Virus record (IMG/VR): IMGVR_UViG_3300006924_000033
Span: 1 to 49,553 of that record
Source of the DNA: a virus
Direction: 5' to 3' (one strand)
Length of the DNA stretch: 49,553 bases
The notes under the pieces were generated by a model. It made no database searches and was not told the DNA's origin. It worked only from the letters and a program-made list of their open reading frames with translations. Every line of letters starts with the position of its first letter. Within the stretch, counting starts at the first letter, position 1. Shown here in pieces: positions 1-49,553 of this stretch. Made by a program: the position numbers and the translations under genes.

Positions 1-107
1 AGTAGAGGAGTGTCTTCCGGGTGCCCGGTGTTATACCTCCAAAATCACATAACATAATTTGCCAGTCAATTTTATAATAGTTAAGTGACTTTAAATAAAA
101 ACTATAG
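1..107. other. Window edge, no gene called
   Basis: Two forward frames stay open from the edge, to stops at about 50-52 and 55-57. Either could be the last codons of an upstream gene, but about 17 residues are too few to identify it. A perfect short hairpin (CCGGG-tg-CCCGG) lies near 19-30, flanked by GAGG and CCTC that could extend it. Nothing else can be supported. Confidence 0.3.
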
Positions 108-135
108 AAGGCGAGTTTTACATTCGCCTTTTTTT
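108..135 (+). terminator. Intrinsic terminator
   Basis: A seven-base-pair stem (AAGGCGA at 108-114 with TCGCCTT at 124-130) encloses a nine-base loop and runs into a T tract ending at 135. It separates whatever lies to the left from the late promoter at 143. Confidence 0.8.
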
Positions 136-142
136 ATGACAG

Positions 143-150
143 CATAAATA
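143..150 (+). promoter_or_regulatory. Late promoter CATAAATA (leaderless geometry)
   Basis: The element matches the T4 late promoter box (TATAAATA, positions -13 to -6) in seven of eight bases. Counting from it, +1 falls on 156, the A of the next gene's ATG. There is no room for a ribosome binding site. Confidence 0.75.
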
Positions 151-155
151 CTAGC

Positions 156-392
156 ATGTCAGATAAGTTGGAAAAGATAATTGGTAAGATTGTCATGGAC
201 CTAATGCTTGAAGCACATGCCAAAGGCATTGCATTAAGTTATGAAGACATTTGTAAAATGGTAGGCATACCTGAACAAGACATCACAGACAGTAACGCAT
301 ATTTCACAATAAACGACGAGTTCATTGATGCCGTATCTGACAAAGATGTTAGGGAGGCTATGATAGAAAGAGCCTTCTCTACTTTACACTAG
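156..392 (+). CDS. Small hypothetical protein
   Basis: A 78-residue acidic, helical-looking protein that I do not recognise. No membrane segment, metal-binding cysteines or signal peptide is visible. The start is supported by the late promoter ending five bases upstream, which predicts a leaderless late mRNA. It is the first gene after a terminator and probably heads a late transcript reaching the zinc-finger and membrane-protein genes just downstream. Confidence 0.7.
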   Translation: MSDKLEKIIGKIVMDLMLEAHAKGIALSYEDICKMVGIPEQDITDSNAYFTINDEFIDAVSDKDVREAMIERAFSTLH

Positions 393-400
393 AGAAAATT

Positions 401-610
401 ATGCCAAAGAAAGAACAGAGTCTAGACTCTATACAAAAGCGACAACAAACATATGATGAAAAATGGGGACCATATCAATTACATAAAAGGCATTGCAAAG
501 CATGTAAAAAGACTTTTAAGTGGGCAGGCAGAGCCAAAACAAAAGGCTTCTTACGAGCAATGTTTAACAAAAACTGCGAAGCCTGTGTTAAAGAATCCCT
601 CAGTATTTAA
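401..610 (+). CDS. Small zinc-finger-like protein
   Basis: A 69-residue basic protein with two CxxC pairs (HCKAC near residues 32-36 and NCEAC near 58-62), separated by a basic stretch. This spacing suits a single zinc ribbon or treble clef, as in small nucleic-acid-binding proteins. The function is unknown. It begins eight bases after the previous stop, and its 3' end overlaps the likely start of the membrane-protein gene. The four cysteines make this the more credible frame over 453-585. Confidence 0.65.
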   Translation: MPKKEQSLDSIQKRQQTYDEKWGPYQLHKRHCKACKKTFKWAGRAKTKGFLRAMFNKNCEACVKESLSI

Positions 611-1040
611 AGTTGGATTAATATTATTTGGTGCTTTGGTAGTGAGCAGACTTTTACCATTGCCACCAAACAGCGAACCACTATTAGGTTTAGCAGTTCT
701 AACACCTTACTTAACTAAAAACAACCTAGCATTCTTATTACCATTAGGTGTAATGTTTGTGAGTGATTTGTTTATAGGTTTCCATAACAGTATGTTAATG
801 ACTTATTCAGCATTAGCATTAACGCCCTTCATTAGCAGAATGCTAGACAGCAAGTATGTGTCATTATTAAGCAGTTGGTTAGTATGGCATGTAATGGCAA
901 ACGCAGGCCAATGGTTCCCTCCATTTAGTCCAGAAGCATTGTTATTTGATATTAGATTTTTAATAAGTGGATTGTCTATTGTTGTACTTTTTGATGTAGT
1001 ACAAAAAATGACTTCAACTAATTTACAGTATTATAAATAA
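585..1040 (+). CDS. DUF6580-like multipass membrane protein
   Basis: About 151 residues with four to five hydrophobic segments. The pattern of an early RLLPLPPN, then a transporter-like core with LLPLGVMFVSDLFIGFH, resembles DUF6580, a family with an ECF-transporter S-component-like fold. Substrate and role are unknown. The frame is open back to an ATG at 453, but that start would overlap the zinc-finger gene by 158 bases, so I favour the GTG at 585, a 26-base overlap. A late promoter and tRNA gene follow directly. I am confident of the reading frame, less so of the start and family. Confidence 0.65.
   Translation: MLKNPSVFKVGLILFGALVVSRLLPLPPNSEPLLGLAVLTPYLTKNNLAFLLPLGVMFVSDLFIGFHNSMLMTYSALALTPFISRMLDSKYVSLLSSWLVWHVMANAGQWFPPFSPEALLFDIRFLISGLSIVVLFDVVQKMTSTNLQYYK
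1032..1039 (+). promoter_or_regulatory. Late promoter TATAAATA before the tRNA
   Basis: A perfect match to the T4 late consensus overlaps the end of the membrane-protein gene. Predicted +1 is A1045, five bases before the first base of the tRNA, so the tRNA would be made late with a very short 5' leader. Confidence 0.7.
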
Positions 1041-1049
1041 CACTACTAA

Positions 1050-1125
1050 GGGGCCATAGTTCAGTTGGGAGAACGTCTGGTTTGCAACCAGAAGGTCCGG
1101 GGTTCGAATCCCCGTGGCTCCACCA
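1050..1125 (+). tRNA. tRNA-Ala(UGC)
   Basis: A complete 76-base cloverleaf. The acceptor arm GGGGCCA pairs with TGGCTCC and includes the G3-U70 wobble that identifies alanine tRNAs. The anticodon loop TTTGCAA gives anticodon UGC, and the T arm carries GGTTCGAATCC. The 3' CCA is encoded (1123-1125). It lies between two membrane-protein genes, directly downstream of a late promoter. It reads GCA, a common alanine codon in these AT-rich genes. Confidence 0.97.
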
Positions 1126-1134
1126 GGTATTAAT

Positions 1135-1503
1135 ATGGAATTTAACATTTTATTTTGGCTTTTTACTAAACATATAATTGCAGATTATTATATGCAATAT
1201 CCTTGGATGTTCAAGTACAAAGGTACATATGGACACATTGGTGGACTTGCTCATGCAAAACTACATGGCTTGTTTACTTTTATTGTACTACTAAATTTTG
1301 CAAACCCATTAACAGCATTTGTATTAGGTGCCATAGATGCAATATTACATTATCACATAGACTATGCAAAGAACAAATTATGGGAAAGATTTCCAACTAA
1401 TCCTTCTGAACAAAAGTATTGGGTAATACACGGAACAGATCAATTAGCACATGGCATGACATATTTCTTATTAGTACATCTATTGGTCCATGGGCATGTT
1501 TGA
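1135..1503 (+). CDS. DUF3307-like membrane protein
   Basis: A 122-residue protein with about four hydrophobic helices and a pattern of polar and His residues (KHIIADYYMQ near the start, an HAKLHG centre, LHYHIDYAK, and GTDQLAHGMTYFL near the end) that resembles DUF3307 membrane proteins. The function is unknown. The ATG at 1135 is chosen because an in-frame GTG upstream would start inside the tRNA. It is probably cotranscribed with the tRNA from the promoter at 1032. It overlaps the next gene by 14 bases. Confidence 0.75.
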   Translation: MEFNILFWLFTKHIIADYYMQYPWMFKYKGTYGHIGGLAHAKLHGLFTFIVLLNFANPLTAFVLGAIDAILHYHIDYAKNKLWERFPTNPSEQKYWVIHGTDQLAHGMTYFLLVHLLVHGHV

Positions 1504-2122
1504 AAAGTTAGTTGAATATATAGAAAACACAGACCTCACAGTTCTCGAAGGAGCAACTATAGAGTATGAACCACATCAATATAAATTAATAGTGCTAGAA
1601 GATGTTCTTAGTGATGAAGAAATAGAATATGCTAAAGAAGTATACGATGCACCAACAACAAAAAGATACGATGTGTATGCACACCCACCTGAAACACATA
1701 AAATACACAGGCAAAGAGCAGACTTTTCTGATATACATGAAATCAGTTTAGAGTTACAAAAAACAATAGACTCTATTAAAGCAAAGTTTGATTTAAATGG
1801 CTTGGGTATTCCTAGTACAAGCATGTGGCAAGACTCACCAGGCTTTGAATTGTTTCCGCATTGTGATCAAAAAGTTTTAAATGTAACTATGCAAATATAT
1901 TTAGATAATGATTGCGATGAAAGATGTGGCACAACATTTCTAAAGCCAGTATTCGAAAGTGAACACGGCGAAGAATTATTAACAACCTATTATGGAAAAG
2001 GTAACGGTTATATATTGTTAAACACAAATAAAGAAATGCATGGTATGATGACACCTGTTCCAGAAGGACAAAAACGAACCAGTTTATACATTGTATTCGG
2101 CAAAAGCGAGGTAATTAACTAG
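1490..2122 (+). CDS. 2OG-Fe(II) oxygenase, first of three
   Basis: A 210-residue protein with the double-stranded beta-helix signature of 2-oxoglutarate/Fe(II) dioxygenases. It has an HxD pair (FPHCDQ) in the middle, a distal His in EMHGM, and an Arg ten or so residues later (KRTSLYIVF) to hold 2-oxoglutarate. Such enzymes are common in T4-like marine phages and hydroxylate proteins, nucleic acids or small molecules; the substrate here cannot be told. ATGs at 1490 and 1496 are both possible, and either overlaps the membrane-protein gene. A coiled-coil gene starts two bases after its stop. Confidence 0.85.
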   Translation: MGMFEKLVEYIENTDLTVLEGATIEYEPHQYKLIVLEDVLSDEEIEYAKEVYDAPTTKRYDVYAHPPETHKIHRQRADFSDIHEISLELQKTIDSIKAKFDLNGLGIPSTSMWQDSPGFELFPHCDQKVLNVTMQIYLDNDCDERCGTTFLKPVFESEHGEELLTTYYGKGNGYILLNTNKEMHGMMTPVPEGQKRTSLYIVFGKSEVIN

Positions 2123-2123
2123 T

Positions 2124-2342
2124 ATGACAAGCAAAACACAAATGACTAAAAAGCAATTGATTGATGCTTTGTCTTCTGCTGAGCAACGCATAGCAGAATT
2201 AGAAACACAGGTTGATGTATTAGAAAAAGAAAAAGTTCATATAGGTGCTAAATTATTAGACGATGAACAATCAAATATGGTCAACATTCTTAAATCTAAA
2301 ATAGAAGAGTTAGAGAAACAAAATAAGTTAGATGAAAAATAA
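2124..2342 (+). CDS. Small coiled-coil protein
   Basis: A 72-residue, charged protein that is almost entirely heptad-like (repeated Leu/Ile with Glu/Lys, such as AELETQVDVLEKEK), so it probably forms a coiled-coil dimer or oligomer. I do not recognise a family. It sits in a tight run between the oxygenase and NAD synthetase genes and overlaps the next gene by 11 bases, which suggests cotranscription and translational coupling. Confidence 0.65.
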   Translation: MTSKTQMTKKQLIDALSSAEQRIAELETQVDVLEKEKVHIGAKLLDDEQSNMVNILKSKIEELEKQNKLDEK

Positions 2343-2652
2343 CATAGTCGACTTGACTGCTTACAGAGAAAAACTTAAGGCGGCTGAACTCGGTAACGAC
2401 ACTCTATTTGAAGAAACAATAGATGATGTCACAAGAGATCTAACAAAGTTTATGGTTCACTTAGGCATGGACTTGGATGTGGATATTACACATGAAAGTT
2501 TTGCTGTTTATTGTAGTACTGCCGTTGGCTATTACAAAAAAGCATTACGAGTAGCATATGGTTTAGAAGATTATAAATCAGAGTTGTCCAATTCAGATGC
2601 AACTATATGGGATTTAATAGAGGATATAAACAATAACAAAGATGATGAATAA
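2332..2652 (+). CDS. Hypothetical protein in the nadE operon
   Basis: A 106-residue acidic protein, apparently soluble and helical, with a short central region of alternating hydrophobics (FAVYCSTAVGYYKKALRVAYGL). No family is recognised. It overlaps both neighbours by 11 bases and so is likely translated together with the coiled-coil protein and NAD synthetase. Small proteins of this type with an acidic tail are common in T4-like marine phages. Confidence 0.65.
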   Translation: MKNNIVDLTAYREKLKAAELGNDTLFEETIDDVTRDLTKFMVHLGMDLDVDITHESFAVYCSTAVGYYKKALRVAYGLEDYKSELSNSDATIWDLIEDINNNKDDE

Positions 2653-3631
2653 GAAAACTGAACAAGCAAATTTAAAAAAGTTAATACTTGATTATAACAG
2701 AAAGCCTGTGTTGTCTCCTGCATTTGAAAAACTGCTAGACAGTTACATCAAAAGCGGAAAGTACATGTCAGTTGAAAAACTGCAAGTGCTACGAAATGAT
2801 ATAGTACAGAACTTAGTTGAGTACGCCAACAAATACAAAATAAGCAACGTCTGTGTTGGACTCAGTGGAGGCATAGATAGTGCCTTAACTGCAAGTTTAT
2901 TTAGAGATGCAGGCTATCATGTAATTGGTGTAACAATGCCTATTAATCAAATAGAAGATGAAACAGACAGAGGCTTTGAAACAGCAAAGGCACTAGGCAT
3001 AGACCACAGACATATTGATTTAACAGAAGCATACGAAAGTTTGCTTCAACAAGAATATAAAATTGATGCTAGTTTAATCAGCAATGATCACTCTAGTAAG
3101 ATTAGAAAAGGAAACATTCGAGCCAGATTGCGTATGATTACGTTGTACAATCTTGCTGGTGCGAGTCAAGGCTTTGTAGCAAGTACTGATAATTTTTCAG
3201 AACTAGCCGCAGGGTTTTGGACACTACACGGAGACGTGGGCGATGTATCGCCAATACAATCATTAAGTAAGAGTTGGGAAGTTCCTGCTCTTGCTGAAAT
3301 GCAAGGTGTACCCGATAGTGTCGTGTTTGCTGTTCCAACAGATGGATTAGGAATATCTAGTTCAGACGAGGATCAGTTTGGGTTCAGTTATCTTGAATTT
3401 GATTTAGCCTTATTCAAGTTACTGGAAAATGTAGACGGAGTGGAGTTCGAAAATACCATATCAGATATTGCCGGATTCAAAGATGTAAAGGACAAATTAA
3501 TAGTAGAAGAGGTCGCAAGTAGAATTAGAGGCACAACATACAAGAGATTCAATCCTTATAATCTTGCACATACGTTTGAAAAAGATCGATATGATCTACT
3601 AGATAAACTAGATAACCAATTGAGGAGATAA
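2642..3631 (+). CDS. nadE: NAD synthetase, ammonia-dependent type
   Basis: A 329-residue protein that would convert nicotinate adenine dinucleotide to NAD with ATP. The PP-loop SGGIDS lies near residues 75-80. Downstream are GNIRARLRM, the ASTDNFSE region, a GDVGD segment with PIQSLSK typical of NadE substrate binding, and PTDGL near residue 230. No glutaminase domain is present, so it should use ammonia. An N-terminal segment of about 50 residues precedes the usual NadE start. Two adjacent ATGs (2642, 2645) overlap the previous stop. A phage NadE could keep NAD high during infection. No NAMPT or other NAD gene is visible in this window. Confidence 0.92.
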   Translation: MMNKKTEQANLKKLILDYNRKPVLSPAFEKLLDSYIKSGKYMSVEKLQVLRNDIVQNLVEYANKYKISNVCVGLSGGIDSALTASLFRDAGYHVIGVTMPINQIEDETDRGFETAKALGIDHRHIDLTEAYESLLQQEYKIDASLISNDHSSKIRKGNIRARLRMITLYNLAGASQGFVASTDNFSELAAGFWTLHGDVGDVSPIQSLSKSWEVPALAEMQGVPDSVVFAVPTDGLGISSSDEDQFGFSYLEFDLALFKLLENVDGVEFENTISDIAGFKDVKDKLIVEEVASRIRGTTYKRFNPYNLAHTFEKDRYDLLDKLDNQLRR

Positions 3632-3634
3632 ACC

Positions 3635-3922
3635 ATGGAAAATTCAATCATAGGTATAGTTGTTGTAGTAGCGATTGTTGGATTTGTTGTTTACCAATCA
3701 TTTTTTAAGAAAGATGATGTAGTAGAAAGCAAACCTACACCTGCTCCTGCACCGGCACCTGCACCAAAGGCTCCTGCTAAACCTAAAGTTCCTACTGCGG
3801 CAGAACTTAATAAAAAGACTAAAGCAGAATTAGAACTATTAGCAAGAGAAAATGGTGTTGAACTAGATTTGCGTAAGAAAAAAGCAGACCTAGTGAAAGA
3901 AGCCAGAGCATCTTTCAAGTAA
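3635..3922 (+). CDS. Membrane-anchored protein with Pro-Ala linker and SAP/LEM-like domain
   Basis: A 95-residue protein in three parts. Residues about 4-24 form a hydrophobic anchor, followed by a repeated Pro-Ala linker (about 33-52). The C-terminus (TAAELNKKTKAELELLAREN onward) looks like a SAP, HeH/LEM or Rho-N helical hairpin, a fold that often binds nucleic acid. It could tether DNA or RNA at the membrane, which is inference. A good Shine-Dalgarno (GAGGAG) precedes the ATG, and a terminator follows, so it ends the nadE transcript. Confidence 0.75.
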   Translation: MENSIIGIVVVVAIVGFVVYQSFFKKDDVVESKPTPAPAPAPAPKAPAKPKVPTAAELNKKTKAELELLARENGVELDLRKKKADLVKEARASFK

Positions 3923-3947
3923 GCAATACAAGGACCAAGTATTCAAT

Positions 3948-3972
3948 AAGCAGGCCTAGTGCCTGCTTTCCT
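3948..3972 (+). terminator. Intrinsic terminator
   Basis: An eight-base-pair stem (AAGCAGGC with GCCTGCTT, loop CTAGT) is followed by a T-rich stretch (TTTCCTTT). It closes the nadE operon just before the next late promoter. Confidence 0.75.
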
Positions 3973-3991
3973 TTGGCTGTGATTTATACAC

Positions 3992-3999
3992 GATAAATA
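3992..3999 (+). promoter_or_regulatory. Late promoter GATAAATA (leaderless geometry)
   Basis: GATAAATACT matches the commonest late element of this genome. Position +1 falls on 4005, the A of the ATG of the radical SAM gene. Confidence 0.8.
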
Positions 4000-4004
4000 C
4001 TGCT

Positions 4005-5858
4005 ATGCTAAACTTATATCTGTGCCAACCTAACTTTAGATTTGGTATTGCAGGAAAAACTGGTTACTGGATTCCTTACAGCATTGGCTGTTTATGGAGT
4101 TATGCTAGTCAGTTTGATGATATAAAAGAAAATGTAGATCTCAAAGACATAATATTCCGCAGAGAAAATGTAGATACTCTAGTTGATAGACTAGAAGACC
4201 CAGACATAATAGCATTTAGTTGTTACATGTGGAACTGGGAATGGAGCAAAGCAGTTGCTCAAAAAGTCAAACAAAAATATCCTAAATGCAAAATAGTATT
4301 TGGTGGCCCACAAGTTACTGATAGACCAGATGAAGAAGAATTCTTTAAGCATCACAAGTATGTAGACTCAATTAGTTTAGCAGAAGGCGAATTAAGTTTT
4401 ACAGATATATTACGAAATCTAATCAACGGCAAACTAATAGAAAAAATATATAACTATCCAAGACTAACAGAATTAGACATACCAAGTCCTTACTTAACAG
4501 GTGTGTTTGAAAAGATTATAGCAGACAATCCAGGCGTACTATGGAATGGCACATTAGAAACTAATCGTGGCTGTCCATTTGCTTGTACATTTTGTGACTG
4601 GGGTGGCTTAACATATAGTAAACTTAAAAAGTTTCCTGAAGAAAAAGTATTACAAGAACTGCATTGGATGGCACATAACAAAATGGATTATGTAACAATA
4701 GCAGACGCAAACTTTGGTGTGTTTACAGATAGAGATATGAAGTTTACAGAAGAACTTGTAGCATTACAAAAAGAGTTTGGCTATCCACAGGTTGTTGATG
4801 CCACATGGTATAAGAACAGTTCAGAAGAGATAATGGAAATTGTTAAGAAGTTTATCAGCAGTGGCTTCAATAGAGGACTAACTTTAAGTGTACAAAGTAT
4901 GGACATGGATGTACTAGAAGAAATTAAAAGACGTAACATGGAGTTTAGTAATCTCAAACACATATTTGATATATGTAATAGAGAACAGATACCTAGTTAC
5001 ACAGAACTTATACTAGGCTTACCCAAAGAAACATTTGAAAGTTGGAGTAAAGGTTTATGTGATGTAATTGAAATGGGTCAACACAATGCTATTGAAAGTT
5101 GGTTAGCACAATTACTAGAGAACGCACACCTTAATACACCTGAGCAAAGAGCAGAACACGAAATAGACACGATAGTTGTGAAAGATTATATATCAGGCTT
5201 TGAGGAAGAAGATGGCATCAGCGAAAGTGTCACGTTAGTCCGCGGAACTAAGGACATGCCGATGCCTAAGTTTATAGACAGTTGGATGTATGCTTGGATG
5301 ATCAATAATTTTCACAACTACGGCTGGACACAGATCATCAGCAGGTTCCTACGCAAGTATAAAGATATGAGTTACTTGGAGTTTTATAATAGACTGTGGA
5401 CACTTATACAAGAAGACGATGGTTATGTTAAGCAGTTATTTGACACAGCAAAAGCACAACTCACAGAATACTTAGAGACAGGTATTGCTGATGGCTTTAG
5501 TGGACATACACTTATGTGGTCAGCACAAAGCGACTTTCACAAGGAGCCACTAAAAATATTTCAGTTCATTGATAAGCATTACAGTAGAGAATGGTTAGAC
5601 TTGCCAGAGAAGTATTACCCACAACTTATGAAACTACAAACGTTTTATGTTAGCCACCTAACTGTATCTTATCCAACACAAATGAATTTTGGATATAACT
5701 TTTTAGAATACATCAATGATGAGGACTCAGAATTATTAAAAGACAAAACAGAATACACCTTAGATTTAATCATGCCATGCGACAGTGAAGAAGAATACTT
5801 AGACAGAATGTATTACAAAAGAAGACAAGGTTGGGGCAAAGTTTTGTTTTCCACTTAA
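4005..5858 (+). CDS. Radical SAM protein with B12-binding-like N-terminal domain
   Basis: A 617-residue protein. Residues about 1-150 look like a cobalamin-binding (Rossmann) domain, with the typical IVFGGPQVT strand-turn. The radical SAM cluster motif is C190-PFA-C194-TF-C197, followed by a TIM-barrel-like region to about residue 370 and a long C-terminal extension. Relatives include methyltransferases and lipid- or sugar-modifying enzymes; the substrate is unknown. It stands alone between a terminator and an untranslated leader and is predicted to be translated from a leaderless late mRNA. A second radical SAM protein lies at 17969. Confidence 0.88.
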   Translation: MLNLYLCQPNFRFGIAGKTGYWIPYSIGCLWSYASQFDDIKENVDLKDIIFRRENVDTLVDRLEDPDIIAFSCYMWNWEWSKAVAQKVKQKYPKCKIVFGGPQVTDRPDEEEFFKHHKYVDSISLAEGELSFTDILRNLINGKLIEKIYNYPRLTELDIPSPYLTGVFEKIIADNPGVLWNGTLETNRGCPFACTFCDWGGLTYSKLKKFPEEKVLQELHWMAHNKMDYVTIADANFGVFTDRDMKFTEELVALQKEFGYPQVVDATWYKNSSEEIMEIVKKFISSGFNRGLTLSVQSMDMDVLEEIKRRNMEFSNLKHIFDICNREQIPSYTELILGLPKETFESWSKGLCDVIEMGQHNAIESWLAQLLENAHLNTPEQRAEHEIDTIVVKDYISGFEEEDGISESVTLVRGTKDMPMPKFIDSWMYAWMINNFHNYGWTQIISRFLRKYKDMSYLEFYNRLWTLIQEDDGYVKQLFDTAKAQLTEYLETGIADGFSGHTLMWSAQSDFHKEPLKIFQFIDKHYSREWLDLPEKYYPQLMKLQTFYVSHLTVSYPTQMNFGYNFLEYINDEDSELLKDKTEYTLDLIMPCDSEEEYLDRMYYKRRQGWGKVLFST

Positions 5859-5892
5859 AACACCATAAAACTTAACTGATGTGTTAATTAAT

Positions 5893-5900
5893 GATAAATA
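5893..5900 (+). promoter_or_regulatory. Late promoter GATAAATA before a structured RNA
   Basis: GATAAATAAT lies between the radical SAM gene and the 6102 gene. Predicted +1 is 5906, one base before the first hairpin of a leader of about 195 bases. Confidence 0.7.
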
Positions 5901-5905
5901 ATCGT

Positions 5906-6101
5906 TGGAAGATTATTGGTCTCTTCCGCAACAGGACGGTTGATTGATTGTCGGTTGTAGTGGTATGTATTCACTGTAGGTCTCATTAAGAAGATACAAC
6001 AAAACGAAATCACAAAAGTTAAGGAACTTTAACCCCTGAGCATGGTTCGTAAGAACATGTGAACGACTAGTGCTAATTGTTATTTAGACTAGGAGAAAAA
6101 T
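5906..6101 (+). ncRNA. Structured untranslated leader or small RNA
   Basis: About 195 bases without a credible reading frame, starting at a late promoter. Visible helices are GGAAGA/TCTTCC (5907-5927, directly at the predicted 5' end); GTTGTA (5954-5959) with TACAAC (5995-6000), enclosing smaller pairs; AAAGTT-aagg-AACTTT (6015-6030); and CATGGTTC-gtaa-GAACATG (6041-6059), which has a GNRA-type GTAA tetraloop and one bulge. A Shine-Dalgarno and the ATG of the 6102 gene follow. It may be a regulatory leader or a stable RNA processed from it. No known RNA family is recognised, and it does not fold as a tRNA. Confidence 0.5.
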
Positions 6102-6287
6102 ATGACAACAGATACAATTAAAAGTTTTGTTTCTGGAACCTTTACAAATTTACCAACATCCTTTGAAAACTTCAAAGAGAAGTATTGTCCAGACGGACAG
6201 ACGTGCAATGATATTGCCACGTTTGGAGGCTTAGCCTTTATGGTCTGGTTTATGTACCTCGCTATGGAACCTATCATTAGATTCTAA
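6102..6287 (+). CDS. Small single-pass membrane protein
   Basis: A 61-residue protein with an N-terminal soluble half containing two cysteines (YCPDGQTC) and one hydrophobic segment near residues 41-58 (FGGLAFMVWFMYLA). No family is recognised. A good ribosome binding site (AGGAG, about seven bases upstream) supports the start. It is the only gene between a long structured leader and a strong terminator, so a separate late transcript seems devoted to it. Such small membrane proteins can be virion or lysis accessories, but nothing here proves that. Confidence 0.75.
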   Translation: MTTDTIKSFVSGTFTNLPTSFENFKEKYCPDGQTCNDIATFGGLAFMVWFMYLAMEPIIRF

Positions 6288-6330
6288 GTAAATACTCTTG
6301 CCCAGAGCAAAGGTTTATTAACAGAGACAC

Positions 6331-6360
6331 AAGGCCTCACTTCATGTGGGGCCTTTCTTT
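6331..6360. terminator. Strong intrinsic terminator, likely bidirectional
   Basis: A ten-base-pair stem (AAGGCCTCAC with GTGGGGCCTT, one G-U pair) has a five-base loop and is followed by TTCTTT on the + strand. The opposite strand reads the same stem after the minus-strand gene at 6359-6460, though its following T run is weak. Confidence 0.8.
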
Positions 6361-6460
6361 ATATAAGCAGAATGCCTATAATAAATCCTATGTTGAGTCC
6401 TATAGAACAGACCAACAACATATCTTTCTTAAAAGAATACGGAACTAATTCAGTTACCAT
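6359..6460 (-). CDS. 33-residue membrane peptide
   Basis: The minus strand encodes 33 residues beginning MVTELVPYSFKK and continuing into one hydrophobic stretch of about 20 residues ending at the C-terminus (IGFIIGILLI). An AGGAG ribosome binding site lies at 68-72 of the 6400 block, seven bases before the ATG. Minus-strand TATTTATC at 6486-6493 is a GATAAATA late promoter with predicted +1 at 6480. It faces the terminator at 6331. Promoter, ribosome site and membrane segment together argue for a real small gene; its role is unknown. Confidence 0.6.
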   Translation of the reverse strand: MVTELVPYSFKKDMLLVCSIGLNIGFIIGILLI

Positions 6461-6485
6461 TAAATTACTCCTACAGTAATATTCT

Positions 6486-6493
6486 TATTTATC
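6486..6493 (-). promoter_or_regulatory. Late promoter GATAAATA, minus strand
   Basis: Read on the minus strand this is GATAAATAAG, directly abutting the plus-strand element at 6494. Predicted +1 is 6480, 20 bases before the ATG of the 33-residue gene. Confidence 0.6.
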
Positions 6494-6501
6494 GATAAAT
6501 A
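6494..6501 (+). promoter_or_regulatory. Late promoter GATAAATA before the lipase gene
   Basis: GATAAATACT forms a palindromic pair with the minus-strand element (ATTTATCGATAAAT). Predicted +1 is 6507, leaving a 20-base leader with the ribosome site GGTAGGAG before ATG 6527. Confidence 0.8.
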
Positions 6502-6526
6502 CTAGCATAATTAGGTAGGAGTAATT

Positions 6527-7342
6527 ATGACAGTAGAAAACAAACTTATTAGTGATAATCTGGAAGAGATATCACAAGCCAAAGTAATGGCACGTTTGGC
6601 AGGACGCAGTTACCTAGACCCCGATGACCCTGAAAGAAAAAAGAAAAGACCTCCTGGATTTGGCAAAAAGAATCCAGTGTTCGTTTCTGTAGAGAATGCC
6701 CAAGCATGGGTATACTATGGAGCAGGTAAAATAGTTGTAGCATGTAGAGGGACAGAGCCAACTCAGTTCGCTGATGTTCTAGCAGACTTAAAGACTATTC
6801 CTGTAAGACACGATAGAAATGGTATGGTTCATTCAGGATTTTGGGAAGAGGCTAACAAAGTCTACCCAGGCATTCTAGAGGCAGTAAAGGCCGGTAGAAA
6901 GAAAGACGAAAAAGTATATGTATGTGGGCACAGTTTAGGCGGTGCTATGGCAGTTTTAGTAGCAGAAATGTTATGCCACGACAAGATACCTGTTGAAGAA
7001 CTTAGAACTTTTGGACAACCAAGAGTAGGAACAAGGAAGTTTAGAAGACATTTAGAAGGTTGTAAAATAGGTTCATACCACAGATATGTAAATAACAACG
7101 ACATTGTGCCTAGAGTACCACCTGCATTGTTTGGATTTGTACATGGTGGCAAACTAATGTACATCAATAGTTATGGTAATATTAGAAACTCGACTATATG
7201 GCAAAGAATCAAAGACGGTTGGAGAGGCTTTTGGGCCGCATGTAAACAGTTTAAGTTCTTTGATTTTGTAGCAGATCACGGTATGCCACATTATATTCAG
7301 CATGTAGATAACCTAGATGAAGAGTCTCCGCAAGGTAAGTAG
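6527..7342 (+). CDS. Class 3 lipase-like alpha/beta hydrolase
   Basis: A 271-residue serine hydrolase. The nucleophile elbow GHSLGG puts the catalytic Ser at 136. The acid is Asp192 in NNNDIVPRVP, and the likely His is His255 in GMPHYI, the order expected for fungal-type (class 3) lipases. RGTE near residues 74-77 fits the oxyanion strand. There is no signal peptide, so it acts inside the cell or in the virion. It could attack host membrane lipids late in infection, which is inference. It has its own late promoter and heads a run of small genes. Confidence 0.9.
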   Translation: MTVENKLISDNLEEISQAKVMARLAGRSYLDPDDPERKKKRPPGFGKKNPVFVSVENAQAWVYYGAGKIVVACRGTEPTQFADVLADLKTIPVRHDRNGMVHSGFWEEANKVYPGILEAVKAGRKKDEKVYVCGHSLGGAMAVLVAEMLCHDKIPVEELRTFGQPRVGTRKFRRHLEGCKIGSYHRYVNNNDIVPRVPPALFGFVHGGKLMYINSYGNIRNSTIWQRIKDGWRGFWAACKQFKFFDFVADHGMPHYIQHVDNLDEESPQGK

Positions 7343-7349
7343 ATAAATA
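7342..7349 (+). promoter_or_regulatory. Late promoter GATAAATA
   Basis: GATAAATACT begins at the lipase stop codon. Predicted +1 is 7355, giving a 17-base leader with AGGAG before ATG 7372. Confidence 0.8.
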
Positions 7350-7371
7350 CTATTACAAATAGGAGATCAAA

Positions 7372-7536
7372 ATGGATAAACTTAAAGATTGGATATTTGA
7401 CAGAACACAAGAGAGAACCAGTTGGGACGGTGCAGTCCTAATAGGTGGTGGTATTGTAATGATACTAATACCAACAAGTTTAATAGGTTGGGGCATGATT
7501 GCATATGGTGCCTGGACAATTTATAAAGAGGAATAA
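7372..7536 (+). CDS. 54-residue membrane protein
   Basis: A 54-residue protein: a charged, amphipathic N-terminus of about 18 residues (DRTQERTSW) and then a hydrophobic segment from about 21 to 50 that may cross the membrane once or as a short hairpin (two halves split near Pro34). It has its own late promoter and a good ribosome site (TAGGAG). The next gene begins one base after the stop. No family is recognised. Size and topology would also fit a small holin-like protein, without further proof. Confidence 0.75.
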   Translation: MDKLKDWIFDRTQERTSWDGAVLIGGGIVMILIPTSLIGWGMIAYGAWTIYKEE

Positions 7537-7537
7537 G

Positions 7538-7849
7538 ATGAGTCACTATACATTAGCAACGCCATTAGATACATGGCAAAAGATTAGAGATGACATGGTT
7601 GCAAAAGGGGTAGACCCTGATGTAGCATTAGCGGCCGCTAAAGAAACACCAGCGGCAACTGGTAATACACCCGTTGATGAAACAGAATACAAGTGTATTT
7701 TTTGCAGAGACGTTAGTGGTACTATTACACAGTACTTTGAGCATATTGAAAATGGAACATTGCACAAAGCAACTGGATACGATGCAAGTACTTTAGCAGA
7801 TTCAGATCTAACTAGAGAAGAAATAGAAACCTTAGACGCAACATACTAA
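7538..7849 (+). CDS. Hypothetical protein with one CxxC
   Basis: A 103-residue soluble, acidic protein with a CIFC pair near residue 50 and a His in a following EHIENGTLH stretch. This could be half a zinc site or a redox pair, but a second pair is missing. Start ATG 7538 directly follows the previous stop (TAAG ATG); an upstream in-frame start would lie inside the membrane gene. It is one base from the next gene, in a late operon with the lipase-side small genes. Confidence 0.65.
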   Translation: MSHYTLATPLDTWQKIRDDMVAKGVDPDVALAAAKETPAATGNTPVDETEYKCIFCRDVSGTITQYFEHIENGTLHKATGYDASTLADSDLTREEIETLDATY

Positions 7850-7850
7850 G

Positions 7851-8750
7851 ATGAACTATAAAGAAGTCATAGAAGCCTTGCATAAAAAGAGGCTAGACGC
7901 AGAAGCCGGTGGCGGCGGAGGCGGTGCTGGAGCAGGCGGCGGAGCCGCAGGTGGTTCTGGTGGTGCATCTGCTGGTGGTAGTGCAACAGGTTCAAGTGGA
8001 GACGGTGGGTCTGCAGACGGAGGTAGCACTGGCGACAGTGGCACAACTTCATCCGCTGACTCCACTTCTTCAGAGCCAACTACATCACGAGGCGGTTTCT
8101 TTGTAGGCTATGGCGGTTACTGGAGTCCTCCAGGCAAAAAGAAAAAGAAGAAGAAAAAGAAAGCAAAAGTAGGTTCAGTCAAAGACGGCATTTATGAAGG
8201 TGATATCATTGATGCTAGAGACAAGTTTGGTAAGCCAGCACCAGAAATCAAAGTAATGGCAAGAATTACTTTACCTAATAAACAAACTGATTGGTTGCCA
8301 GCCTATTCAGGTAAGGATTTAGCATTTGCTAAAGACAAAGCAAAAAGATTAATAAATCCTGTACAACAAGGTGTTAGTCCTCTTAAACCTGAAGATGTTA
8401 AGATTTCAGTTGATGGTGTATACATTGCTATACCTGAATTACAAATTACTGAAAGCCAGGAAGAAATTAGCACACTAGAAGATAAACTTTATAAGTTAGA
8501 AGGTGCATTAGGTATGGCAAGAAACATTACTAGAGATATTAAGTATGTGGATACACACATTGAAATTATATCTAAGTTGGCCGGTGTAGCAGAAGATGTA
8601 GGCTTAGAGTTAGACAAATACGATGAAAGCAAAGTATTAGAACTAAAGAATGATTTAGAGTCTGCTATATATCAATTAGAAGAACCATTCGAAGACGCAA
8701 TCCGCGACATTCAAAACAAAATTGACGAACTCGAATACGAGGACAATTAA
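7851..8750 (+). CDS. Gly/Ser-rich low-complexity protein with coiled-coil C-terminus
   Basis: A 299-residue protein of unknown family. Residues about 20-85 are Gly, Ala, Ser and Thr only, followed by FVGYGGYWSPPG and a run of nine lysines broken late by Ala (near 98-108). The C-terminal 190 residues look folded, ending in about 80 residues of charged helix and coiled coil. The start follows the previous stop by one base, and the stop overlaps the next ATG. The design suggests a flexible linker joining a Lys-rich binding patch to a helical domain. A virion or DNA-associated role is possible but not shown. Confidence 0.7.
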   Translation: MNYKEVIEALHKKRLDAEAGGGGGGAGAGGGAAGGSGGASAGGSATGSSGDGGSADGGSTGDSGTTSSADSTSSEPTTSRGGFFVGYGGYWSPPGKKKKKKKKKAKVGSVKDGIYEGDIIDARDKFGKPAPEIKVMARITLPNKQTDWLPAYSGKDLAFAKDKAKRLINPVQQGVSPLKPEDVKISVDGVYIAIPELQITESQEEISTLEDKLYKLEGALGMARNITRDIKYVDTHIEIISKLAGVAEDVGLELDKYDESKVLELKNDLESAIYQLEEPFEDAIRDIQNKIDELEYEDN

Positions 8751-9379
8751 TGTTTACCTCTAAAGAGGAATTTTTTAAACATAATCCTGAGCGTAGAGTT
8801 CTTAATAGAGTACAAGGTCAAATATTTACACCAGAAGAGTGTGATATTATCTATAATCAATTCCCTAAAGATCCATTTCATCAAGCAACTGTATTTAATA
8901 TTGCTATGGAAGGCGATAAAATAGTTGATGTTGACGAAAAATATCGACCAGATATGAGCAAAAGAACCGAAACTATAGTTGATCTTGGCGATACTCATTC
9001 AAATTCTTACTTTGGTGATACTGTTATTACTGGTAGGGACTTTTTAAAAAGTAAATTAGATCATTGGATATGCGGTAATTTTGATCAGTGGGCAAAGGTT
9101 ATTAGGTATGAAACAGGTGACTTCTTAAGGAACCACATTGATTCAGGAGATACCGAAATACTTAAAAAACGCCAATGGACATTGATTATTCAGTTGTCTG
9201 ATGAAAGCGATTACACTGGTGGCGATGTTGTAATAGGTGATTGGATTATTCCTAAGCAAAAAGGTTTTGTGTGTTTATTTAATGGCGGTCATGTTCCACA
9301 TGAAATTACTGAAGTCACTTCTGGCGAACGCAGATCATTTATCACTTGGTTAAGCGAAAAAGACTTGACTTTTCTATAA
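8750..9379 (+). CDS. 2OG-Fe(II) oxygenase, second of three (prolyl-hydroxylase-like)
   Basis: A 209-residue protein with a clear Fe(II)/2-oxoglutarate site. HxD sits in FLRNHIDSGD near residues 122-131, the distal His in GGHVPHEI, and the 2OG-binding Arg in GERRSFITWL near the end. The order and spacing match the P4H-like branch of the family. It resembles the dioxygenases often found in T4-like marine phages; the target is unknown. It overlaps the low-complexity gene by one base and carries an early promoter for the next gene inside its last codons. Confidence 0.9.
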   Translation: MFTSKEEFFKHNPERRVLNRVQGQIFTPEECDIIYNQFPKDPFHQATVFNIAMEGDKIVDVDEKYRPDMSKRTETIVDLGDTHSNSYFGDTVITGRDFLKSKLDHWICGNFDQWAKVIRYETGDFLRNHIDSGDTEILKKRQWTLIIQLSDESDYTGGDVVIGDWIIPKQKGFVCLFNGGHVPHEITEVTSGERRSFITWLSEKDLTFL

Positions 9380-9393
9380 AAATTCCATATAAT
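9365..9393 (+). promoter_or_regulatory. Sigma70-type early promoter before the exonuclease
   Basis: TTGACT (9365-9370), 17-base spacing, and TATAAT (9388-9393). Predicted start is about 9400. The ATG at 9416 has GGAG about nine bases upstream. It lies within the end of the oxygenase gene. Confidence 0.75.
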
Positions 9394-9415
9394 ATTACTT
9401 TACTGGAGTAATCTT

Positions 9416-9955
9416 ATGGCCACACATGCGATGATAGATATAGAAACACTAGGCACTGAGCCTGATTGTGTTGTACTATCTGTGGGTGCAGTAAAATTTG
9501 ATCCATATAAACTAACAGACCCACATGCTAAAACATTATGGCGTCCAAGTGCTGACGAACAGATGGATGCTGATCGTAGTGTGTTAGACGACACACTCAA
9601 ATGGTGGGCAGGACAACCGCAACACATTCAAGACGAAGCATTCACAGAAGACAACAGAATTACTTTAGATCAATTCTTTAAAGATCTCAATAAATATTTA
9701 GTGGGTGTTGATAAAATATGGTGTCAAGGCCCGCAGTTCGATATGGTAATATTAGAAAATTTGTACAAGCAGTTTGGTCATCACATGAATTGGGCCTTCT
9801 GGCAGGTAATGGATTGCAGAACTATATTTAATATGATGCCTGTTGATCCTCGTAAAGCCATACAACAAAATCTTCATAGTGCAGACGAAGACGCATATTA
9901 TCAAGCAGTATGTGTGCAAGGTGTTTATCAACACTGGTCTATTGAGGGAAGATGA
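9416..9955 (+). CDS. dexA: DexA-like 3'-5' exonuclease (DEDD family)
   Basis: A 179-residue protein with the exonuclease motifs of the DnaQ superfamily. Exo I is MIDIETLGT (Asp8, Glu10), Exo II includes CQGPQFDMVIL, and Exo III is HSADEDAYYQA, which places it in the DEDDh group. Size and composition resemble T4 DexA and its marine-phage relatives, which degrade single-stranded DNA from the 3' end. It is read from its own early promoter, separate from the late gene before it. Its stop overlaps the next gene by four bases. The symbol is assigned by resemblance only. Confidence 0.85.
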   Translation: MATHAMIDIETLGTEPDCVVLSVGAVKFDPYKLTDPHAKTLWRPSADEQMDADRSVLDDTLKWWAGQPQHIQDEAFTEDNRITLDQFFKDLNKYLVGVDKIWCQGPQFDMVILENLYKQFGHHMNWAFWQVMDCRTIFNMMPVDPRKAIQQNLHSADEDAYYQAVCVQGVYQHWSIEGR

Positions 9956-11082
9956 TATTCTTACTTGCTAAAAAAGATTATCCTAAACCAAAATTCTTAA
10001 CATGTCAGTATGAGAATGACGATATATGTTTGTATCTAGATGGTTACTGGGAGACTACTGACACAGGTTTTTACAAAGGTTTCAAGTATGAGTATGTAAA
10101 AATTGATATTGTAGATGGCTCAATAGATATATCTATGCCTTTATATCATCAAAGTAAAACATATTTTAATAATGACACAGGACTGTTATTAACTAATAAT
10201 TATTGTTTCTATGATAATAACACACCTTGCAGTATAGATCATTTTAAATATGACGGCCAATCACATTTTACTGAATCAATTATTCCTGATTTTGGATTTG
10301 AAGATATTACATTTGAAACAGCCGCAAAAATTATAGAAGAAAAAATAGCAGAAAGAATTTCATCTGCCTGTTCTGAGTATAATAAATCTGCATTGTTTTT
10401 TAGTGGCGGACTAGATACAGCAGTAGTCCTAGCAATAATTAAAAAATATAAATTTCCTATATCAATAAATTATTCTACAAGTGGATTAGAAATACCCGAC
10501 CTTGTTAAAATACACACAAAGAATTATAGAACACCATTATATAATGAATACTTAAACAGATATATTGCATACAAAGAATGTATAGTCAGTGAGCCTTTTA
10601 CAGCAATGCTAACTGGATTCGTAGGAGGCATTGAAACATTAAGGTTTCCGCACCATGCTACTTCTATAATGAATTGCTTTGGCTTAGATTATCATGAAGA
10701 ATTAAATAAACACCCTAATTCTTATCTGTATAACTTTCATATTAGTGAAACTATACCAGACGACTTTCCTATATACGAAGGCACAGATATAACAGAAGCA
10801 AAGAAATTTGTACTAAATCAAATATTGCATAACAAAGAAATACTATCTATTGACTATCACAATATAATATCGCCATGGCGAGTTCCTGAGATACCACAAT
10901 TAATGTTGGGTTTGTCTATTGATGACTTGACGCAACAAACATTTTGTAGTACAATACACAAAGTTATTATAGAAAACACTTTTCCTGATATCATCAAAAT
11001 GGTACCAGATCAAAAATACGAATCTATAAATAATTACAAAGCATTTCCGCCTGACAAAAGAAGGTGGGGAGATATTAACTAG
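9952..11082 (+). CDS. PP-loop ATP pyrophosphatase, asparagine-synthase-like
   Basis: A 376-residue protein. The PP-loop [17 protein letters not shown] lies near residues 145-161, as in asparagine synthetase, where it adenylates the substrate. The N-terminal 130 residues lack the Met-Cys-Gly start of a glutamine amidotransferase domain and are instead a divergent beta-rich segment. It therefore probably uses another amine donor or has another reaction. A full late promoter consensus for the next gene lies within its last codons. Function beyond ATP-dependent amide or amine ligation is unknown. Confidence 0.75.
11025..11032 (+). promoter_or_regulatory. Late promoter TATAAATA upstream of clpP
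   Basis: A full match to the T4 late consensus inside the end of the PP-loop gene. Predicted +1 is 11038, 53 bases before the clpP ATG, which has a proper ribosome site (AGGAG). Confidence 0.5.
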
Positions 11083-11090
11083 GAGCAACA

Positions 11091-11681
11091 ATGAATTTTA
11101 TACCTTATGTAGTAGAAAAAGTAGCAGGTGGCGAACGTAGTTACGACATCTACAGCAGATTATTAAAAGAAAGAATTGTATTTTTAAATGGCGAAGTAAA
11201 CGATCAGGTATCAAATAGTATTTGTGCTCAGTTACTTTTCTTAGAAGCAGAAGACAGTACAGAAGATATTAATTTTTATATTAACTCACCAGGTGGCGTA
11301 GTTACTGCTGGTATGGCAATGTATGACACAATGCAATATATCAAACCAGATGTGTCAACTATTGTTATGGGGCAGGCATGTAGTATGGGCAGTCTACTTG
11401 CAACAGCAGGAGCACCTGGTAAAAGATTTATGCTACCAAAAGCAAGACATATGATACACCAGCCAAGTGGTGGTGCAAGAGGACAGCAATCAGATATCGA
11501 AATTGCCGCACAAGAAATACGCAGAATGCGAACAGAATTAACTGAGATCTATGTAAAACATAACAGCAAAGGAAAAACCTTTGAAGAGGTTAATGCTGAC
11601 ATAGAACGTGATAATTTTATGACAGCCAATGAGGCGTTAGATTACGGGTTGATAGACGAGATTGTTGATAAACGTCCATAG
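11091..11681 (+). CDS. clpP: ClpP serine protease subunit
   Basis: A 196-residue ClpP of normal family length (E. coli 207 with propeptide). The catalytic triad is visible: Ser98 in [14 protein letters not shown], His123 in MIHQPSGG, and Asp174 in IERDNFMTA. It lacks a long propeptide. ClpP forms a two-ring, 14-subunit chamber that cuts proteins fed to it by an AAA+ unfoldase. A matching ClpA-like unfoldase is encoded at 25832. Start ATG 11091 has AGGAG seven bases upstream. It may replace or join the host ClpP during infection, which is inference. Confidence 0.95.
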
Positions 11682-11688
11682 TAAAACA

Positions 11689-11696
11689 GATAAATA
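11689..11696 (+). promoter_or_regulatory. Late promoter GATAAATA (leaderless geometry)
   Basis: GATAAATATC lies directly after clpP. Predicted +1 is 11702, the A of the ATG of a 54-residue gene. Confidence 0.75.
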
Positions 11697-11701
11697 TCTG
11701 T

Positions 11702-11866
11702 ATGGATCTATTAAAAGAATTTAAACCTCAAGTCTATACACCTAAAAAAGTAAACAAAGAAGGCTACGACGAAGACGGGGTACTTCACGATAAGTGCGGT
11801 ACACCTGATTGTTGCCAGTCTTGTGATACTGCTGAGGAGCAGGACAATGACAAAACCATCGATTGA
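11702..11866 (+). CDS. 54-residue cysteine-rich protein
   Basis: A 54-residue protein whose C-terminal half holds four cysteines in about ten residues (DKCGTPDCCQSCD), followed by an acidic tail. The pattern C-x4-CC-x2-C could bind zinc or an Fe-S centre. The ATG coincides with the predicted +1 of a late promoter. The gene overlaps the next start by 20 bases, and a ribosome site for the next gene (GAGGAG) lies within its codons. No family is recognised. Despite lying next to clpP it shows no known adaptor motif. Confidence 0.7.
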   Translation: MDLLKEFKPQVYTPKKVNKEGYDEDGVLHDKCGTPDCCQSCDTAEEQDNDKTID

Positions 11867-12677
11867 TTTAACATTTCTAAAGTATAAAAATTCTATACAA
11901 GATCCTGATATATTTGATAACTTTCTATCATTAGGATTCAGACAAGCAAACGAAAGCCTAGAAGATGTGTCTTCATGGCATACCGCCGGCGGTGTTATAC
12001 TGCATGTAAAAACTGTAATTAACGAGAATAGCGGTGTATATGGATTAGGCTTTTTTAGTGATGAACCAGATGGGTTTCAAGAGTTAGAAGATCCTAATGG
12101 TTTCTCATTAACTGTGGCAGGCGAACATGCAATGGAGTCTTATTTAAATGATTCCTTTGATAGAAGAAACGTAACACGTGACCCCAGTGAGTTAATTAAT
12201 TTTTATGGGTTAGTGTATCATACTAATAATATGCAAGAAACCATAGACTTTTATATGGCTAATTGGGAATGGCAAATACTAGAGCAAGAAGAAAAATACA
12301 CTTTATTAACCAGTTCTAATAGCAGAAGTATTATAAAGTTCGTTGAAGCAGAAAACAATGCAATACAGACGGCGTATGTAGGCGTAAAAGACATTAAACA
12401 CCTCAGGTCACAACTGTCTTTTGAGGACTATAACATTGTAAATCCAGGAAGATCTAAACTGAATAATTACAAACTACCTGCAGGATTTAACGAAAGTATT
12501 ATTAACAATTATCAACTATCAATTGGCGGTAGAAATCAAAACTTTGCTATTGAGTTTTGTGTAAAGAATGCTTTACCAAACTTAGATATGATTTTTAGCC
12601 AACGTTTTGCATTTAATACATTAAGTCAAACAAACTATGACAAATTCTACGAAACCACTGAACCAAGTATACTCTGA
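11847..12677 (+). CDS. VOC-superfamily-like protein (glyoxalase fold)
   Basis: A 276-residue protein. From about residue 105 it reads INFYGLVYHTNNMQETIDFY, then a Trp-Glu-Trp strand and IIKFVEAENNAIQTAYVGVKD, the pattern of a vicinal oxygen chelate (glyoxalase/dioxygenase) half-module: beta, helix, three beta. The first hundred residues look like a second, degenerate half. Metal ligands are not obvious. I favour ATG 11847 (GAGGAG seven bases upstream) over earlier in-frame starts. It overlaps both neighbours. Fold assignment is moderate, function unknown. Confidence 0.6.
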   Translation: MTKPSIDLTFLKYKNSIQDPDIFDNFLSLGFRQANESLEDVSSWHTAGGVILHVKTVINENSGVYGLGFFSDEPDGFQELEDPNGFSLTVAGEHAMESYLNDSFDRRNVTRDPSELINFYGLVYHTNNMQETIDFYMANWEWQILEQEEKYTLLTSSNSRSIIKFVEAENNAIQTAYVGVKDIKHLRSQLSFEDYNIVNPGRSKLNNYKLPAGFNESIINNYQLSIGGRNQNFAIEFCVKNALPNLDMIFSQRFAFNTLSQTNYDKFYETTEPSIL

Positions 12678-12927
12678 CGAAGAAAGCAATATAATCTTTG
12701 GTAAACTTGACCCTACATTAGAAGAAAGAACCTTTGGTATGAATTCACTATGGGAGTCCTTTAAGTACAAGGCACCTATAAATAATAAGGCACATCATAA
12801 ATTGTCTAGAGAGTTTTGTTTAAAAGAAAAATTAAAGATATATGATGTAATGATTAGGGGAAGACAGATAGGTTTCAAAGATAAAATGGCTTACACTAAG
12901 TATCTTTTAAAAGTAAAAAATGTTTAA
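12637..12927 (+). CDS. Small basic hypothetical protein
   Basis: A 96-residue basic protein (many Lys, and KLSREFCLKEKLKIYDVMIRGR in the middle) that could bind nucleic acid, though no domain is recognised. It overlaps the VOC-like gene by 41 bases and the next gene by 8 bases, so the run is probably translationally coupled. A TATAAATA inside it (12777) matches the late box but lies in mid-gene. No membrane segment is seen. Confidence 0.6.
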   Translation: MTNSTKPLNQVYSDEESNIIFGKLDPTLEERTFGMNSLWESFKYKAPINNKAHHKLSREFCLKEKLKIYDVMIRGRQIGFKDKMAYTKYLLKVKNV

Positions 12928-13249
12928 TGATTTTAGCAAATACAATGATGAGGAACTTCTTACTCACATAGACGATTTGTCTAAGAAGTTACTTACTGCT
13001 AATCCAAACTATCCTGCTTTCAGACAGTTAGAAGAGTATATTAACGAAGCAAGATTTGAATATAGAGAACGTATTCAATTGAACATGGCAAAAAAAGATA
13101 TAGAAGAGGGTGTCGGTGTATACGAAATAGGCGAAGGTGAAATGGAAGTACAACCTGATCCTGTACCTGAGGAAGTTAAAGAAGAATTAAGACAAACAGC
13201 AATTACAAAATTACTAGCACAACATTATGTTTATAACAACAAGAAATAA
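12920..13249 (+). CDS. Hypothetical helical protein
   Basis: A 109-residue acidic protein, helical at the N-terminus (residues 10-65), with a low-complexity acidic stretch (EVQPDPVPEEVKEEL) near 75-95. It is embedded in a chain of overlapping small genes (12637-14482) that appears to be one operon. No family is recognised. A virion or replication accessory role is possible from the setting but not supported by any motif. Confidence 0.6.
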   Translation: MFNDFSKYNDEELLTHIDDLSKKLLTANPNYPAFRQLEEYINEARFEYRERIQLNMAKKDIEEGVGVYEIGEGEMEVQPDPVPEEVKEELRQTAITKLLAQHYVYNNKK

Positions 13250-13967
13250 TTACACTAAAATAACAAAAGATATCTATATGATGAAAGTATTATCTAGTAC
13301 AGAAGATACTATGTACTCTTTAGATATAATACCATACACAATCAATATTGAATTTACACTACTACCAGAAGATGGCTTTAAAGAAAAAGATGTTTCATAC
13401 TATCATTCACTAAACTATCACAAAATGAATTTTATGCTAGAAGCAGTATTTGATAATTCATTAGTATTTGATCCAGGAGGTGCTAATTTTGTTTTAAAGA
13501 ATTGTATGGACTTAGATAATCCTTTAGTTTATGTTCCTAACACTGGCGATGCATGTTTAAATATAGTTTTACACTCTAAGTTTAATGCAATCACAGAGCA
13601 TTGTTACATAGGTAATGTAGAAATCATTGACTTACGAACAAAAACCAGTTATACTTATACAGATGATGAGTTAAATTATGAGTATTTGCCTAGCATGGAC
13701 ACAATGATAGATGGTATAAAGTTCAATGAAATACCATGGTGGTTTAGAAATGACATATCCACATACGATGGTAGTGCAAAAGATCAAGAAGAATATGATA
13801 ACTTTATGGCAAACCATTTTGAAAACACGCAACATCATGTAACAGAACCGTTTGACACAATTGAAAACAAAGTTAGAACAATACTTAATCCAGAATCAAA
13901 AGACACAGGCGAAATTATTAATTTAGATGAATACAAAAAGAAATCATGGAAACCAAAGATCGTTTAG
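13227..13967 (+). CDS. Hypothetical protein, possibly virion structural
   Basis: A 246-residue protein, mostly beta-like in the first 150 residues, ending in an acidic and basic tail (INLDEYKKKSW). No family is recognised. The start is uncertain. ATG 13227 overlaps the previous gene by 23 bases, and ATGs at 13278 and 13281 lie just after it; neither has a strong ribosome site. The C-terminal INLDEYKKK pattern recurs in short phage proteins that end in a conserved tail. The stop overlaps the start of the DnaE-like gene. Confidence 0.6.
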   Translation: MFITTRNNYTKITKDIYMMKVLSSTEDTMYSLDIIPYTINIEFTLLPEDGFKEKDVSYYHSLNYHKMNFMLEAVFDNSLVFDPGGANFVLKNCMDLDNPLVYVPNTGDACLNIVLHSKFNAITEHCYIGNVEIIDLRTKTSYTYTDDELNYEYLPSMDTMIDGIKFNEIPWWFRNDISTYDGSAKDQEEYDNFMANHFENTQHHVTEPFDTIENKVRTILNPESKDTGEIINLDEYKKKSWKPKIV

Positions 13968-14482
13968 ATAAGTTCAGTAGAAGTCAAAACTGCGAAAACG
14001 TTGGCATTGAGTTGCTGTATAACAACAAAGTGCTAGAAGGCATTGACTTTATATCTACTGAAGACGTAAACACTTTTAATAGTAATTGCAATGAACTGGA
14101 AATAAATCCATTACAACTGTTAGCCAACATGGGCATCGACGTAGATACATATCATACCAGTATGCAATCACAATGGATGATTCCAGATCACTATAAAGAT
14201 ATAGATATCGATCAATATGTTGTCCATAAACTACCACCCGAACCCACCCAAGATCAAATAAATAGAGTAGTAGATGAATTAGAACTGTATAGGGCCAGGA
14301 ACCTATATCCTATTCTAAGGGCATTGATATATATTATTGATACCATGCGAAAACATGAGATTGTTTGGGGTGTTGGTAGAGGTAGTAGTGTTGCAAGTTA
14401 TGTATTATACTTAATAGGCATACACAAAGTTGATAGCCTTAAATACAATTTAGACATTAAGGAATTTTTAAAAGATGAGTAA
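13946..14482 (+). CDS. Orphan DnaE-like half-domain protein
   Basis: A 178-residue protein whose C-terminal third matches the start of the palm of bacterial DNA polymerase III alpha. It reads YPILRALIYIIDTMRKHEI, GVGRGSSVASYVLYLIGI (GRGS at 144-147), then VDSLKYNLDIKEFL. In DnaE the two catalytic aspartates (DxD) come about 15 residues further on, but this protein stops at FLKDE. It therefore has the nucleotide-binding GS motif without the metal ligands. It cannot be a polymerase by itself. It could bind nucleotides or a clamp-loader partner, or be a remnant. It overlaps both neighbouring genes. Confidence 0.7.
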   Translation: METKDRLDKFSRSQNCENVGIELLYNNKVLEGIDFISTEDVNTFNSNCNELEINPLQLLANMGIDVDTYHTSMQSQWMIPDHYKDIDIDQYVVHKLPPEPTQDQINRVVDELELYRARNLYPILRALIYIIDTMRKHEIVWGVGRGSSVASYVLYLIGIHKVDSLKYNLDIKEFLKDE

Positions 14483-14996
14483 ACATTTAACAAGCAAAGG
14501 CAAAGTCATAGATATGGAATCTATTATTGCTCAGCAAGGCGATGCTCCTGCTATTGGCAACATGCCCGTAAATGGTAAAGGTGACCTCATCGGACCAGGT
14601 GGCCAAATTATCAAAACAGCAGATCAAAGAGCAAGAGATCATTATAAGAATGTTGATGGTTCTGAGTCTGGCCAAGTTAGTATTAAAAATGCACAACCAT
14701 CCTTTAGTGGTGTAAATGCAGAACCTTCTGATTTATCACCAGAAGTCAAAACTGCCGCAACAGGCAAGTCAGAGGCTAAAATACAGCCGGACCCAGTAGT
14801 TAAAGAAGAACCTGTAAAACAAGAAGTTAAAATGCAAGAAGAAAAAGATGTAGAAGAACTTACTAAAACACAGGTTGCAAAATCAAAAGCACAGGCACAA
14901 AGCAAAGAACCAATAGGGTATAAGGAGGTGGAACTGCCCAATGGAGATATAGAAATGGTGCCAATATTTGAGGACGACTGGGAAGACGATGCATAG
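14475..14996 (+). CDS. Hypothetical, disordered, acid-tailed protein
   Basis: A 173-residue protein rich in Gln, Glu, Lys and Pro from about residue 60 (EEPVKQEVKMQEEKD), so mostly disordered. It is followed by a small beta-like end (VELPNGDIEMVPIFEDDW) with an acidic C-terminus (DDWEDDA). The N-terminus (GKVIDMESIIAQQGD and GKGDLIGPGGQI) looks conserved but I cannot name it. The gene is bounded by the DnaE-like gene (8-base overlap) and the co-chaperonin (8-base overlap). A scaffold or adaptor role is possible. Confidence 0.6.
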   Translation: MSKHLTSKGKVIDMESIIAQQGDAPAIGNMPVNGKGDLIGPGGQIIKTADQRARDHYKNVDGSESGQVSIKNAQPSFSGVNAEPSDLSPEVKTAATGKSEAKIQPDPVVKEEPVKQEVKMQEEKDVEELTKTQVAKSKAQAQSKEPIGYKEVELPNGDIEMVPIFEDDWEDDA

Positions 14997-15507
14997 ATTA
15001 AAAGCAATAGGTGACAACCTTTTATGTATAAATGGCGACTTCGGTGAGAAGAAATTAGCCAGTGGTATTATTATACCAAACGATGACAGCAAGGAATCAG
15101 GTGTTAGAAGCAGATGGTTCCAAGTTTTTAGTGTAGGTCCAACTATCAGAGAAAAGTTTGGCGACGAACTTAAACCAGGCTACTGGGTAGTAGTTAAACA
15201 CGGTAGATGGACTCCTAATATACAATTACCAATTGATGAATACAGAGAGCAACTCTCAGAAACAATTGGTGTGATGCCTGAAGACGTAGACAAACATGTT
15301 TCTTCAGGAGCCAGATACAATGATAAATTTATGTTTTGGAAAGTAGACTATCATGACGGTGTACTAGGGTATTTCCCAGGAAGTGTACTGCCAACAGAAT
15401 ACTATGAAAGCCAGCAAGTCACATCTTCACTAAGAGATGATCAAAGAGTTTATACTGCTAAACAGACTGCTAAACAAGAAATTTATACTGAATCTGGTGA
15501 AGTGTGA
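14989..15507 (+). CDS. GroES-like co-chaperonin (gp31/CocO type)
   Basis: A 172-residue protein. Residues about 1-70 follow the GroES beta-barrel (RLKAIGDNLLCI, an SGIIIPND mobile-loop-like stretch, VFSVGPTIREKFGDELKPGYWVVV). The rest is an insertion and C-terminal extension not found in GroES. In T4, gp31 replaces GroES so that GroEL can fold the large capsid protein. The mobile-loop region here contains GIII, similar to the GroEL-binding tripeptide. Start ATG 14989 overlaps the previous gene; a longer start is less likely. Its stop overlaps a GTG-start membrane gene. Confidence 0.8.
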   Translation: MHRLKAIGDNLLCINGDFGEKKLASGIIIPNDDSKESGVRSRWFQVFSVGPTIREKFGDELKPGYWVVVKHGRWTPNIQLPIDEYREQLSETIGVMPEDVDKHVSSGARYNDKFMFWKVDYHDGVLGYFPGSVLPTEYYESQQVTSSLRDDQRVYTAKQTAKQEIYTESGEV

Positions 15508-15764
15508 GTATAGATACACAGTCCTTAAAAGAATCACTAGGCGATACAGCATTAGCATTAGTTATTAACTTTCCGCTGAACATGTTGCTATTGTACATTG
15601 CCAATAGAACATTCATACCTAATTTAGATAGCGAAGGAGATATAATCTTTTGGACTTCGGTATTCCTAACATTTTGGTTTACTTTAGTTGCCATTACAAG
15701 AAAATATTTTGTAAGGGTTTGGTTTAAGAATAAAGAATTGAGGAAAGCACATGCCGTACATTGA
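15504..15764 (+). CDS. Small two-pass membrane protein
   Basis: An 86-residue protein with two hydrophobic helices (about 15-34 and 48-67) separated by a short polar turn, and a basic C-terminal tail. It resembles the DUF7220-type small phage membrane proteins. The GTG start at 15504 lies four bases before the co-chaperonin stop ends, and its own stop overlaps the next ATG, a typical coupled arrangement. Two short helices and a basic tail are compatible with a holin but not evidence for one. Confidence 0.65.
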   Translation: MSIDTQSLKESLGDTALALVINFPLNMLLLYIANRTFIPNLDSEGDIIFWTSVFLTFWFTLVAITRKYFVRVWFKNKELRKAHAVH

Positions 15765-15993
15765 AAAGACAGGTAACAGAGCAATAGCAGAACAACTATG
15801 GCAATGGGAAGGAGTAATGCACGACCCAAACATAGATGGCTTTAATGGTTGGGGTTGTAAGAAAAAGATTTATGAAGTTTACTTCCAAGCCAAAAAGGCA
15901 TTAGACAATGCACCTACTTATGTAGATGAAGATATATTCTTACACGAGCATAGAAAAAAAGAAATAGAACATCAACTTAAAAGAAAAAGATAG
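15751..15993 (+). CDS. Small hypothetical protein
   Basis: An 80-residue protein with a compact N-terminal half (QLWQWEGVMHDPNIDGFNGWGCKKKIYEVYF) and a charged helical tail ending in Lys and Arg (HRKKEIEHQLKRKR). No family is recognised. It overlaps the membrane gene by 14 bases and shares its last base with the GTG start of the sulfotransferase gene, so it is part of the same operon. Confidence 0.6.
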   Translation: MPYIEKTGNRAIAEQLWQWEGVMHDPNIDGFNGWGCKKKIYEVYFQAKKALDNAPTYVDEDIFLHEHRKKEIEHQLKRKR

Positions 15994-16751
15994 TGGAAAT
16001 CCTGATTGGCAAAAAACAAGCATACCCTTTTGTGTTTGTTAAAGGTAGACGTTGCGGTTCAAACTCATTAAATGTCTGGCTTGAAGCATACATTGGTAGA
16101 GAAAATTATTTAGACTTGTCAGGCGACAACTGGTCTATTAATTATGATTTATTTGATGTAGTAGAAAACGATATACTAGCCGCACCTAAAGTAACTTTTT
16201 GCCGTAATCCATATTCAAGAGTAGTAGCAGGTTATCTAGCAGACATTTGGCATTATGCTCCTTACTTTCCTGTAAACATAAGTGACCCTGATCACCCTAA
16301 CCAACCACCACCCAATGCAGACCATTCTACACAAATTGATATGTCTCTATATAAAATGACTGATGATATGGACAAGCACATAGAAGCATTTACATATTTC
16401 TTAGATGAGATGTGCGATTACATGAGCGGCAATGAAGCAAGGCATTGGTGGCAAGTTACATTGGTAAACGAACCTTTGATACATACAATACTAGACAATG
16501 AACCATCCAATATAGAATTTTTTGATTTTGTTTTAAAACAAGAAGAACTACAAGAACGTTGGCCTGAAGTGTCTAAATTAATCATAGGCAAGGAAACAAA
16601 AATACATAAAGCAAATAATTTTCATGCTAGACACCCAAGCGATAATAGAACAACATCAGACTTTATGCAATTATTAGATCACAACAACAATAGAGACAAA
16701 ATTGCAGAATACTGGAAAGAAGATTTTGAATGTTTTGGCTACGAAAAATAG
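15993..16751 (+). CDS. Sulfotransferase family protein
   Basis: A 252-residue protein with the phosphosulfate-binding signature of Golgi-type (family 2) sulfotransferases. The 5'-phosphosulfate loop is KGRRCGSNSL near residues 17-26, and the 3'-phosphate loop is CRNPYSRVVAGYL near 69-81. Such enzymes move sulfate from PAPS to sugars, proteins or lipids. The target here is unknown; host surface polysaccharide or a virion glycan are possibilities. It starts with GTG overlapping the previous TAG. An early promoter follows, so it ends its operon. Confidence 0.8.
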   Translation: MEILIGKKQAYPFVFVKGRRCGSNSLNVWLEAYIGRENYLDLSGDNWSINYDLFDVVENDILAAPKVTFCRNPYSRVVAGYLADIWHYAPYFPVNISDPDHPNQPPPNADHSTQIDMSLYKMTDDMDKHIEAFTYFLDEMCDYMSGNEARHWWQVTLVNEPLIHTILDNEPSNIEFFDFVLKQEELQERWPEVSKLIIGKETKIHKANNFHARHPSDNRTTSDFMQLLDHNNNRDKIAEYWKEDFECFGYEK

Positions 16752-16780
16752 TTGACTTTTATCTACATTTAGTTTATAAT
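16752..16780 (+). promoter_or_regulatory. Sigma70-type early promoter before the clamp-loader operon
   Basis: TTGACT (16752-16757), 17-base spacing, TATAAT (16775-16780). Predicted start is about 16787, with AAGGA close before the ATG at 16798. Confidence 0.8.
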
Positions 16781-16797
16781 ACACAAAAGGAATATAT

Positions 16798-17034
16798 ATG
16801 AAACAAGGTAACTTATTTGATGAACTGTATGATGCACAGGAAACTGACGATTATACAGATGATACTAATCATGCAAATGCAAATGGTTTGTATCCAATAG
16901 CAAGTGAAGATGTTATTAAGCAAGAACTAGTTACATATTATAGAGTTGCAGGTGCTGTTAAGAAAGTAACAAAGTCTAGAAACTTTCTTTTTAATGAACA
17001 TAACGACACAACAACTATTGAGGTTTTTAAATGA
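16798..17034 (+). CDS. Small protein encoded with gp44
   Basis: A 78-residue protein, acidic in its first half (YDAQETDDYTDDTN) and basic in its second (VKKVTKSRNFLFNEHN). It opens the early operon and overlaps the clamp-loader ATPase gene by four bases. No family is recognised. Its early-expression setting suggests a replication or transcription accessory. In T4 the gene next to 44 is 62, the small clamp-loader subunit; this protein is far too short for a full gp62. Confidence 0.65.
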   Translation: MKQGNLFDELYDAQETDDYTDDTNHANANGLYPIASEDVIKQELVTYYRVAGAVKKVTKSRNFLFNEHNDTTTIEVFK

Positions 17035-17957
17035 AAGAATTATGGGTAGAAAAATACAGACCTAACACAGTAGATGGATATGTATTTAGAGATATCAATC
17101 AACGTAAGCAGATAGAAGGCTGGATTAATGATGGTGCATTGCCACACTTACTGTTTAGTGGTGCTCCAGGTACAGGTAAAACTACATTAGCAAAGGTATT
17201 GCTACACAGTTTAGAAGTAGATCAATTTGATATACTTGAAATTAATGCTAGTAACGAAAATGGTATTGACGTTATTAGAGATAGAATCACAAACTTTGTG
17301 AGTACTATGCCGTTTGGAGAGTTTAAGTATGTATTGCTAGATGAAGCAGATTACATTACTCCTAATGGGCAGGCGGCGTTACGTGGTATGATGGAAATGT
17401 ATCATACAACTGCTAGGTTCATATTAACCTGTAACTACCCACAAAGAATTATCCCGGCTCTTCATTCTAGGTCCCAAGGTTTCCATATTGAGAAACTAGA
17501 CATAAATGAATTTACAGCCAGGATAGCAACTATCTGTGTTGAAGAGGGCGTACAGATAGATTTAGAAACCCTTGACACTTATGTACAAGCAAGTTATCCA
17601 GATCTTCGTAAGAGCATCAACTTGGTACAACAAAATGTAGTCGACGGTGTATTACAAAGTCCTCAAGATGGCGATGCCGCACAAAGCGACTGGATGCTAT
17701 CTATGGTAGAGTTATTCAAAGCAGGCAAATACAAAGAAGCAAGAACACTTATTTGTGATCAAGCAAGACCAGAAGAGTACGAAGATGTATTCAAGTTTTT
17801 GTACAGAAACTTAGATTTATGGGGAGCAGAGCCACTGAAGCAAGACCAAAGCATTGTTATCATAAGAGATGGTATGGTGAAGAGTGTGTCTTGTGCAGAC
17901 CCAGAGATTAACCTTAGTGCAACTCTAGTAGAACTAGAGATGAATGCTATGGGTTAA
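17031..17957 (+). CDS. 44: Clamp-loader ATPase, gp44-like
   Basis: A 308-residue AAA+ protein (T4 gp44 is 319). Walker A is SGAPGTGKTT near residues 43-52, Walker B VLLDEADYI near 101-109, and sensor 1 lies in the LTCNYPQRI segment. The SRC arginine-finger region reads HSRSQG near 145-150, with Ser in place of Cys. Small loader subunits with this layout open the sliding clamp and place it on primer-template DNA. A small subunit (gp62) is not visible in this window. The clamp itself is encoded far away at 45191. It is transcribed early with the small gene before it. Confidence 0.93.
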   Translation: MKELWVEKYRPNTVDGYVFRDINQRKQIEGWINDGALPHLLFSGAPGTGKTTLAKVLLHSLEVDQFDILEINASNENGIDVIRDRITNFVSTMPFGEFKYVLLDEADYITPNGQAALRGMMEMYHTTARFILTCNYPQRIIPALHSRSQGFHIEKLDINEFTARIATICVEEGVQIDLETLDTYVQASYPDLRKSINLVQQNVVDGVLQSPQDGDAAQSDWMLSMVELFKAGKYKEARTLICDQARPEEYEDVFKFLYRNLDLWGAEPLKQDQSIVIIRDGMVKSVSCADPEINLSATLVELEMNAMG

Positions 17958-17963
17958 TAAATA
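17956..17963 (+). promoter_or_regulatory. Late promoter AATAAATA (leaderless geometry)
   Basis: AATAAATATT overlaps the gp44 stop codon. Predicted +1 is 17969, the A of the next ATG. Confidence 0.7.
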
Positions 17964-17968
17964 TTAGC

Positions 17969-19510
17969 ATGAAAAAGAAAGCAGTTGTTATATCTGAATC
18001 TAACAAACAAAAGCCAAGAATATCTAAAGAAATAATTCGTTCTACTTTTCCAGCAAACTACAGATCTTTAGGTGCTCATGTTATCAAACACGAATTTGAA
18101 AAGTTAGGTGTAGAATCAACTGTTATAGATTTTTGTTTTCATTTTGACGAAGAAGACTTAATCAAAGGTGTAATAAATTTTTTACGCAATTCAGATGTAC
18201 AGTTTATATGTATAAGTGCCACTCTATCTATGGGACTAGAGCAAGAGTATATTGCACTTGCTCGTAAAATTAAAAGTAAATTGCCTAATGCAAAAATATT
18301 ATATGGAGGCAATAGAAGAGTACAACGTAACGACATGGAATACATGAAACATTGCGATGGTATTTTCTTAGGTAGATGTGCAGAAATGCTAACAGATTTT
18401 GTTGCTGGTAAAGACATGTCAAAGTTTATACAAAATCCAGAGTTTACAAATATTTTTGCTAACCATAATTATAATTATGACATTGAAAAACCTATTACAT
18501 ACGGTTTATTTAAAGATGATGACTTTTTAGAATCTACTGACGTAATAGGATTTGAAGTTGCATTAGGCTGTAAATTTAATTGTAGTTTTTGCAATTATCC
18601 ATTACGAGCGTCTAAGACTTTATATATGAATTGCGAAGAGCAACTTTATTACACAATGCAACACGCATATGATACATACGGTATTACACACTTTTACGCC
18701 GCAGACGATACAATTAATGAGTCAGATGAAAAACTTGAATTACTTGCTAAAGTTGTTAATAAATTAAGTTTCAAACCCAGAATAACATCTTTTGCTAGAC
18801 TTGATGTTATGGCAAAAAGACCTCACCAGATTGATTTGTATAAAGAAATTGGAATGAATGGTGCTAACTTTGGTATAGAAAGTTTTGGTAATGCCGCAAT
18901 AAAAGCCACAAGAAAGAAAAGCACAATAGAAGATCTTGTGTATGTTTCTCAAAGGTTAAGAAAAGAAATAGATGACTTTTGGATTAGTTCAGGTTTTATA
19001 TTTGGATTAGCAAACGACAGTTACGAAGAGTTTGAAAAAAATTTAAGATACTGTGAAGACAATTTACTTGTTGATAATGCTGGTACTATAACATTAATCA
19101 TTGAGCCTAAAAAGAATCATCCTGGCTACAAAGACTTTGGAGGAGAATGGTTAGCATGGGACGAAGGCGCCTTTGCTGATATAGATATATACCCAGAAAG
19201 ATTTGGTTACACCATAGACGAAAATACATTAGAATGGTCAAACGAATACACTAATAAATCAGAAGCAAAAGAACGTACTGACATAGCCTCAAAAGCAATA
19301 CAAAAAAGAAATGTCATAACAAATCATATTGAAGCATTTACTTGGCAAAGTGTCATGGCACAAGGCATAGCATCATCAAGAAACGACTGGTATGAACAAA
19401 AAGAAACCTTGTCAGGATTAGGTCTTGTTCAAAAAGCAACTTATATTACAGATCAAACAGTAAATAGGTATGTAAATAAAAAATTAAATTGGTTACTTAA
19501 TGAAGTATAA
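17969..19510 (+). CDS. Radical SAM protein, second, with B12-binding-like domain
   Basis: A 513-residue protein. Its N-terminal part (about 1-150, with the ILYGGNRRVQ strand-turn) looks cobalamin-binding, and the radical SAM motif is C201-KFN-C205-SF-C208 followed by the expected barrel strands. It differs in length and detail from the protein at 4005, so the two are distant paralogues. It heads a metabolic operon with the sugar dehydrogenase and SufE, the latter possibly relevant for its Fe-S cluster. It starts at the predicted +1 of a late promoter. Confidence 0.88.
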   Translation: MKKKAVVISESNKQKPRISKEIIRSTFPANYRSLGAHVIKHEFEKLGVESTVIDFCFHFDEEDLIKGVINFLRNSDVQFICISATLSMGLEQEYIALARKIKSKLPNAKILYGGNRRVQRNDMEYMKHCDGIFLGRCAEMLTDFVAGKDMSKFIQNPEFTNIFANHNYNYDIEKPITYGLFKDDDFLESTDVIGFEVALGCKFNCSFCNYPLRASKTLYMNCEEQLYYTMQHAYDTYGITHFYAADDTINESDEKLELLAKVVNKLSFKPRITSFARLDVMAKRPHQIDLYKEIGMNGANFGIESFGNAAIKATRKKSTIEDLVYVSQRLRKEIDDFWISSGFIFGLANDSYEEFEKNLRYCEDNLLVDNAGTITLIIEPKKNHPGYKDFGGEWLAWDEGAFADIDIYPERFGYTIDENTLEWSNEYTNKSEAKERTDIASKAIQKRNVITNHIEAFTWQSVMAQGIASSRNDWYEQKETLSGLGLVQKATYITDQTVNRYVNKKLNWLLNEV

Positions 19511-20297
19511 AATAGGAATTATAGGTAAAGGTTTTGTAGGAAGTGCTGTCAGTGATGGCTTTTCTAATATAGAACAGTACGTGGTGGATCCTAAAATTTC
19601 AGAGGACAACACAATTGATAAACTTGTCAATGACTTTGATCCACCGCTTACTTTCGTTTGTGTTCCAACACCACCTAATGAAGACGGTAGTGTTAATGTA
19701 GACATTGTTACTGAAGTTCTACAAGAATTAAACGATTGTGAGTATAAAGGTATAGTTGTTGTTAAAAGCACAATTATACCTGACTACTTACATGTATTTA
19801 AAAAATCCTACAAATTAAAAATAGTTTATAATCCAGAGTTTCTCACTGAAGCAAATGCTTCACAGGACTTTGTTAATCCAAACATGCAAGTACTCGGAGG
19901 GAAATGGAAAGACTGCGACACAGTTGAAAAAGCATACAATAGGTATAGCAATGTGAGAGTAGTTCCGACATTCAAAGTAGACTTGAGTACTGCAAGTTTG
20001 ATTAAGTATACTATTAATAGTTGGTTAGCAACTAAAGTTGTTTTCTTTAATGAACTATACAACCTACAACAAGCAAGTAGCAGTATGGTTAGTTGGGATC
20101 AGTTTACAGATATGCTAACAAGAGATCCACGCATGGGCAATAGTCATATGAAAGTGCCCGGGACTGATGGCGAGTTTGGCTTTGGTGGACATTGTTTTCC
20201 TAAGGACACAGAAGCATTAATCAATTATGCTCAAAGTAAAAACATTAAATTATCACTGCTAGAAAAAGCAGTTAGTAAAAACAAGAAGATAAGATGA
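19500..20297 (+). CDS. UDP-sugar dehydrogenase-like, lacking the C-terminal domain
   Basis: A 265-residue protein matching the NAD-binding and central domains of UDP-glucose/nucleotide-sugar dehydrogenases. GIIGKGFVGSA at the N-terminus forms the Rossmann loop, VCVPTPPNEDGSVN is the second strand region, and the catalytic Cys is in FGGHCFPKDT near residue 238. A full enzyme has about 400 residues, with a third, UDP-binding domain that is absent here. It may act on a smaller substrate, form a partner complex or be degenerate. It overlaps the radical SAM gene by 11 bases and sufE by 4. Confidence 0.85.
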   Translation: MKYKIGIIGKGFVGSAVSDGFSNIEQYVVDPKISEDNTIDKLVNDFDPPLTFVCVPTPPNEDGSVNVDIVTEVLQELNDCEYKGIVVVKSTIIPDYLHVFKKSYKLKIVYNPEFLTEANASQDFVNPNMQVLGGKWKDCDTVEKAYNRYSNVRVVPTFKVDLSTASLIKYTINSWLATKVVFFNELYNLQQASSSMVSWDQFTDMLTRDPRMGNSHMKVPGTDGEFGFGGHCFPKDTEALINYAQSKNIKLSLLEKAVSKNKKIR

Positions 20298-20713
20298 TAG
20301 CAACTATAGAACCCATAGTAGAAACACTAGAAGCATTAGAAACTGATTTAGACCGTTATGAATACTTAATTGAATTAGGCGACAGTCTTGCAGGTATTGG
20401 TGTTACAGAAATGATTAATGACGAAAACTATGTTGCAGGATGTCAAAGCGATGTGTGGTTAACACACATACTAGACGAAAACAATACATTGCAATTCTAT
20501 GCACATTCAGACAGTAAACTTGTTAAAGGTTTATTACATATTTTAGTAGAGGCATTCAGTGGTTACCAACCAAATGATATGCTTAATTTTAACATGTCTT
20601 CCGTACAAAAGATACCATTAGGTGCTCAACTTAGTATGCAAAGACAAATTGGTATGATGAGTGTGTTTAGGAAAATGCAATACATATCAAAACAATATAC
20701 AGCATCAGCATGA
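20294..20713 (+). CDS. sufE: SufE-like sulfur acceptor
   Basis: A 139-residue SufE. The active Cys is C50 in NYVAGCQSDVWL, at almost the same place as Cys51 of E. coli SufE, and the helical C-terminus (IPLGAQLSMQRQIGMMSVFRKM) fits the family. SufE takes persulfide from the desulfurase SufS and passes it to the SufBCD scaffold for Fe-S assembly. No sufS or sufB is seen here, so it would work with the host proteins. It follows a radical SAM enzyme in the same operon, which fits an Fe-S demand. It overlaps both neighbours by four bases. Confidence 0.88.
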   Translation: MIATIEPIVETLEALETDLDRYEYLIELGDSLAGIGVTEMINDENYVAGCQSDVWLTHILDENNTLQFYAHSDSKLVKGLLHILVEAFSGYQPNDMLNFNMSSVQKIPLGAQLSMQRQIGMMSVFRKMQYISKQYTASA

Positions 20714-20958
20714 TTACAATACCCGATATAATAGGATTCACAGGTGTGGCATTACTTATAGTCACATACGCATTATTACAATTAGAACGCATAGACCCTA
20801 AGGGTTTTTGGTACAGTTTCAATAACTTAATTGTAGCAATACTTGTAACAGTTAGTCTAGTTTACACACCTAACCTAGCAAGTTTGGTAATAGAATTCTT
20901 TTGGTTTATAATCAGTGCCTATGGAATCTACATGTACTTTAAAAGGAAGAACAGTTGA
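20710..20958 (+). CDS. CBU_0592-like three-pass membrane protein
   Basis: An 82-residue hydrophobic protein with about three helices (8-25, 36-53, 58-75). The pattern DIIGFTGVALLIVTYALLQ, then FNNLIVAILVTV, then FFWFIISAYGIYMYF resembles the CBU_0592-type membrane domain of unknown function. It sits between sufE and an SDR gene with four-base overlaps on both sides, so it is cotranscribed. No holin-like charge pattern is evident. Confidence 0.7.
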   Translation: MITIPDIIGFTGVALLIVTYALLQLERIDPKGFWYSFNNLIVAILVTVSLVYTPNLASLVIEFFWFIISAYGIYMYFKRKNS

Positions 20959-21494
20959 AAATAGCAATTACAGGACATAGCAAAGGCATTGGTAAAGCAT
21001 GTTTTGATTTACTAAGCAAAGAGCATGATGTAATTGGTATGAGTAGAAGCAATGGCTTTGATATAAATGAAATCAAACCTATCATAATGACAGCCAACTC
21101 CTGTGATATGTTTATTAATAATGCATACAGTGGCACTAAACAATCTGAACTTTTTGATCAATTGTTTAACTTGTGGAGAACAGACGATACTAAAACTATT
21201 GTAAATATTAATAGTAGAAGCAAGTATGACGGTGTTAGGACATCATTGTATGGAGCAGATAAAAAGCATTTAGATCATATAGCACAATCTAATGTATTCA
21301 GCGATATGAATAAAAGAGTCAGAGTAATTAATATTAATCCAGGCTATGTAGATACTGATATGATACCGCCACGTGCTAAAGATTACAATAAACTTTCACC
21401 TGAAACAGTAGCAGAAGCAATTAAGTGGTGCATTGATAAACCACAAGAAATAGAAATCAACGAGTTATCATTATGGTCGACCTGGTTACAGTAG
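20955..21494 (+). CDS. Short-chain dehydrogenase/reductase (SDR)
   Basis: A 179-residue SDR, shorter than the usual 240-260. The dinucleotide loop TGHSKGIGKA is at residues 6-15, NNAYSG replaces NNAG, and the catalytic Tyr and Lys are in SLYGADKKH with the Ser a short way before. The family's last region, VININPGYVDTDM, is present. It starts with TTG, overlapping the previous TGA, with GGAAG upstream. The substrate is unknown. It shares an operon with the sugar dehydrogenase and SufE. Confidence 0.82.
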   Translation: MKIAITGHSKGIGKACFDLLSKEHDVIGMSRSNGFDINEIKPIIMTANSCDMFINNAYSGTKQSELFDQLFNLWRTDDTKTIVNINSRSKYDGVRTSLYGADKKHLDHIAQSNVFSDMNKRVRVININPGYVDTDMIPPRAKDYNKLSPETVAEAIKWCIDKPQEIEINELSLWSTWLQ

Positions 21495-21682
21495 CAGAAG
21501 AAATGATTAAGTACGAGCCTGAATTTAGAGAAGGTGGGTTTGTCTACACGCATATTAAACAAAACAAAAGCGACCCTCTGGTTGCTATTAAAAGTGCAGT
21601 TGATAGGATGACCGACTTGTATGATTTAGAGCATAACCAAGTCGGCCAAGTTAGCGAAATTATCTTACAAAGATTAGTTTAA
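21473..21682 (+). CDS. Small hypothetical protein
   Basis: A 69-residue protein starting inside the SDR gene (22-base overlap) and ending nine bases inside the oppositely oriented phoH gene. It is acidic and helical (VTVAEEMIKYEPEFREGG, then a long helix with DPLVAIKSAVDRMTDLYDLEHN). No family is recognised. It is the last gene of the + strand operon that began at 17969; no terminator is seen before the convergent gene. Confidence 0.6.
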   Translation: MVDLVTVAEEMIKYEPEFREGGFVYTHIKQNKSDPLVAIKSAVDRMTDLYDLEHNQVGQVSEIILQRLV

Positions 21683-22423
21683 ATCATTATAGACACTTAG
21701 TATTTCTGCAACAGCAGGGTGCCTTTCTATATCTTTGCTAGTAAATTCTATTGTTCTAATGAATTCGTAATCCTTTTCTTCTAGTCTTTCTAAGAAATCC
21801 TTTAATCCATTGTCACCAAAGCCTCTATCATGTTGACGTAAGTCACCGGTAATAACCATTTTACTGCCTACGCCTATTCTAGTTAAAAGCATTTTCATCT
21901 GTTCAATAGTTGCATTTTGCATTTCATCTGCAATAACAAATGAGTTTTTAAATGTTCTACCTCTCATATATGCCAGTGGTGCAATCTCAATAATGTTTGC
22001 GTCTATCATATTTTCTATGTGACTGGGTGTAAAGTGTTCCTCAAAAATATCTATAATTGGCCTAGTCCATGGAGCCATCTTATCCTGTAATGTACCAGGT
22101 AAGAAGCCGTGTTGCTCATCAACACTTATTGCTGGCCTTGTAATAACTATTTTGGACACCATTCCAGACATTAACGACTGTACGGCCTTCTTTGTAGCAA
22201 TATATGTTTTACCCGTACCTGCTGGTCCTACAGCAAATGTAATAGACGTATTTGTATGCTCTAGTGATGCAAGTAAATTGTCTTGGGTTATGTTTCTAGG
22301 TACTACTGTACAATTAGCCGTCTTCGTATTATATCTGTTATCAAGTTTCAATATTAATTCCTCCGTTTGTAGTTGGCGTATTTTCGCCTTGAATTCTCGT
22401 TCTTTGCGTTTTTTTCTTGACAT
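21674..22423 (-). CDS. phoH: PhoH-like ATPase
   Basis: A 249-residue minus-strand protein with the PhoH nucleotide-binding core. Walker A is GPAGTGKT at residues 66-73, followed by VITRPAISVDEQHGFLPGTLQDKM, the Walker B region FVIADEMQNATIEQMKMLLTR, and the motif KMVITGDLRQHD. PhoH is very common in marine phages; it is an ATPase with RNA-related activity in some bacteria, and its phage role is unsettled. A basic stretch (SRKKRKEREFKAK) forms the N-terminus. It has a clean ribosome site (AGGAG), and an intrinsic-terminator-like hairpin lies in its leader. It is one of three minus-strand genes in the window. Confidence 0.95.
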   Translation of the reverse strand: MSRKKRKEREFKAKIRQLQTEELILKLDNRYNTKTANCTVVPRNITQDNLLASLEHTNTSITFAVGPAGTGKTYIATKKAVQSLMSGMVSKIVITRPAISVDEQHGFLPGTLQDKMAPWTRPIIDIFEEHFTPSHIENMIDANIIEIAPLAYMRGRTFKNSFVIADEMQNATIEQMKMLLTRIGVGSKMVITGDLRQHDRGFGDNGLKDFLERLEEKDYEFIRTIEFTSKDIERHPAVAEILSVYNDLN

Positions 22424-22446
22424 GGTTGTCTCCTTATTAGAGCCAT

Positions 22447-22477
22447 AAAAAAACCGTGCATGGGTTCCATGAACGGT
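22447..22477 (-). terminator. Terminator-like hairpin in the phoH leader (attenuator candidate)
   Basis: Read on the minus strand: ACCGT, one mismatch, CATGG, a three-base loop, CCATG, the mismatch partner, ACGGT, then seven T. That is ten base pairs plus a T tract. It ends 24 bases before the phoH start. No minus-strand gene lies upstream, so it may attenuate phoH rather than close another transcript. Confidence 0.65.
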
Positions 22478-22581
22478 GGGGTTCTGTATGTATTTCTACA
22501 ACTTTTTAAATGGTTGTTAATCATCATGTAATATTATTTAGTATTTGACGTCAATGTTAAAACAACTCATTTAATAACTTT

Positions 22582-22589
22582 GATAAATA
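22582..22589 (+). promoter_or_regulatory. Late promoter GATAAATA (leaderless geometry)
   Basis: GATAAATACT with predicted +1 at 22595, the A of the ATG of the next gene. It supports that ATG over an in-frame codon about 15 bases earlier. Confidence 0.8.
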
Positions 22590-22594
22590 CTTGT

Positions 22595-23146
22595 ATGTCA
22601 AAATATACATCTGAAGATATAAACAACACTATTAAAGCAATCAACCAAGATCGTACACTTCTTGATATGCTATTAGAACTAGATGGTCTGTTTGAGCACC
22701 TAGGTATTTATGCATTTAAGAACTGGAAGAAGGGCAAGATAGTCGAAGTAGGACGTCCTAGTAAATACTGGATTGACCTAACATTGATGTATGATAAAAA
22801 CGATATGCCAGACCCAGAAGGAGCATTACGTTTAACTAACAAAGATTGCAAAGTTAAATTTAATGAAGATGTATTTGAATATCCTAAAAAGATAATGGGT
22901 CCAGATGATATAGAAGTCGAAATCAAACGTAATAGAGTGTACAGAAAAACTAAAACAGAATCAGATCCTGTATGGTTAGTCGAATTAAGAATACCAAGAA
23001 AGTATTTAGAACATTATGATGAAGCAGAAACTAAAATAAATGACGATGTTATATCTACACAGGATGCAGACGAAGGTGCAATGTTACAACAAGGAGTTGA
23101 TCCATCAGCACCTGCACCAGCAGATCCACTAGGAGGCGGCATATAA
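22595..23146 (+). CDS. Hypothetical protein, possibly structural
   Basis: A 183-residue protein with a helical start (EDINNTIKAINQDRTLLDMLLELDGLFEHLG), a beta-rich middle, and a Pro/Ala/Gly-rich tail (PSAPAPADPLGGGI). The family is not recognised. The ATG at 22595 is preferred because it equals the predicted transcription start; earlier in-frame codons would lie upstream of the transcript. It overlaps the next gene by one base and probably opens a late operon reaching the ACP-like and spanin genes. Confidence 0.65.
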   Translation: MSKYTSEDINNTIKAINQDRTLLDMLLELDGLFEHLGIYAFKNWKKGKIVEVGRPSKYWIDLTLMYDKNDMPDPEGALRLTNKDCKVKFNEDVFEYPKKIMGPDDIEVEIKRNRVYRKTKTESDPVWLVELRIPRKYLEHYDEAETKINDDVISTQDADEGAMLQQGVDPSAPAPADPLGGGI

Positions 23147-23901
23147 TGAAGCACGAAGATTTAGTAGACTTAGTTATACCTAAAGTAAGCCTAGACGAAT
23201 TTGCACCTAAAACAGGTGACAACAAAGACGTTATTGTTATAGGCTTTTATGTAGATGATCTTGATCCTGCTAAAGACTTATCAAACTTTATTGAGGCCGG
23301 AGCATACGAAACATTAGATTGTGAGGCATCACCTGCCTCAAATGAAGACGGACACTACATGGTGTTTGTTGAAGTAGACAGAGACGATAAAGTCTTTGAG
23401 AAATTAGATAAAATTTTACATGATGTAGAGAACTTGTCTGGTAAATTAGCATGGACTGTAAAGCCTTACTATGCAGAACAAGATTTCAAACTACACGAAG
23501 ATACATGGAAAGATTTTGTAATAGTGGACCCAGATATGTATGTAGATAAAAAAACATTCCAACAAAACAAAGTACAAGCAGAAGAATCTGCTTACAAAGA
23601 AAACTTAGGTAACTTTTTAATTGACAGTTTAATGTCAAACGTAAGTTTAGATAAAGACACAGAAAGAGATACAATACAATTTCAAAGAGGTAAAAGAGTA
23701 TTTGAATTTGAATTAGTCAACTTTGGTCAAAAAGATATACTAGAAGACATTTCATCAGAACCTATTAGAAGTATGTTAAGCGATGACTTGGCATTTGCTG
23801 ATGCAATTGGCAAAACATACGCAATTAATAACTTTAGCGATGGTAGGTTTACAATTTCTAGAGAAGGCAGTGACGATGTTATGTTATTGAGAAAAATATG
23901 A
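23146..23901 (+). CDS. Hypothetical acidic protein
   Basis: A 251-residue protein, very acidic, with alternating strands and helices (DVIVIGFYVDDLDPAKDLSNFIEAG, VFVEVDRDDKVFEKLDKIL). The first half has an ACT- or ferredoxin-like pattern of strand-helix-strand, and the second half includes a QRGKRVFEFELVNFG strand pair. No family is recognised. It is coupled to its neighbours by one-base and four-base overlaps. Structural or morphogenesis roles are possible, given the late promoter upstream. Confidence 0.6.
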   Translation: MKHEDLVDLVIPKVSLDEFAPKTGDNKDVIVIGFYVDDLDPAKDLSNFIEAGAYETLDCEASPASNEDGHYMVFVEVDRDDKVFEKLDKILHDVENLSGKLAWTVKPYYAEQDFKLHEDTWKDFVIVDPDMYVDKKTFQQNKVQAEESAYKENLGNFLIDSLMSNVSLDKDTERDTIQFQRGKRVFEFELVNFGQKDILEDISSEPIRSMLSDDLAFADAIGKTYAINNFSDGRFTISREGSDDVMLLRKI

Positions 23902-24128
23902 GAGTAGAAATTTTAGAAGTCCTAGAAGGACATTTTGGCAAAGATAAAGATATTACTGTAGACAGTCATATAATGGACGACTTAGGCGGTGATGAATTTG
24001 ACATAGTTGATGTATTTGTTCAGATAGAATCCAAACTAGGTATATCCATACCAGAAGAAGAAACATTTGATATAATGACTGTGTCTGCACTATGTGAAGT
24101 AGTAGAGAGACATGTTGGGTCAAATTAA
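23898..24128 (+). CDS. Acyl-carrier-protein-like, carrier Ser replaced
   Basis: A 76-residue protein aligned over its full length with ACP: ITVDSHIMDDLGG, then a helix II start, then LGISIPEEETFDIMTVSALCEVVE. In real ACPs the second helix begins D-S-L, with Ser carrying phosphopantetheine. Here it reads D32-E33-F34-D35 (codons GAT GAA TTT GAC), so Ser is replaced by Glu. It cannot be loaded in the usual way. It could bind ACP partners as a decoy or use the fold for other contacts, which is inference. It overlaps both neighbours by 4 and 17 bases. Confidence 0.82.
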   Translation: MRVEILEVLEGHFGKDKDITVDSHIMDDLGGDEFDIVDVFVQIESKLGISIPEEETFDIMTVSALCEVVERHVGSN

Positions 24129-24597
24129 ACTAGTTTTCTTTTTTCTAATGTTGTCCGGAGCCGCAGGAGGCTTATGGTATGTACAACATCTAAAAGCAGA
24201 AAACGAAATCCTTACACTAAACAATGAAAAACTTAATAATGCTGTTGAGCAACAACAAGCAGTTATTGAGCAACAGTTACGTGATATAGAAACTAAGACC
24301 GCACTCAATAACCAGTTAAATGAAAACAATGCTAAACTTACAGCAGATTTAAATCTTGCAAATGAAAAGTTTAACAAAGTAAATGCATCAGGCGAAAGAA
24401 GAGATGTTGGTGCATTAGCAGTAGCAAAGCCTAAAAGTATACAAAGAATAGAAGGCAAAAGAGAAAAACAAAGAGCAAGGTGTTTTGAAATAGCACAAGG
24501 CTCACCACTAACAGAGGAGGAGTTAAATGCAACTAAGAAATCGCAGATTAATGCAGAATGCACTAATATTGCCAATCCTAATTACGTTCCTTATTAG
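24112..24597 (+). CDS. i-spanin-like inner-membrane lysis protein
   Basis: A 161-residue protein with one N-terminal membrane helix (residues about 5-24) and a long predicted periplasmic coiled coil (about 28-110), ending in a basic, Cys-containing region (KREKQRARCFEIAQG). This is the layout of Rz-type inner-membrane spanins, which pair with an outer-membrane lipoprotein to fuse the two membranes during lysis. The next gene, starting inside this one, is a lipoprotein. The lysozyme gene lies about 4 kb away. I infer this from topology, without sequence identity. Confidence 0.65.
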   Translation: MLGQIKLVFFFLMLSGAAGGLWYVQHLKAENEILTLNNEKLNNAVEQQQAVIEQQLRDIETKTALNNQLNENNAKLTADLNLANEKFNKVNASGERRDVGALAVAKPKSIQRIEGKREKQRARCFEIAQGSPLTEEELNATKKSQINAECTNIANPNYVPY

Positions 24598-24973
24598 TGG
24601 TTGTGCATCTACAAAGTCTTTAGAAATCTTTACTAAAGAAGTAGAACGTATGCCCTTAGACTTAGATATGCCTCCAGTTGTAGCATTGGAGCAAATTAAT
24701 TGGAAGATTATAAACGAAGGCAACCAAGAAGAAGTATTTGCTGAACTTAAAAAAGCAAACATAGATGCTGTATTATTTGGTCTTACTGACGAAGATTACG
24801 AACTATTACAAAAAAACAATGTGCAAATGAGAAATCAAATCATAAAGTACAGAGCAATCATAGAAGCATATAAACAATACTATGAGCCAGAAGAACAGCA
24901 AGGCAAAGAAGACAGTAGCAGTATTATTAAGTCTAGTGACTTTGAGCCAAAAAAACTCACAAAAGACGATTAA
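24527..24973 (+). CDS. Lipoprotein, o-spanin candidate
   Basis: A 148-residue protein with a signal sequence and the lipobox LISGC, Cys at 26. The mature part is acidic and helical, with a disordered charged tail. It begins inside the preceding gene (71-base overlap, different frame), with a strong ribosome site (GAGGAGG) about eight bases before its ATG. An embedded lipoprotein gene behind a single-pass coiled-coil gene is the classic overlapping spanin arrangement. It is longer than most o-spanins and lacks their Pro-rich body, so the assignment is tentative. Confidence 0.65.
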   Translation: MQLRNRRLMQNALILPILITFLISGCASTKSLEIFTKEVERMPLDLDMPPVVALEQINWKIINEGNQEEVFAELKKANIDAVLFGLTDEDYELLQKNNVQMRNQIIKYRAIIEAYKQYYEPEEQQGKEDSSSIIKSSDFEPKKLTKDD

Positions 24974-24976
24974 CAC

Positions 24977-25005
24977 TTGACATTTCTGTCAAAGAACATT
25001 ATAAT
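24977..25005 (+). promoter_or_regulatory. Sigma70-type early promoter before the DnaJ-like gene
   Basis: TTGACA (24977-24982), 17-base spacing, TATAAT (25000-25005). Predicted start is about 25012, two bases before the ATG at 25014, so the transcript would be nearly leaderless. Confidence 0.8.
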
Positions 25006-25013
25006 AAGTTAAT

Positions 25014-25823
25014 ATGGATCACTACCAAACATTGGGGGTTAGCCGCGATGCTGATGCCTCCGCTATCAAAAAAGCATATCGCAAATTAGCGAGTAAGCAT
25101 CATCCTGACAAAGGCGGTAACCCTGAAGAATTCAAAAGAGTGCAAGAAGCATACGACACACTAAGTGATCCACAAAAACGTAGTCAGTATGACAATCCTA
25201 ATCCTTTTGAAGGCTTTGGTGGTGGTGATCCTTTTAGTGGCGCCAATCCGTTTGGAGATATATTTAGAGATATATTTGGACAAAGAGGTCAACGTCGTAG
25301 AGAACAAAACTTTGATGCTCAAACAGATATACTATTATCATTGGAAGATGTGTTTTTTGGTGTAACAAAAAGAATAGATGTTGGTACAGGTGTTATAGAT
25401 CTCAATATACCAAAAGGCACAGAAGAAGGTACTCGTTTCACTTTACATGGCAAAGGCCCACAGCAAGATCCTAACTTACCGCCAGGTAATTTATTTGTAA
25501 GAGTCAGATATCAGCCACATAGAGAATTTGCTAAAAATGGTAACGACCTTATTGGTATTGTAGAAATTGATTATCTAGAAGCCATTGTTGGTACCACTAT
25601 TGAAGTTAGGCATGTTAATGGCAGGATGTTATCAGTAAACATTCCGGCACTAACACAACCTAACTCTAGACTTAAATTAAGAGGAGAGGGTTTTACAAAT
25701 CCACGTAGCAGTATAGTAGGAGACTTCCTTTTACAAGTGTCTGTTACTGCACCCGAATCCATAGATCATGATCATGTTAACCTTATACGAAGAATTAATC
25801 AAGAACGTAGGAGAAATAATTAA
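25014..25823 (+). CDS. DnaJ/CbpA-like co-chaperone
   Basis: A 269-residue J protein. The J domain fills residues 1-65, with the HPD motif at 30-32 (KHHPDKGG). A Gly/Phe-rich linker with repeated PF-G-G follows to about 100, then the C-terminal substrate domains ([29 protein letters not shown]). There is no CxxCxGxG zinc centre, so it is the type II or CbpA kind. It would stimulate host DnaK. Only two bases separate the predicted start of transcription from its ATG. The clpA gene begins eight bases after its stop. Confidence 0.92.
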
Positions 25824-25826
25824 ATA
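25819..25826 (+). promoter_or_regulatory. Late promoter ATTAAATA (leaderless geometry)
   Basis: ATTAAATACT differs from the consensus at two bases but keeps the TAAATACT core. Predicted +1 is 25832, the A of the clpA ATG. It overlaps the end of the DnaJ-like gene. Confidence 0.55.
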
Positions 25827-25831
25827 CTATT

Positions 25832-28009
25832 ATGAATGTTGAAGGAATTATAGAAAAAGCATACGAAATATCTAATCAATTTAGTCATGAGTATATGACT
25901 CTAGAGCATGTTGCTCTGGCTCTTATTAAAGATAAAGAGATTAAAAAAGTATTAGGTGAATGTAATGTTGAAATTAAACAATTAGAAGCAGACATTGTGA
26001 CTTATCTTAATGACGATGAGTACAACAATCTTAAATCAGAAGGCGGTAGCACAGGCAAGCCTAAGAAAACTGTAGCAGTTGAACGTGTCTTTCAAAGAGC
26101 ATTTGCACAAAGTATCTTTAATGGTAGAGATAAAATATCTGCAATTGATTTGCTAGTTAGTATTACAAATGAAGAAAATTCACATAGTGCATATTTTTTA
26201 GCAGTTAATGGTTGCCATAGAGAAAATTTAATTGAAATATTAGGCGATGTCGTTGAAGGCGAACTAGTAGAAGAAACACAAGACTACATTAAAAACTTAA
26301 ACGAAGAAGCAATGAACGGAAGTATTGATCCTCTCATTGGTAGAAGCGAAGAAGTAAATGATGTTGTTGAAATACTTGCTAGACGTAAAAAGAATAACGT
26401 ATGCTTAGTTGGTGAACCCGGAGTAGGTAAAACTGCTATTGCAGAAGGTATGGCATGGAAAATTATCAACAAGCAAGTTCCTAAAACACTAGAAGATAAA
26501 ACTGTTTATCAAATAGATGTTGGTACAATGTTAGCAGGTACAAAGTTTAGAGGTGACTTTGAAGAAAGACTAAAAACAGTTTTAGAACAGATAGAAAAGA
26601 ACGAAAATGCTATTCTGTTTATTGACGAGATACATATGATTATGGGTGCCGGTAGTGCTGGTAGCAGTCAAGTAGATGCGGCAAACATGTTAAAGCCATT
26701 GTTAGGCAAAGGTAAACTATTGTGTATTGGTGCAACAACACCAGATGAATTTGCAAGTACATTTGAAAAAGACAGAGCATTAATGCGTAGGTTTGCAAGA
26801 CTAGACGTAGAAGAAACAACACTTAAAGATACTATTAAAATATGCCAAGGCTTACAGCCATACTACGAAGAGTTTCACAAAGTCAAGTATGAAGAAGGTG
26901 CTATAGAAAAAGCATGTGAATTGGCAGACAGATATATTAAGAATAAGTACTTTCCAGACAAAGCATTAGACATTGTAGATGCCGCAGGTGCAGTCACTAA
27001 AGTATTAGAAAAGAAAGTTGTAAATCTTGACTCAGTAGTAGCACAGGTATCAAAGATTGCTAAAATTAAACAAGAAGTAGTAGATGTTAAAGACACAAAA
27101 GGCTTCAGCAAGTTAGATAAAAAGATTAAAAAGAAAGTGTTTGGACAAGACGAAGCAGTCGATAAACTAGTAGAAAGTATACTTGTTAGTAAAGCAGGCC
27201 TAAGAGAACCAAACAAACCAATTGGTAGTTTCCTATTTGTAGGACCGACTGGTGTAGGTAAAACAGAAACAGCAAGAGCATTAGCAGACGAATTAGATAT
27301 TAAACTTGTTAAGTTTGACATGTCAGAGTATATGGAAAGACATAGTGTAAGTAAACTAATTGGTGCTCCTCCAGGTTATGTAGGACACGCAGAAGGTGAA
27401 CTAGGACAAGGCATGTTGCTTTCTGAAATTGATAAGAATCCTAATTGTGTATTGCTACTAGATGAAGTAGAAAAAGCCGCACCAGAAGTATTACAAGTGT
27501 TACTACAAGTAATGGACGATGGTAGACTTACAGGTGCAACAGGCAAGCAAGTAGACTTCAGTAATGTTACACTTATAATGACAAGTAACTTAGGTGCCGC
27601 CAAGGCAGAAACAAGCAAGATTGGATTTGGTGAAACATCACATACAGACACAGATATAAAAGCAGTCAAAAGTTTCTTCACACCAGAGTTTAGAAACAGG
27701 ATAGACTCTTATGTTAAGTTTAACAAACTAGGAATGAAAGAAGTTAATCTTATTATTGATAAAATTGTTAGAGAAACAAACGAATTACTTGCTAGTAATG
27801 ACAGTAAAGTTAGTATTGAACTTACCAAAGCGGCTAAGAAATATATTGCAGATAACGGATTTGAACCTAGCATGGGTGCAAGGCCTTTAAAAAGATTGTT
27901 CGAAGATGTTGTCAAGAAGCCAATTAGTAAAAAAATATTGTTTGATAAAATAGAGGAAGGCGTAGTACTTGTAGATTATATTGAGCAGTTTGAATTCACT
28001 GTCAAATGA
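25832..28009 (+). CDS. clpA: ClpA-like AAA+ unfoldase
   Basis: A 725-residue protein (E. coli ClpA 758) with all parts. The N domain is residues 1-140. The first AAA+ module has Walker A GEPGVGKT at 194-201 and Walker B LFIDEIHM near 262. The second has GPTGVGKT at 471-478 and LLLDEVEKA near 542. A ClpP-docking tripeptide, IGF, lies at 597-599, the place of IGL in ClpA. No ClpB middle coiled coil is present. It would thread proteins into ClpP; the phage clpP is at 11091. It starts at the +1 of a late-type promoter and overlaps the next gene by four bases. Confidence 0.93.
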
Positions 28010-28554
28010 ATTTAGGCAATACTGTTTCCGGTATAGATATCCGGCCATCATTTAAATTATGGTGGAATAAGTATCATATCAAAGCAGAAGTAAAAGGCAA
28101 TTGGCTTATACACGATCCTATGGTATTAGAAGAAATATACAAATTTCAAAATCAGTACTGCTGGGACACAATGAAATTTGCATGGCACAAAAATTATTCA
28201 GTGTATTTTTCAGATAGCAAAGTTGCTAAAAAATTTATTAGAAAATTTAAAGATAGTATAATTAGTGTACAAGGTATACGTTCGCAAGAAGAATATGATG
28301 TTATTACATCAAATAATCAAATACTTAGAAGACAACTGTTTTTTAATAAATATAGATATGTAGCATACAAGTATTGGCCAAATATTGATTGGGTTAAAAA
28401 AGTTAGCAAACTTAGTATGGATGCAAAAGTAACACACACTGGTGATGGTTGGAAATCAACAGTTTACATGACCAATAAAAAAGATGTTGCTAAATTACAA
28501 TTAACAGTAGGTAATAGCGAAATATATAAAGTTGTTACCACAGAGGAATTATAA
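28006..28554 (+). CDS. Hypothetical protein after clpA
   Basis: A 182-residue basic protein, rich in Lys, Tyr and Trp, with no recognised family. The middle (NYSVYFSDSKVAKKFIRKFKDSIISVQGIRSQEEYD) and the C-terminus (TVYMTNKKDVAKLQLTVGN) look like alpha/beta folds. It overlaps clpA by four bases and abuts the lysozyme gene, so it belongs to the same transcript. A substrate adaptor for the Clp protease is one idea from position alone; nothing in the sequence shows that. Confidence 0.6.
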   Translation: MNLGNTVSGIDIRPSFKLWWNKYHIKAEVKGNWLIHDPMVLEEIYKFQNQYCWDTMKFAWHKNYSVYFSDSKVAKKFIRKFKDSIISVQGIRSQEEYDVITSNNQILRRQLFFNKYRYVAYKYWPNIDWVKKVSKLSMDAKVTHTGDGWKSTVYMTNKKDVAKLQLTVGNSEIYKVVTTEEL

Positions 28555-29028
28555 ATGGGATTATTTGGAAGAGACACAAAATTAGATAGAGAAGCAGTTT
28601 TTGAGCAACTTAAAATAGATGAAGGAGTAGTCAATGAGATCTACCTCGACCACTTGGGATACCCGACTTTTGGAGTGGGGCATTTGGTCCTCGACACCGA
28701 TCCAGAGCATGGAGCAGAAGTTGGAACACCAGTATCAGAAGAACGTGTTAAAGAATGTTTTGAAAGAGACCTTGACACAGCAATATCTGAGTGTGAGTTA
28801 TTATACGAAGAAGGGGTGTTTGGAGACTTACCAGACGAGGTCCAGCAAATCTTGGTTAATATGATGTTTAACATGGGTCGTACAAGACTTAGTAAGTTTA
28901 AGAAAATGCATGCCGCAATTCTAAAAGAAGATTGGAAAGAAGCCGCAAAGGAAGGTAGAGATTCAAGATGGCACAAACAAGTAACTAACCGTGCTGAAAG
29001 ACTGATGACTCGACTCGAACAAGTTTAA
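28555..29028 (+). CDS. T4-type lysozyme (endolysin)
   Basis: A 157-residue lysozyme (T4 164). The catalytic residues are all visible: Glu23 in IDEGVV, Asp32 in YLDHLGYP and Thr38 in TFGVGH. Further family residues are LVNMMFNMGRTRLSKF and SRWHKQVTNRAERL. It cuts the MurNAc-GlcNAc bond of peptidoglycan. There is no signal peptide, so it needs a holin to reach the wall. A ribosome site (GAGGAA) lies at the end of the previous gene, and the start follows that stop immediately. Confidence 0.93.
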   Translation: MGLFGRDTKLDREAVFEQLKIDEGVVNEIYLDHLGYPTFGVGHLVLDTDPEHGAEVGTPVSEERVKECFERDLDTAISECELLYEEGVFGDLPDEVQQILVNMMFNMGRTRLSKFKKMHAAILKEDWKEAAKEGRDSRWHKQVTNRAERLMTRLEQV

Positions 29029-29054
29029 CAACATTCTCATAAGTGCCTTATTGA

Positions 29055-29062
29055 GATAAATA
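29055..29062 (+). promoter_or_regulatory. Late promoter GATAAATA
   Basis: GATAAATACA with predicted +1 near 29068 and GAGG just before ATG 29078. A short hairpin (CTCATAAG with CTTATTGAG, one bulge) overlaps its left end. Confidence 0.75.
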
Positions 29063-29077
29063 CAATTGAGGCTACTT

Positions 29078-29437
29078 ATGAGAAGAACATTAGAAATGCT
29101 AGGAAACTCAAGCGATAACATGAGTTTAACCGGCGACAAAATCAAAGCAGATAGTTATTTCGGTTATACGGACGGAATTCACTCCGTTAGTGTAAAGTTA
29201 AATGCTTTTGTAGGCAAGATTAAACTGCAAGGCACACTATCATTAACCCCTGAATCAGCCGATTGGGGAGATATTAAACTAATTGAAAAAGCATCTGCAA
29301 CTACAGGCACAGAAATTCACACATTTAAGGGTAATTATGTATACCTAAGAGCCGTTCTAGATAGAACAGGAGTCGGCGATGGTAGTACATACGAGTCATC
29401 TTACGGTAGTATCTCACAAATTTTATTAAGCAATTAA
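29078..29437 (+). CDS. Small virion-like beta protein
   Basis: A 119-residue protein of beta-strand character (SVSVKLNAFVGKIKLQGTLSL, then TGTEIHTFKGNYVYLRAVLD). The strand pattern with a GDGSTYESSYGSISQILL end resembles small decoration or fibre-tip proteins of T4-like phages. No family is recognised. ATG 29078 is chosen because the promoter and GAGG ribosome site fit it best; an earlier in-frame TTG at 29066 lies at or before the +1. It precedes the long collagen-like fibre gene. Confidence 0.65.
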   Translation: MRRTLEMLGNSSDNMSLTGDKIKADSYFGYTDGIHSVSVKLNAFVGKIKLQGTLSLTPESADWGDIKLIEKASATTGTEIHTFKGNYVYLRAVLDRTGVGDGSTYESSYGSISQILLSN

Positions 29438-29449
29438 ATCAACTTAGTT

Positions 29450-29457
29450 GATAAATA
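29450..29457 (+). promoter_or_regulatory. Late promoter GATAAATA before the collagen-like fibre
   Basis: GATAAATACA with predicted +1 at 29463, then a 26-base leader ending with AGGAA and ATG 29489. Confidence 0.8.
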
Positions 29458-29488
29458 CATTATAATTGCAAATTAGAATAGGAATACT

Positions 29489-32400
29489 ATGCCAAATGTA
29501 ACAGGAGATAATTTAACTTTTAATATAGACGGGATCACCGATAATCAGATCCTAGTTTACGATTCTGCACAAGGAATTTTTGTAGCACAAGATAGTTTGT
29601 CTTCAGATGCCAATGCCGCCGTTACTGGTGGTGCTAATGTTGGTGCTTCAGGCATTGGACTATTCTCAGCAAAAGACGGTTCACAATTAAACTTTAAAAA
29701 GATACAAGGCTCAGGTGCAACAACTGTAACTGAATCTGCAAACGTTATTACTGTTTCCTCAACAGCATATACACTACCAACACCATTAAGCATTCACAAT
29801 GTGAATGGCAATACAAATATCTTCTCAGGTAGAAACTTTGGTGATAATGCTAATATCACAGCATACGCAGGTATATTAAATAACGCAAACTATCCTACTA
29901 ACAGTCAAAGTGCAGGATTTGATGCTAAAACAAGATTTGTTATTAGTTCAAACGATGCCGCAGATGTAGAACTTAGTTCACAACATAGTTTAATATTAGG
30001 AACAAAAAGCACAGATGGTCATATTGAAGTTAGAAGTGCAAACAGTACTGTATTTTATGTAGGTAGTGCAAGTAGTACAACACCAGCATTAAAAATAAAT
30101 TCTAATAGAAGTACAACATTTGCTAACGCATTTACATTACCAACATCAGATGGTACTAACGGACAAGTACTTGTAACAAATGGTTCAGGTGGTGTTAGTT
30201 GGACAACATTACAAACTGGTGGTTTAACTGCTAGTCAACTAACTGCCAACTTAGCAAATTATATTCCTAAGAGTGCCACAAGTGCACCAGATACAACAAT
30301 GTCATATGACATTGGTAACAGCAATTACAAATATTTAAATATATTTGCAAACAGATTTAGAGGAACAGCAGACTCGGCCATTAGATTAGAAGATGGCTCA
30401 ACTATTATTACAGCGGCAACATTAGCAAACGCAGTCAACAAAACAAATAATTTAAGTGACTTACCAGATGCCGCAACAGCAAGAACAAATTTAGGTGTTT
30501 ACAGCAAAGCAGAAGTTGATGCCAATATTGCATCAGCACAATTACAAAATGCTATAAGCACAGTTACTAGTGTTGGCTCAGCAAATACAATCAGTGCCAC
30601 AAGTGCCACCCACGCAATTAGATTTGAGGGCGGAACAGGTATTGATGTAAATCAATATACAGCCAACAATACTATACAGATTTCAAAAACAGATGCTATC
30701 ACAGGCGTATTTAAAAACGTCGATGTAGATGGCACACTTCTTATTGCAGATAACAATAATGATACATTAAATTTAGTTAGCGGTAGTAATGTAAGTTTTA
30801 CTGCTAATCCAGGAACAGATTCAATTATAATTGATGCTACATTAAATGATAGTAGTATTGACAAGTACACTAAAGCAGAAGTTAATACAGCAATTACCTC
30901 TAATGTATCTGCATTAAGATATTATAAGAGTTTTACAGGCGATTCAGGTTCAACAGATGCTAGTGCCAAAGACGATACATTTAATATTGTTGGTGGTACA
31001 GGTATAACAACATCAGTTACAGGCGATACAGTAACAATTAATAATACCCAACTAAATGATGGTATATTTAAAAATATTAGTGTTGCTGGACAAGACTTAA
31101 TTATTGCAGAAAATAATCAAGATACATTAAATTTTGTAGCAGGTAGCGGTATTTCGATTACTGCTGATGCAAGTACTGATACTATTACAATTAATAACAC
31201 AGGCAGTGGCGGAGGCGGTGGAGCCGGCGAAGCATTTAAAACTGTAAGTGTACAAGGTGGTAATAGTGTAGTAGCAAATGTAGCCGCAGACCAATTAACA
31301 TTTATAGCAGGTGCTAATGCAACAATATCAGCAGATAGCAATGCTCAAACAATTACAATCGATGCTACCGGTTCAGGTTCAGGAGTCAAAGGTGATACTG
31401 GAGCAACTGGCCCAGCAGGTAGTGATGGGGCAAAAGGACAAAAGGGTGAAGTAGGAGAGACTGGCGCAACAGGAGCCACAGGTCCACAAGGAAATGTAGG
31501 TAATACAGGACCTGCAGGAGCCAATGGAGACAAAGGTTCAAAAGGAGATCAAGGTGCCCAGGGAACAACTGGTGCAACTGGAGATAAAGGTGCACAAGGA
31601 GATGTTGGACCAACAGGACCAGCAGGTGCAACTGGACCAGCAGGAAACGATGGAGCAAAAGGCGAAGTTGGCCCACAAGGACCACAAGGAACTGCCGGAG
31701 ATAAAGGAGCCACTGGAGCAACAGGACCTCAAGGAGATGCAGGACCAACAGGACCACAAGGAACTGCTGGAGATAAAGGTGAAGTTGGAGCAACTGGACC
31801 ACAAGGACAAAAAGGTGAAATAGGTGCTGGTACTAACCAAACACTAAGTATGACAGGTAATGTCATTTCAATTAGTGGCGGTAGTAGTAATGTTGATATA
31901 AGTTCAGCATTAGATAGTGTTGATGCCTCAGTTGCCGTTGCAAATGTTTCCCCAAGTGGTGGCTCTGAAGGCGACTTATGGTGGGCAAGTGATGACGGTG
32001 ATCTATACATTTATTATGATAGTTCATGGGTAGCGGCCTCATCAGCAGGAGATAAAGGACAAAAAGGTGATACTGGACAAAAAGGTGAAACTGGAGCCAC
32101 AGGTGCTCAAGGTACAACTGGTGCTCAAGGTGTAGCAGGTCCAACAGGTCCACAAGGATCAAAAGGTGATATAGGTCCACAAGGTTCAACTGGTGCTCAA
32201 GGTGCCACAGGACCTCAAGGTGCTCAAGGACAGAAGGGAGCCACAGGTGCTGATAGTACAGTAGCAGGTCCAACAGGACCAGCAGGAGCAACAGGACCAG
32301 CAGGTCCAACAGGTCCTCAGGGAGATGCTGGTAACGATGGAGCCAAAGGACAAAAAGGAGAATTAGGACCACAAGGTGCAACTGGACCACAGGGTGGACA

Positions 32401-33166
32401 GGGTACTAAAGGTGAAGTAGGTCCACAGGGTTCAGCAGGTGCTACAGGACCAACAGGACCTCAAGGTAACGTAGGACCAGTAGGTCCAACAGGAAGTAAG
32501 GGTGACAAAGGTGAATTAGGTGGCCCAACTGGACCGACAGGTGATAAAGGACAAAAAGGTGACACTGGACCACAGGGTACAGCAGGTAGTGACGGTAATG
32601 CAGGTCCAACAGGTCCACAAGGACCAACAGGTGCTAAGGGTGAACCAAGTACAGTAGCAGGTCCACAAGGACCAGCAGGATCAGATGGAGCAGATGGATC
32701 AGATGGTGCGGCTGGAGATAAAGGACAAAAAGGTGAGCCAGGTGGCGGCGGAGGCGGCGGTTCCGTAACACGTGGTAACACTTATGAAAGAATGAAACTC
32801 AATTACAGTACGTCAGGCGCACTATCAAGTATATCAGATACTACAGCAGGCATTAATGCTACAACAATTACCAGCGATACAGGTGCTGAGATTGAAGTAC
32901 AGTTTACAGGATTTGATTATCCACCAGTAGCAATTATGGCCCATGGTTATCAATATGCGTCAAACAAATACAGCATGAATGCTGTTAGTGGTGACTGGAC
33001 AACAAGAACAGTAGACGGCGGCGGAAGCAGTGGATCTCCAACAGCATTTGGAAGTTTCTCAAGTGATGCTAACGTAGACTTGAAAGTCACAGAAGCGATA
33101 ACAGGAGCAAGTAGATCGTTTGGAACAAGCACCCATGCTTGGATTACGTTTGTGATGGCGGAGTAA
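29489..33166 (+). CDS. Collagen-like tail fibre protein
   Basis: A 1225-residue protein. Residues 1-630 are repeated beta-rich, Thr/Asn-rich segments, including several copies of a strand pattern such as [15 protein letters not shown]. Two Gly-X-Y collagen blocks follow, about 631-778 and 853-1090, rich in GPQG, GATG and GQKG. They are separated by a small globular module ([21 protein letters not shown]). A glycine run leads to a C-terminal head of about 130 residues. Collagen triple helices in phage fibres give long trimeric stalks. It has its own late promoter. Confidence 0.9.
31381..32760 (+). repeat. Collagen-type tandem repeat DNA
   Basis: Nine-base Gly-X-Y units, in-frame and varied in sequence, fill 31381-31824 and 32047-32760. 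Recurrent hexapeptide-like blocks ([18 protein letters not shown]) suggest the array grew by local duplication. The repeated codon pattern creates many long false open frames on the opposite strand. Confidence 0.85.
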
Positions 33167-33170
33167 TACT

Positions 33171-35183
33171 ATGTCTTATAAGACTAGTCAAATAGAACTC
33201 AATGTACCAAATAAAGTTTTAGGTGTTAATGTAACTAGCATTACTGGTAAAACTGTATGGCCACATGCTAACGGTTCAGCAGACAGATGGTACTCAGGTG
33301 GTAGTTCCCCAAAAAATTATCAATGGACTATTGTGTTTTCAGTTACATCTCAATCACATGGTTCTCACTTAACAAGAAAAGACAGAGAGTTTAACGGACT
33401 TGATGTAGCAGTTGGCGACTGGGTAGCAGGAGCAACTGACGGTAAGTGTTTAAAAATTATTTCAGTTGACAGCAAAAGTGCTAGTTCAGTAACATGTGTT
33501 GTTGAAGACGTAGCACGTTACAATACATTTAAAAGTAATACAGGACTTGGTATATTCAATAGTGGTAGTGCTGTAGTGTTCACACTAAACGAAAGTGGAC
33601 ACCCAATGTTAGATCCACTTCCAACTGGTATTGTTAGTTCGGACTTTTACGCAAACGTAAACAGTAGATTTCAATACTTAAATCCACAATTAAATTACTT
33701 ATTAGAAAAGACAGCACACGGTTTTAGTGTAGGTGATGTTATAGCAGTCAGTGATACAGGAGATTTTGTTAAGGCAAATGCCGCTCTAGTAAGTAAGAGT
33801 TTTGGTGTTGTAGTAGAGAATGGCCCAGGACCTAACGCATTTATGGTGTCACCTAATAACAGAATTATAGACTTTGTACCAGCAATACCAGGTTCAGCAG
33901 GAGATTTTATTTACGCAGATACAGATGGAGACTTAACTACATCTGATACAGGTAAAATAATGTTCTTAAAGATTGCTAATGCTGTAGAAACAAGCACAAC
34001 TGGTTCAGCAATAAACCCAACAATACCAGATGGTACAGTTGTTAAATTTAATGGTGTAAGTCACACATTTAATGGAGCAGGCTTTAGTAGTACATTATCA
34101 GAAACTGTAAGTCAAATAAATGGACTTAGTGGTACAAGTATAACAGCAGATACATCACCGGCACCAACAACTGTGACTTCAAGTGCTAGTGGAACAGCAT
34201 ACGGACTAGTTGGCGGTTATACAACATTTAGTGCTATTTTTAATGGCGGTAGTGGTAATACAACAGTAAACTTTACTACTAATGCCGCAGGACAAAGTGC
34301 ATACGGTATAGCAGTTGCTATTCCAGAAGACATGGCAACAGATATTAATGCCGCAAGTATTCCTAATTTGACTGCTACATTTACTAGTAGTGCATTAACA
34401 CTCACAGAAGCAAACGGTAATGCTATAAACATCTTTAATAATTCTAATGATACTAACGGTAATCCATTTGTAGGTAGTAGTAATGTTTCTGGGTTACCTT
34501 CTTTTACATCAGCAAGTACAGGTAGTAAACTAAAACTTACTAGAACTGATGGTGGGCCAATTGATATTTACGATAGCACAGGTAACTTTGAAAACAACGC
34601 AGGTATTTTCAGTGTACACAATGGAATGTTCCCATTAGCAATGAATGTAGAACAAGGTATTAGAAGTGCTAGTGTAACAGTAGTATCAGATATAAGTGCT
34701 AGAAATTCACTATCACCTACAACAGGTGACCAAGCATACGTTATAGATAACGGTGTTGGTGAGTGGGCATTATACTTATATGATGGTAGTAGTTGGACTA
34801 AGGTAAGTGACCAGGATAGTGCTAATACCGACGCACAGACGCTCACATACAACGTAACAGCACCAGTAGGAGGCTTTGGTAACAGTCAAAATTATGACTT
34901 AGGTAATGTATCGCCAGGTGGTAAAATACAAAGTGTTAGTGTCGAAGTACACACAGCATTCACAGGTGGTTCACAAGAAGCCACAATGGAAGTTGGTACC
35001 ACAGTAGATACAGATTTCTTACATGGACAGGACGATAACGATCCTGGCTCAGCAGGCGGATACATAACAAATCCAGAGTATGTATGGCCTTCTTCTAATA
35101 CAGATGAATTAGAAGTAAACTTCAGAATCAATCATTACGGCGCAACAGCCGGTAATGCCACTGTTAAAGTCACATACGTTTAA
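33171..35183 (+). CDS. Large virion fibre or baseplate-associated protein
   Basis: A 670-residue beta-rich protein. The N-terminal half has an HLTRKDREFNGLDVAVGDW segment and a LLEKTAHGFSVGDVIAVSDTGDFVKANA module, a type found in phage fibre proteins. The middle is Ser/Thr-rich, and the C-terminal part has YLYDGSSWTKVSDQ, a module shared in outline with the fibre proteins on either side. It starts five bases after the collagen-like gene, so the two are cotranscribed. Exact fibre role unknown. Confidence 0.75.
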   Translation: MSYKTSQIELNVPNKVLGVNVTSITGKTVWPHANGSADRWYSGGSSPKNYQWTIVFSVTSQSHGSHLTRKDREFNGLDVAVGDWVAGATDGKCLKIISVDSKSASSVTCVVEDVARYNTFKSNTGLGIFNSGSAVVFTLNESGHPMLDPLPTGIVSSDFYANVNSRFQYLNPQLNYLLEKTAHGFSVGDVIAVSDTGDFVKANAALVSKSFGVVVENGPGPNAFMVSPNNRIIDFVPAIPGSAGDFIYADTDGDLTTSDTGKIMFLKIANAVETSTTGSAINPTIPDGTVVKFNGVSHTFNGAGFSSTLSETVSQINGLSGTSITADTSPAPTTVTSSASGTAYGLVGGYTTFSAIFNGGSGNTTVNFTTNAAGQSAYGIAVAIPEDMATDINAASIPNLTATFTSSALTLTEANGNAINIFNNSNDTNGNPFVGSSNVSGLPSFTSASTGSKLKLTRTDGGPIDIYDSTGNFENNAGIFSVHNGMFPLAMNVEQGIRSASVTVVSDISARNSLSPTTGDQAYVIDNGVGEWALYLYDGSSWTKVSDQDSANTDAQTLTYNVTAPVGGFGNSQNYDLGNVSPGGKIQSVSVEVHTAFTGGSQEATMEVGTTVDTDFLHGQDDNDPGSAGGYITNPEYVWPSSNTDELEVNFRINHYGATAGNATVKVTYV

Positions 35184-35234
35184 AAAAAGCACAGAAATTT
35201 TAAGGTATTTAAAGGCCAGTTTTTCTGGTTCAAA

Positions 35235-35242
35235 GATAAATA
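35235..35242 (+). promoter_or_regulatory. Late promoter GATAAATA before a fibre gene
   Basis: GATAAATAGT with predicted +1 at 35248, followed by a leader of about 90 bases. Confidence 0.75.
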
Positions 35243-35247
35243 GTAGT

Positions 35248-35338
35248 ACACAATACATCAACACACATTATTCCGGAACAATGTAAAAATTGAAAGAGGG
35301 AGTTGAATACCCTCAAAAACTCCAAGGAGAAAATCAAA
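35248..35338 (+). promoter_or_regulatory. Structured leader with alternative hairpins
   Basis: GAGGG (35296-35300) can pair with CCCTC (35310-35314), and GGAGTT (35299-35304) can pair with AACTCC (35318-35323), next to the ribosome site AAGGAG. The two pairings share bases and exclude each other. A TTCCGGAA palindrome lies near 35273-35280. No reading frame fills it. Confidence 0.45.
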
Positions 35339-37087
35339 ATGGCAGATGTAAAGAATTTTGGTCTAAAAGGTATATCCAACGATGTACAACTTGGCAAAGG
35401 TGGTGGACGATTTAAGTGGGTAAGTGCTAATGATAGATACGAATTCACAGGGTCAGATGGTTCAACACTTAAGGCTATTAGAGCCGCCAACGTTGACGTT
35501 CAAGGATCATTACTTTCAGACGATATAACATCAAGTAGTGTTACTGTTAACGGTGACGCAGTCATTACAGGTGACTTAACGGTTAATGGTGCAACCACAA
35601 CTGTTAGTTCAACTAATACAACAATCAGTGATGCCTTACTAGAATTAGGAACAGGCACAACTGGTACACCTTCAAACGACGTCGGTCTTGTTATCGAAAG
35701 AGGCGACAGCGACAACGTATTTTTAGGTTGGGACGAATCAGCAGATAAAGTAGTATTTGGAACAGGATCTTTCACAGGTTCTTCAACAGGTGCTTTAACT
35801 TATACTGCGGCTGACATGCAGGCGGCTGGAATCACAGGTTCTAGTTTTACTGGTGCCAGTGGTGCGTCAATCACAGCATTCCTAGATGAAGATAATATGT
35901 CTTCAGATAGTGCTACTGCTGTACCAACTCAACAAAGTGTGAAGGCTTATGTTGATGGCGAAGTTACTACTTTAAACAGTACTATTACAACAGCAAACAG
36001 TAACATGCTCACGTATGTAAATACTGCTAACACTGAAATGAAAGCATACGTCGATGGCTTAGACAGAGACGATGACTTAGCATTTACTGGTGACGACGGT
36101 ACAGGAAGAACTCTAGACTTAGATACTGGTACATTAACTATCGCAGGTGGAACTGGAATAACTTCAGCCTCCGGCGCAAGTAGTGTAACATTAGGTTTAG
36201 ATAATACAGCCGTTACAGCAGGTGATTACGGTGATGCTTCTAATGTAGCAACTTTTACAGTTGATGCACAAGGTCGTATAACAGCGGCGGCAGAAGTATC
36301 AATTGCAACATCATTGACTATCCAGTCAGATGATGCGGCTGATAACGTAGTTGCATTAGCAAGTGACAAGTTAAAACTATTAGGTGGAAGAAACATTACT
36401 TCAAGTAACACAAATGATGACGTTACTTTTGCAATGGATCAAACATTATCAGATATGACAGCAGGTACATTTAGTGGATCACTACAAGGTGGTACATTAA
36501 CAGACGGAACTGCTTCTATTAATTCTGGTAGTGCTACTGGACTAGTAAACGTAACTGCTTCAGGAATTGTATCTTTTGGTACATTAACTGACAGTGGTGA
36601 AAGTATTGCAGTAACTAAGTTCGTTGATGAAGCAGACGGAATTAGTAGTAACGATAACGATACTACTTTACCAACATCAGCGGCAGTTAAAGACTATGTT
36701 GATAACAACGGTGGTGACGGTCTTACATTAAGAGCAAGTTTCACAGCAAACAGCAGTGACTCTTCTTTTGATATAGGTACTGTACCTAACGTATCAGGAA
36801 GAACATATTACGCAAGTAGAGTGATTCTTAATGTTACAACATTGATAGCAGGTGGTTCAGTTGACGGTATGTTAGTTAAAGATAACGCAGGTGCAGGTAA
36901 TGTACTAGCGGCTCATACAACTAACGACGTTGCAGTTGGAACTTATGTTATTGACTTACCTTTTGCAAGTTCGCTAACTAAAAATGCGGCAGTACAACTT
37001 GAGTTCGTTCAAAGTGACGGATCAACAAGTGCTACACCTACAGCAGGTGTTGTAACAGGTGTTGTTGAATACAAGTATGTTGTTTAA
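35339..37087 (+). CDS. Fibre-type virion structural protein
   Basis: A 582-residue protein, almost entirely beta-rich and poor in Cys. An internal module (DLTVNGATTTVSSTNTTISD to DNVFLGWDESADKVVFG) is repeated in the protein at 39991, where it reads NLTVNGTQSIINTETLNIAD to NVYIRWDEEEGEW. The pattern TVPTQQSVKAYVD/TLPTSAAVKDYVD recurs near residues 200 and 445. It ends with a GVVTGVVEYKYVV strand. The ATG at 35339 has GGAG before it and follows a structured leader; earlier in-frame starts are unlikely. A strong terminator follows. Confidence 0.8.
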   Translation: MADVKNFGLKGISNDVQLGKGGGRFKWVSANDRYEFTGSDGSTLKAIRAANVDVQGSLLSDDITSSSVTVNGDAVITGDLTVNGATTTVSSTNTTISDALLELGTGTTGTPSNDVGLVIERGDSDNVFLGWDESADKVVFGTGSFTGSSTGALTYTAADMQAAGITGSSFTGASGASITAFLDEDNMSSDSATAVPTQQSVKAYVDGEVTTLNSTITTANSNMLTYVNTANTEMKAYVDGLDRDDDLAFTGDDGTGRTLDLDTGTLTIAGGTGITSASGASSVTLGLDNTAVTAGDYGDASNVATFTVDAQGRITAAAEVSIATSLTIQSDDAADNVVALASDKLKLLGGRNITSSNTNDDVTFAMDQTLSDMTAGTFSGSLQGGTLTDGTASINSGSATGLVNVTASGIVSFGTLTDSGESIAVTKFVDEADGISSNDNDTTLPTSAAVKDYVDNNGGDGLTLRASFTANSSDSSFDIGTVPNVSGRTYYASRVILNVTTLIAGGSVDGMLVKDNAGAGNVLAAHTTNDVAVGTYVIDLPFASSLTKNAAVQLEFVQSDGSTSATPTAGVVTGVVEYKYVV

Positions 37088-37120
37088 TCGTTTAGTTTAG
37101 ACTAATCAAAATAAACATTG

Positions 37121-37148
37121 GAAAAGCGGCTTCGGTCGCTTTTCTTTT
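37121..37148 (+). terminator. Strong intrinsic terminator with UUCG loop
   Basis: A ten-base-pair stem (GAAAAGCGGC with GTCGCTTTTC, one wobble pair) capped by TTCG and followed by TTTT. It ends the fibre transcript a few bases before the early promoter at 37152. Confidence 0.92.
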
Positions 37149-37151
37149 GAC

Positions 37152-37180
37152 TTGACACAGAGGATAAAAGAATGTATAAT
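37152..37180 (+). promoter_or_regulatory. Sigma70-type early promoter (leaderless geometry)
   Basis: TTGACA (37152-37157), exactly 17 bases, TATAAT (37175-37180). Counting the usual six bases to +1 lands on 37187, the A of the next ATG. No ribosome site can be upstream. Confidence 0.85.
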
Positions 37181-37186
37181 ACATGT

Positions 37187-37783
37187 ATGAAAAATAAAGT
37201 TATATTAACAGACTGCGACGGTGTGGTATTAGATTGGGAGTTTGCATTCCATAATTGGATGGAACACAGAGGACACTTCCCAGTAGAAAATCACAGATTA
37301 CATTACAGCATTAGAGAAAAGTTTGATCTTAGAAACGACTCTACTGGTGATCAAGTAATTAAAAATTTTAATGAAAGTGCGGCAATTGGATTTTTGCCTC
37401 CACTTAGAGATGCTCAATACTTTGTTAAAAAGTTACATGAGCAACATCAATATCAATTTGTAGCAATTACAAGTTTGAGTTTAGACCCTTATGCACAAGA
37501 ACTTAGAACTAAGAACTTGAATAAACTGTTTGGTGACGACTGTTTTAAAGAAGTTATTTGTTTAGATACAGGTGCAGACAAGGATGAAATATTACTAGAG
37601 TTTGGTAAAAAATATCCTGGAGCATACTGGATTGAAGACAAGCCACAGAATGTTGATTGGGGCATAGATGCTGGTCTAAAAGGTATCTTAGTTGAACATG
37701 GACACAATATGCATTACAAAGGTGATGCAAGTGTATGTAAAAACTGGGAAGAAATATACAATTTAATTGTAAAAACCGGTTGA
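37187..37783 (+). CDS. HAD-superfamily phosphatase
   Basis: A 198-residue HAD hydrolase. Motif I is TDCDGVVLD (nucleophile Asp9, acid Asp11), motif II AITSLS, and motif IV WIEDKPQNVDWGIDAGLKG, with a Lys before it. The substrate may be a nucleotide (5'-deoxyribonucleotidase-like) or sugar phosphate; the sequence does not decide. Start ATG 37187 is at the predicted +1 of a near-perfect promoter, so earlier in-frame codons are unlikely. It is expressed early and alone before the next early promoter. Confidence 0.82.
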   Translation: MKNKVILTDCDGVVLDWEFAFHNWMEHRGHFPVENHRLHYSIREKFDLRNDSTGDQVIKNFNESAAIGFLPPLRDAQYFVKKLHEQHQYQFVAITSLSLDPYAQELRTKNLNKLFGDDCFKEVICLDTGADKDEILLEFGKKYPGAYWIEDKPQNVDWGIDAGLKGILVEHGHNMHYKGDASVCKNWEEIYNLIVKTG

Positions 37784-37808
37784 CCTCGACCCTAGAATTT
37801 GCTATAAT
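37780..37808 (+). promoter_or_regulatory. Sigma70-type early promoter with long leader
   Basis: TTGACC (37780-37785), 17 bases, TATAAT (37803-37808). Predicted start near 37815; ATG 37849 has a near-perfect TAGGAGGT Shine-Dalgarno a few bases upstream, the strongest in the window. Confidence 0.85.
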
Positions 37809-37848
37809 ATATACATAATTTAGCAAAAACAGACGGTAGGAGGTCTTT

Positions 37849-38223
37849 ATGCAAAACTTAAATACAACAAATCAAAGCAAAGATAAAATTACAGCACCAC
37901 TAGGTTACTGGATTAGTTCGCTTACTTTGATTGACAAGGCATTGCCTAGTTACAATATCCAACTTACTGGATTAGAAAGCATGTGGTACAATCACGAAGA
38001 AAACATTGATCACCCAGAAGGTAGCGAATATCCAACTGGTGTCAATACTGCTCACAGAAATGTGATGGTGAAAAGAGTATGTGATAGTGTTTATGCTAGA
38101 ACAGGTATCAACCCTGCAGATTATTCAAATGTTATTCATGCAAGTACATCACCTGGTAGAAACAAAGATGGCAGTTTCAGAGATGATGTTGTTGAAGGTA
38201 GATATGTTTTGAGGAATGTGTAA
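37849..38223 (+). CDS. Early hypothetical protein
   Basis: A 124-residue soluble protein with no recognised family. It contains a MWYNHEENIDHPEGSEYPTGVNTAHRN stretch and ends RDDVVEGRYVLRNV. It is the first gene of an early operon of three (37849-39229) with a strong ribosome site, so it is probably made in quantity soon after infection. A role in host takeover is plausible from position only. Confidence 0.65.
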   Translation: MQNLNTTNQSKDKITAPLGYWISSLTLIDKALPSYNIQLTGLESMWYNHEENIDHPEGSEYPTGVNTAHRNVMVKRVCDSVYARTGINPADYSNVIHASTSPGRNKDGSFRDDVVEGRYVLRNV

Positions 38224-38480
38224 TGGAACTTTTAGAAATTAAACAAGCAATTAAAAACGGTAACTTTAGTTTGTCAGAACTTAACGAACTAAGTGCATTT
38301 ACCAATTCTGTTAAAACACTTAATGCTAAAGCAAGTCTAAGTGTCGGCGACAATGTATTTGTTGTTCAAAAAACAAAACGCACACCTGGTGTTATTACCA
38401 AAGTGAATGTTAAGAAGGCTATTGTAGATATGCGAGGCCGTTCATATAGTGTTCCACTTTCAATGATAGAGGCCGCTTAA
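38223..38480 (+). CDS. Early hypothetical protein with KOW/SH3-like core
   Basis: An 85-residue basic protein. The last two thirds (LSVGDNVFVVQKTKRTPGVITKVNVKKAIVDMRGRSYSVPLSMIE) look like a small SH3 or KOW barrel, often used to bind RNA or proteins. The family is not recognised. It shares one base with the previous stop and one with the next start, so it is translationally coupled. It is early expressed. Confidence 0.65.
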   Translation: MELLEIKQAIKNGNFSLSELNELSAFTNSVKTLNAKASLSVGDNVFVVQKTKRTPGVITKVNVKKAIVDMRGRSYSVPLSMIEAA

Positions 38481-39229
38481 TGAATATTAAGAAAGCAAGA
38501 ACAGGTAAATGGTTTGAGGATCAGTATAGTCTTACTGATCTTCTTTCATTGTCAGTAGCAGTAAACAGAGTAAATGGTGGTTACATCAAAAAGGATGCCA
38601 ACATCGAAGAAGATGAAAACGGTTATCAAAAGAAATTGCCTAACCTGTTTATTATCAATAACCACTTAGGTATTGAAAAATTCAAAACATCTCGTATTGA
38701 TAAAACACTAGATACCTATTACAATGATATCTCAGTTGTTGAAAGCGATAGCGAAAATGTTGAGCATATGATTAAATATTTCAAAGGCCTAAGTCTAAAA
38801 GCAATCAAACGTGACATCAGTGACTTTGAAAAATCGATCCTAGGACTTATTAATAAGGAATTTGTTCAATACAAGGACATTGGTATTATTGCAAGTTTGC
38901 CTAGTGTATATGAAAACGGACAAAAGCAACGTGCATTTAACAAAATGGAAAAAGAACTTGCACAACAAAGTCAGCATGTTGGAAGACTACATGAACGTGA
39001 AACATTTAATGTTGAAATACTTCACAAGAAATTTATTTGGAGAAGTAACAGTTATTTGTATGTTGCCAAAGAAGGCAACTCCAATATTGTAAAATTCTTT
39101 TCACAAAAGTCTAATGCTGACGTAGGTGATAGCATTACTATTACTGCATTTGTCAAAGATCATACAAGTGGCAAAATGTCACGTGGTGCTGAAACTTACT
39201 TGAACAGAGTTAAGTTTTCTGAAGAGTAG
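38480..39229 (+). CDS. Early protein with OB-like C-terminal domain
   Basis: A 249-residue basic protein. The C-terminal 70 residues (KKFIWRSNSYLYVAKEGNSNIVKFFSQK, then VGDSITITAFVKDHTSGKM, then TYLNRVKF) show an OB-fold-like pattern, with a final VKDH-type strand as in nucleic-acid-binding domains. The first 160 residues are helical and unrecognised. It ends the early operon and overlaps the convergent minus-strand gene by about 20 bases. A DNA- or RNA-binding role is likely but inferred. Confidence 0.65.
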   Translation: MNIKKARTGKWFEDQYSLTDLLSLSVAVNRVNGGYIKKDANIEEDENGYQKKLPNLFIINNHLGIEKFKTSRIDKTLDTYYNDISVVESDSENVEHMIKYFKGLSLKAIKRDISDFEKSILGLINKEFVQYKDIGIIASLPSVYENGQKQRAFNKMEKELAQQSQHVGRLHERETFNVEILHKKFIWRSNSYLYVAKEGNSNIVKFFSQKSNADVGDSITITAFVKDHTSGKMSRGAETYLNRVKFSEE

Positions 39230-39878
39230 CAATTAAATAAACCATAACCCTTTGCATAGTGTCCGGTTCTACAGTAAGGTCCGGGCAACTATGCCAACCT
39301 TTACTGCTTCTTGGTAATATGTATGCCCTATTAGGAACATAAGGCATTTGGTGTCCCATTCGTACTAATTTACTATCTTCGCCAAATGTAGGATCTAGTC
39401 CTTCGTCTATGGCTTGATCATAAGCACAATCAACCTCCCAAAACATAGTACCTGTGTGTGCAAATTCATCTGTATCTGCTAATGAATGCTGAACTGTATA
39501 ATAGTAAGAAGGGTGATCTACGTGAACATCATGTACTGAATTTTTGTTTGTGTCCATCCACATAAACGGTTGATTGATGTTTACATTACTTGACATATTC
39601 ATTACATTACCTATTGCATCTAAAACCTCTTGGTTTCTATACACATATTCTGTGGCTATTTGCAATGCTTCTTGTGGGTCGTCTGGACCTATATGATACC
39701 CATGTCTACCTGGTAGTTCCTCGTTTTGCCATTGATTCCATGGTATACAATTTTGTACCTGTGCGTACAAATCAGGGTGCATAAAATTTTCTACATCCAT
39801 AACGTGTAGTTTATCTGTTTCAATTGGTGCTGTATCTAATATTCTATCTACAGTCCATTTAGTGTATTCTGTACTCAT
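39210..39878 (-). CDS. 2OG-Fe(II) oxygenase, third of three (minus strand)
   Basis: A 222-residue protein on the minus strand. Iron and 2OG ligands can be placed: HxD in VHDVHVDHPS, a distal His in RSSKGWHSCPD, and an Arg in MQRVMVYLIA near the C-terminus. A beta-helix core links them. The start ATG at 39878 is at the +1 of a perfect TATAAATA late promoter, with no leader. It faces the early operon and overlaps its last gene. The substrate is unknown; it is a divergent member compared with the other two oxygenases. Confidence 0.78.
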   Translation of the reverse strand: MSTEYTKWTVDRILDTAPIETDKLHVMDVENFMHPDLYAQVQNCIPWNQWQNEELPGRHGYHIGPDDPQEALQIATEYVYRNQEVLDAIGNVMNMSSNVNINQPFMWMDTNKNSVHDVHVDHPSYYYTVQHSLADTDEFAHTGTMFWEVDCAYDQAIDEGLDPTFGEDSKLVRMGHQMPYVPNRAYILPRSSKGWHSCPDLTVEPDTMQRVMVYLIATLQKT

Positions 39879-39883
39879 ACATA

Positions 39884-39891
39884 TATTTATA
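39884..39891 (-). promoter_or_regulatory. Late promoter TATAAATA, minus strand (leaderless geometry)
   Basis: Perfect late consensus on the minus strand (plus-strand TATTTATA). Predicted +1 is 39878, the A of the oxygenase ATG. It lies five bases from the plus-strand element at 39897, so the two diverge back to back. Confidence 0.8.
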
Positions 39892-39896
39892 AAAAA

Positions 39897-39904
39897 GATA
39901 AATA
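39897..39904 (+). promoter_or_regulatory. Late promoter GATAAATA before the fibre gene
   Basis: GATAAATATA with predicted +1 at 39910, then a leader of 81 bases to ATG 39991. Confidence 0.75.
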
Positions 39905-39909
39905 TAGTT

Positions 39910-39990
39910 AAGTCCTAATAGGATTTGACTACATGTTTACATGTAGACTAGCAGTATGCTAGACAAGTACATATTGGAGAGACGTAACTA
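39910..39990 (+). promoter_or_regulatory. Triple-hairpin leader
   Basis: Three hairpins in a row: AGTCC-TAATA-GGATT (39911-39925), CTACATG-TTTA-CATGTAG (39929-39946) and CTAGC-AGTAT-GCTAG (39948-39962). A ribosome site (TTGGAGAG) and ATG follow. Such stacked leader hairpins can protect late mRNA from decay. No reading frame fills it. Confidence 0.5.
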
Positions 39991-41103
39991 ATGGCAATCA
40001 TAATGAACGCCAAAGGTACCTCGCAAAGTAGTTTTAGAATTGGAAAACGCGGTTCTAGAATTTACGGGACATCTGACGCACCTAGTGACGTTAGTAATAT
40101 CTCGACAGGTGATCTTTGGTTCGATTCAAGCAATACACTATTAAAAATTGCAACTGTATCAGGTGGTTCTGTAACATGGAATAAACTGACGGTAGGCGAT
40201 GCTGACACATTAGATAGCATTAATAGTACAAGTTTTGCTAGAATTGATACAGACAATACCTTTGCAAATGATATTACTATAACAGGTAATCTTACTGTAA
40301 ACGGTACACAGTCTATCATTAATACAGAAACTCTCAATATTGCTGACAATGAAATAGTTTTAAACAGCGACCTTCCATCAAACCAACCCGCAACTGCTAA
40401 CGCAGGAATATTAGTAAACAGAGGTAACGAAAGTAATGTTTATATTCGCTGGGACGAAGAAGAAGGCGAATGGACCGTAAATGGTCAAACGTTTAGTGCT
40501 GGTGCTTTTGTTGGTAACCTAAGTGGTAATGTAACAGGAAGTATAGCACCCAATGGAGCACCTAACGTTGTAAGAGCAAATACACTTATTGTAAACGGCA
40601 CTTACACTATGCCAACAGCAGATGGTAGTGCTAATCAAGTATTAACTACAGATGGTAGTGGTACAGTAAGTTTTGCTAATGTAGATGCTACACCAGGCGG
40701 CAGTAACACGCAAATTCAATATAACGATGAAGGTACATTCAATGGTTCATCAGCATTTACATATGATGAGTCAGAAGCAAAACTATCAGTAGGTGGTTCT
40801 GTTTCATCAATATTATTTGAAACTGTAAGCGATTACGGTGCAATTACAGCCTCAGTAACAGACAGTTTAGACTATGGTAATTTAACAGATTCAGTAGTTG
40901 CCCTAGTCAACAGTGACTATGGCGTTGTTGAAACAAGTGGAGGACCAGTTGAGTTTCCACGATATGCAGTATTATCAGTACCTGATGCATCTGCATACAT
41001 TGGGCATATGATATATGTAACCAATGAAACAGGAGGTCCAGTAATGGCATTTAGCGATGGCACTAACTGGAGAAGAGTAACAGACAGAGCAGTCATAAGT
41101 TAG
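39991..41103 (+). CDS. Fibre-type virion protein sharing modules with neighbours
   Basis: A 370-residue beta-rich protein. The N-terminal 60 residues (RIGKRGSRIYGTSDAP, then ISTGDLWFDSSNTLLKIATVSGGSVTW) contain the GDLW...W module seen in the collagen-like protein. Residues about 90-165 are the TVNG...GILVNRGNESNVYIRWDEEEGEW module shared with the protein at 35339. The last 40 residues end in a compact VSVPDASAYIGHMIYVTNETGGPVMAFSDGTNWRRV fold. It is transcribed from its own late promoter and is likely cotranscribed with the EF-hand membrane gene 12 bases downstream. Confidence 0.8.
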   Translation: MAIIMNAKGTSQSSFRIGKRGSRIYGTSDAPSDVSNISTGDLWFDSSNTLLKIATVSGGSVTWNKLTVGDADTLDSINSTSFARIDTDNTFANDITITGNLTVNGTQSIINTETLNIADNEIVLNSDLPSNQPATANAGILVNRGNESNVYIRWDEEEGEWTVNGQTFSAGAFVGNLSGNVTGSIAPNGAPNVVRANTLIVNGTYTMPTADGSANQVLTTDGSGTVSFANVDATPGGSNTQIQYNDEGTFNGSSAFTYDESEAKLSVGGSVSSILFETVSDYGAITASVTDSLDYGNLTDSVVALVNSDYGVVETSGGPVEFPRYAVLSVPDASAYIGHMIYVTNETGGPVMAFSDGTNWRRVTDRAVIS

Positions 41104-41115
41104 TAGGAGAACATA

Positions 41116-41442
41116 ATGGCAGAAGAAACAACAACAGCAGTACACCATCCGGCTGATACAAATGGAGATGGGAAAGTTTCAAAAGCAGAAGAGCAAATGT
41201 ACTTAGAGTTCAAAAGAAAAGAACTTGAAGATCTAGATGCAATGAGAGATGCTCAACGTAGCATGGCTTGGTTTGCACTAAGTGGTATGTTACTGTATCC
41301 TTTTGCAGTAGTAATAGCAGTATTGGCTGGCTTAAATCAAGCAAGTGAAATACTAGGTGACATGGCCGCTACATACTTTGTAGCAGTTGCCGGTATCGTT
41401 GCCGCCTTCTTTGGTGCTCAAGCATTTAGTAAAGGTAAGTAA
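41116..41442 (+). CDS. EF-hand membrane protein, holin candidate
   Basis: A 108-residue protein. A perfect 12-residue EF-hand loop, D14-x-N16-x-D18-G19-x-x-S22-x-x-E25, lies in the N-terminus (positions 1, 3, 5, 7 and 12 liganding), before a charged helix of about 25 residues. Two hydrophobic helices follow (about 49-70 and 84-104), with a short loop and a basic tail. The topology of two short helices with a cytoplasmic charged N-terminus is holin-like, and the gene follows a fibre gene in the late region. Calcium binding suggests its timing could respond to calcium; this is inference. Confidence 0.7.
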   Translation: MAEETTTAVHHPADTNGDGKVSKAEEQMYLEFKRKELEDLDAMRDAQRSMAWFALSGMLLYPFAVVIAVLAGLNQASEILGDMAATYFVAVAGIVAAFFGAQAFSKGK

Positions 41443-41447
41443 TTACT

Positions 41448-41753
41448 ATGGTAGATAAGGTAAGAAAACATTTTGTAAGGATTGTAGTTGAAAAGGAAAT
41501 ATCACGTGATGATATTGTTGACTTTTTTGACATAGTTCAAAGTGTTGTTCCTACCAAAGTATTTTCATCATTTGATGGTAGTGGCAATAAAGTTAAAGCA
41601 GAAGTAGTCCATTACGAATCAGATGATGTACAAGTGTACGAAGTATTAACTGAAGAAGATATTAGTGCTGAGGAAGGCACTAAAATTGCAGATATACTTG
41701 CAGAAGAATTAGATGTGGTCGATTGGGACTTTGAGGCCAGTACTGAATATTAG
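41448..41753 (+). CDS. Hypothetical acidic protein
   Basis: A 101-residue acidic protein (EVLTEEDISAEEGTKIADILAEELDVVDWDFEASTEY at the end). It shows a strand-helix-strand start and a helical end. No family is recognised. Its ATG follows the holin candidate by five bases, so it is likely in the same late transcript, and its 3' end overlaps the early promoter for the DsbA-like gene. Confidence 0.6.
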   Translation: MVDKVRKHFVRIVVEKEISRDDIVDFFDIVQSVVPTKVFSSFDGSGNKVKAEVVHYESDDVQVYEVLTEEDISAEEGTKIADILAEELDVVDWDFEASTEY

Positions 41754-41756
41754 TAC

Positions 41757-41785
41757 TTGACCACAATCTACTTTTTTAGTATAAT
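41757..41785 (+). promoter_or_regulatory. Sigma70-type early promoter before the DsbA-like gene
   Basis: TTGACC (41757-41762), 17 bases, TATAAT (41780-41785). Predicted start is about 41792. CAGGAT lies before the ATG at 41821. Confidence 0.85.
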
Positions 41786-41820
41786 ACTTAGATAATTAAT
41801 TACATACACACAGGATTATT

Positions 41821-42087
41821 ATGGCGTTCAATAAAACATTCAATCAAGAAGAAGTCGCAAGACTTAAAAAACTAGTTCAAGAAGGAGACCAAGTCCTTTA
41901 CGAAGTAGAATCACTCCAAGTAGGTTTAAGAGAAACTGTTAAAGCAATAGCAGAAGAAATGGATATTAAACCTGCAATCCTTATGAAAGCAGTTAAAGTT
42001 GCTCATAAGGCATCATTTACTGACGAAACAGACAAGTTTGATGCACTAGAAACTATTCTAGCCGCAGTCGGTAAAGATCACTTATAA
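41821..42087 (+). CDS. DsbA-like double-stranded-DNA-binding protein
   Basis: An 88-residue protein with a helical start, then MDIKPAILMKAVKVAHKASFTDETDKFDALETIL. The layout resembles T4 DsbA and its cyanophage homologues, small late-transcription DNA-binding proteins of about 90 residues. The match is by pattern and setting, not by clear identity. It is expressed from its own early promoter just upstream of the gp43 operon. The possible link to late promoter function is interesting here because of the many late boxes. Confidence 0.55.
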   Translation: MAFNKTFNQEEVARLKKLVQEGDQVLYEVESLQVGLRETVKAIAEEMDIKPAILMKAVKVAHKASFTDETDKFDALETILAAVGKDHL

Positions 42088-42113
42088 AACAGGACCAATA
42101 AACTAAAAACAGG

Positions 42114-42141
42114 TTGACAATATAGTTCTATCTGTTATACT
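42114..42141 (+). promoter_or_regulatory. Sigma70-type early promoter before the gp43 operon (leaderless geometry)
   Basis: TTGACA (42114-42119), 16 bases, TATACT (42136-42141). Counting six bases to +1 reaches 42148, the A of the next ATG. Confidence 0.8.
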
Positions 42142-42147
42142 ACTAAT

Positions 42148-42408
42148 ATGAGTCTGACTGTAGAAAAGGTATATTTATTTGACATGCAATGGACAGATGA
42201 TGCTGACTATGAGCACATCTTCGAAGATCGCCTGCATGACACAATGATTCCTTTCTTTGCATTTGGTGAAGAAGCAACCTTTTCTAGAGAAGTAGACTAT
42301 ACAAGCAGTTATAAACCAGTAGCAAAAATATATGCAAAGTTTATAACAGAGGCAAGCAAATATAAATTTATGTTAAAATATTCGGACAAATTAAATGAGT
42401 TACGTTGA
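42148..42408 (+). CDS. Small early protein upstream of gp43
   Basis: An 86-residue acidic and aromatic protein (FDMQWTDDADYEHIFEDRLHDTMIPFFAFGE), with a basic helix at the end (AKFITEASKYKFMLKYSDKLNEL). No family is recognised. Its mRNA is predicted to start at the A of its own ATG. It overlaps the DNA polymerase gene by 14 bases and may couple or regulate polymerase translation. Confidence 0.65.
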   Translation: MSLTVEKVYLFDMQWTDDADYEHIFEDRLHDTMIPFFAFGEEATFSREVDYTSSYKPVAKIYAKFITEASKYKFMLKYSDKLNELR

Positions 42409-45100
42409 CGCAGTTTTTGAACAGAACAAAGGCATAGTAAGAGTCGTTGAACGTACTAAAGAGGGCGAACGCAAGATTATTGATCACCCTATGCGATACT
42501 ACTTTTATGTAGATGATCCTAAAGGCAAACAGCATAGTGTGTATGGCGACCCAGTAAGTAAGATTACAGCAAACAATTGGAAAGACTTTAAACGTAATGT
42601 TGCATTGTATCAAAACAAACGCACATATGAAAGTGATCTAAAACCTGTAAACAGAGTATTAGCAGATCATTACTTGGGCATGGATGCACCAGACTTACAC
42701 AAATGCTTTTTTGATATCGAGGTAGACTTTGATCCAGATAGAGGTTATAGTTCTCCTGAAGATGCATTTATGCCTATTACCAGTATCAGTGTTTACTTAG
42801 ACTGGATGGATAAGATTGTTTGTTTAGCAGTTCCGCCTAAGACACTTAATTGGGAACAAGCACAAAAGATAGCAGATAATGTAGGCGACACTATATTGTT
42901 TGGTAATGAAAAAGCAATGTTAGATGCTTTTCTTAGTCTCATAGATGATGCAGATATATTGAGTGGTTGGAACAGTGAAGGTTATGATATTCCTTATACT
43001 GTAAACAGAATTATCAAAGTGTTAGGTAAAAGCGAAACAAGACGTCTGTGTTTACTAGACAAAAACGTGATTAAAAGAGAATATGTTAATCACGGTAGAG
43101 AAACACAAACATATGACTTAGTAGGTCGTGTACACTTAGACTATATGCAACTGTACAGAAAGTATAACTATGAAGAGCGTCATAGTTACAGACTAGACTA
43201 CATTGGTGAAATGGAAGTAGGTGAAAAGAAAGTTGTGTATGATGGTAGTTTAGACAGACTATACAATCACGACTTTGAACTGTTCTTAGAGTATAACATA
43301 CAAGACACAATGCTACTTAAGAAACTAGATGATAAGTTGCAGTTTATAAGTCTTGCCAGTGAGATTGCACATCAAAATACAGTATTACTTCCAGTAACAA
43401 TGGGTGCGGTACAGACTATTGACCAAGCAATAGTTAATGAAGCACACAGACGTGGCATGGTTGTTCCTGATAGAAATAGAACTAAAGATTCAGATAACCC
43501 ATGGGGGCATACAGTAGCAGGTGCCTATGTGGCATTTCCTAAGAAAGGTATGCATGAATGGGTAGGGTCGATGGACATAAACAGTCTGTATCCTAGTGTC
43601 ATTAGAGCATTGAATATGGCTCCTGAAACTATTGTAGGACAACTAAGGCAAGAGTACACAGATAAAGAAATTACAGAAAAAATGCAAATAGAAAAGAAAT
43701 CATTTGCAGATGCATGGGCAGGTAAGTTTGGTACTAATGAATATGAAATGGTTATGGCTAAAGATGTTGACAAGCCACTTATATTAGACTTAGAAGACAA
43801 AAGAGAAATTAGTGTTAAAGGTGCTGACGTGTATAACATGCTGTTTAATAGCGAGGAGCCATGGTGCATTAGTGCAAATGGTACTGTATATAGAACAGAC
43901 GTACAAGGTATTATACCCGGTCTATTAGAGAAATGGTATTCAGAGAGACAAGAATTACAGGCTAAAAAGAAACAAGCAACAACACCAGAGGACATAGCAT
44001 TCTGGGATAAGAGACAGTTAGTTAGAAAAATTTTACTTAACAGTACATATGGTGCTATTTGTAATCCAGGTAGTAGGTTCTTTGACCATAGAATAGGACA
44101 AAGTACAACACTCACTGGTAGAGCAATTACTAGACACATGGGAGCAGAAACAAACAAAATGTTGACTGGCGAATATGATCACACAGGCGATACTATTGTT
44201 TATGGTGATACTGACTCTGTATATTTTAGTGCTCATGAAATTAGTAAAAAGCAAGATATTGAGTTAGACATGGATAGTGCTATTGCATTATATGATAATA
44301 TTTCAGATACAGTTAGTGACTCTTTCCCTTCATTTGCTAAACAGGCCTTTAACATTTCTACTAGTCAAGGTAATATACTTAAAGCAGGTAGAGAAGTTGT
44401 TGGTAGAGCAGGTATCTTTATTACTAAGAAAAGGTATGCTATCAATGTATTAGACTTAGAAGGTTGGCAACCAGAAGGCGGAAAACTTAAAGTAATGGGC
44501 CTAGATCTTAAGAGATCAGACACACCTGAGTTTGTGCAAGACTTCTTAAGTGACATACTAGGGCAGACACTAAACGGTGACGGTGAAACAAAAGTACTTG
44601 CAAGTGTAAGAGAGTTTAAGAAGGAGTTCAAAGCAATGGACTCTTGGAAGAAAGGTATGCCTAAAAGGGTAAACAACTTAACATATTACACAGAAGCATA
44701 CAATAAAGCATTCAGTATGAACAAGAGTGCTAGTCTTTACAAGTTAGAAAAACTCAAAGACGAAAAGAAAGTAATGATTCCTGGGCATGTTAGAGCAAGT
44801 ATTAACTGGAATAACATGTTAAAAGCAAACAGTGATCAATACAGTATGCAAATAACAGATGGTATGAAAGTAATTGTGTGCAGGTTAAAGAGTAATGCAA
44901 TGGGTTATACAAGTATTGCATACCCAACAGATGAAATGCATATACCAGATTGGTTTAAACAACTGCCTTTTGATGACGATGCAATGGAAGAGGCAGTAGT
45001 TGATAAGAAAGTAGAAAACTTATTGAATGTACTAAAATGGGATTTGTCGCAGACAGATACTAGTAATACATTCCATAGTTTATTTGATTTTGATGATTAA
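42395..45100 (+). CDS. 43: Family B DNA polymerase, gp43-like
   Basis: A 901-residue protein (T4 gp43 898). The proofreading site begins with Exo I FDIEVD (Asp107, Glu109), and WNSEGYDIPYTVNR is the next exonuclease segment. Palm motif A is DINSLYPSVIR near 394, the fingers motif B lies in KILLNSTYGAIC near residue 545, and motif C is YGDTDS at 603-608. Replicates phage DNA with the gp44 loader and gp45 clamp encoded in this window. It overlaps the small gene before it. A 90-base gap with hairpins separates it from gp45. Confidence 0.97.
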   Translation: MSYVDAVFEQNKGIVRVVERTKEGERKIIDHPMRYYFYVDDPKGKQHSVYGDPVSKITANNWKDFKRNVALYQNKRTYESDLKPVNRVLADHYLGMDAPDLHKCFFDIEVDFDPDRGYSSPEDAFMPITSISVYLDWMDKIVCLAVPPKTLNWEQAQKIADNVGDTILFGNEKAMLDAFLSLIDDADILSGWNSEGYDIPYTVNRIIKVLGKSETRRLCLLDKNVIKREYVNHGRETQTYDLVGRVHLDYMQLYRKYNYEERHSYRLDYIGEMEVGEKKVVYDGSLDRLYNHDFELFLEYNIQDTMLLKKLDDKLQFISLASEIAHQNTVLLPVTMGAVQTIDQAIVNEAHRRGMVVPDRNRTKDSDNPWGHTVAGAYVAFPKKGMHEWVGSMDINSLYPSVIRALNMAPETIVGQLRQEYTDKEITEKMQIEKKSFADAWAGKFGTNEYEMVMAKDVDKPLILDLEDKREISVKGADVYNMLFNSEEPWCISANGTVYRTDVQGIIPGLLEKWYSERQELQAKKKQATTPEDIAFWDKRQLVRKILLNSTYGAICNPGSRFFDHRIGQSTTLTGRAITRHMGAETNKMLTGEYDHTGDTIVYGDTDSVYFSAHEISKKQDIELDMDSAIALYDNISDTVSDSFPSFAKQAFNISTSQGNILKAGREVVGRAGIFITKKRYAINVLDLEGWQPEGGKLKVMGLDLKRSDTPEFVQDFLSDILGQTLNGDGETKVLASVREFKKEFKAMDSWKKGMPKRVNNLTYYTEAYNKAFSMNKSASLYKLEKLKDEKKVMIPGHVRASINWNNMLKANSDQYSMQITDGMKVIVCRLKSNAMGYTSIAYPTDEMHIPDWFKQLPFDDDAMEEAVVDKKVENLLNVLKWDLSQTDTSNTFHSLFDFDD

Positions 45101-45190
45101 CTTGGTCGTTAGGTATCAAACGGCCAGGATTTATAAACTTTTTAGGTGTAAAGGCCTAAATAATAACTTTAATATAAGAGGTGACAACAT
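45101..45190 (+). promoter_or_regulatory. Intergenic region with two hairpins before gp45
   Basis: TGGTCGTT (45103-45110) pairs with AACGGCCA (45119-45126) over eight bases including one wobble, and TTTAGG (45141-45146) pairs with CCTAAA (45155-45160). A weak late-like CCTAAATA (45155-45162) overlaps the second stem. GAGGTG before ATG 45191 is a good ribosome site. These may regulate clamp translation, as T4 RegA or gp43 do on RNA hairpins, but this is inference. Confidence 0.4.
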
Positions 45191-45934
45191 ATGATAAAAG
45201 ATATATTTAAAGACATACTAAGGCATACTCACGCCTTAGGTTTTATTGAAATGGTTAAGATTAGTGGCGATGAGTCGTCTACTACAATTGAAGCCATGGA
45301 TGCAGACAAAACTGTTATCCTGCAAGGTAAACTACATAATCCTGTAGCAGACTTTGTAGATCAAACAGTAGGTCTTAGCAGAATGAGTGTACTAGATGGA
45401 TATTTAAAATTTCCAGGTTTTGTAGACGAAGGTTCTGAAGTAAGTGTAGAAACACAGAGCAGAAACGGAGATGACATACCTGTACAAATTAGTTTTAAAA
45501 GTGCAGAAGGACACACTGGTAGTTACAGATTTATGTTAGCAGATGTAATTAATCAGCAACTAAAATCTGTTACAATGAAAGAGATCCCATGGGACGTTAC
45601 TATTGTGCCATCACAGAAGAACTTAAAAGACTTAGGTTACTTCAATGGTGTGTTAGGTGGTTTTGAACCTGTGTTCTCTCCAAGTACAGAAGATGGTGCA
45701 TTATATTTTAGCATTGGCGAAGGTGCCGGTGATAAAGGTAAATTACCAATCAACAACAATGTCGATGGCGAACTATCCGGTAACTGGAAATGGGAAATTG
45801 ATAAAGCACTAAGCATTCTAAGACTAAGCGATAGTGCTAATTGTACTGTTAGTTTTGCTAATGCAGGTGCAATGCAAATTGTTATTGACAGTGGTTTAGG
45901 CGAATACAAATACATATTACCTGCTAAGAGTTAA
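45191..45934 (+). CDS. 45: Sliding clamp, gp45-like
   Basis: A 247-residue clamp (T4 gp45 228) with family-typical patterns: a helical start (DIFKDILRHTHALGFIEMVKISG), then alternating beta and helix, and the C-terminal half (SANCTVSFANAGAMQIVIDSGLGEYKYILPAKS). The trimeric ring keeps polymerase on DNA and, in T4, is also the mobile enhancer of late transcription through gp33/gp55. That link makes it a candidate coupling factor for the late boxes found in this genome. It follows gp43 after a structured 90-base spacer and precedes the transglycosylase by two bases. Confidence 0.9.
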   Translation: MIKDIFKDILRHTHALGFIEMVKISGDESSTTIEAMDADKTVILQGKLHNPVADFVDQTVGLSRMSVLDGYLKFPGFVDEGSEVSVETQSRNGDDIPVQISFKSAEGHTGSYRFMLADVINQQLKSVTMKEIPWDVTIVPSQKNLKDLGYFNGVLGGFEPVFSPSTEDGALYFSIGEGAGDKGKLPINNNVDGELSGNWKWEIDKALSILRLSDSANCTVSFANAGAMQIVIDSGLGEYKYILPAKS

Positions 45935-45936
45935 AC

Positions 45937-47478
45937 ATGACAGAAGACTTAGGAAAGAAGCACCAGGATTGGGCAGTTTACCTGCCTGCTATTAGTGGCT
46001 TCTATGTAACACAATTACAAAAGATGAATGCTAATCCAAGTGAATGGAGATGTCCTGAAGGCTTTGAAAAAGGCACACAAGGCATGAACTTCCTTGATCC
46101 TGAGAATAGTTATTATCATTATCCATGGGGTCTATACTCCGGTGGACACGCACACTTAGATCCTGTAAAAAGTGACGAACGTGAACCAATGATACAAGGC
46201 AGAGACCGTAGCAAAACAATGATACTAGGAGACTCAGGTGGTTTCCAACTTGCTACTGGTGTTATTAAAATGGATTGGAGTAATGCAAAAGATCCCAATG
46301 ACCCTGCTAGAACAGAGTTTTGTAATAAGATACTTACGTGGTTAGAGCATACAGCAGACTGGAGTATGACATTAGATGTTCCTGCTTTTGCGGCAGTTGG
46401 TAAACTAAGTGAAAGAACAGGACTTACAGAATTTCAAGACACACTAGATATTAGTCTACTTAATTTAGACTATTTTATGAGGAACAGAACACCAGGTGCT
46501 ACCAAGTTCTTAAATGTGTTAAGTGGTAGTAACGAAGAAAATAGCAAACAATGGTATGATGCTGTAAAGCATTTTTCCAATAAAAGTTTTGTGCAAGAAG
46601 CATACGGTGATGAGAATAGAACCTTAGAAGGTTACGCATTCGCTGGTATCAATATGAAACACATGTATAGTGTGTTAAGTAGACTATTGGATCTTAGAGA
46701 AGATGGTTTACTTGAAGGTAAGGATTGGATACACTTCTTGGGTACTGGACGCCTTAATTGGGCATGTCACCTTACTAGTATCCAAAGACAGTTGAGAAAA
46801 TATGACAATCCTAATATTACACTATCATTTGATGCGGCATCACCTTTTGTTAATACAGCATATGGCCAAACCTACACACATAATGAGTTTAGAGCCAAGC
46901 GATTCGGATACTTTATGGATAGAGCATTCGATAACAAAGATCTCAAAGGATCAAAGATGCCTATGCCTTTTGCACATTCCCCTATAATGAGTAGACTTAC
47001 AGTTGGTGACATCTGTGTTTTAGGACATGGTGATGTTAATAGGAATGGTAAAGAGACTACAACTAGTTGGGACACACTAAGTTATGCACTTTATATGGGT
47101 CATAGTGTTTACAATCACATTACAGCAACGCAAGAAGCAAACAGACTTGCTGATATGGAAAAACACAGAACACCTACACATTGGAAGAACTGGAAGAAGG
47201 TAAAAGGCAGTAGTGTGAGCAATGAAACTTCTCCTTATGTACCAGGTACTATTTTGATGTTCGATAGTTTTGCAGAAGAAGTGTTAGATCCAAATAACAC
47301 CAATGCAAGACAAATGTTAGAAGATAACAAAGAATTTTTAAAAGAGATTAGTTTCTCAGACGGTAGTGCTGAGCAAACTACATTTGGTTCGTTATTCGAA
47401 ACAGAAGAATACGAGTCAGGTGACAGTGAAGCAGACATGCAAGAAGATATAATGAGGGCCGATTATGACGGAGAATAA
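45937..47478 (+). CDS. DpdA/TGT-like 7-deazaguanine transglycosylase
   Basis: A 513-residue protein related to tRNA-guanine transglycosylases. The substrate-binding Asp is D99 in ILGDSGGFQLATG (the TGT DSGGFQ motif), and the probable nucleophile is D299 in LSFDAASPF, where TGT has its catalytic Asp. IHFLGTGRLNWACHLTSIQRQL lies between. It exceeds TGT length (about 380). DNA-type relatives (DpdA) replace guanine by a 7-deazaguanine in phage genomes and protect against restriction. Whether the target is tRNA or DNA cannot be told. It is cotranscribed with gp45. Confidence 0.8.
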   Translation: MTEDLGKKHQDWAVYLPAISGFYVTQLQKMNANPSEWRCPEGFEKGTQGMNFLDPENSYYHYPWGLYSGGHAHLDPVKSDEREPMIQGRDRSKTMILGDSGGFQLATGVIKMDWSNAKDPNDPARTEFCNKILTWLEHTADWSMTLDVPAFAAVGKLSERTGLTEFQDTLDISLLNLDYFMRNRTPGATKFLNVLSGSNEENSKQWYDAVKHFSNKSFVQEAYGDENRTLEGYAFAGINMKHMYSVLSRLLDLREDGLLEGKDWIHFLGTGRLNWACHLTSIQRQLRKYDNPNITLSFDAASPFVNTAYGQTYTHNEFRAKRFGYFMDRAFDNKDLKGSKMPMPFAHSPIMSRLTVGDICVLGHGDVNRNGKETTTSWDTLSYALYMGHSVYNHITATQEANRLADMEKHRTPTHWKNWKKVKGSSVSNETSPYVPGTILMFDSFAEEVLDPNNTNARQMLEDNKEFLKEISFSDGSAEQTTFGSLFETEEYESGDSEADMQEDIMRADYDGE

Positions 47479-47662
47479 AGCATACAGTGGTACATACACA
47501 TTCGAAGGGCATGACGTACAATTTCATGTGTTGGAGAATGGTGCAACAATGGAAATAGTAGAAACTAAAGACGGTAAAACAATGCCTGTTAGACTTGTAG
47601 ACCTTGAAGAAGGTGTAGACTTTCAGGATAAGTTAATTAAATGGGGGTACACTAGTTACTAA
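47465..47662 (+). CDS. Small hypothetical protein
   Basis: A 65-residue acidic, beta-rich protein (SGTYTFEGHDVQFHVLENGATMEIVETKDGKTMPVRLVDLEEG). The family is not recognised. It overlaps the transglycosylase gene by 14 bases and shares a base with the next gene, so the group is coupled. An accessory role in the same modification pathway is possible from position only. Confidence 0.6.
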   Translation: MTENKAYSGTYTFEGHDVQFHVLENGATMEIVETKDGKTMPVRLVDLEEGVDFQDKLIKWGYTSY

Positions 47663-48168
47663 TGGATAGAGAAGGACACGAAGACGTAAAGTTTTTTGTT
47701 GGTACTGAGGTAGAGCAATCTCCTGCATACGGACAAAAAACATTATTTGTAGTTGGTTATCAGCCTAAGGAAGAAATACTTGCTAGGGCATTAAACAGCG
47801 GGTGTCCACATATCTATTTGGGTGCCAACCAAAGTTTCAACCCTCCAACTGATAAGGATTGGCAGGGTTGGGACGAACTTATTACTGGACTTTTAAAAGA
47901 TGATATTTGGATTACGTTAGACTTTGATGTTAGTTTAGCAGAAAGAGTATTAGAATGTGGCTGGACTGAGTATAGTACATTTATACCAATGATTAGTGTT
48001 AAGTTACCTTACATTAATCAATTTAACTACAATGCTACACTTAAACTAGATGACAAAGACTTTAAAGCAACTAATCCAGGTGTTTGGTGTCATAGTTTAC
48101 ATGAACTACAAAATAGAAAAGGATTTACAGACTGGACAAAATATACCAAAGACGAGGTTATTGATTAA
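47662..48168 (+). CDS. Conserved-looking hypothetical protein
   Basis: A 168-residue alpha/beta protein with conserved-looking parts: FVVGYQPKEEILARALNSGCPHIYLG and ILECGWTEYSTFIPMISVKLPYINQFNYNATLKLDDKDF, ending in a Trp-rich VWCHSLHELQNRKGFTDWTKY stretch. I cannot place it in a family. It sits between the transglycosylase and the alternative oxidase genes with one-base overlaps. The position next to a DpdA-like gene makes a part in nucleobase modification possible but unproven. Confidence 0.6.
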   Translation: MDREGHEDVKFFVGTEVEQSPAYGQKTLFVVGYQPKEEILARALNSGCPHIYLGANQSFNPPTDKDWQGWDELITGLLKDDIWITLDFDVSLAERVLECGWTEYSTFIPMISVKLPYINQFNYNATLKLDDKDFKATNPGVWCHSLHELQNRKGFTDWTKYTKDEVID

Positions 48169-48761
48169 TGCGAGACAAGTTAGCAATGAGCATGACAAAG
48201 TTTTTTCGCTTTATAGCAGATACATTCTTTGCTAAACGTTATGGTCATAGAGCAGTTGTATTAGAAACAGTAGCAGGTGTTCCTGGCATGGTTGCTGGTA
48301 TGTGGTTACACATGAAAAGCCTGCGTAAGATGAAAGTTGGGTATGGGCCTGACATAAGAGAGATGTTAGCAGAAGCAGAGAATGAAAGAATGCACTTAAT
48401 GTTCTTTATTGAGATAGCACAACCTAATTGGTTTGAAAGGTATTTGGTTTTGTTTGCTCAATTTATTTTTATGTTATTTTACTCTGTATTGTATATAATA
48501 GATTACAAAACAGCACACAGAATGATTGCTTACTTTGAAGAAGAGGCAGTAAGAAGTTATACTAGTTATTTAGAATTAGTTGAAAGTGGTGAAGTGCCAA
48601 ATGTACCTGCACCTAAACTTGCTATCAAATATTATAAAATGAAGGATGATGCTAAGTTAAGTGATTTGATTAAAAAAGTTAGAGCAGATGAACAACATCA
48701 CAGCAAAATTAATCACAAGTACGCAGATGGCGATACATCATTTAAAAGGAAAAACGGTTGA
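48168..48761 (+). CDS. Alternative oxidase (quinol oxidase)
   Basis: A 197-residue di-iron oxidase. All ligand motifs are visible: Glu33 in VLETVAGVPGM, E73-xx-H76 in AEAENERMHLM, a Glu in AYFEEEAVRSYT (124-126), and E175-xx-H178 in RADEQHHSKINH. Hydrophobic stretches near 93-111 place it on the membrane. It passes electrons from quinol to oxygen without pumping protons. A related enzyme, PTOX, is known in cyanophages. It follows the transglycosylase group and is followed by an early promoter. Confidence 0.93.
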   Translation: MRDKLAMSMTKFFRFIADTFFAKRYGHRAVVLETVAGVPGMVAGMWLHMKSLRKMKVGYGPDIREMLAEAENERMHLMFFIEIAQPNWFERYLVLFAQFIFMLFYSVLYIIDYKTAHRMIAYFEEEAVRSYTSYLELVESGEVPNVPAPKLAIKYYKMKDDAKLSDLIKKVRADEQHHSKINHKYADGDTSFKRKNG

Positions 48762-48786
48762 CATTGGCCACAAAAAATGATATAAT
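48758..48786 (+). promoter_or_regulatory. Sigma70-type early promoter
   Basis: TTGACA (48758-48763), 17 bases, TATAAT (48781-48786), overlapping the oxidase stop. Predicted start is about 48793. An eight-codon frame starts at 48794, and the glycosyltransferase ATG lies at 48807 with GGAG before it. Confidence 0.85.
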
Positions 48787-48806
48787 AACTAATATGGAGA
48801 ATCTAT

Positions 48807-49553
48807 ATGGAGGAAGGTAATTTGTACAAAATGAAAATGCGTAAATTGTTCTACATGGGTCTTGAGTCTTATGAAGCAAGATACACATTACAATTACAAG
48901 ACTGGAACGAGCGAGAGTTTAAAAAGCATGATATTGATTATGAAATAATCAAAGGTGAAGAACTTGATAACAGTAAAGCAATCGTTACAGGTAGTGTACT
49001 TGATGCACATGGAAGAAGTTATTACAGTCTAAGTCAAACAATGAACTTAGTACAGAAAATGAAGAACGGTGAAATCACAAGCGATGACGTAATCTTCTAT
49101 GAAGATATGTTTACACCAGGCTTAGAATGTTTGCCTTACATAATGGACCAGTCCCCAGAAGAATACAGACCTAAAGTATTCCTAAGATTCTTAGCACAAA
49201 CAACAGACCCAGATGACTTCCTTATTAGAGAAGGTATGTTTGATTGGATGCGTAGATATGAACAAATGGTAGATGAGTTTGTCACAGGTATTATTGTAGC
49301 AAGTGAAGAATTTGTAGCACACTTAAGAACAGCAGGATTTAAGAAGCCTATATATGTAACAGGCTTACCGTTTGGTAAAGAAGAAGTGCAAGAACGTGTT
49401 CCTAATCCTAAGCCACTTAATGAAAGAAGCAACAGAGTAGGCTTTGCGGCACGTTGGGACGATGAGAAGCAACCACACTTTTATATGGACTTAGCAGAGG
49501 AGTATTACAAAATAGATCCTACTGTTGAGTTTGCAATCTTTTGTGGACACCCA
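48807..49553 (+). CDS. Glycosyltransferase-like protein (partial)
   Basis: An open frame of at least 249 codons that runs off the window. The N-terminal half is acidic and alpha/beta, with a DVIFYEDMFTPGLECLPYIMD segment. The C-terminal part has VTGIIVASEEFVAHL, IYVTGLPFGKEEV, and VGFAARWDDEKQPHFYMDLAEEYYK, which match the acceptor-domain end and donor-domain start of GT4-type glycosyltransferases. It would move a sugar to a protein, DNA or glycan; the target is unknown. ATG 48807 has GGAGA before it and follows an early promoter. Confidence 0.75.
   Translation, partial: MEEGNLYKMKMRKLFYMGLESYEARYTLQLQDWNEREFKKHDIDYEIIKGEELDNSKAIVTGSVLDAHGRSYYSLSQTMNLVQKMKNGEITSDDVIFYEDMFTPGLECLPYIMDQSPEEYRPKVFLRFLAQTTDPDDFLIREGMFDWMRRYEQMVDEFVTGIIVASEEFVAHLRTAGFKKPIYVTGLPFGKEEVQERVPNPKPLNERSNRVGFAARWDDEKQPHFYMDLAEEYYKIDPTVEFAIFCGHP

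Follow-up and report, generated by a model that had tools for sequence, protein, structure and literature searches.

The 49,553-nucleotide stretch of viral DNA analysed here (IMG/VR record IMGVR_UViG_3300006924_000033, hereafter the window) carries seven genes whose ATG is preceded, after a spacer of exactly five bases, by a box of the T4 late-promoter type (Table 1). The coordinates of this arrangement had been given correctly in a preliminary description of the window, and six of the seven genes possess the exact word ATAAATA, whereas the box of the gene at 25832 is the variant ATTAAATA, with the five-base spacing kept. Both strands of the window together contain 22 copies of ATAAATA; gene starts at a distance of five bases (gap 5) are found at 6/22 of these sites, namely the six exact boxes of Table 1. 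A further ATG follows the box at 28345 after five bases, and this site was excluded because it is internal to a gene and its ATG is directly followed by TAG. The exact T4 box TATAAATA, previously taken as the box of the window, is present only four times as against 6.8 expected, the actual box being NATAAATA. The earlier estimate of about 17 late boxes agrees with our count of seven at gap 5 and about ten that are led, distant or placed before a tRNA. The seven genes had also been called unrelated, but those at 4005 and 17969 both gave a radical-SAM match with B12 binding and match each other with E = 5e-11. None of the seven window genes (0/7) has a Shine-Dalgarno word (GGAG, AGGA, GAGG or AAGG) between positions −20 and −4. 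As side observations, an in-frame TTG is located five codons upstream of the ATG of gene 22595, and gene 39878 (minus strand) has another ATG at gap 1, in a different frame.

Table 1. Box-to-start sites of the window and three predicted led late promoters for comparison
Feature	Position	Strand	Gene
Box CATAAATA (143-150), five-base spacer, ATG	143..158	+	156-392, 78 aa, without family match
Box GATAAATA, spacer, ATG	3992..4007	+	4005-5858, radical SAM, B12-binding
Box GATAAATA, spacer, ATG	11689..11704	+	11702-11866, 54 aa
Box AATAAATA, spacer, ATG	17956..17971	+	17969-19510, radical SAM
Box GATAAATA, spacer, ATG	22582..22597	+	22595-23146, virion structural protein, phrog_12928
Variant box ATTAAATA, spacer, ATG	25819..25834	+	25832-28009, ClpA-like ATPase, phrog_4871
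Box TATAAATA (39884-39891), spacer, ATG	39876..39891	-	39210-39878, 222 aa
Led late promoter: box, GGAG in leader, ATG	6494..6529	+	6527
Led late promoter: box, GGAG in leader, ATG	7342..7374	+	7372
Led late promoter: box, AGGA in leader, ATG	29450..29491	+	29489, tail fibre

Gap-5 boxes were found in the jumbo relatives G001 (16/121), G005 (26/101), G002 (11/89) and G003 (8/118; 340,000 of 342,607 bases covered), in the relative G010 (8/34, the window's own sites included) and in two phage isolates that infect Pelagibacter, HTVC008M (9/45) and Mosig (7/56), with expected counts of 0.10 to 0.55 in these seven records. All nine HTVC008M sites are annotated gene starts, their record positions being 6280, 7562, 16007 and 18916 (both minus strand), 19456, 31132, 49760, 75559 and 142360. 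Melnitz showed a weaker peak than HTVC008M and Mosig. In the same test no gap-5 site with an ORF was detected in T4 (0/65 ATAAATA sites), Syn9, S-ShM2, KVP40 (220 of 245 kb covered) or Atu_ph07 (400 of 490 kb covered); as the histogram records were read in pieces, sites spanning piece borders are not counted. The preliminary description had supposed the feature to be absent from T4, as these counts bear out, and had suggested a scan of related marine phages, in which the peak recurs (jumbo T4-like contigs, HTVC008M and Mosig). For G004, G006, G007, G008, G009, Phosso, P-SSM2, CBB, PA5oct, SCTP-2 and Vibrio phage 2.275.O the pattern alone was counted, without a histogram. Comparison with the reversed pattern gave 9 vs 1 in G004, 8 vs 4 in PA5oct, 10 vs 8 in SCTP-2, 3 vs 3 in P-SSM2, 2 vs 0 in CBB and 0 vs 0 in both Phosso and 2.275.O, as well as 2 vs 0 in T4 and 5 vs 2 in Atu_ph07, in neither of which a site had an ORF of at least 40 aa. 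G006 was left out as a copy of G001, its 14 sites being those of G001 shifted by a fixed distance. G003 gives a mixed picture: ATAAATA does not rank among the six start words most enriched there, and the reversed pattern, used as control, gave a high count (12 against 5).

Using other permutations of the letters of ATAAATA as background (0.0015–0.0098 per site in 14 records; 0.0035 used), about 0.08 gap-5 sites are expected in the window as compared with the six observed (binomial P ~1e-10). A looser test of the window, which allowed one mismatch and did not require a gene, yielded eight matches where 3.76 were expected, a count equalled or exceeded in 6 of 100 shuffles, as chance in A/T-rich DNA would allow. 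We nevertheless reject chance as having virtually no probability, given the stricter window value, the lack of such sites in the five phages named above, and P-values of 1e-6 to 1e-39 in seven records other than the window (G010, which contains the window's sites, among them), so that the spacing stands well above chance in whole-record scans. The control word ATACATA also produced a gap-5 peak (23 sites) and was discounted, the sites listed being one coding stretch of the ClpA-like gene. In the gap histogram of 169 loci and the window, in which identical contexts alone were merged and strains of one species were counted separately, gap 5 accounts for 57 sites and any other gap from 0 to 14 for at most nine, with a broad hump from 15 onwards. 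True promoters might also start their RNA a few bases away from the ATG, giving very short or heterogeneous leaders and nearly leaderless mRNAs, and gap 6 is indeed in use at seven G001 sites. The pooled peak is, however, confined to a single base, the counts for gaps 3 to 8 being 3, 2, 88, 9, 5 and 7, and we regard such offset starts as very improbable.

Alternatively, the A/T-rich element occupying −13 to −6 could enhance translation or bind ribosomes within longer transcripts instead of being a promoter at these genes. It sits at the usual Shine-Dalgarno place, Shine-Dalgarno words are mostly missing (4/50 leaderless sites vs 148/183 led), and 47/63 of the putatively leaderless genes lie behind a same-strand gene from which read-through could reach them. 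To this explanation we give little credence: the upstream gene is divergent for the other 16/63, starts at gap 5 are almost exclusively ATG (88/90, with one GTG and one TTG) as compared with 449/527 behind Shine-Dalgarno sites (40 GTG, 38 TTG), and the box context is common to led promoters, G at −13 in the jumbo relatives being present at 51% of leaderless sites, 67% of led sites and 31% of boxes without a gene. AUG is strongly favoured as the start codon of leaderless mRNA. The preliminary description had proposed both that the mRNAs are leaderless and that the box serves as a translation-start signal. The former proposal is supported by several features. The latter is not upheld, because the promoter-like context is shared by leaderless and led sites and the start codons of led orthologs are located further on, behind a Shine-Dalgarno site.

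A promoter function agrees with base composition at the predicted transcription start. In the jumbo relatives, led promoters (n=147) have A at +1 in 63% and T at −1 in 58% of cases, as against A in 34% at +1 of boxes without a gene (n=155; P = 6e-7), and the corresponding T4 values (n=25) are 68% and 60%. In pelagiphage led promoters the +1 signal is weak (A in 76% vs 55% at boxes without a gene), with T at −1 in just 40%. The +1 position itself is inferred by transfer from T4 and from this composition. The jumbo relatives contain 69 leaderless sites vs 147 led ones with Shine-Dalgarno words, i.e. approximately one-third leaderless.

On comparison, orthologs proved to alternate between spacing 5 and a leader that bears a Shine-Dalgarno site: in 17 pairs (about 13 genes) both members are at gap 5, and 30 pairs are switched. 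Gap 5 is conserved for gene 11702 in 4/4 and for gene 17969 in 3/4 ortholog rows, and for gene 25832 in 12/26 of the ortholog rows listed; gene 4005 has it in G005 and not in G001. Orthologs of gene 22595 are leaderless down to 65% identity, and more distant ones are led with a Shine-Dalgarno site. The box is altogether absent from many orthologs of leaderless genes. The leaderless set includes terminase, gp25, gp2 and tape measure genes; the gp25 start is of the leaderless type in HTVC008M, whereas its Melnitz counterpart is led. A gp55-type sigma factor was found in 11/18 records searched, as phrog_12791 in G001–G005, G009 and five jumbo isolates, and it is annotated in HTVC008M, Mosig, Melnitz, P-SSM4 and S-ShM2; the search found no gp55 gene in the window or the 92-kb relative G010, both of which are fragments, nor in G007 and G008. 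Phage-encoded bS21 was considered as a partner of leaderless translation and showed no simple correlation with the gap-5 excess. It is encoded in 12/23 records, including HTVC008M, Mosig, Melnitz and G001–G004, and was not detected in the 250 kb of G005, the record richest in gap-5 sites; it is present in Atu_ph07, Phosso and SCTP-2 although the excess is absent there. Imitation of the start habit of the host likewise received no support from a narrow and redundant SAR11 sample (120 loci around the 16S gene, 893,408 bases), in which Shine-Dalgarno words precede 3% of 482 distinct starts and no clear −10 box peak was seen before the ATG.

Taken together, the position of the box, the +1 signature that the jumbo relatives show at their led promoters, the scarcity of Shine-Dalgarno words, the near-exclusive use of ATG, conservation and the absence from T4 support leaderless late mRNAs. 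Judged from sequence, gp55-type late promoters very probably give rise to them, promoter and start signal being combined in one compact element, and many late mRNAs of this group of marine T4-like phages should start exactly on the start codon. The window derives from a large T4-like phage of marine origin, in which a gp55-type late sigma factor with the host RNA polymerase would recognize NATAAATA at −13 to −6, the box serving only to place the RNA 5' end. At about one-third of the late promoters of the jumbo relatives, RNA synthesis is predicted to start on the A of the ATG, and the resulting mRNAs are probably translated from their 5'-terminal AUG without a Shine-Dalgarno interaction; the remaining late promoters would produce leaders carrying Shine-Dalgarno sites, and genes appear to move between the two states during evolution. 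The likely gain is compactness, as 16 bases would hold both promoter and start codon. More speculatively, and in our opinion rather unlikely, one kind of promoter may feed two late translation programmes, a leaderless and a Shine-Dalgarno class, read by infection-altered ribosomes in differing amounts or at differing times, with gain or loss of a leader as a switch for tuning single genes; within that same doubtful reading, the leaderless class would include proteins with sensory or metabolic roles as well as terminase, gp25, gp2 and tape measure.

For pelagimyophages, in which late-promoter prediction is reported as unsuccessful in one published account (PMC7029224), the gap-5 signal offers a simple late-promoter mark. 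A systematic class of leaderless mRNAs is predicted in marine phages, isolates from cultured SAR11 among them, and the prediction is directly testable because these isolates grow on a cultured SAR11 strain. Natural pairs of orthologs, one led and one leaderless under promoters of one type, could moreover be used to probe the effect of the leader on protein yield.

The T4 late promoter is described as an 8-base TATA box at −13 to −6, about one turn upstream of the start and without a conserved −35 site (PMC1524935, PMC2988020). The boxes studied here resemble these gp55-, gp33- and gp45-dependent promoters in sequence and in predicted position and differ from them in spacing, the smallest gap seen in T4 being 12. 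Likewise, the late promoters described for the cyanophages S-PM2 and Syn9 have the same box, NATAAATA with a free first base (PMC2984593), but gap 5 is found at only 0/38 boxes of Syn9, 0/35 of S-ShM2 and 2/47 of P-SSM4. In bacterial 'TA-led' genes a −10 box approximately 10–12 bases before the start codon is described as a mark of leaderless transcripts (PMC3160421), and the 375 leaderless mRNAs of Caulobacter are reported to be translated no less well than led mRNAs (PMC4117421). In these bacterial genes the box belongs to a host sigma factor, whereas in the marine phages it would be that of the phage late sigma factor. Phage transcripts are termed 'often leaderless' in the AR9 paper, yet the AR9 leaders given there measure 26–491 nt, and the phiKZ late promoter motif TATG described in the same paper places a start-codon-like ATG at the transcription start (PMC5312081). 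The marine arrangement would share with phiKZ a late phage promoter with ATG at this position, although the phiKZ motif is unrelated in sequence and, by that account, recognized by a multisubunit RNA polymerase of the phage. Both leaderless mRNAs and T4 late promoters are known already, and it is their systematic pairing that is new.

The window (49,553 bases, G+C 36%) is a piece of a large T4-like phage, and besides the genes tabulated here it encodes virion structural proteins, a large tail fibre protein and a ClpA-like ATPase. By DNA polymerase its closest isolates are Sinorhizobium phage Phosso (48.0%) and Agrobacterium phage Atu_ph07 (43.5%), and its near relatives are IMG/VR contigs.

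Positions of features in the window and of leaderless CHASE2-cyclase genes in relatives (L-numbers, loci of other records)
Feature	Position	Remark
T4-type DNA polymerase	42395-45100	phrog_262
Clamp-loader subunit	17031-17957	
Head maturation protease	11091-11681	
Alternative oxidase	48168-48761	metabolic gene
NAD synthetase-like protein	2642-3631	metabolic gene
Late box TATAAATA	1032-1039	directly precedes tRNA gene
tRNA-Ala(tgc) gene	1050-1125	
GATAAATA	5893-5900	then ~200 bases without clear gene up to small ORF at 6102
Back-to-back late boxes, opposite strands	6486-6501	abut as TATTTATC and GATAAATA
Back-to-back late boxes, opposite strands	39884-39904	
CHASE2-cyclase, gap 5	L193:9449-11521	jumbo contig
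CHASE2-cyclase, gap 5	L202:3346-5415	jumbo contig
CHASE2-cyclase, gap 5	L329:14825-16876	Methylophilales phage Melnitz

The late box of the window is NATAAATA, with the strict form TATAAATA present four times. The preliminary description had placed seven late genes exactly five bases behind such a box (gap 5). Six of these stand, as a gene ATG lies at that distance from 6 of the 22 ATAAATA sites, against ~0.08 expected (P ~1e-10; background 0.0035 per site, within the range measured with other motif spellings across records); the box of the seventh, gene 25832 (genes are named by start coordinate), differs and reads ATTAAATA. Site 28345 also has an ATG five bases on, which is internal, and was dropped. 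None of the seven genes has a Shine-Dalgarno (SD) word at -20 to -4. A looser shuffle test on the window was merely suggestive (8 matches versus 3.76; 6 of 100 shuffles reached 8). The tRNA-Ala(tgc) gene may be driven by the late promoter preceding it, and an Rfam search of the stretch 5893-6102 gave no match.

A survey of 169 loci and the window, comprising 500 ATAAATA sites with identical contexts merged and same-species strains counted separately, measured the distance from the box to the ATG opening an ORF of at least 50 amino acids. Gap 5 was found at 57 sites, every other gap from 0 to 14 at no more than nine, and a broad hump followed at ~15 to 45; the near-variant TTAAATA gave 13 sites at gap 5. 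Among 11 control words only ATACATA produced a comparable peak, which stems from ClpA-gene coding sequence. When individual records were counted piecewise (20 kb each) against a control of 20 alternative spellings of the motif, 0.04 to 0.55 gap-5 sites were expected per record, and seven records reached P values of 1e-6 or less. The spacing initially noticed in the window is thus correct and general, and the counts and P values indicate that it characterises a certain group of T4-like phages from the sea. No gap-5 site was present at the boxes of the cyanophages S-ShM2 (0/35) and Syn9 (0/38), nor in KVP40 (0/28), Atu_ph07 (0/102) or T4 (0/65), where its absence had been supposed. Seven sites of G001 (L182, L184, L189-L191) have a six-base spacer, several with conserved coding starts.

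Gap-5 sites per record (G-numbers, IMG/VR relatives)
Record	Gap 5/boxes	P	Remark
G010	8/34	<=1e-6	92-kb relative belonging to the window's own species, hence not independent
G001	16/121	<=1e-6	
G005	26/101	<=1e-6	
G003	8/118	<=1e-6	
G002	11/89	<=1e-6	
HTVC008M	9/45	<=1e-6	
Mosig	7/56	<=1e-6	
Melnitz	3/42	0.0014	
P-SSM4	2/47	0.015	

In T4 the late box spans -13 to -6 (PMC1524935), which puts +1 on the sixth base past its end; carried over from T4, +1 would fall on the A of the gap-5 ATG. This position was examined at led promoters (box, leader with SD, start codon), in which the start codon exerts no bias on that base. The jumbo relatives had A at +1 in 63% and T at -1 in 58% (n=147), versus 34% A at boxes without a gene (n=155; P = 6e-7). 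The corresponding values were 68% and 60% in T4 (n=25) and 83% and 67% in Atu_ph07 (n=30); the sign was weak in the pelagiphage group (A 76% versus 55%, T 40% versus 45%; n=45 and 47), and cyanophages had A (43%) or G (40%) at +1 (n=30). A gp55-type family (phrog_12791) matched 11 of 18 records (G001-G005, G009 and five jumbo isolates), with no match in the window, G007, G008 and G010-G013, which are possibly incomplete.

SD words preceded 4 of 50 leaderless genes versus 148 of 183 led genes, the latter picked by gap alone. Gap-5 starts were ATG 88 times and GTG and TTG once each, and starts behind SD sites in the same records were ATG 449, GTG 40 and TTG 38 times. Among seven-letter words spanning positions -12 to -6 relative to a first ATG (at least three sites; top six per record), ATAAATA was the enriched non-SD word, by 77- to 262-fold in G010, G001, G005, G002, HTVC008M and Mosig and by 47-fold in Melnitz, accompanied in HTVC008M by CTAAATA (3 sites); in G003 its five sites left it outside the top six. 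It was absent from this position in T4, KVP40 and Atu_ph07, whose top words resemble SD forms. Near the SAR11 16S gene SD words preceded 3% of 482 starts; for HTVC008M and Mosig, which are SAR11 phages, the figure was 35-36%.

All nine gap-5 ATGs of Pelagibacter phage HTVC008M are annotated starts, namely of a phytanoyl-CoA dioxygenase-domain protein, CsgF, baseplate tail-tube cap (phrog_230), gp2 DNA end protector (phrog_429), tape measure (phrog_58), gp25 baseplate wedge protein (PF04965) and three hypothetical proteins. Family scans covered 15 of 60 listed gap-5 proteins plus gp2 of Mosig and Melnitz; the gp2 gene has gap 5 in all three phages (identity 39-41%). Gap-5 genes common to G001 and G005 include terminase large subunit, gp25, head-tail adaptor and CHASE2-cyclase; additional ones encode a tail-tube-like and, by a weak match (E = 1e-5), a tape-measure-like protein in G001, a virion structural protein in G005 and a tail tube protein in Mosig.

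Reciprocal-best ortholog pairs with a box in both records were compared at gaps of 5, 6, or at least 15 with an SD-like word, gaps between lying outside this measure. Gap 5 was shared by 17 pairs (~13 genes) and stood opposite a led start with an SD-like word in 30; 100 pairs fell into neither group, among which two had a gap-6 member and six equal leader length. For example, window gene 22595 has GATAAATACTTGT before its ATG versus GATAAATAGATGT before ATAGGAGACAAGATG in G005, and gp25 has TATAAATAGTCGT before ATG in HTVC008M versus TATAAATAACTGT before AGGAGAAAACTATG in Melnitz. Many orthologs lack the box; G005 genes found in G001 had gap 5 in eight cases, a led start in two and no box in seven. 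For gene 25832, TAAATA, five bases and ATG were kept, position -12 being T or G, in 12 of the 26 ortholog rows listed, and 14 differed. A neighbour was called for 63 leaderless genes, of which 16 were divergent from it; the other 47 lay a median of 24 bases from the upstream gene (19/47 at <=20), versus 50 bases for genes with the box further up (21/152 at <=20; P = 0.008, simple ORF calls). These short distances agree with a compact signal.

The best reading of the gap-5 class, and very probably the right one, is that of leaderless late mRNAs starting at the predicted position; the suggestion that the box also serves as a translation signal in its own right was not supported. The titles and abstracts listed on leaderless genes in late-promoter, jumbo, T4-like and Pelagibacter contexts described no such class for T4-like phages, and none were found on Syn9 transcription start sites. 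Prediction of late promoters in pelagimyophages is described as unsuccessful (PMC7029224), and TATAAAT is the motif sought in the Melnitz paper (PMC9004378). That phages can have leaderless mRNA is in itself no novelty, since the AR9 paper calls phage transcripts 'often leaderless' (PMC5312081).
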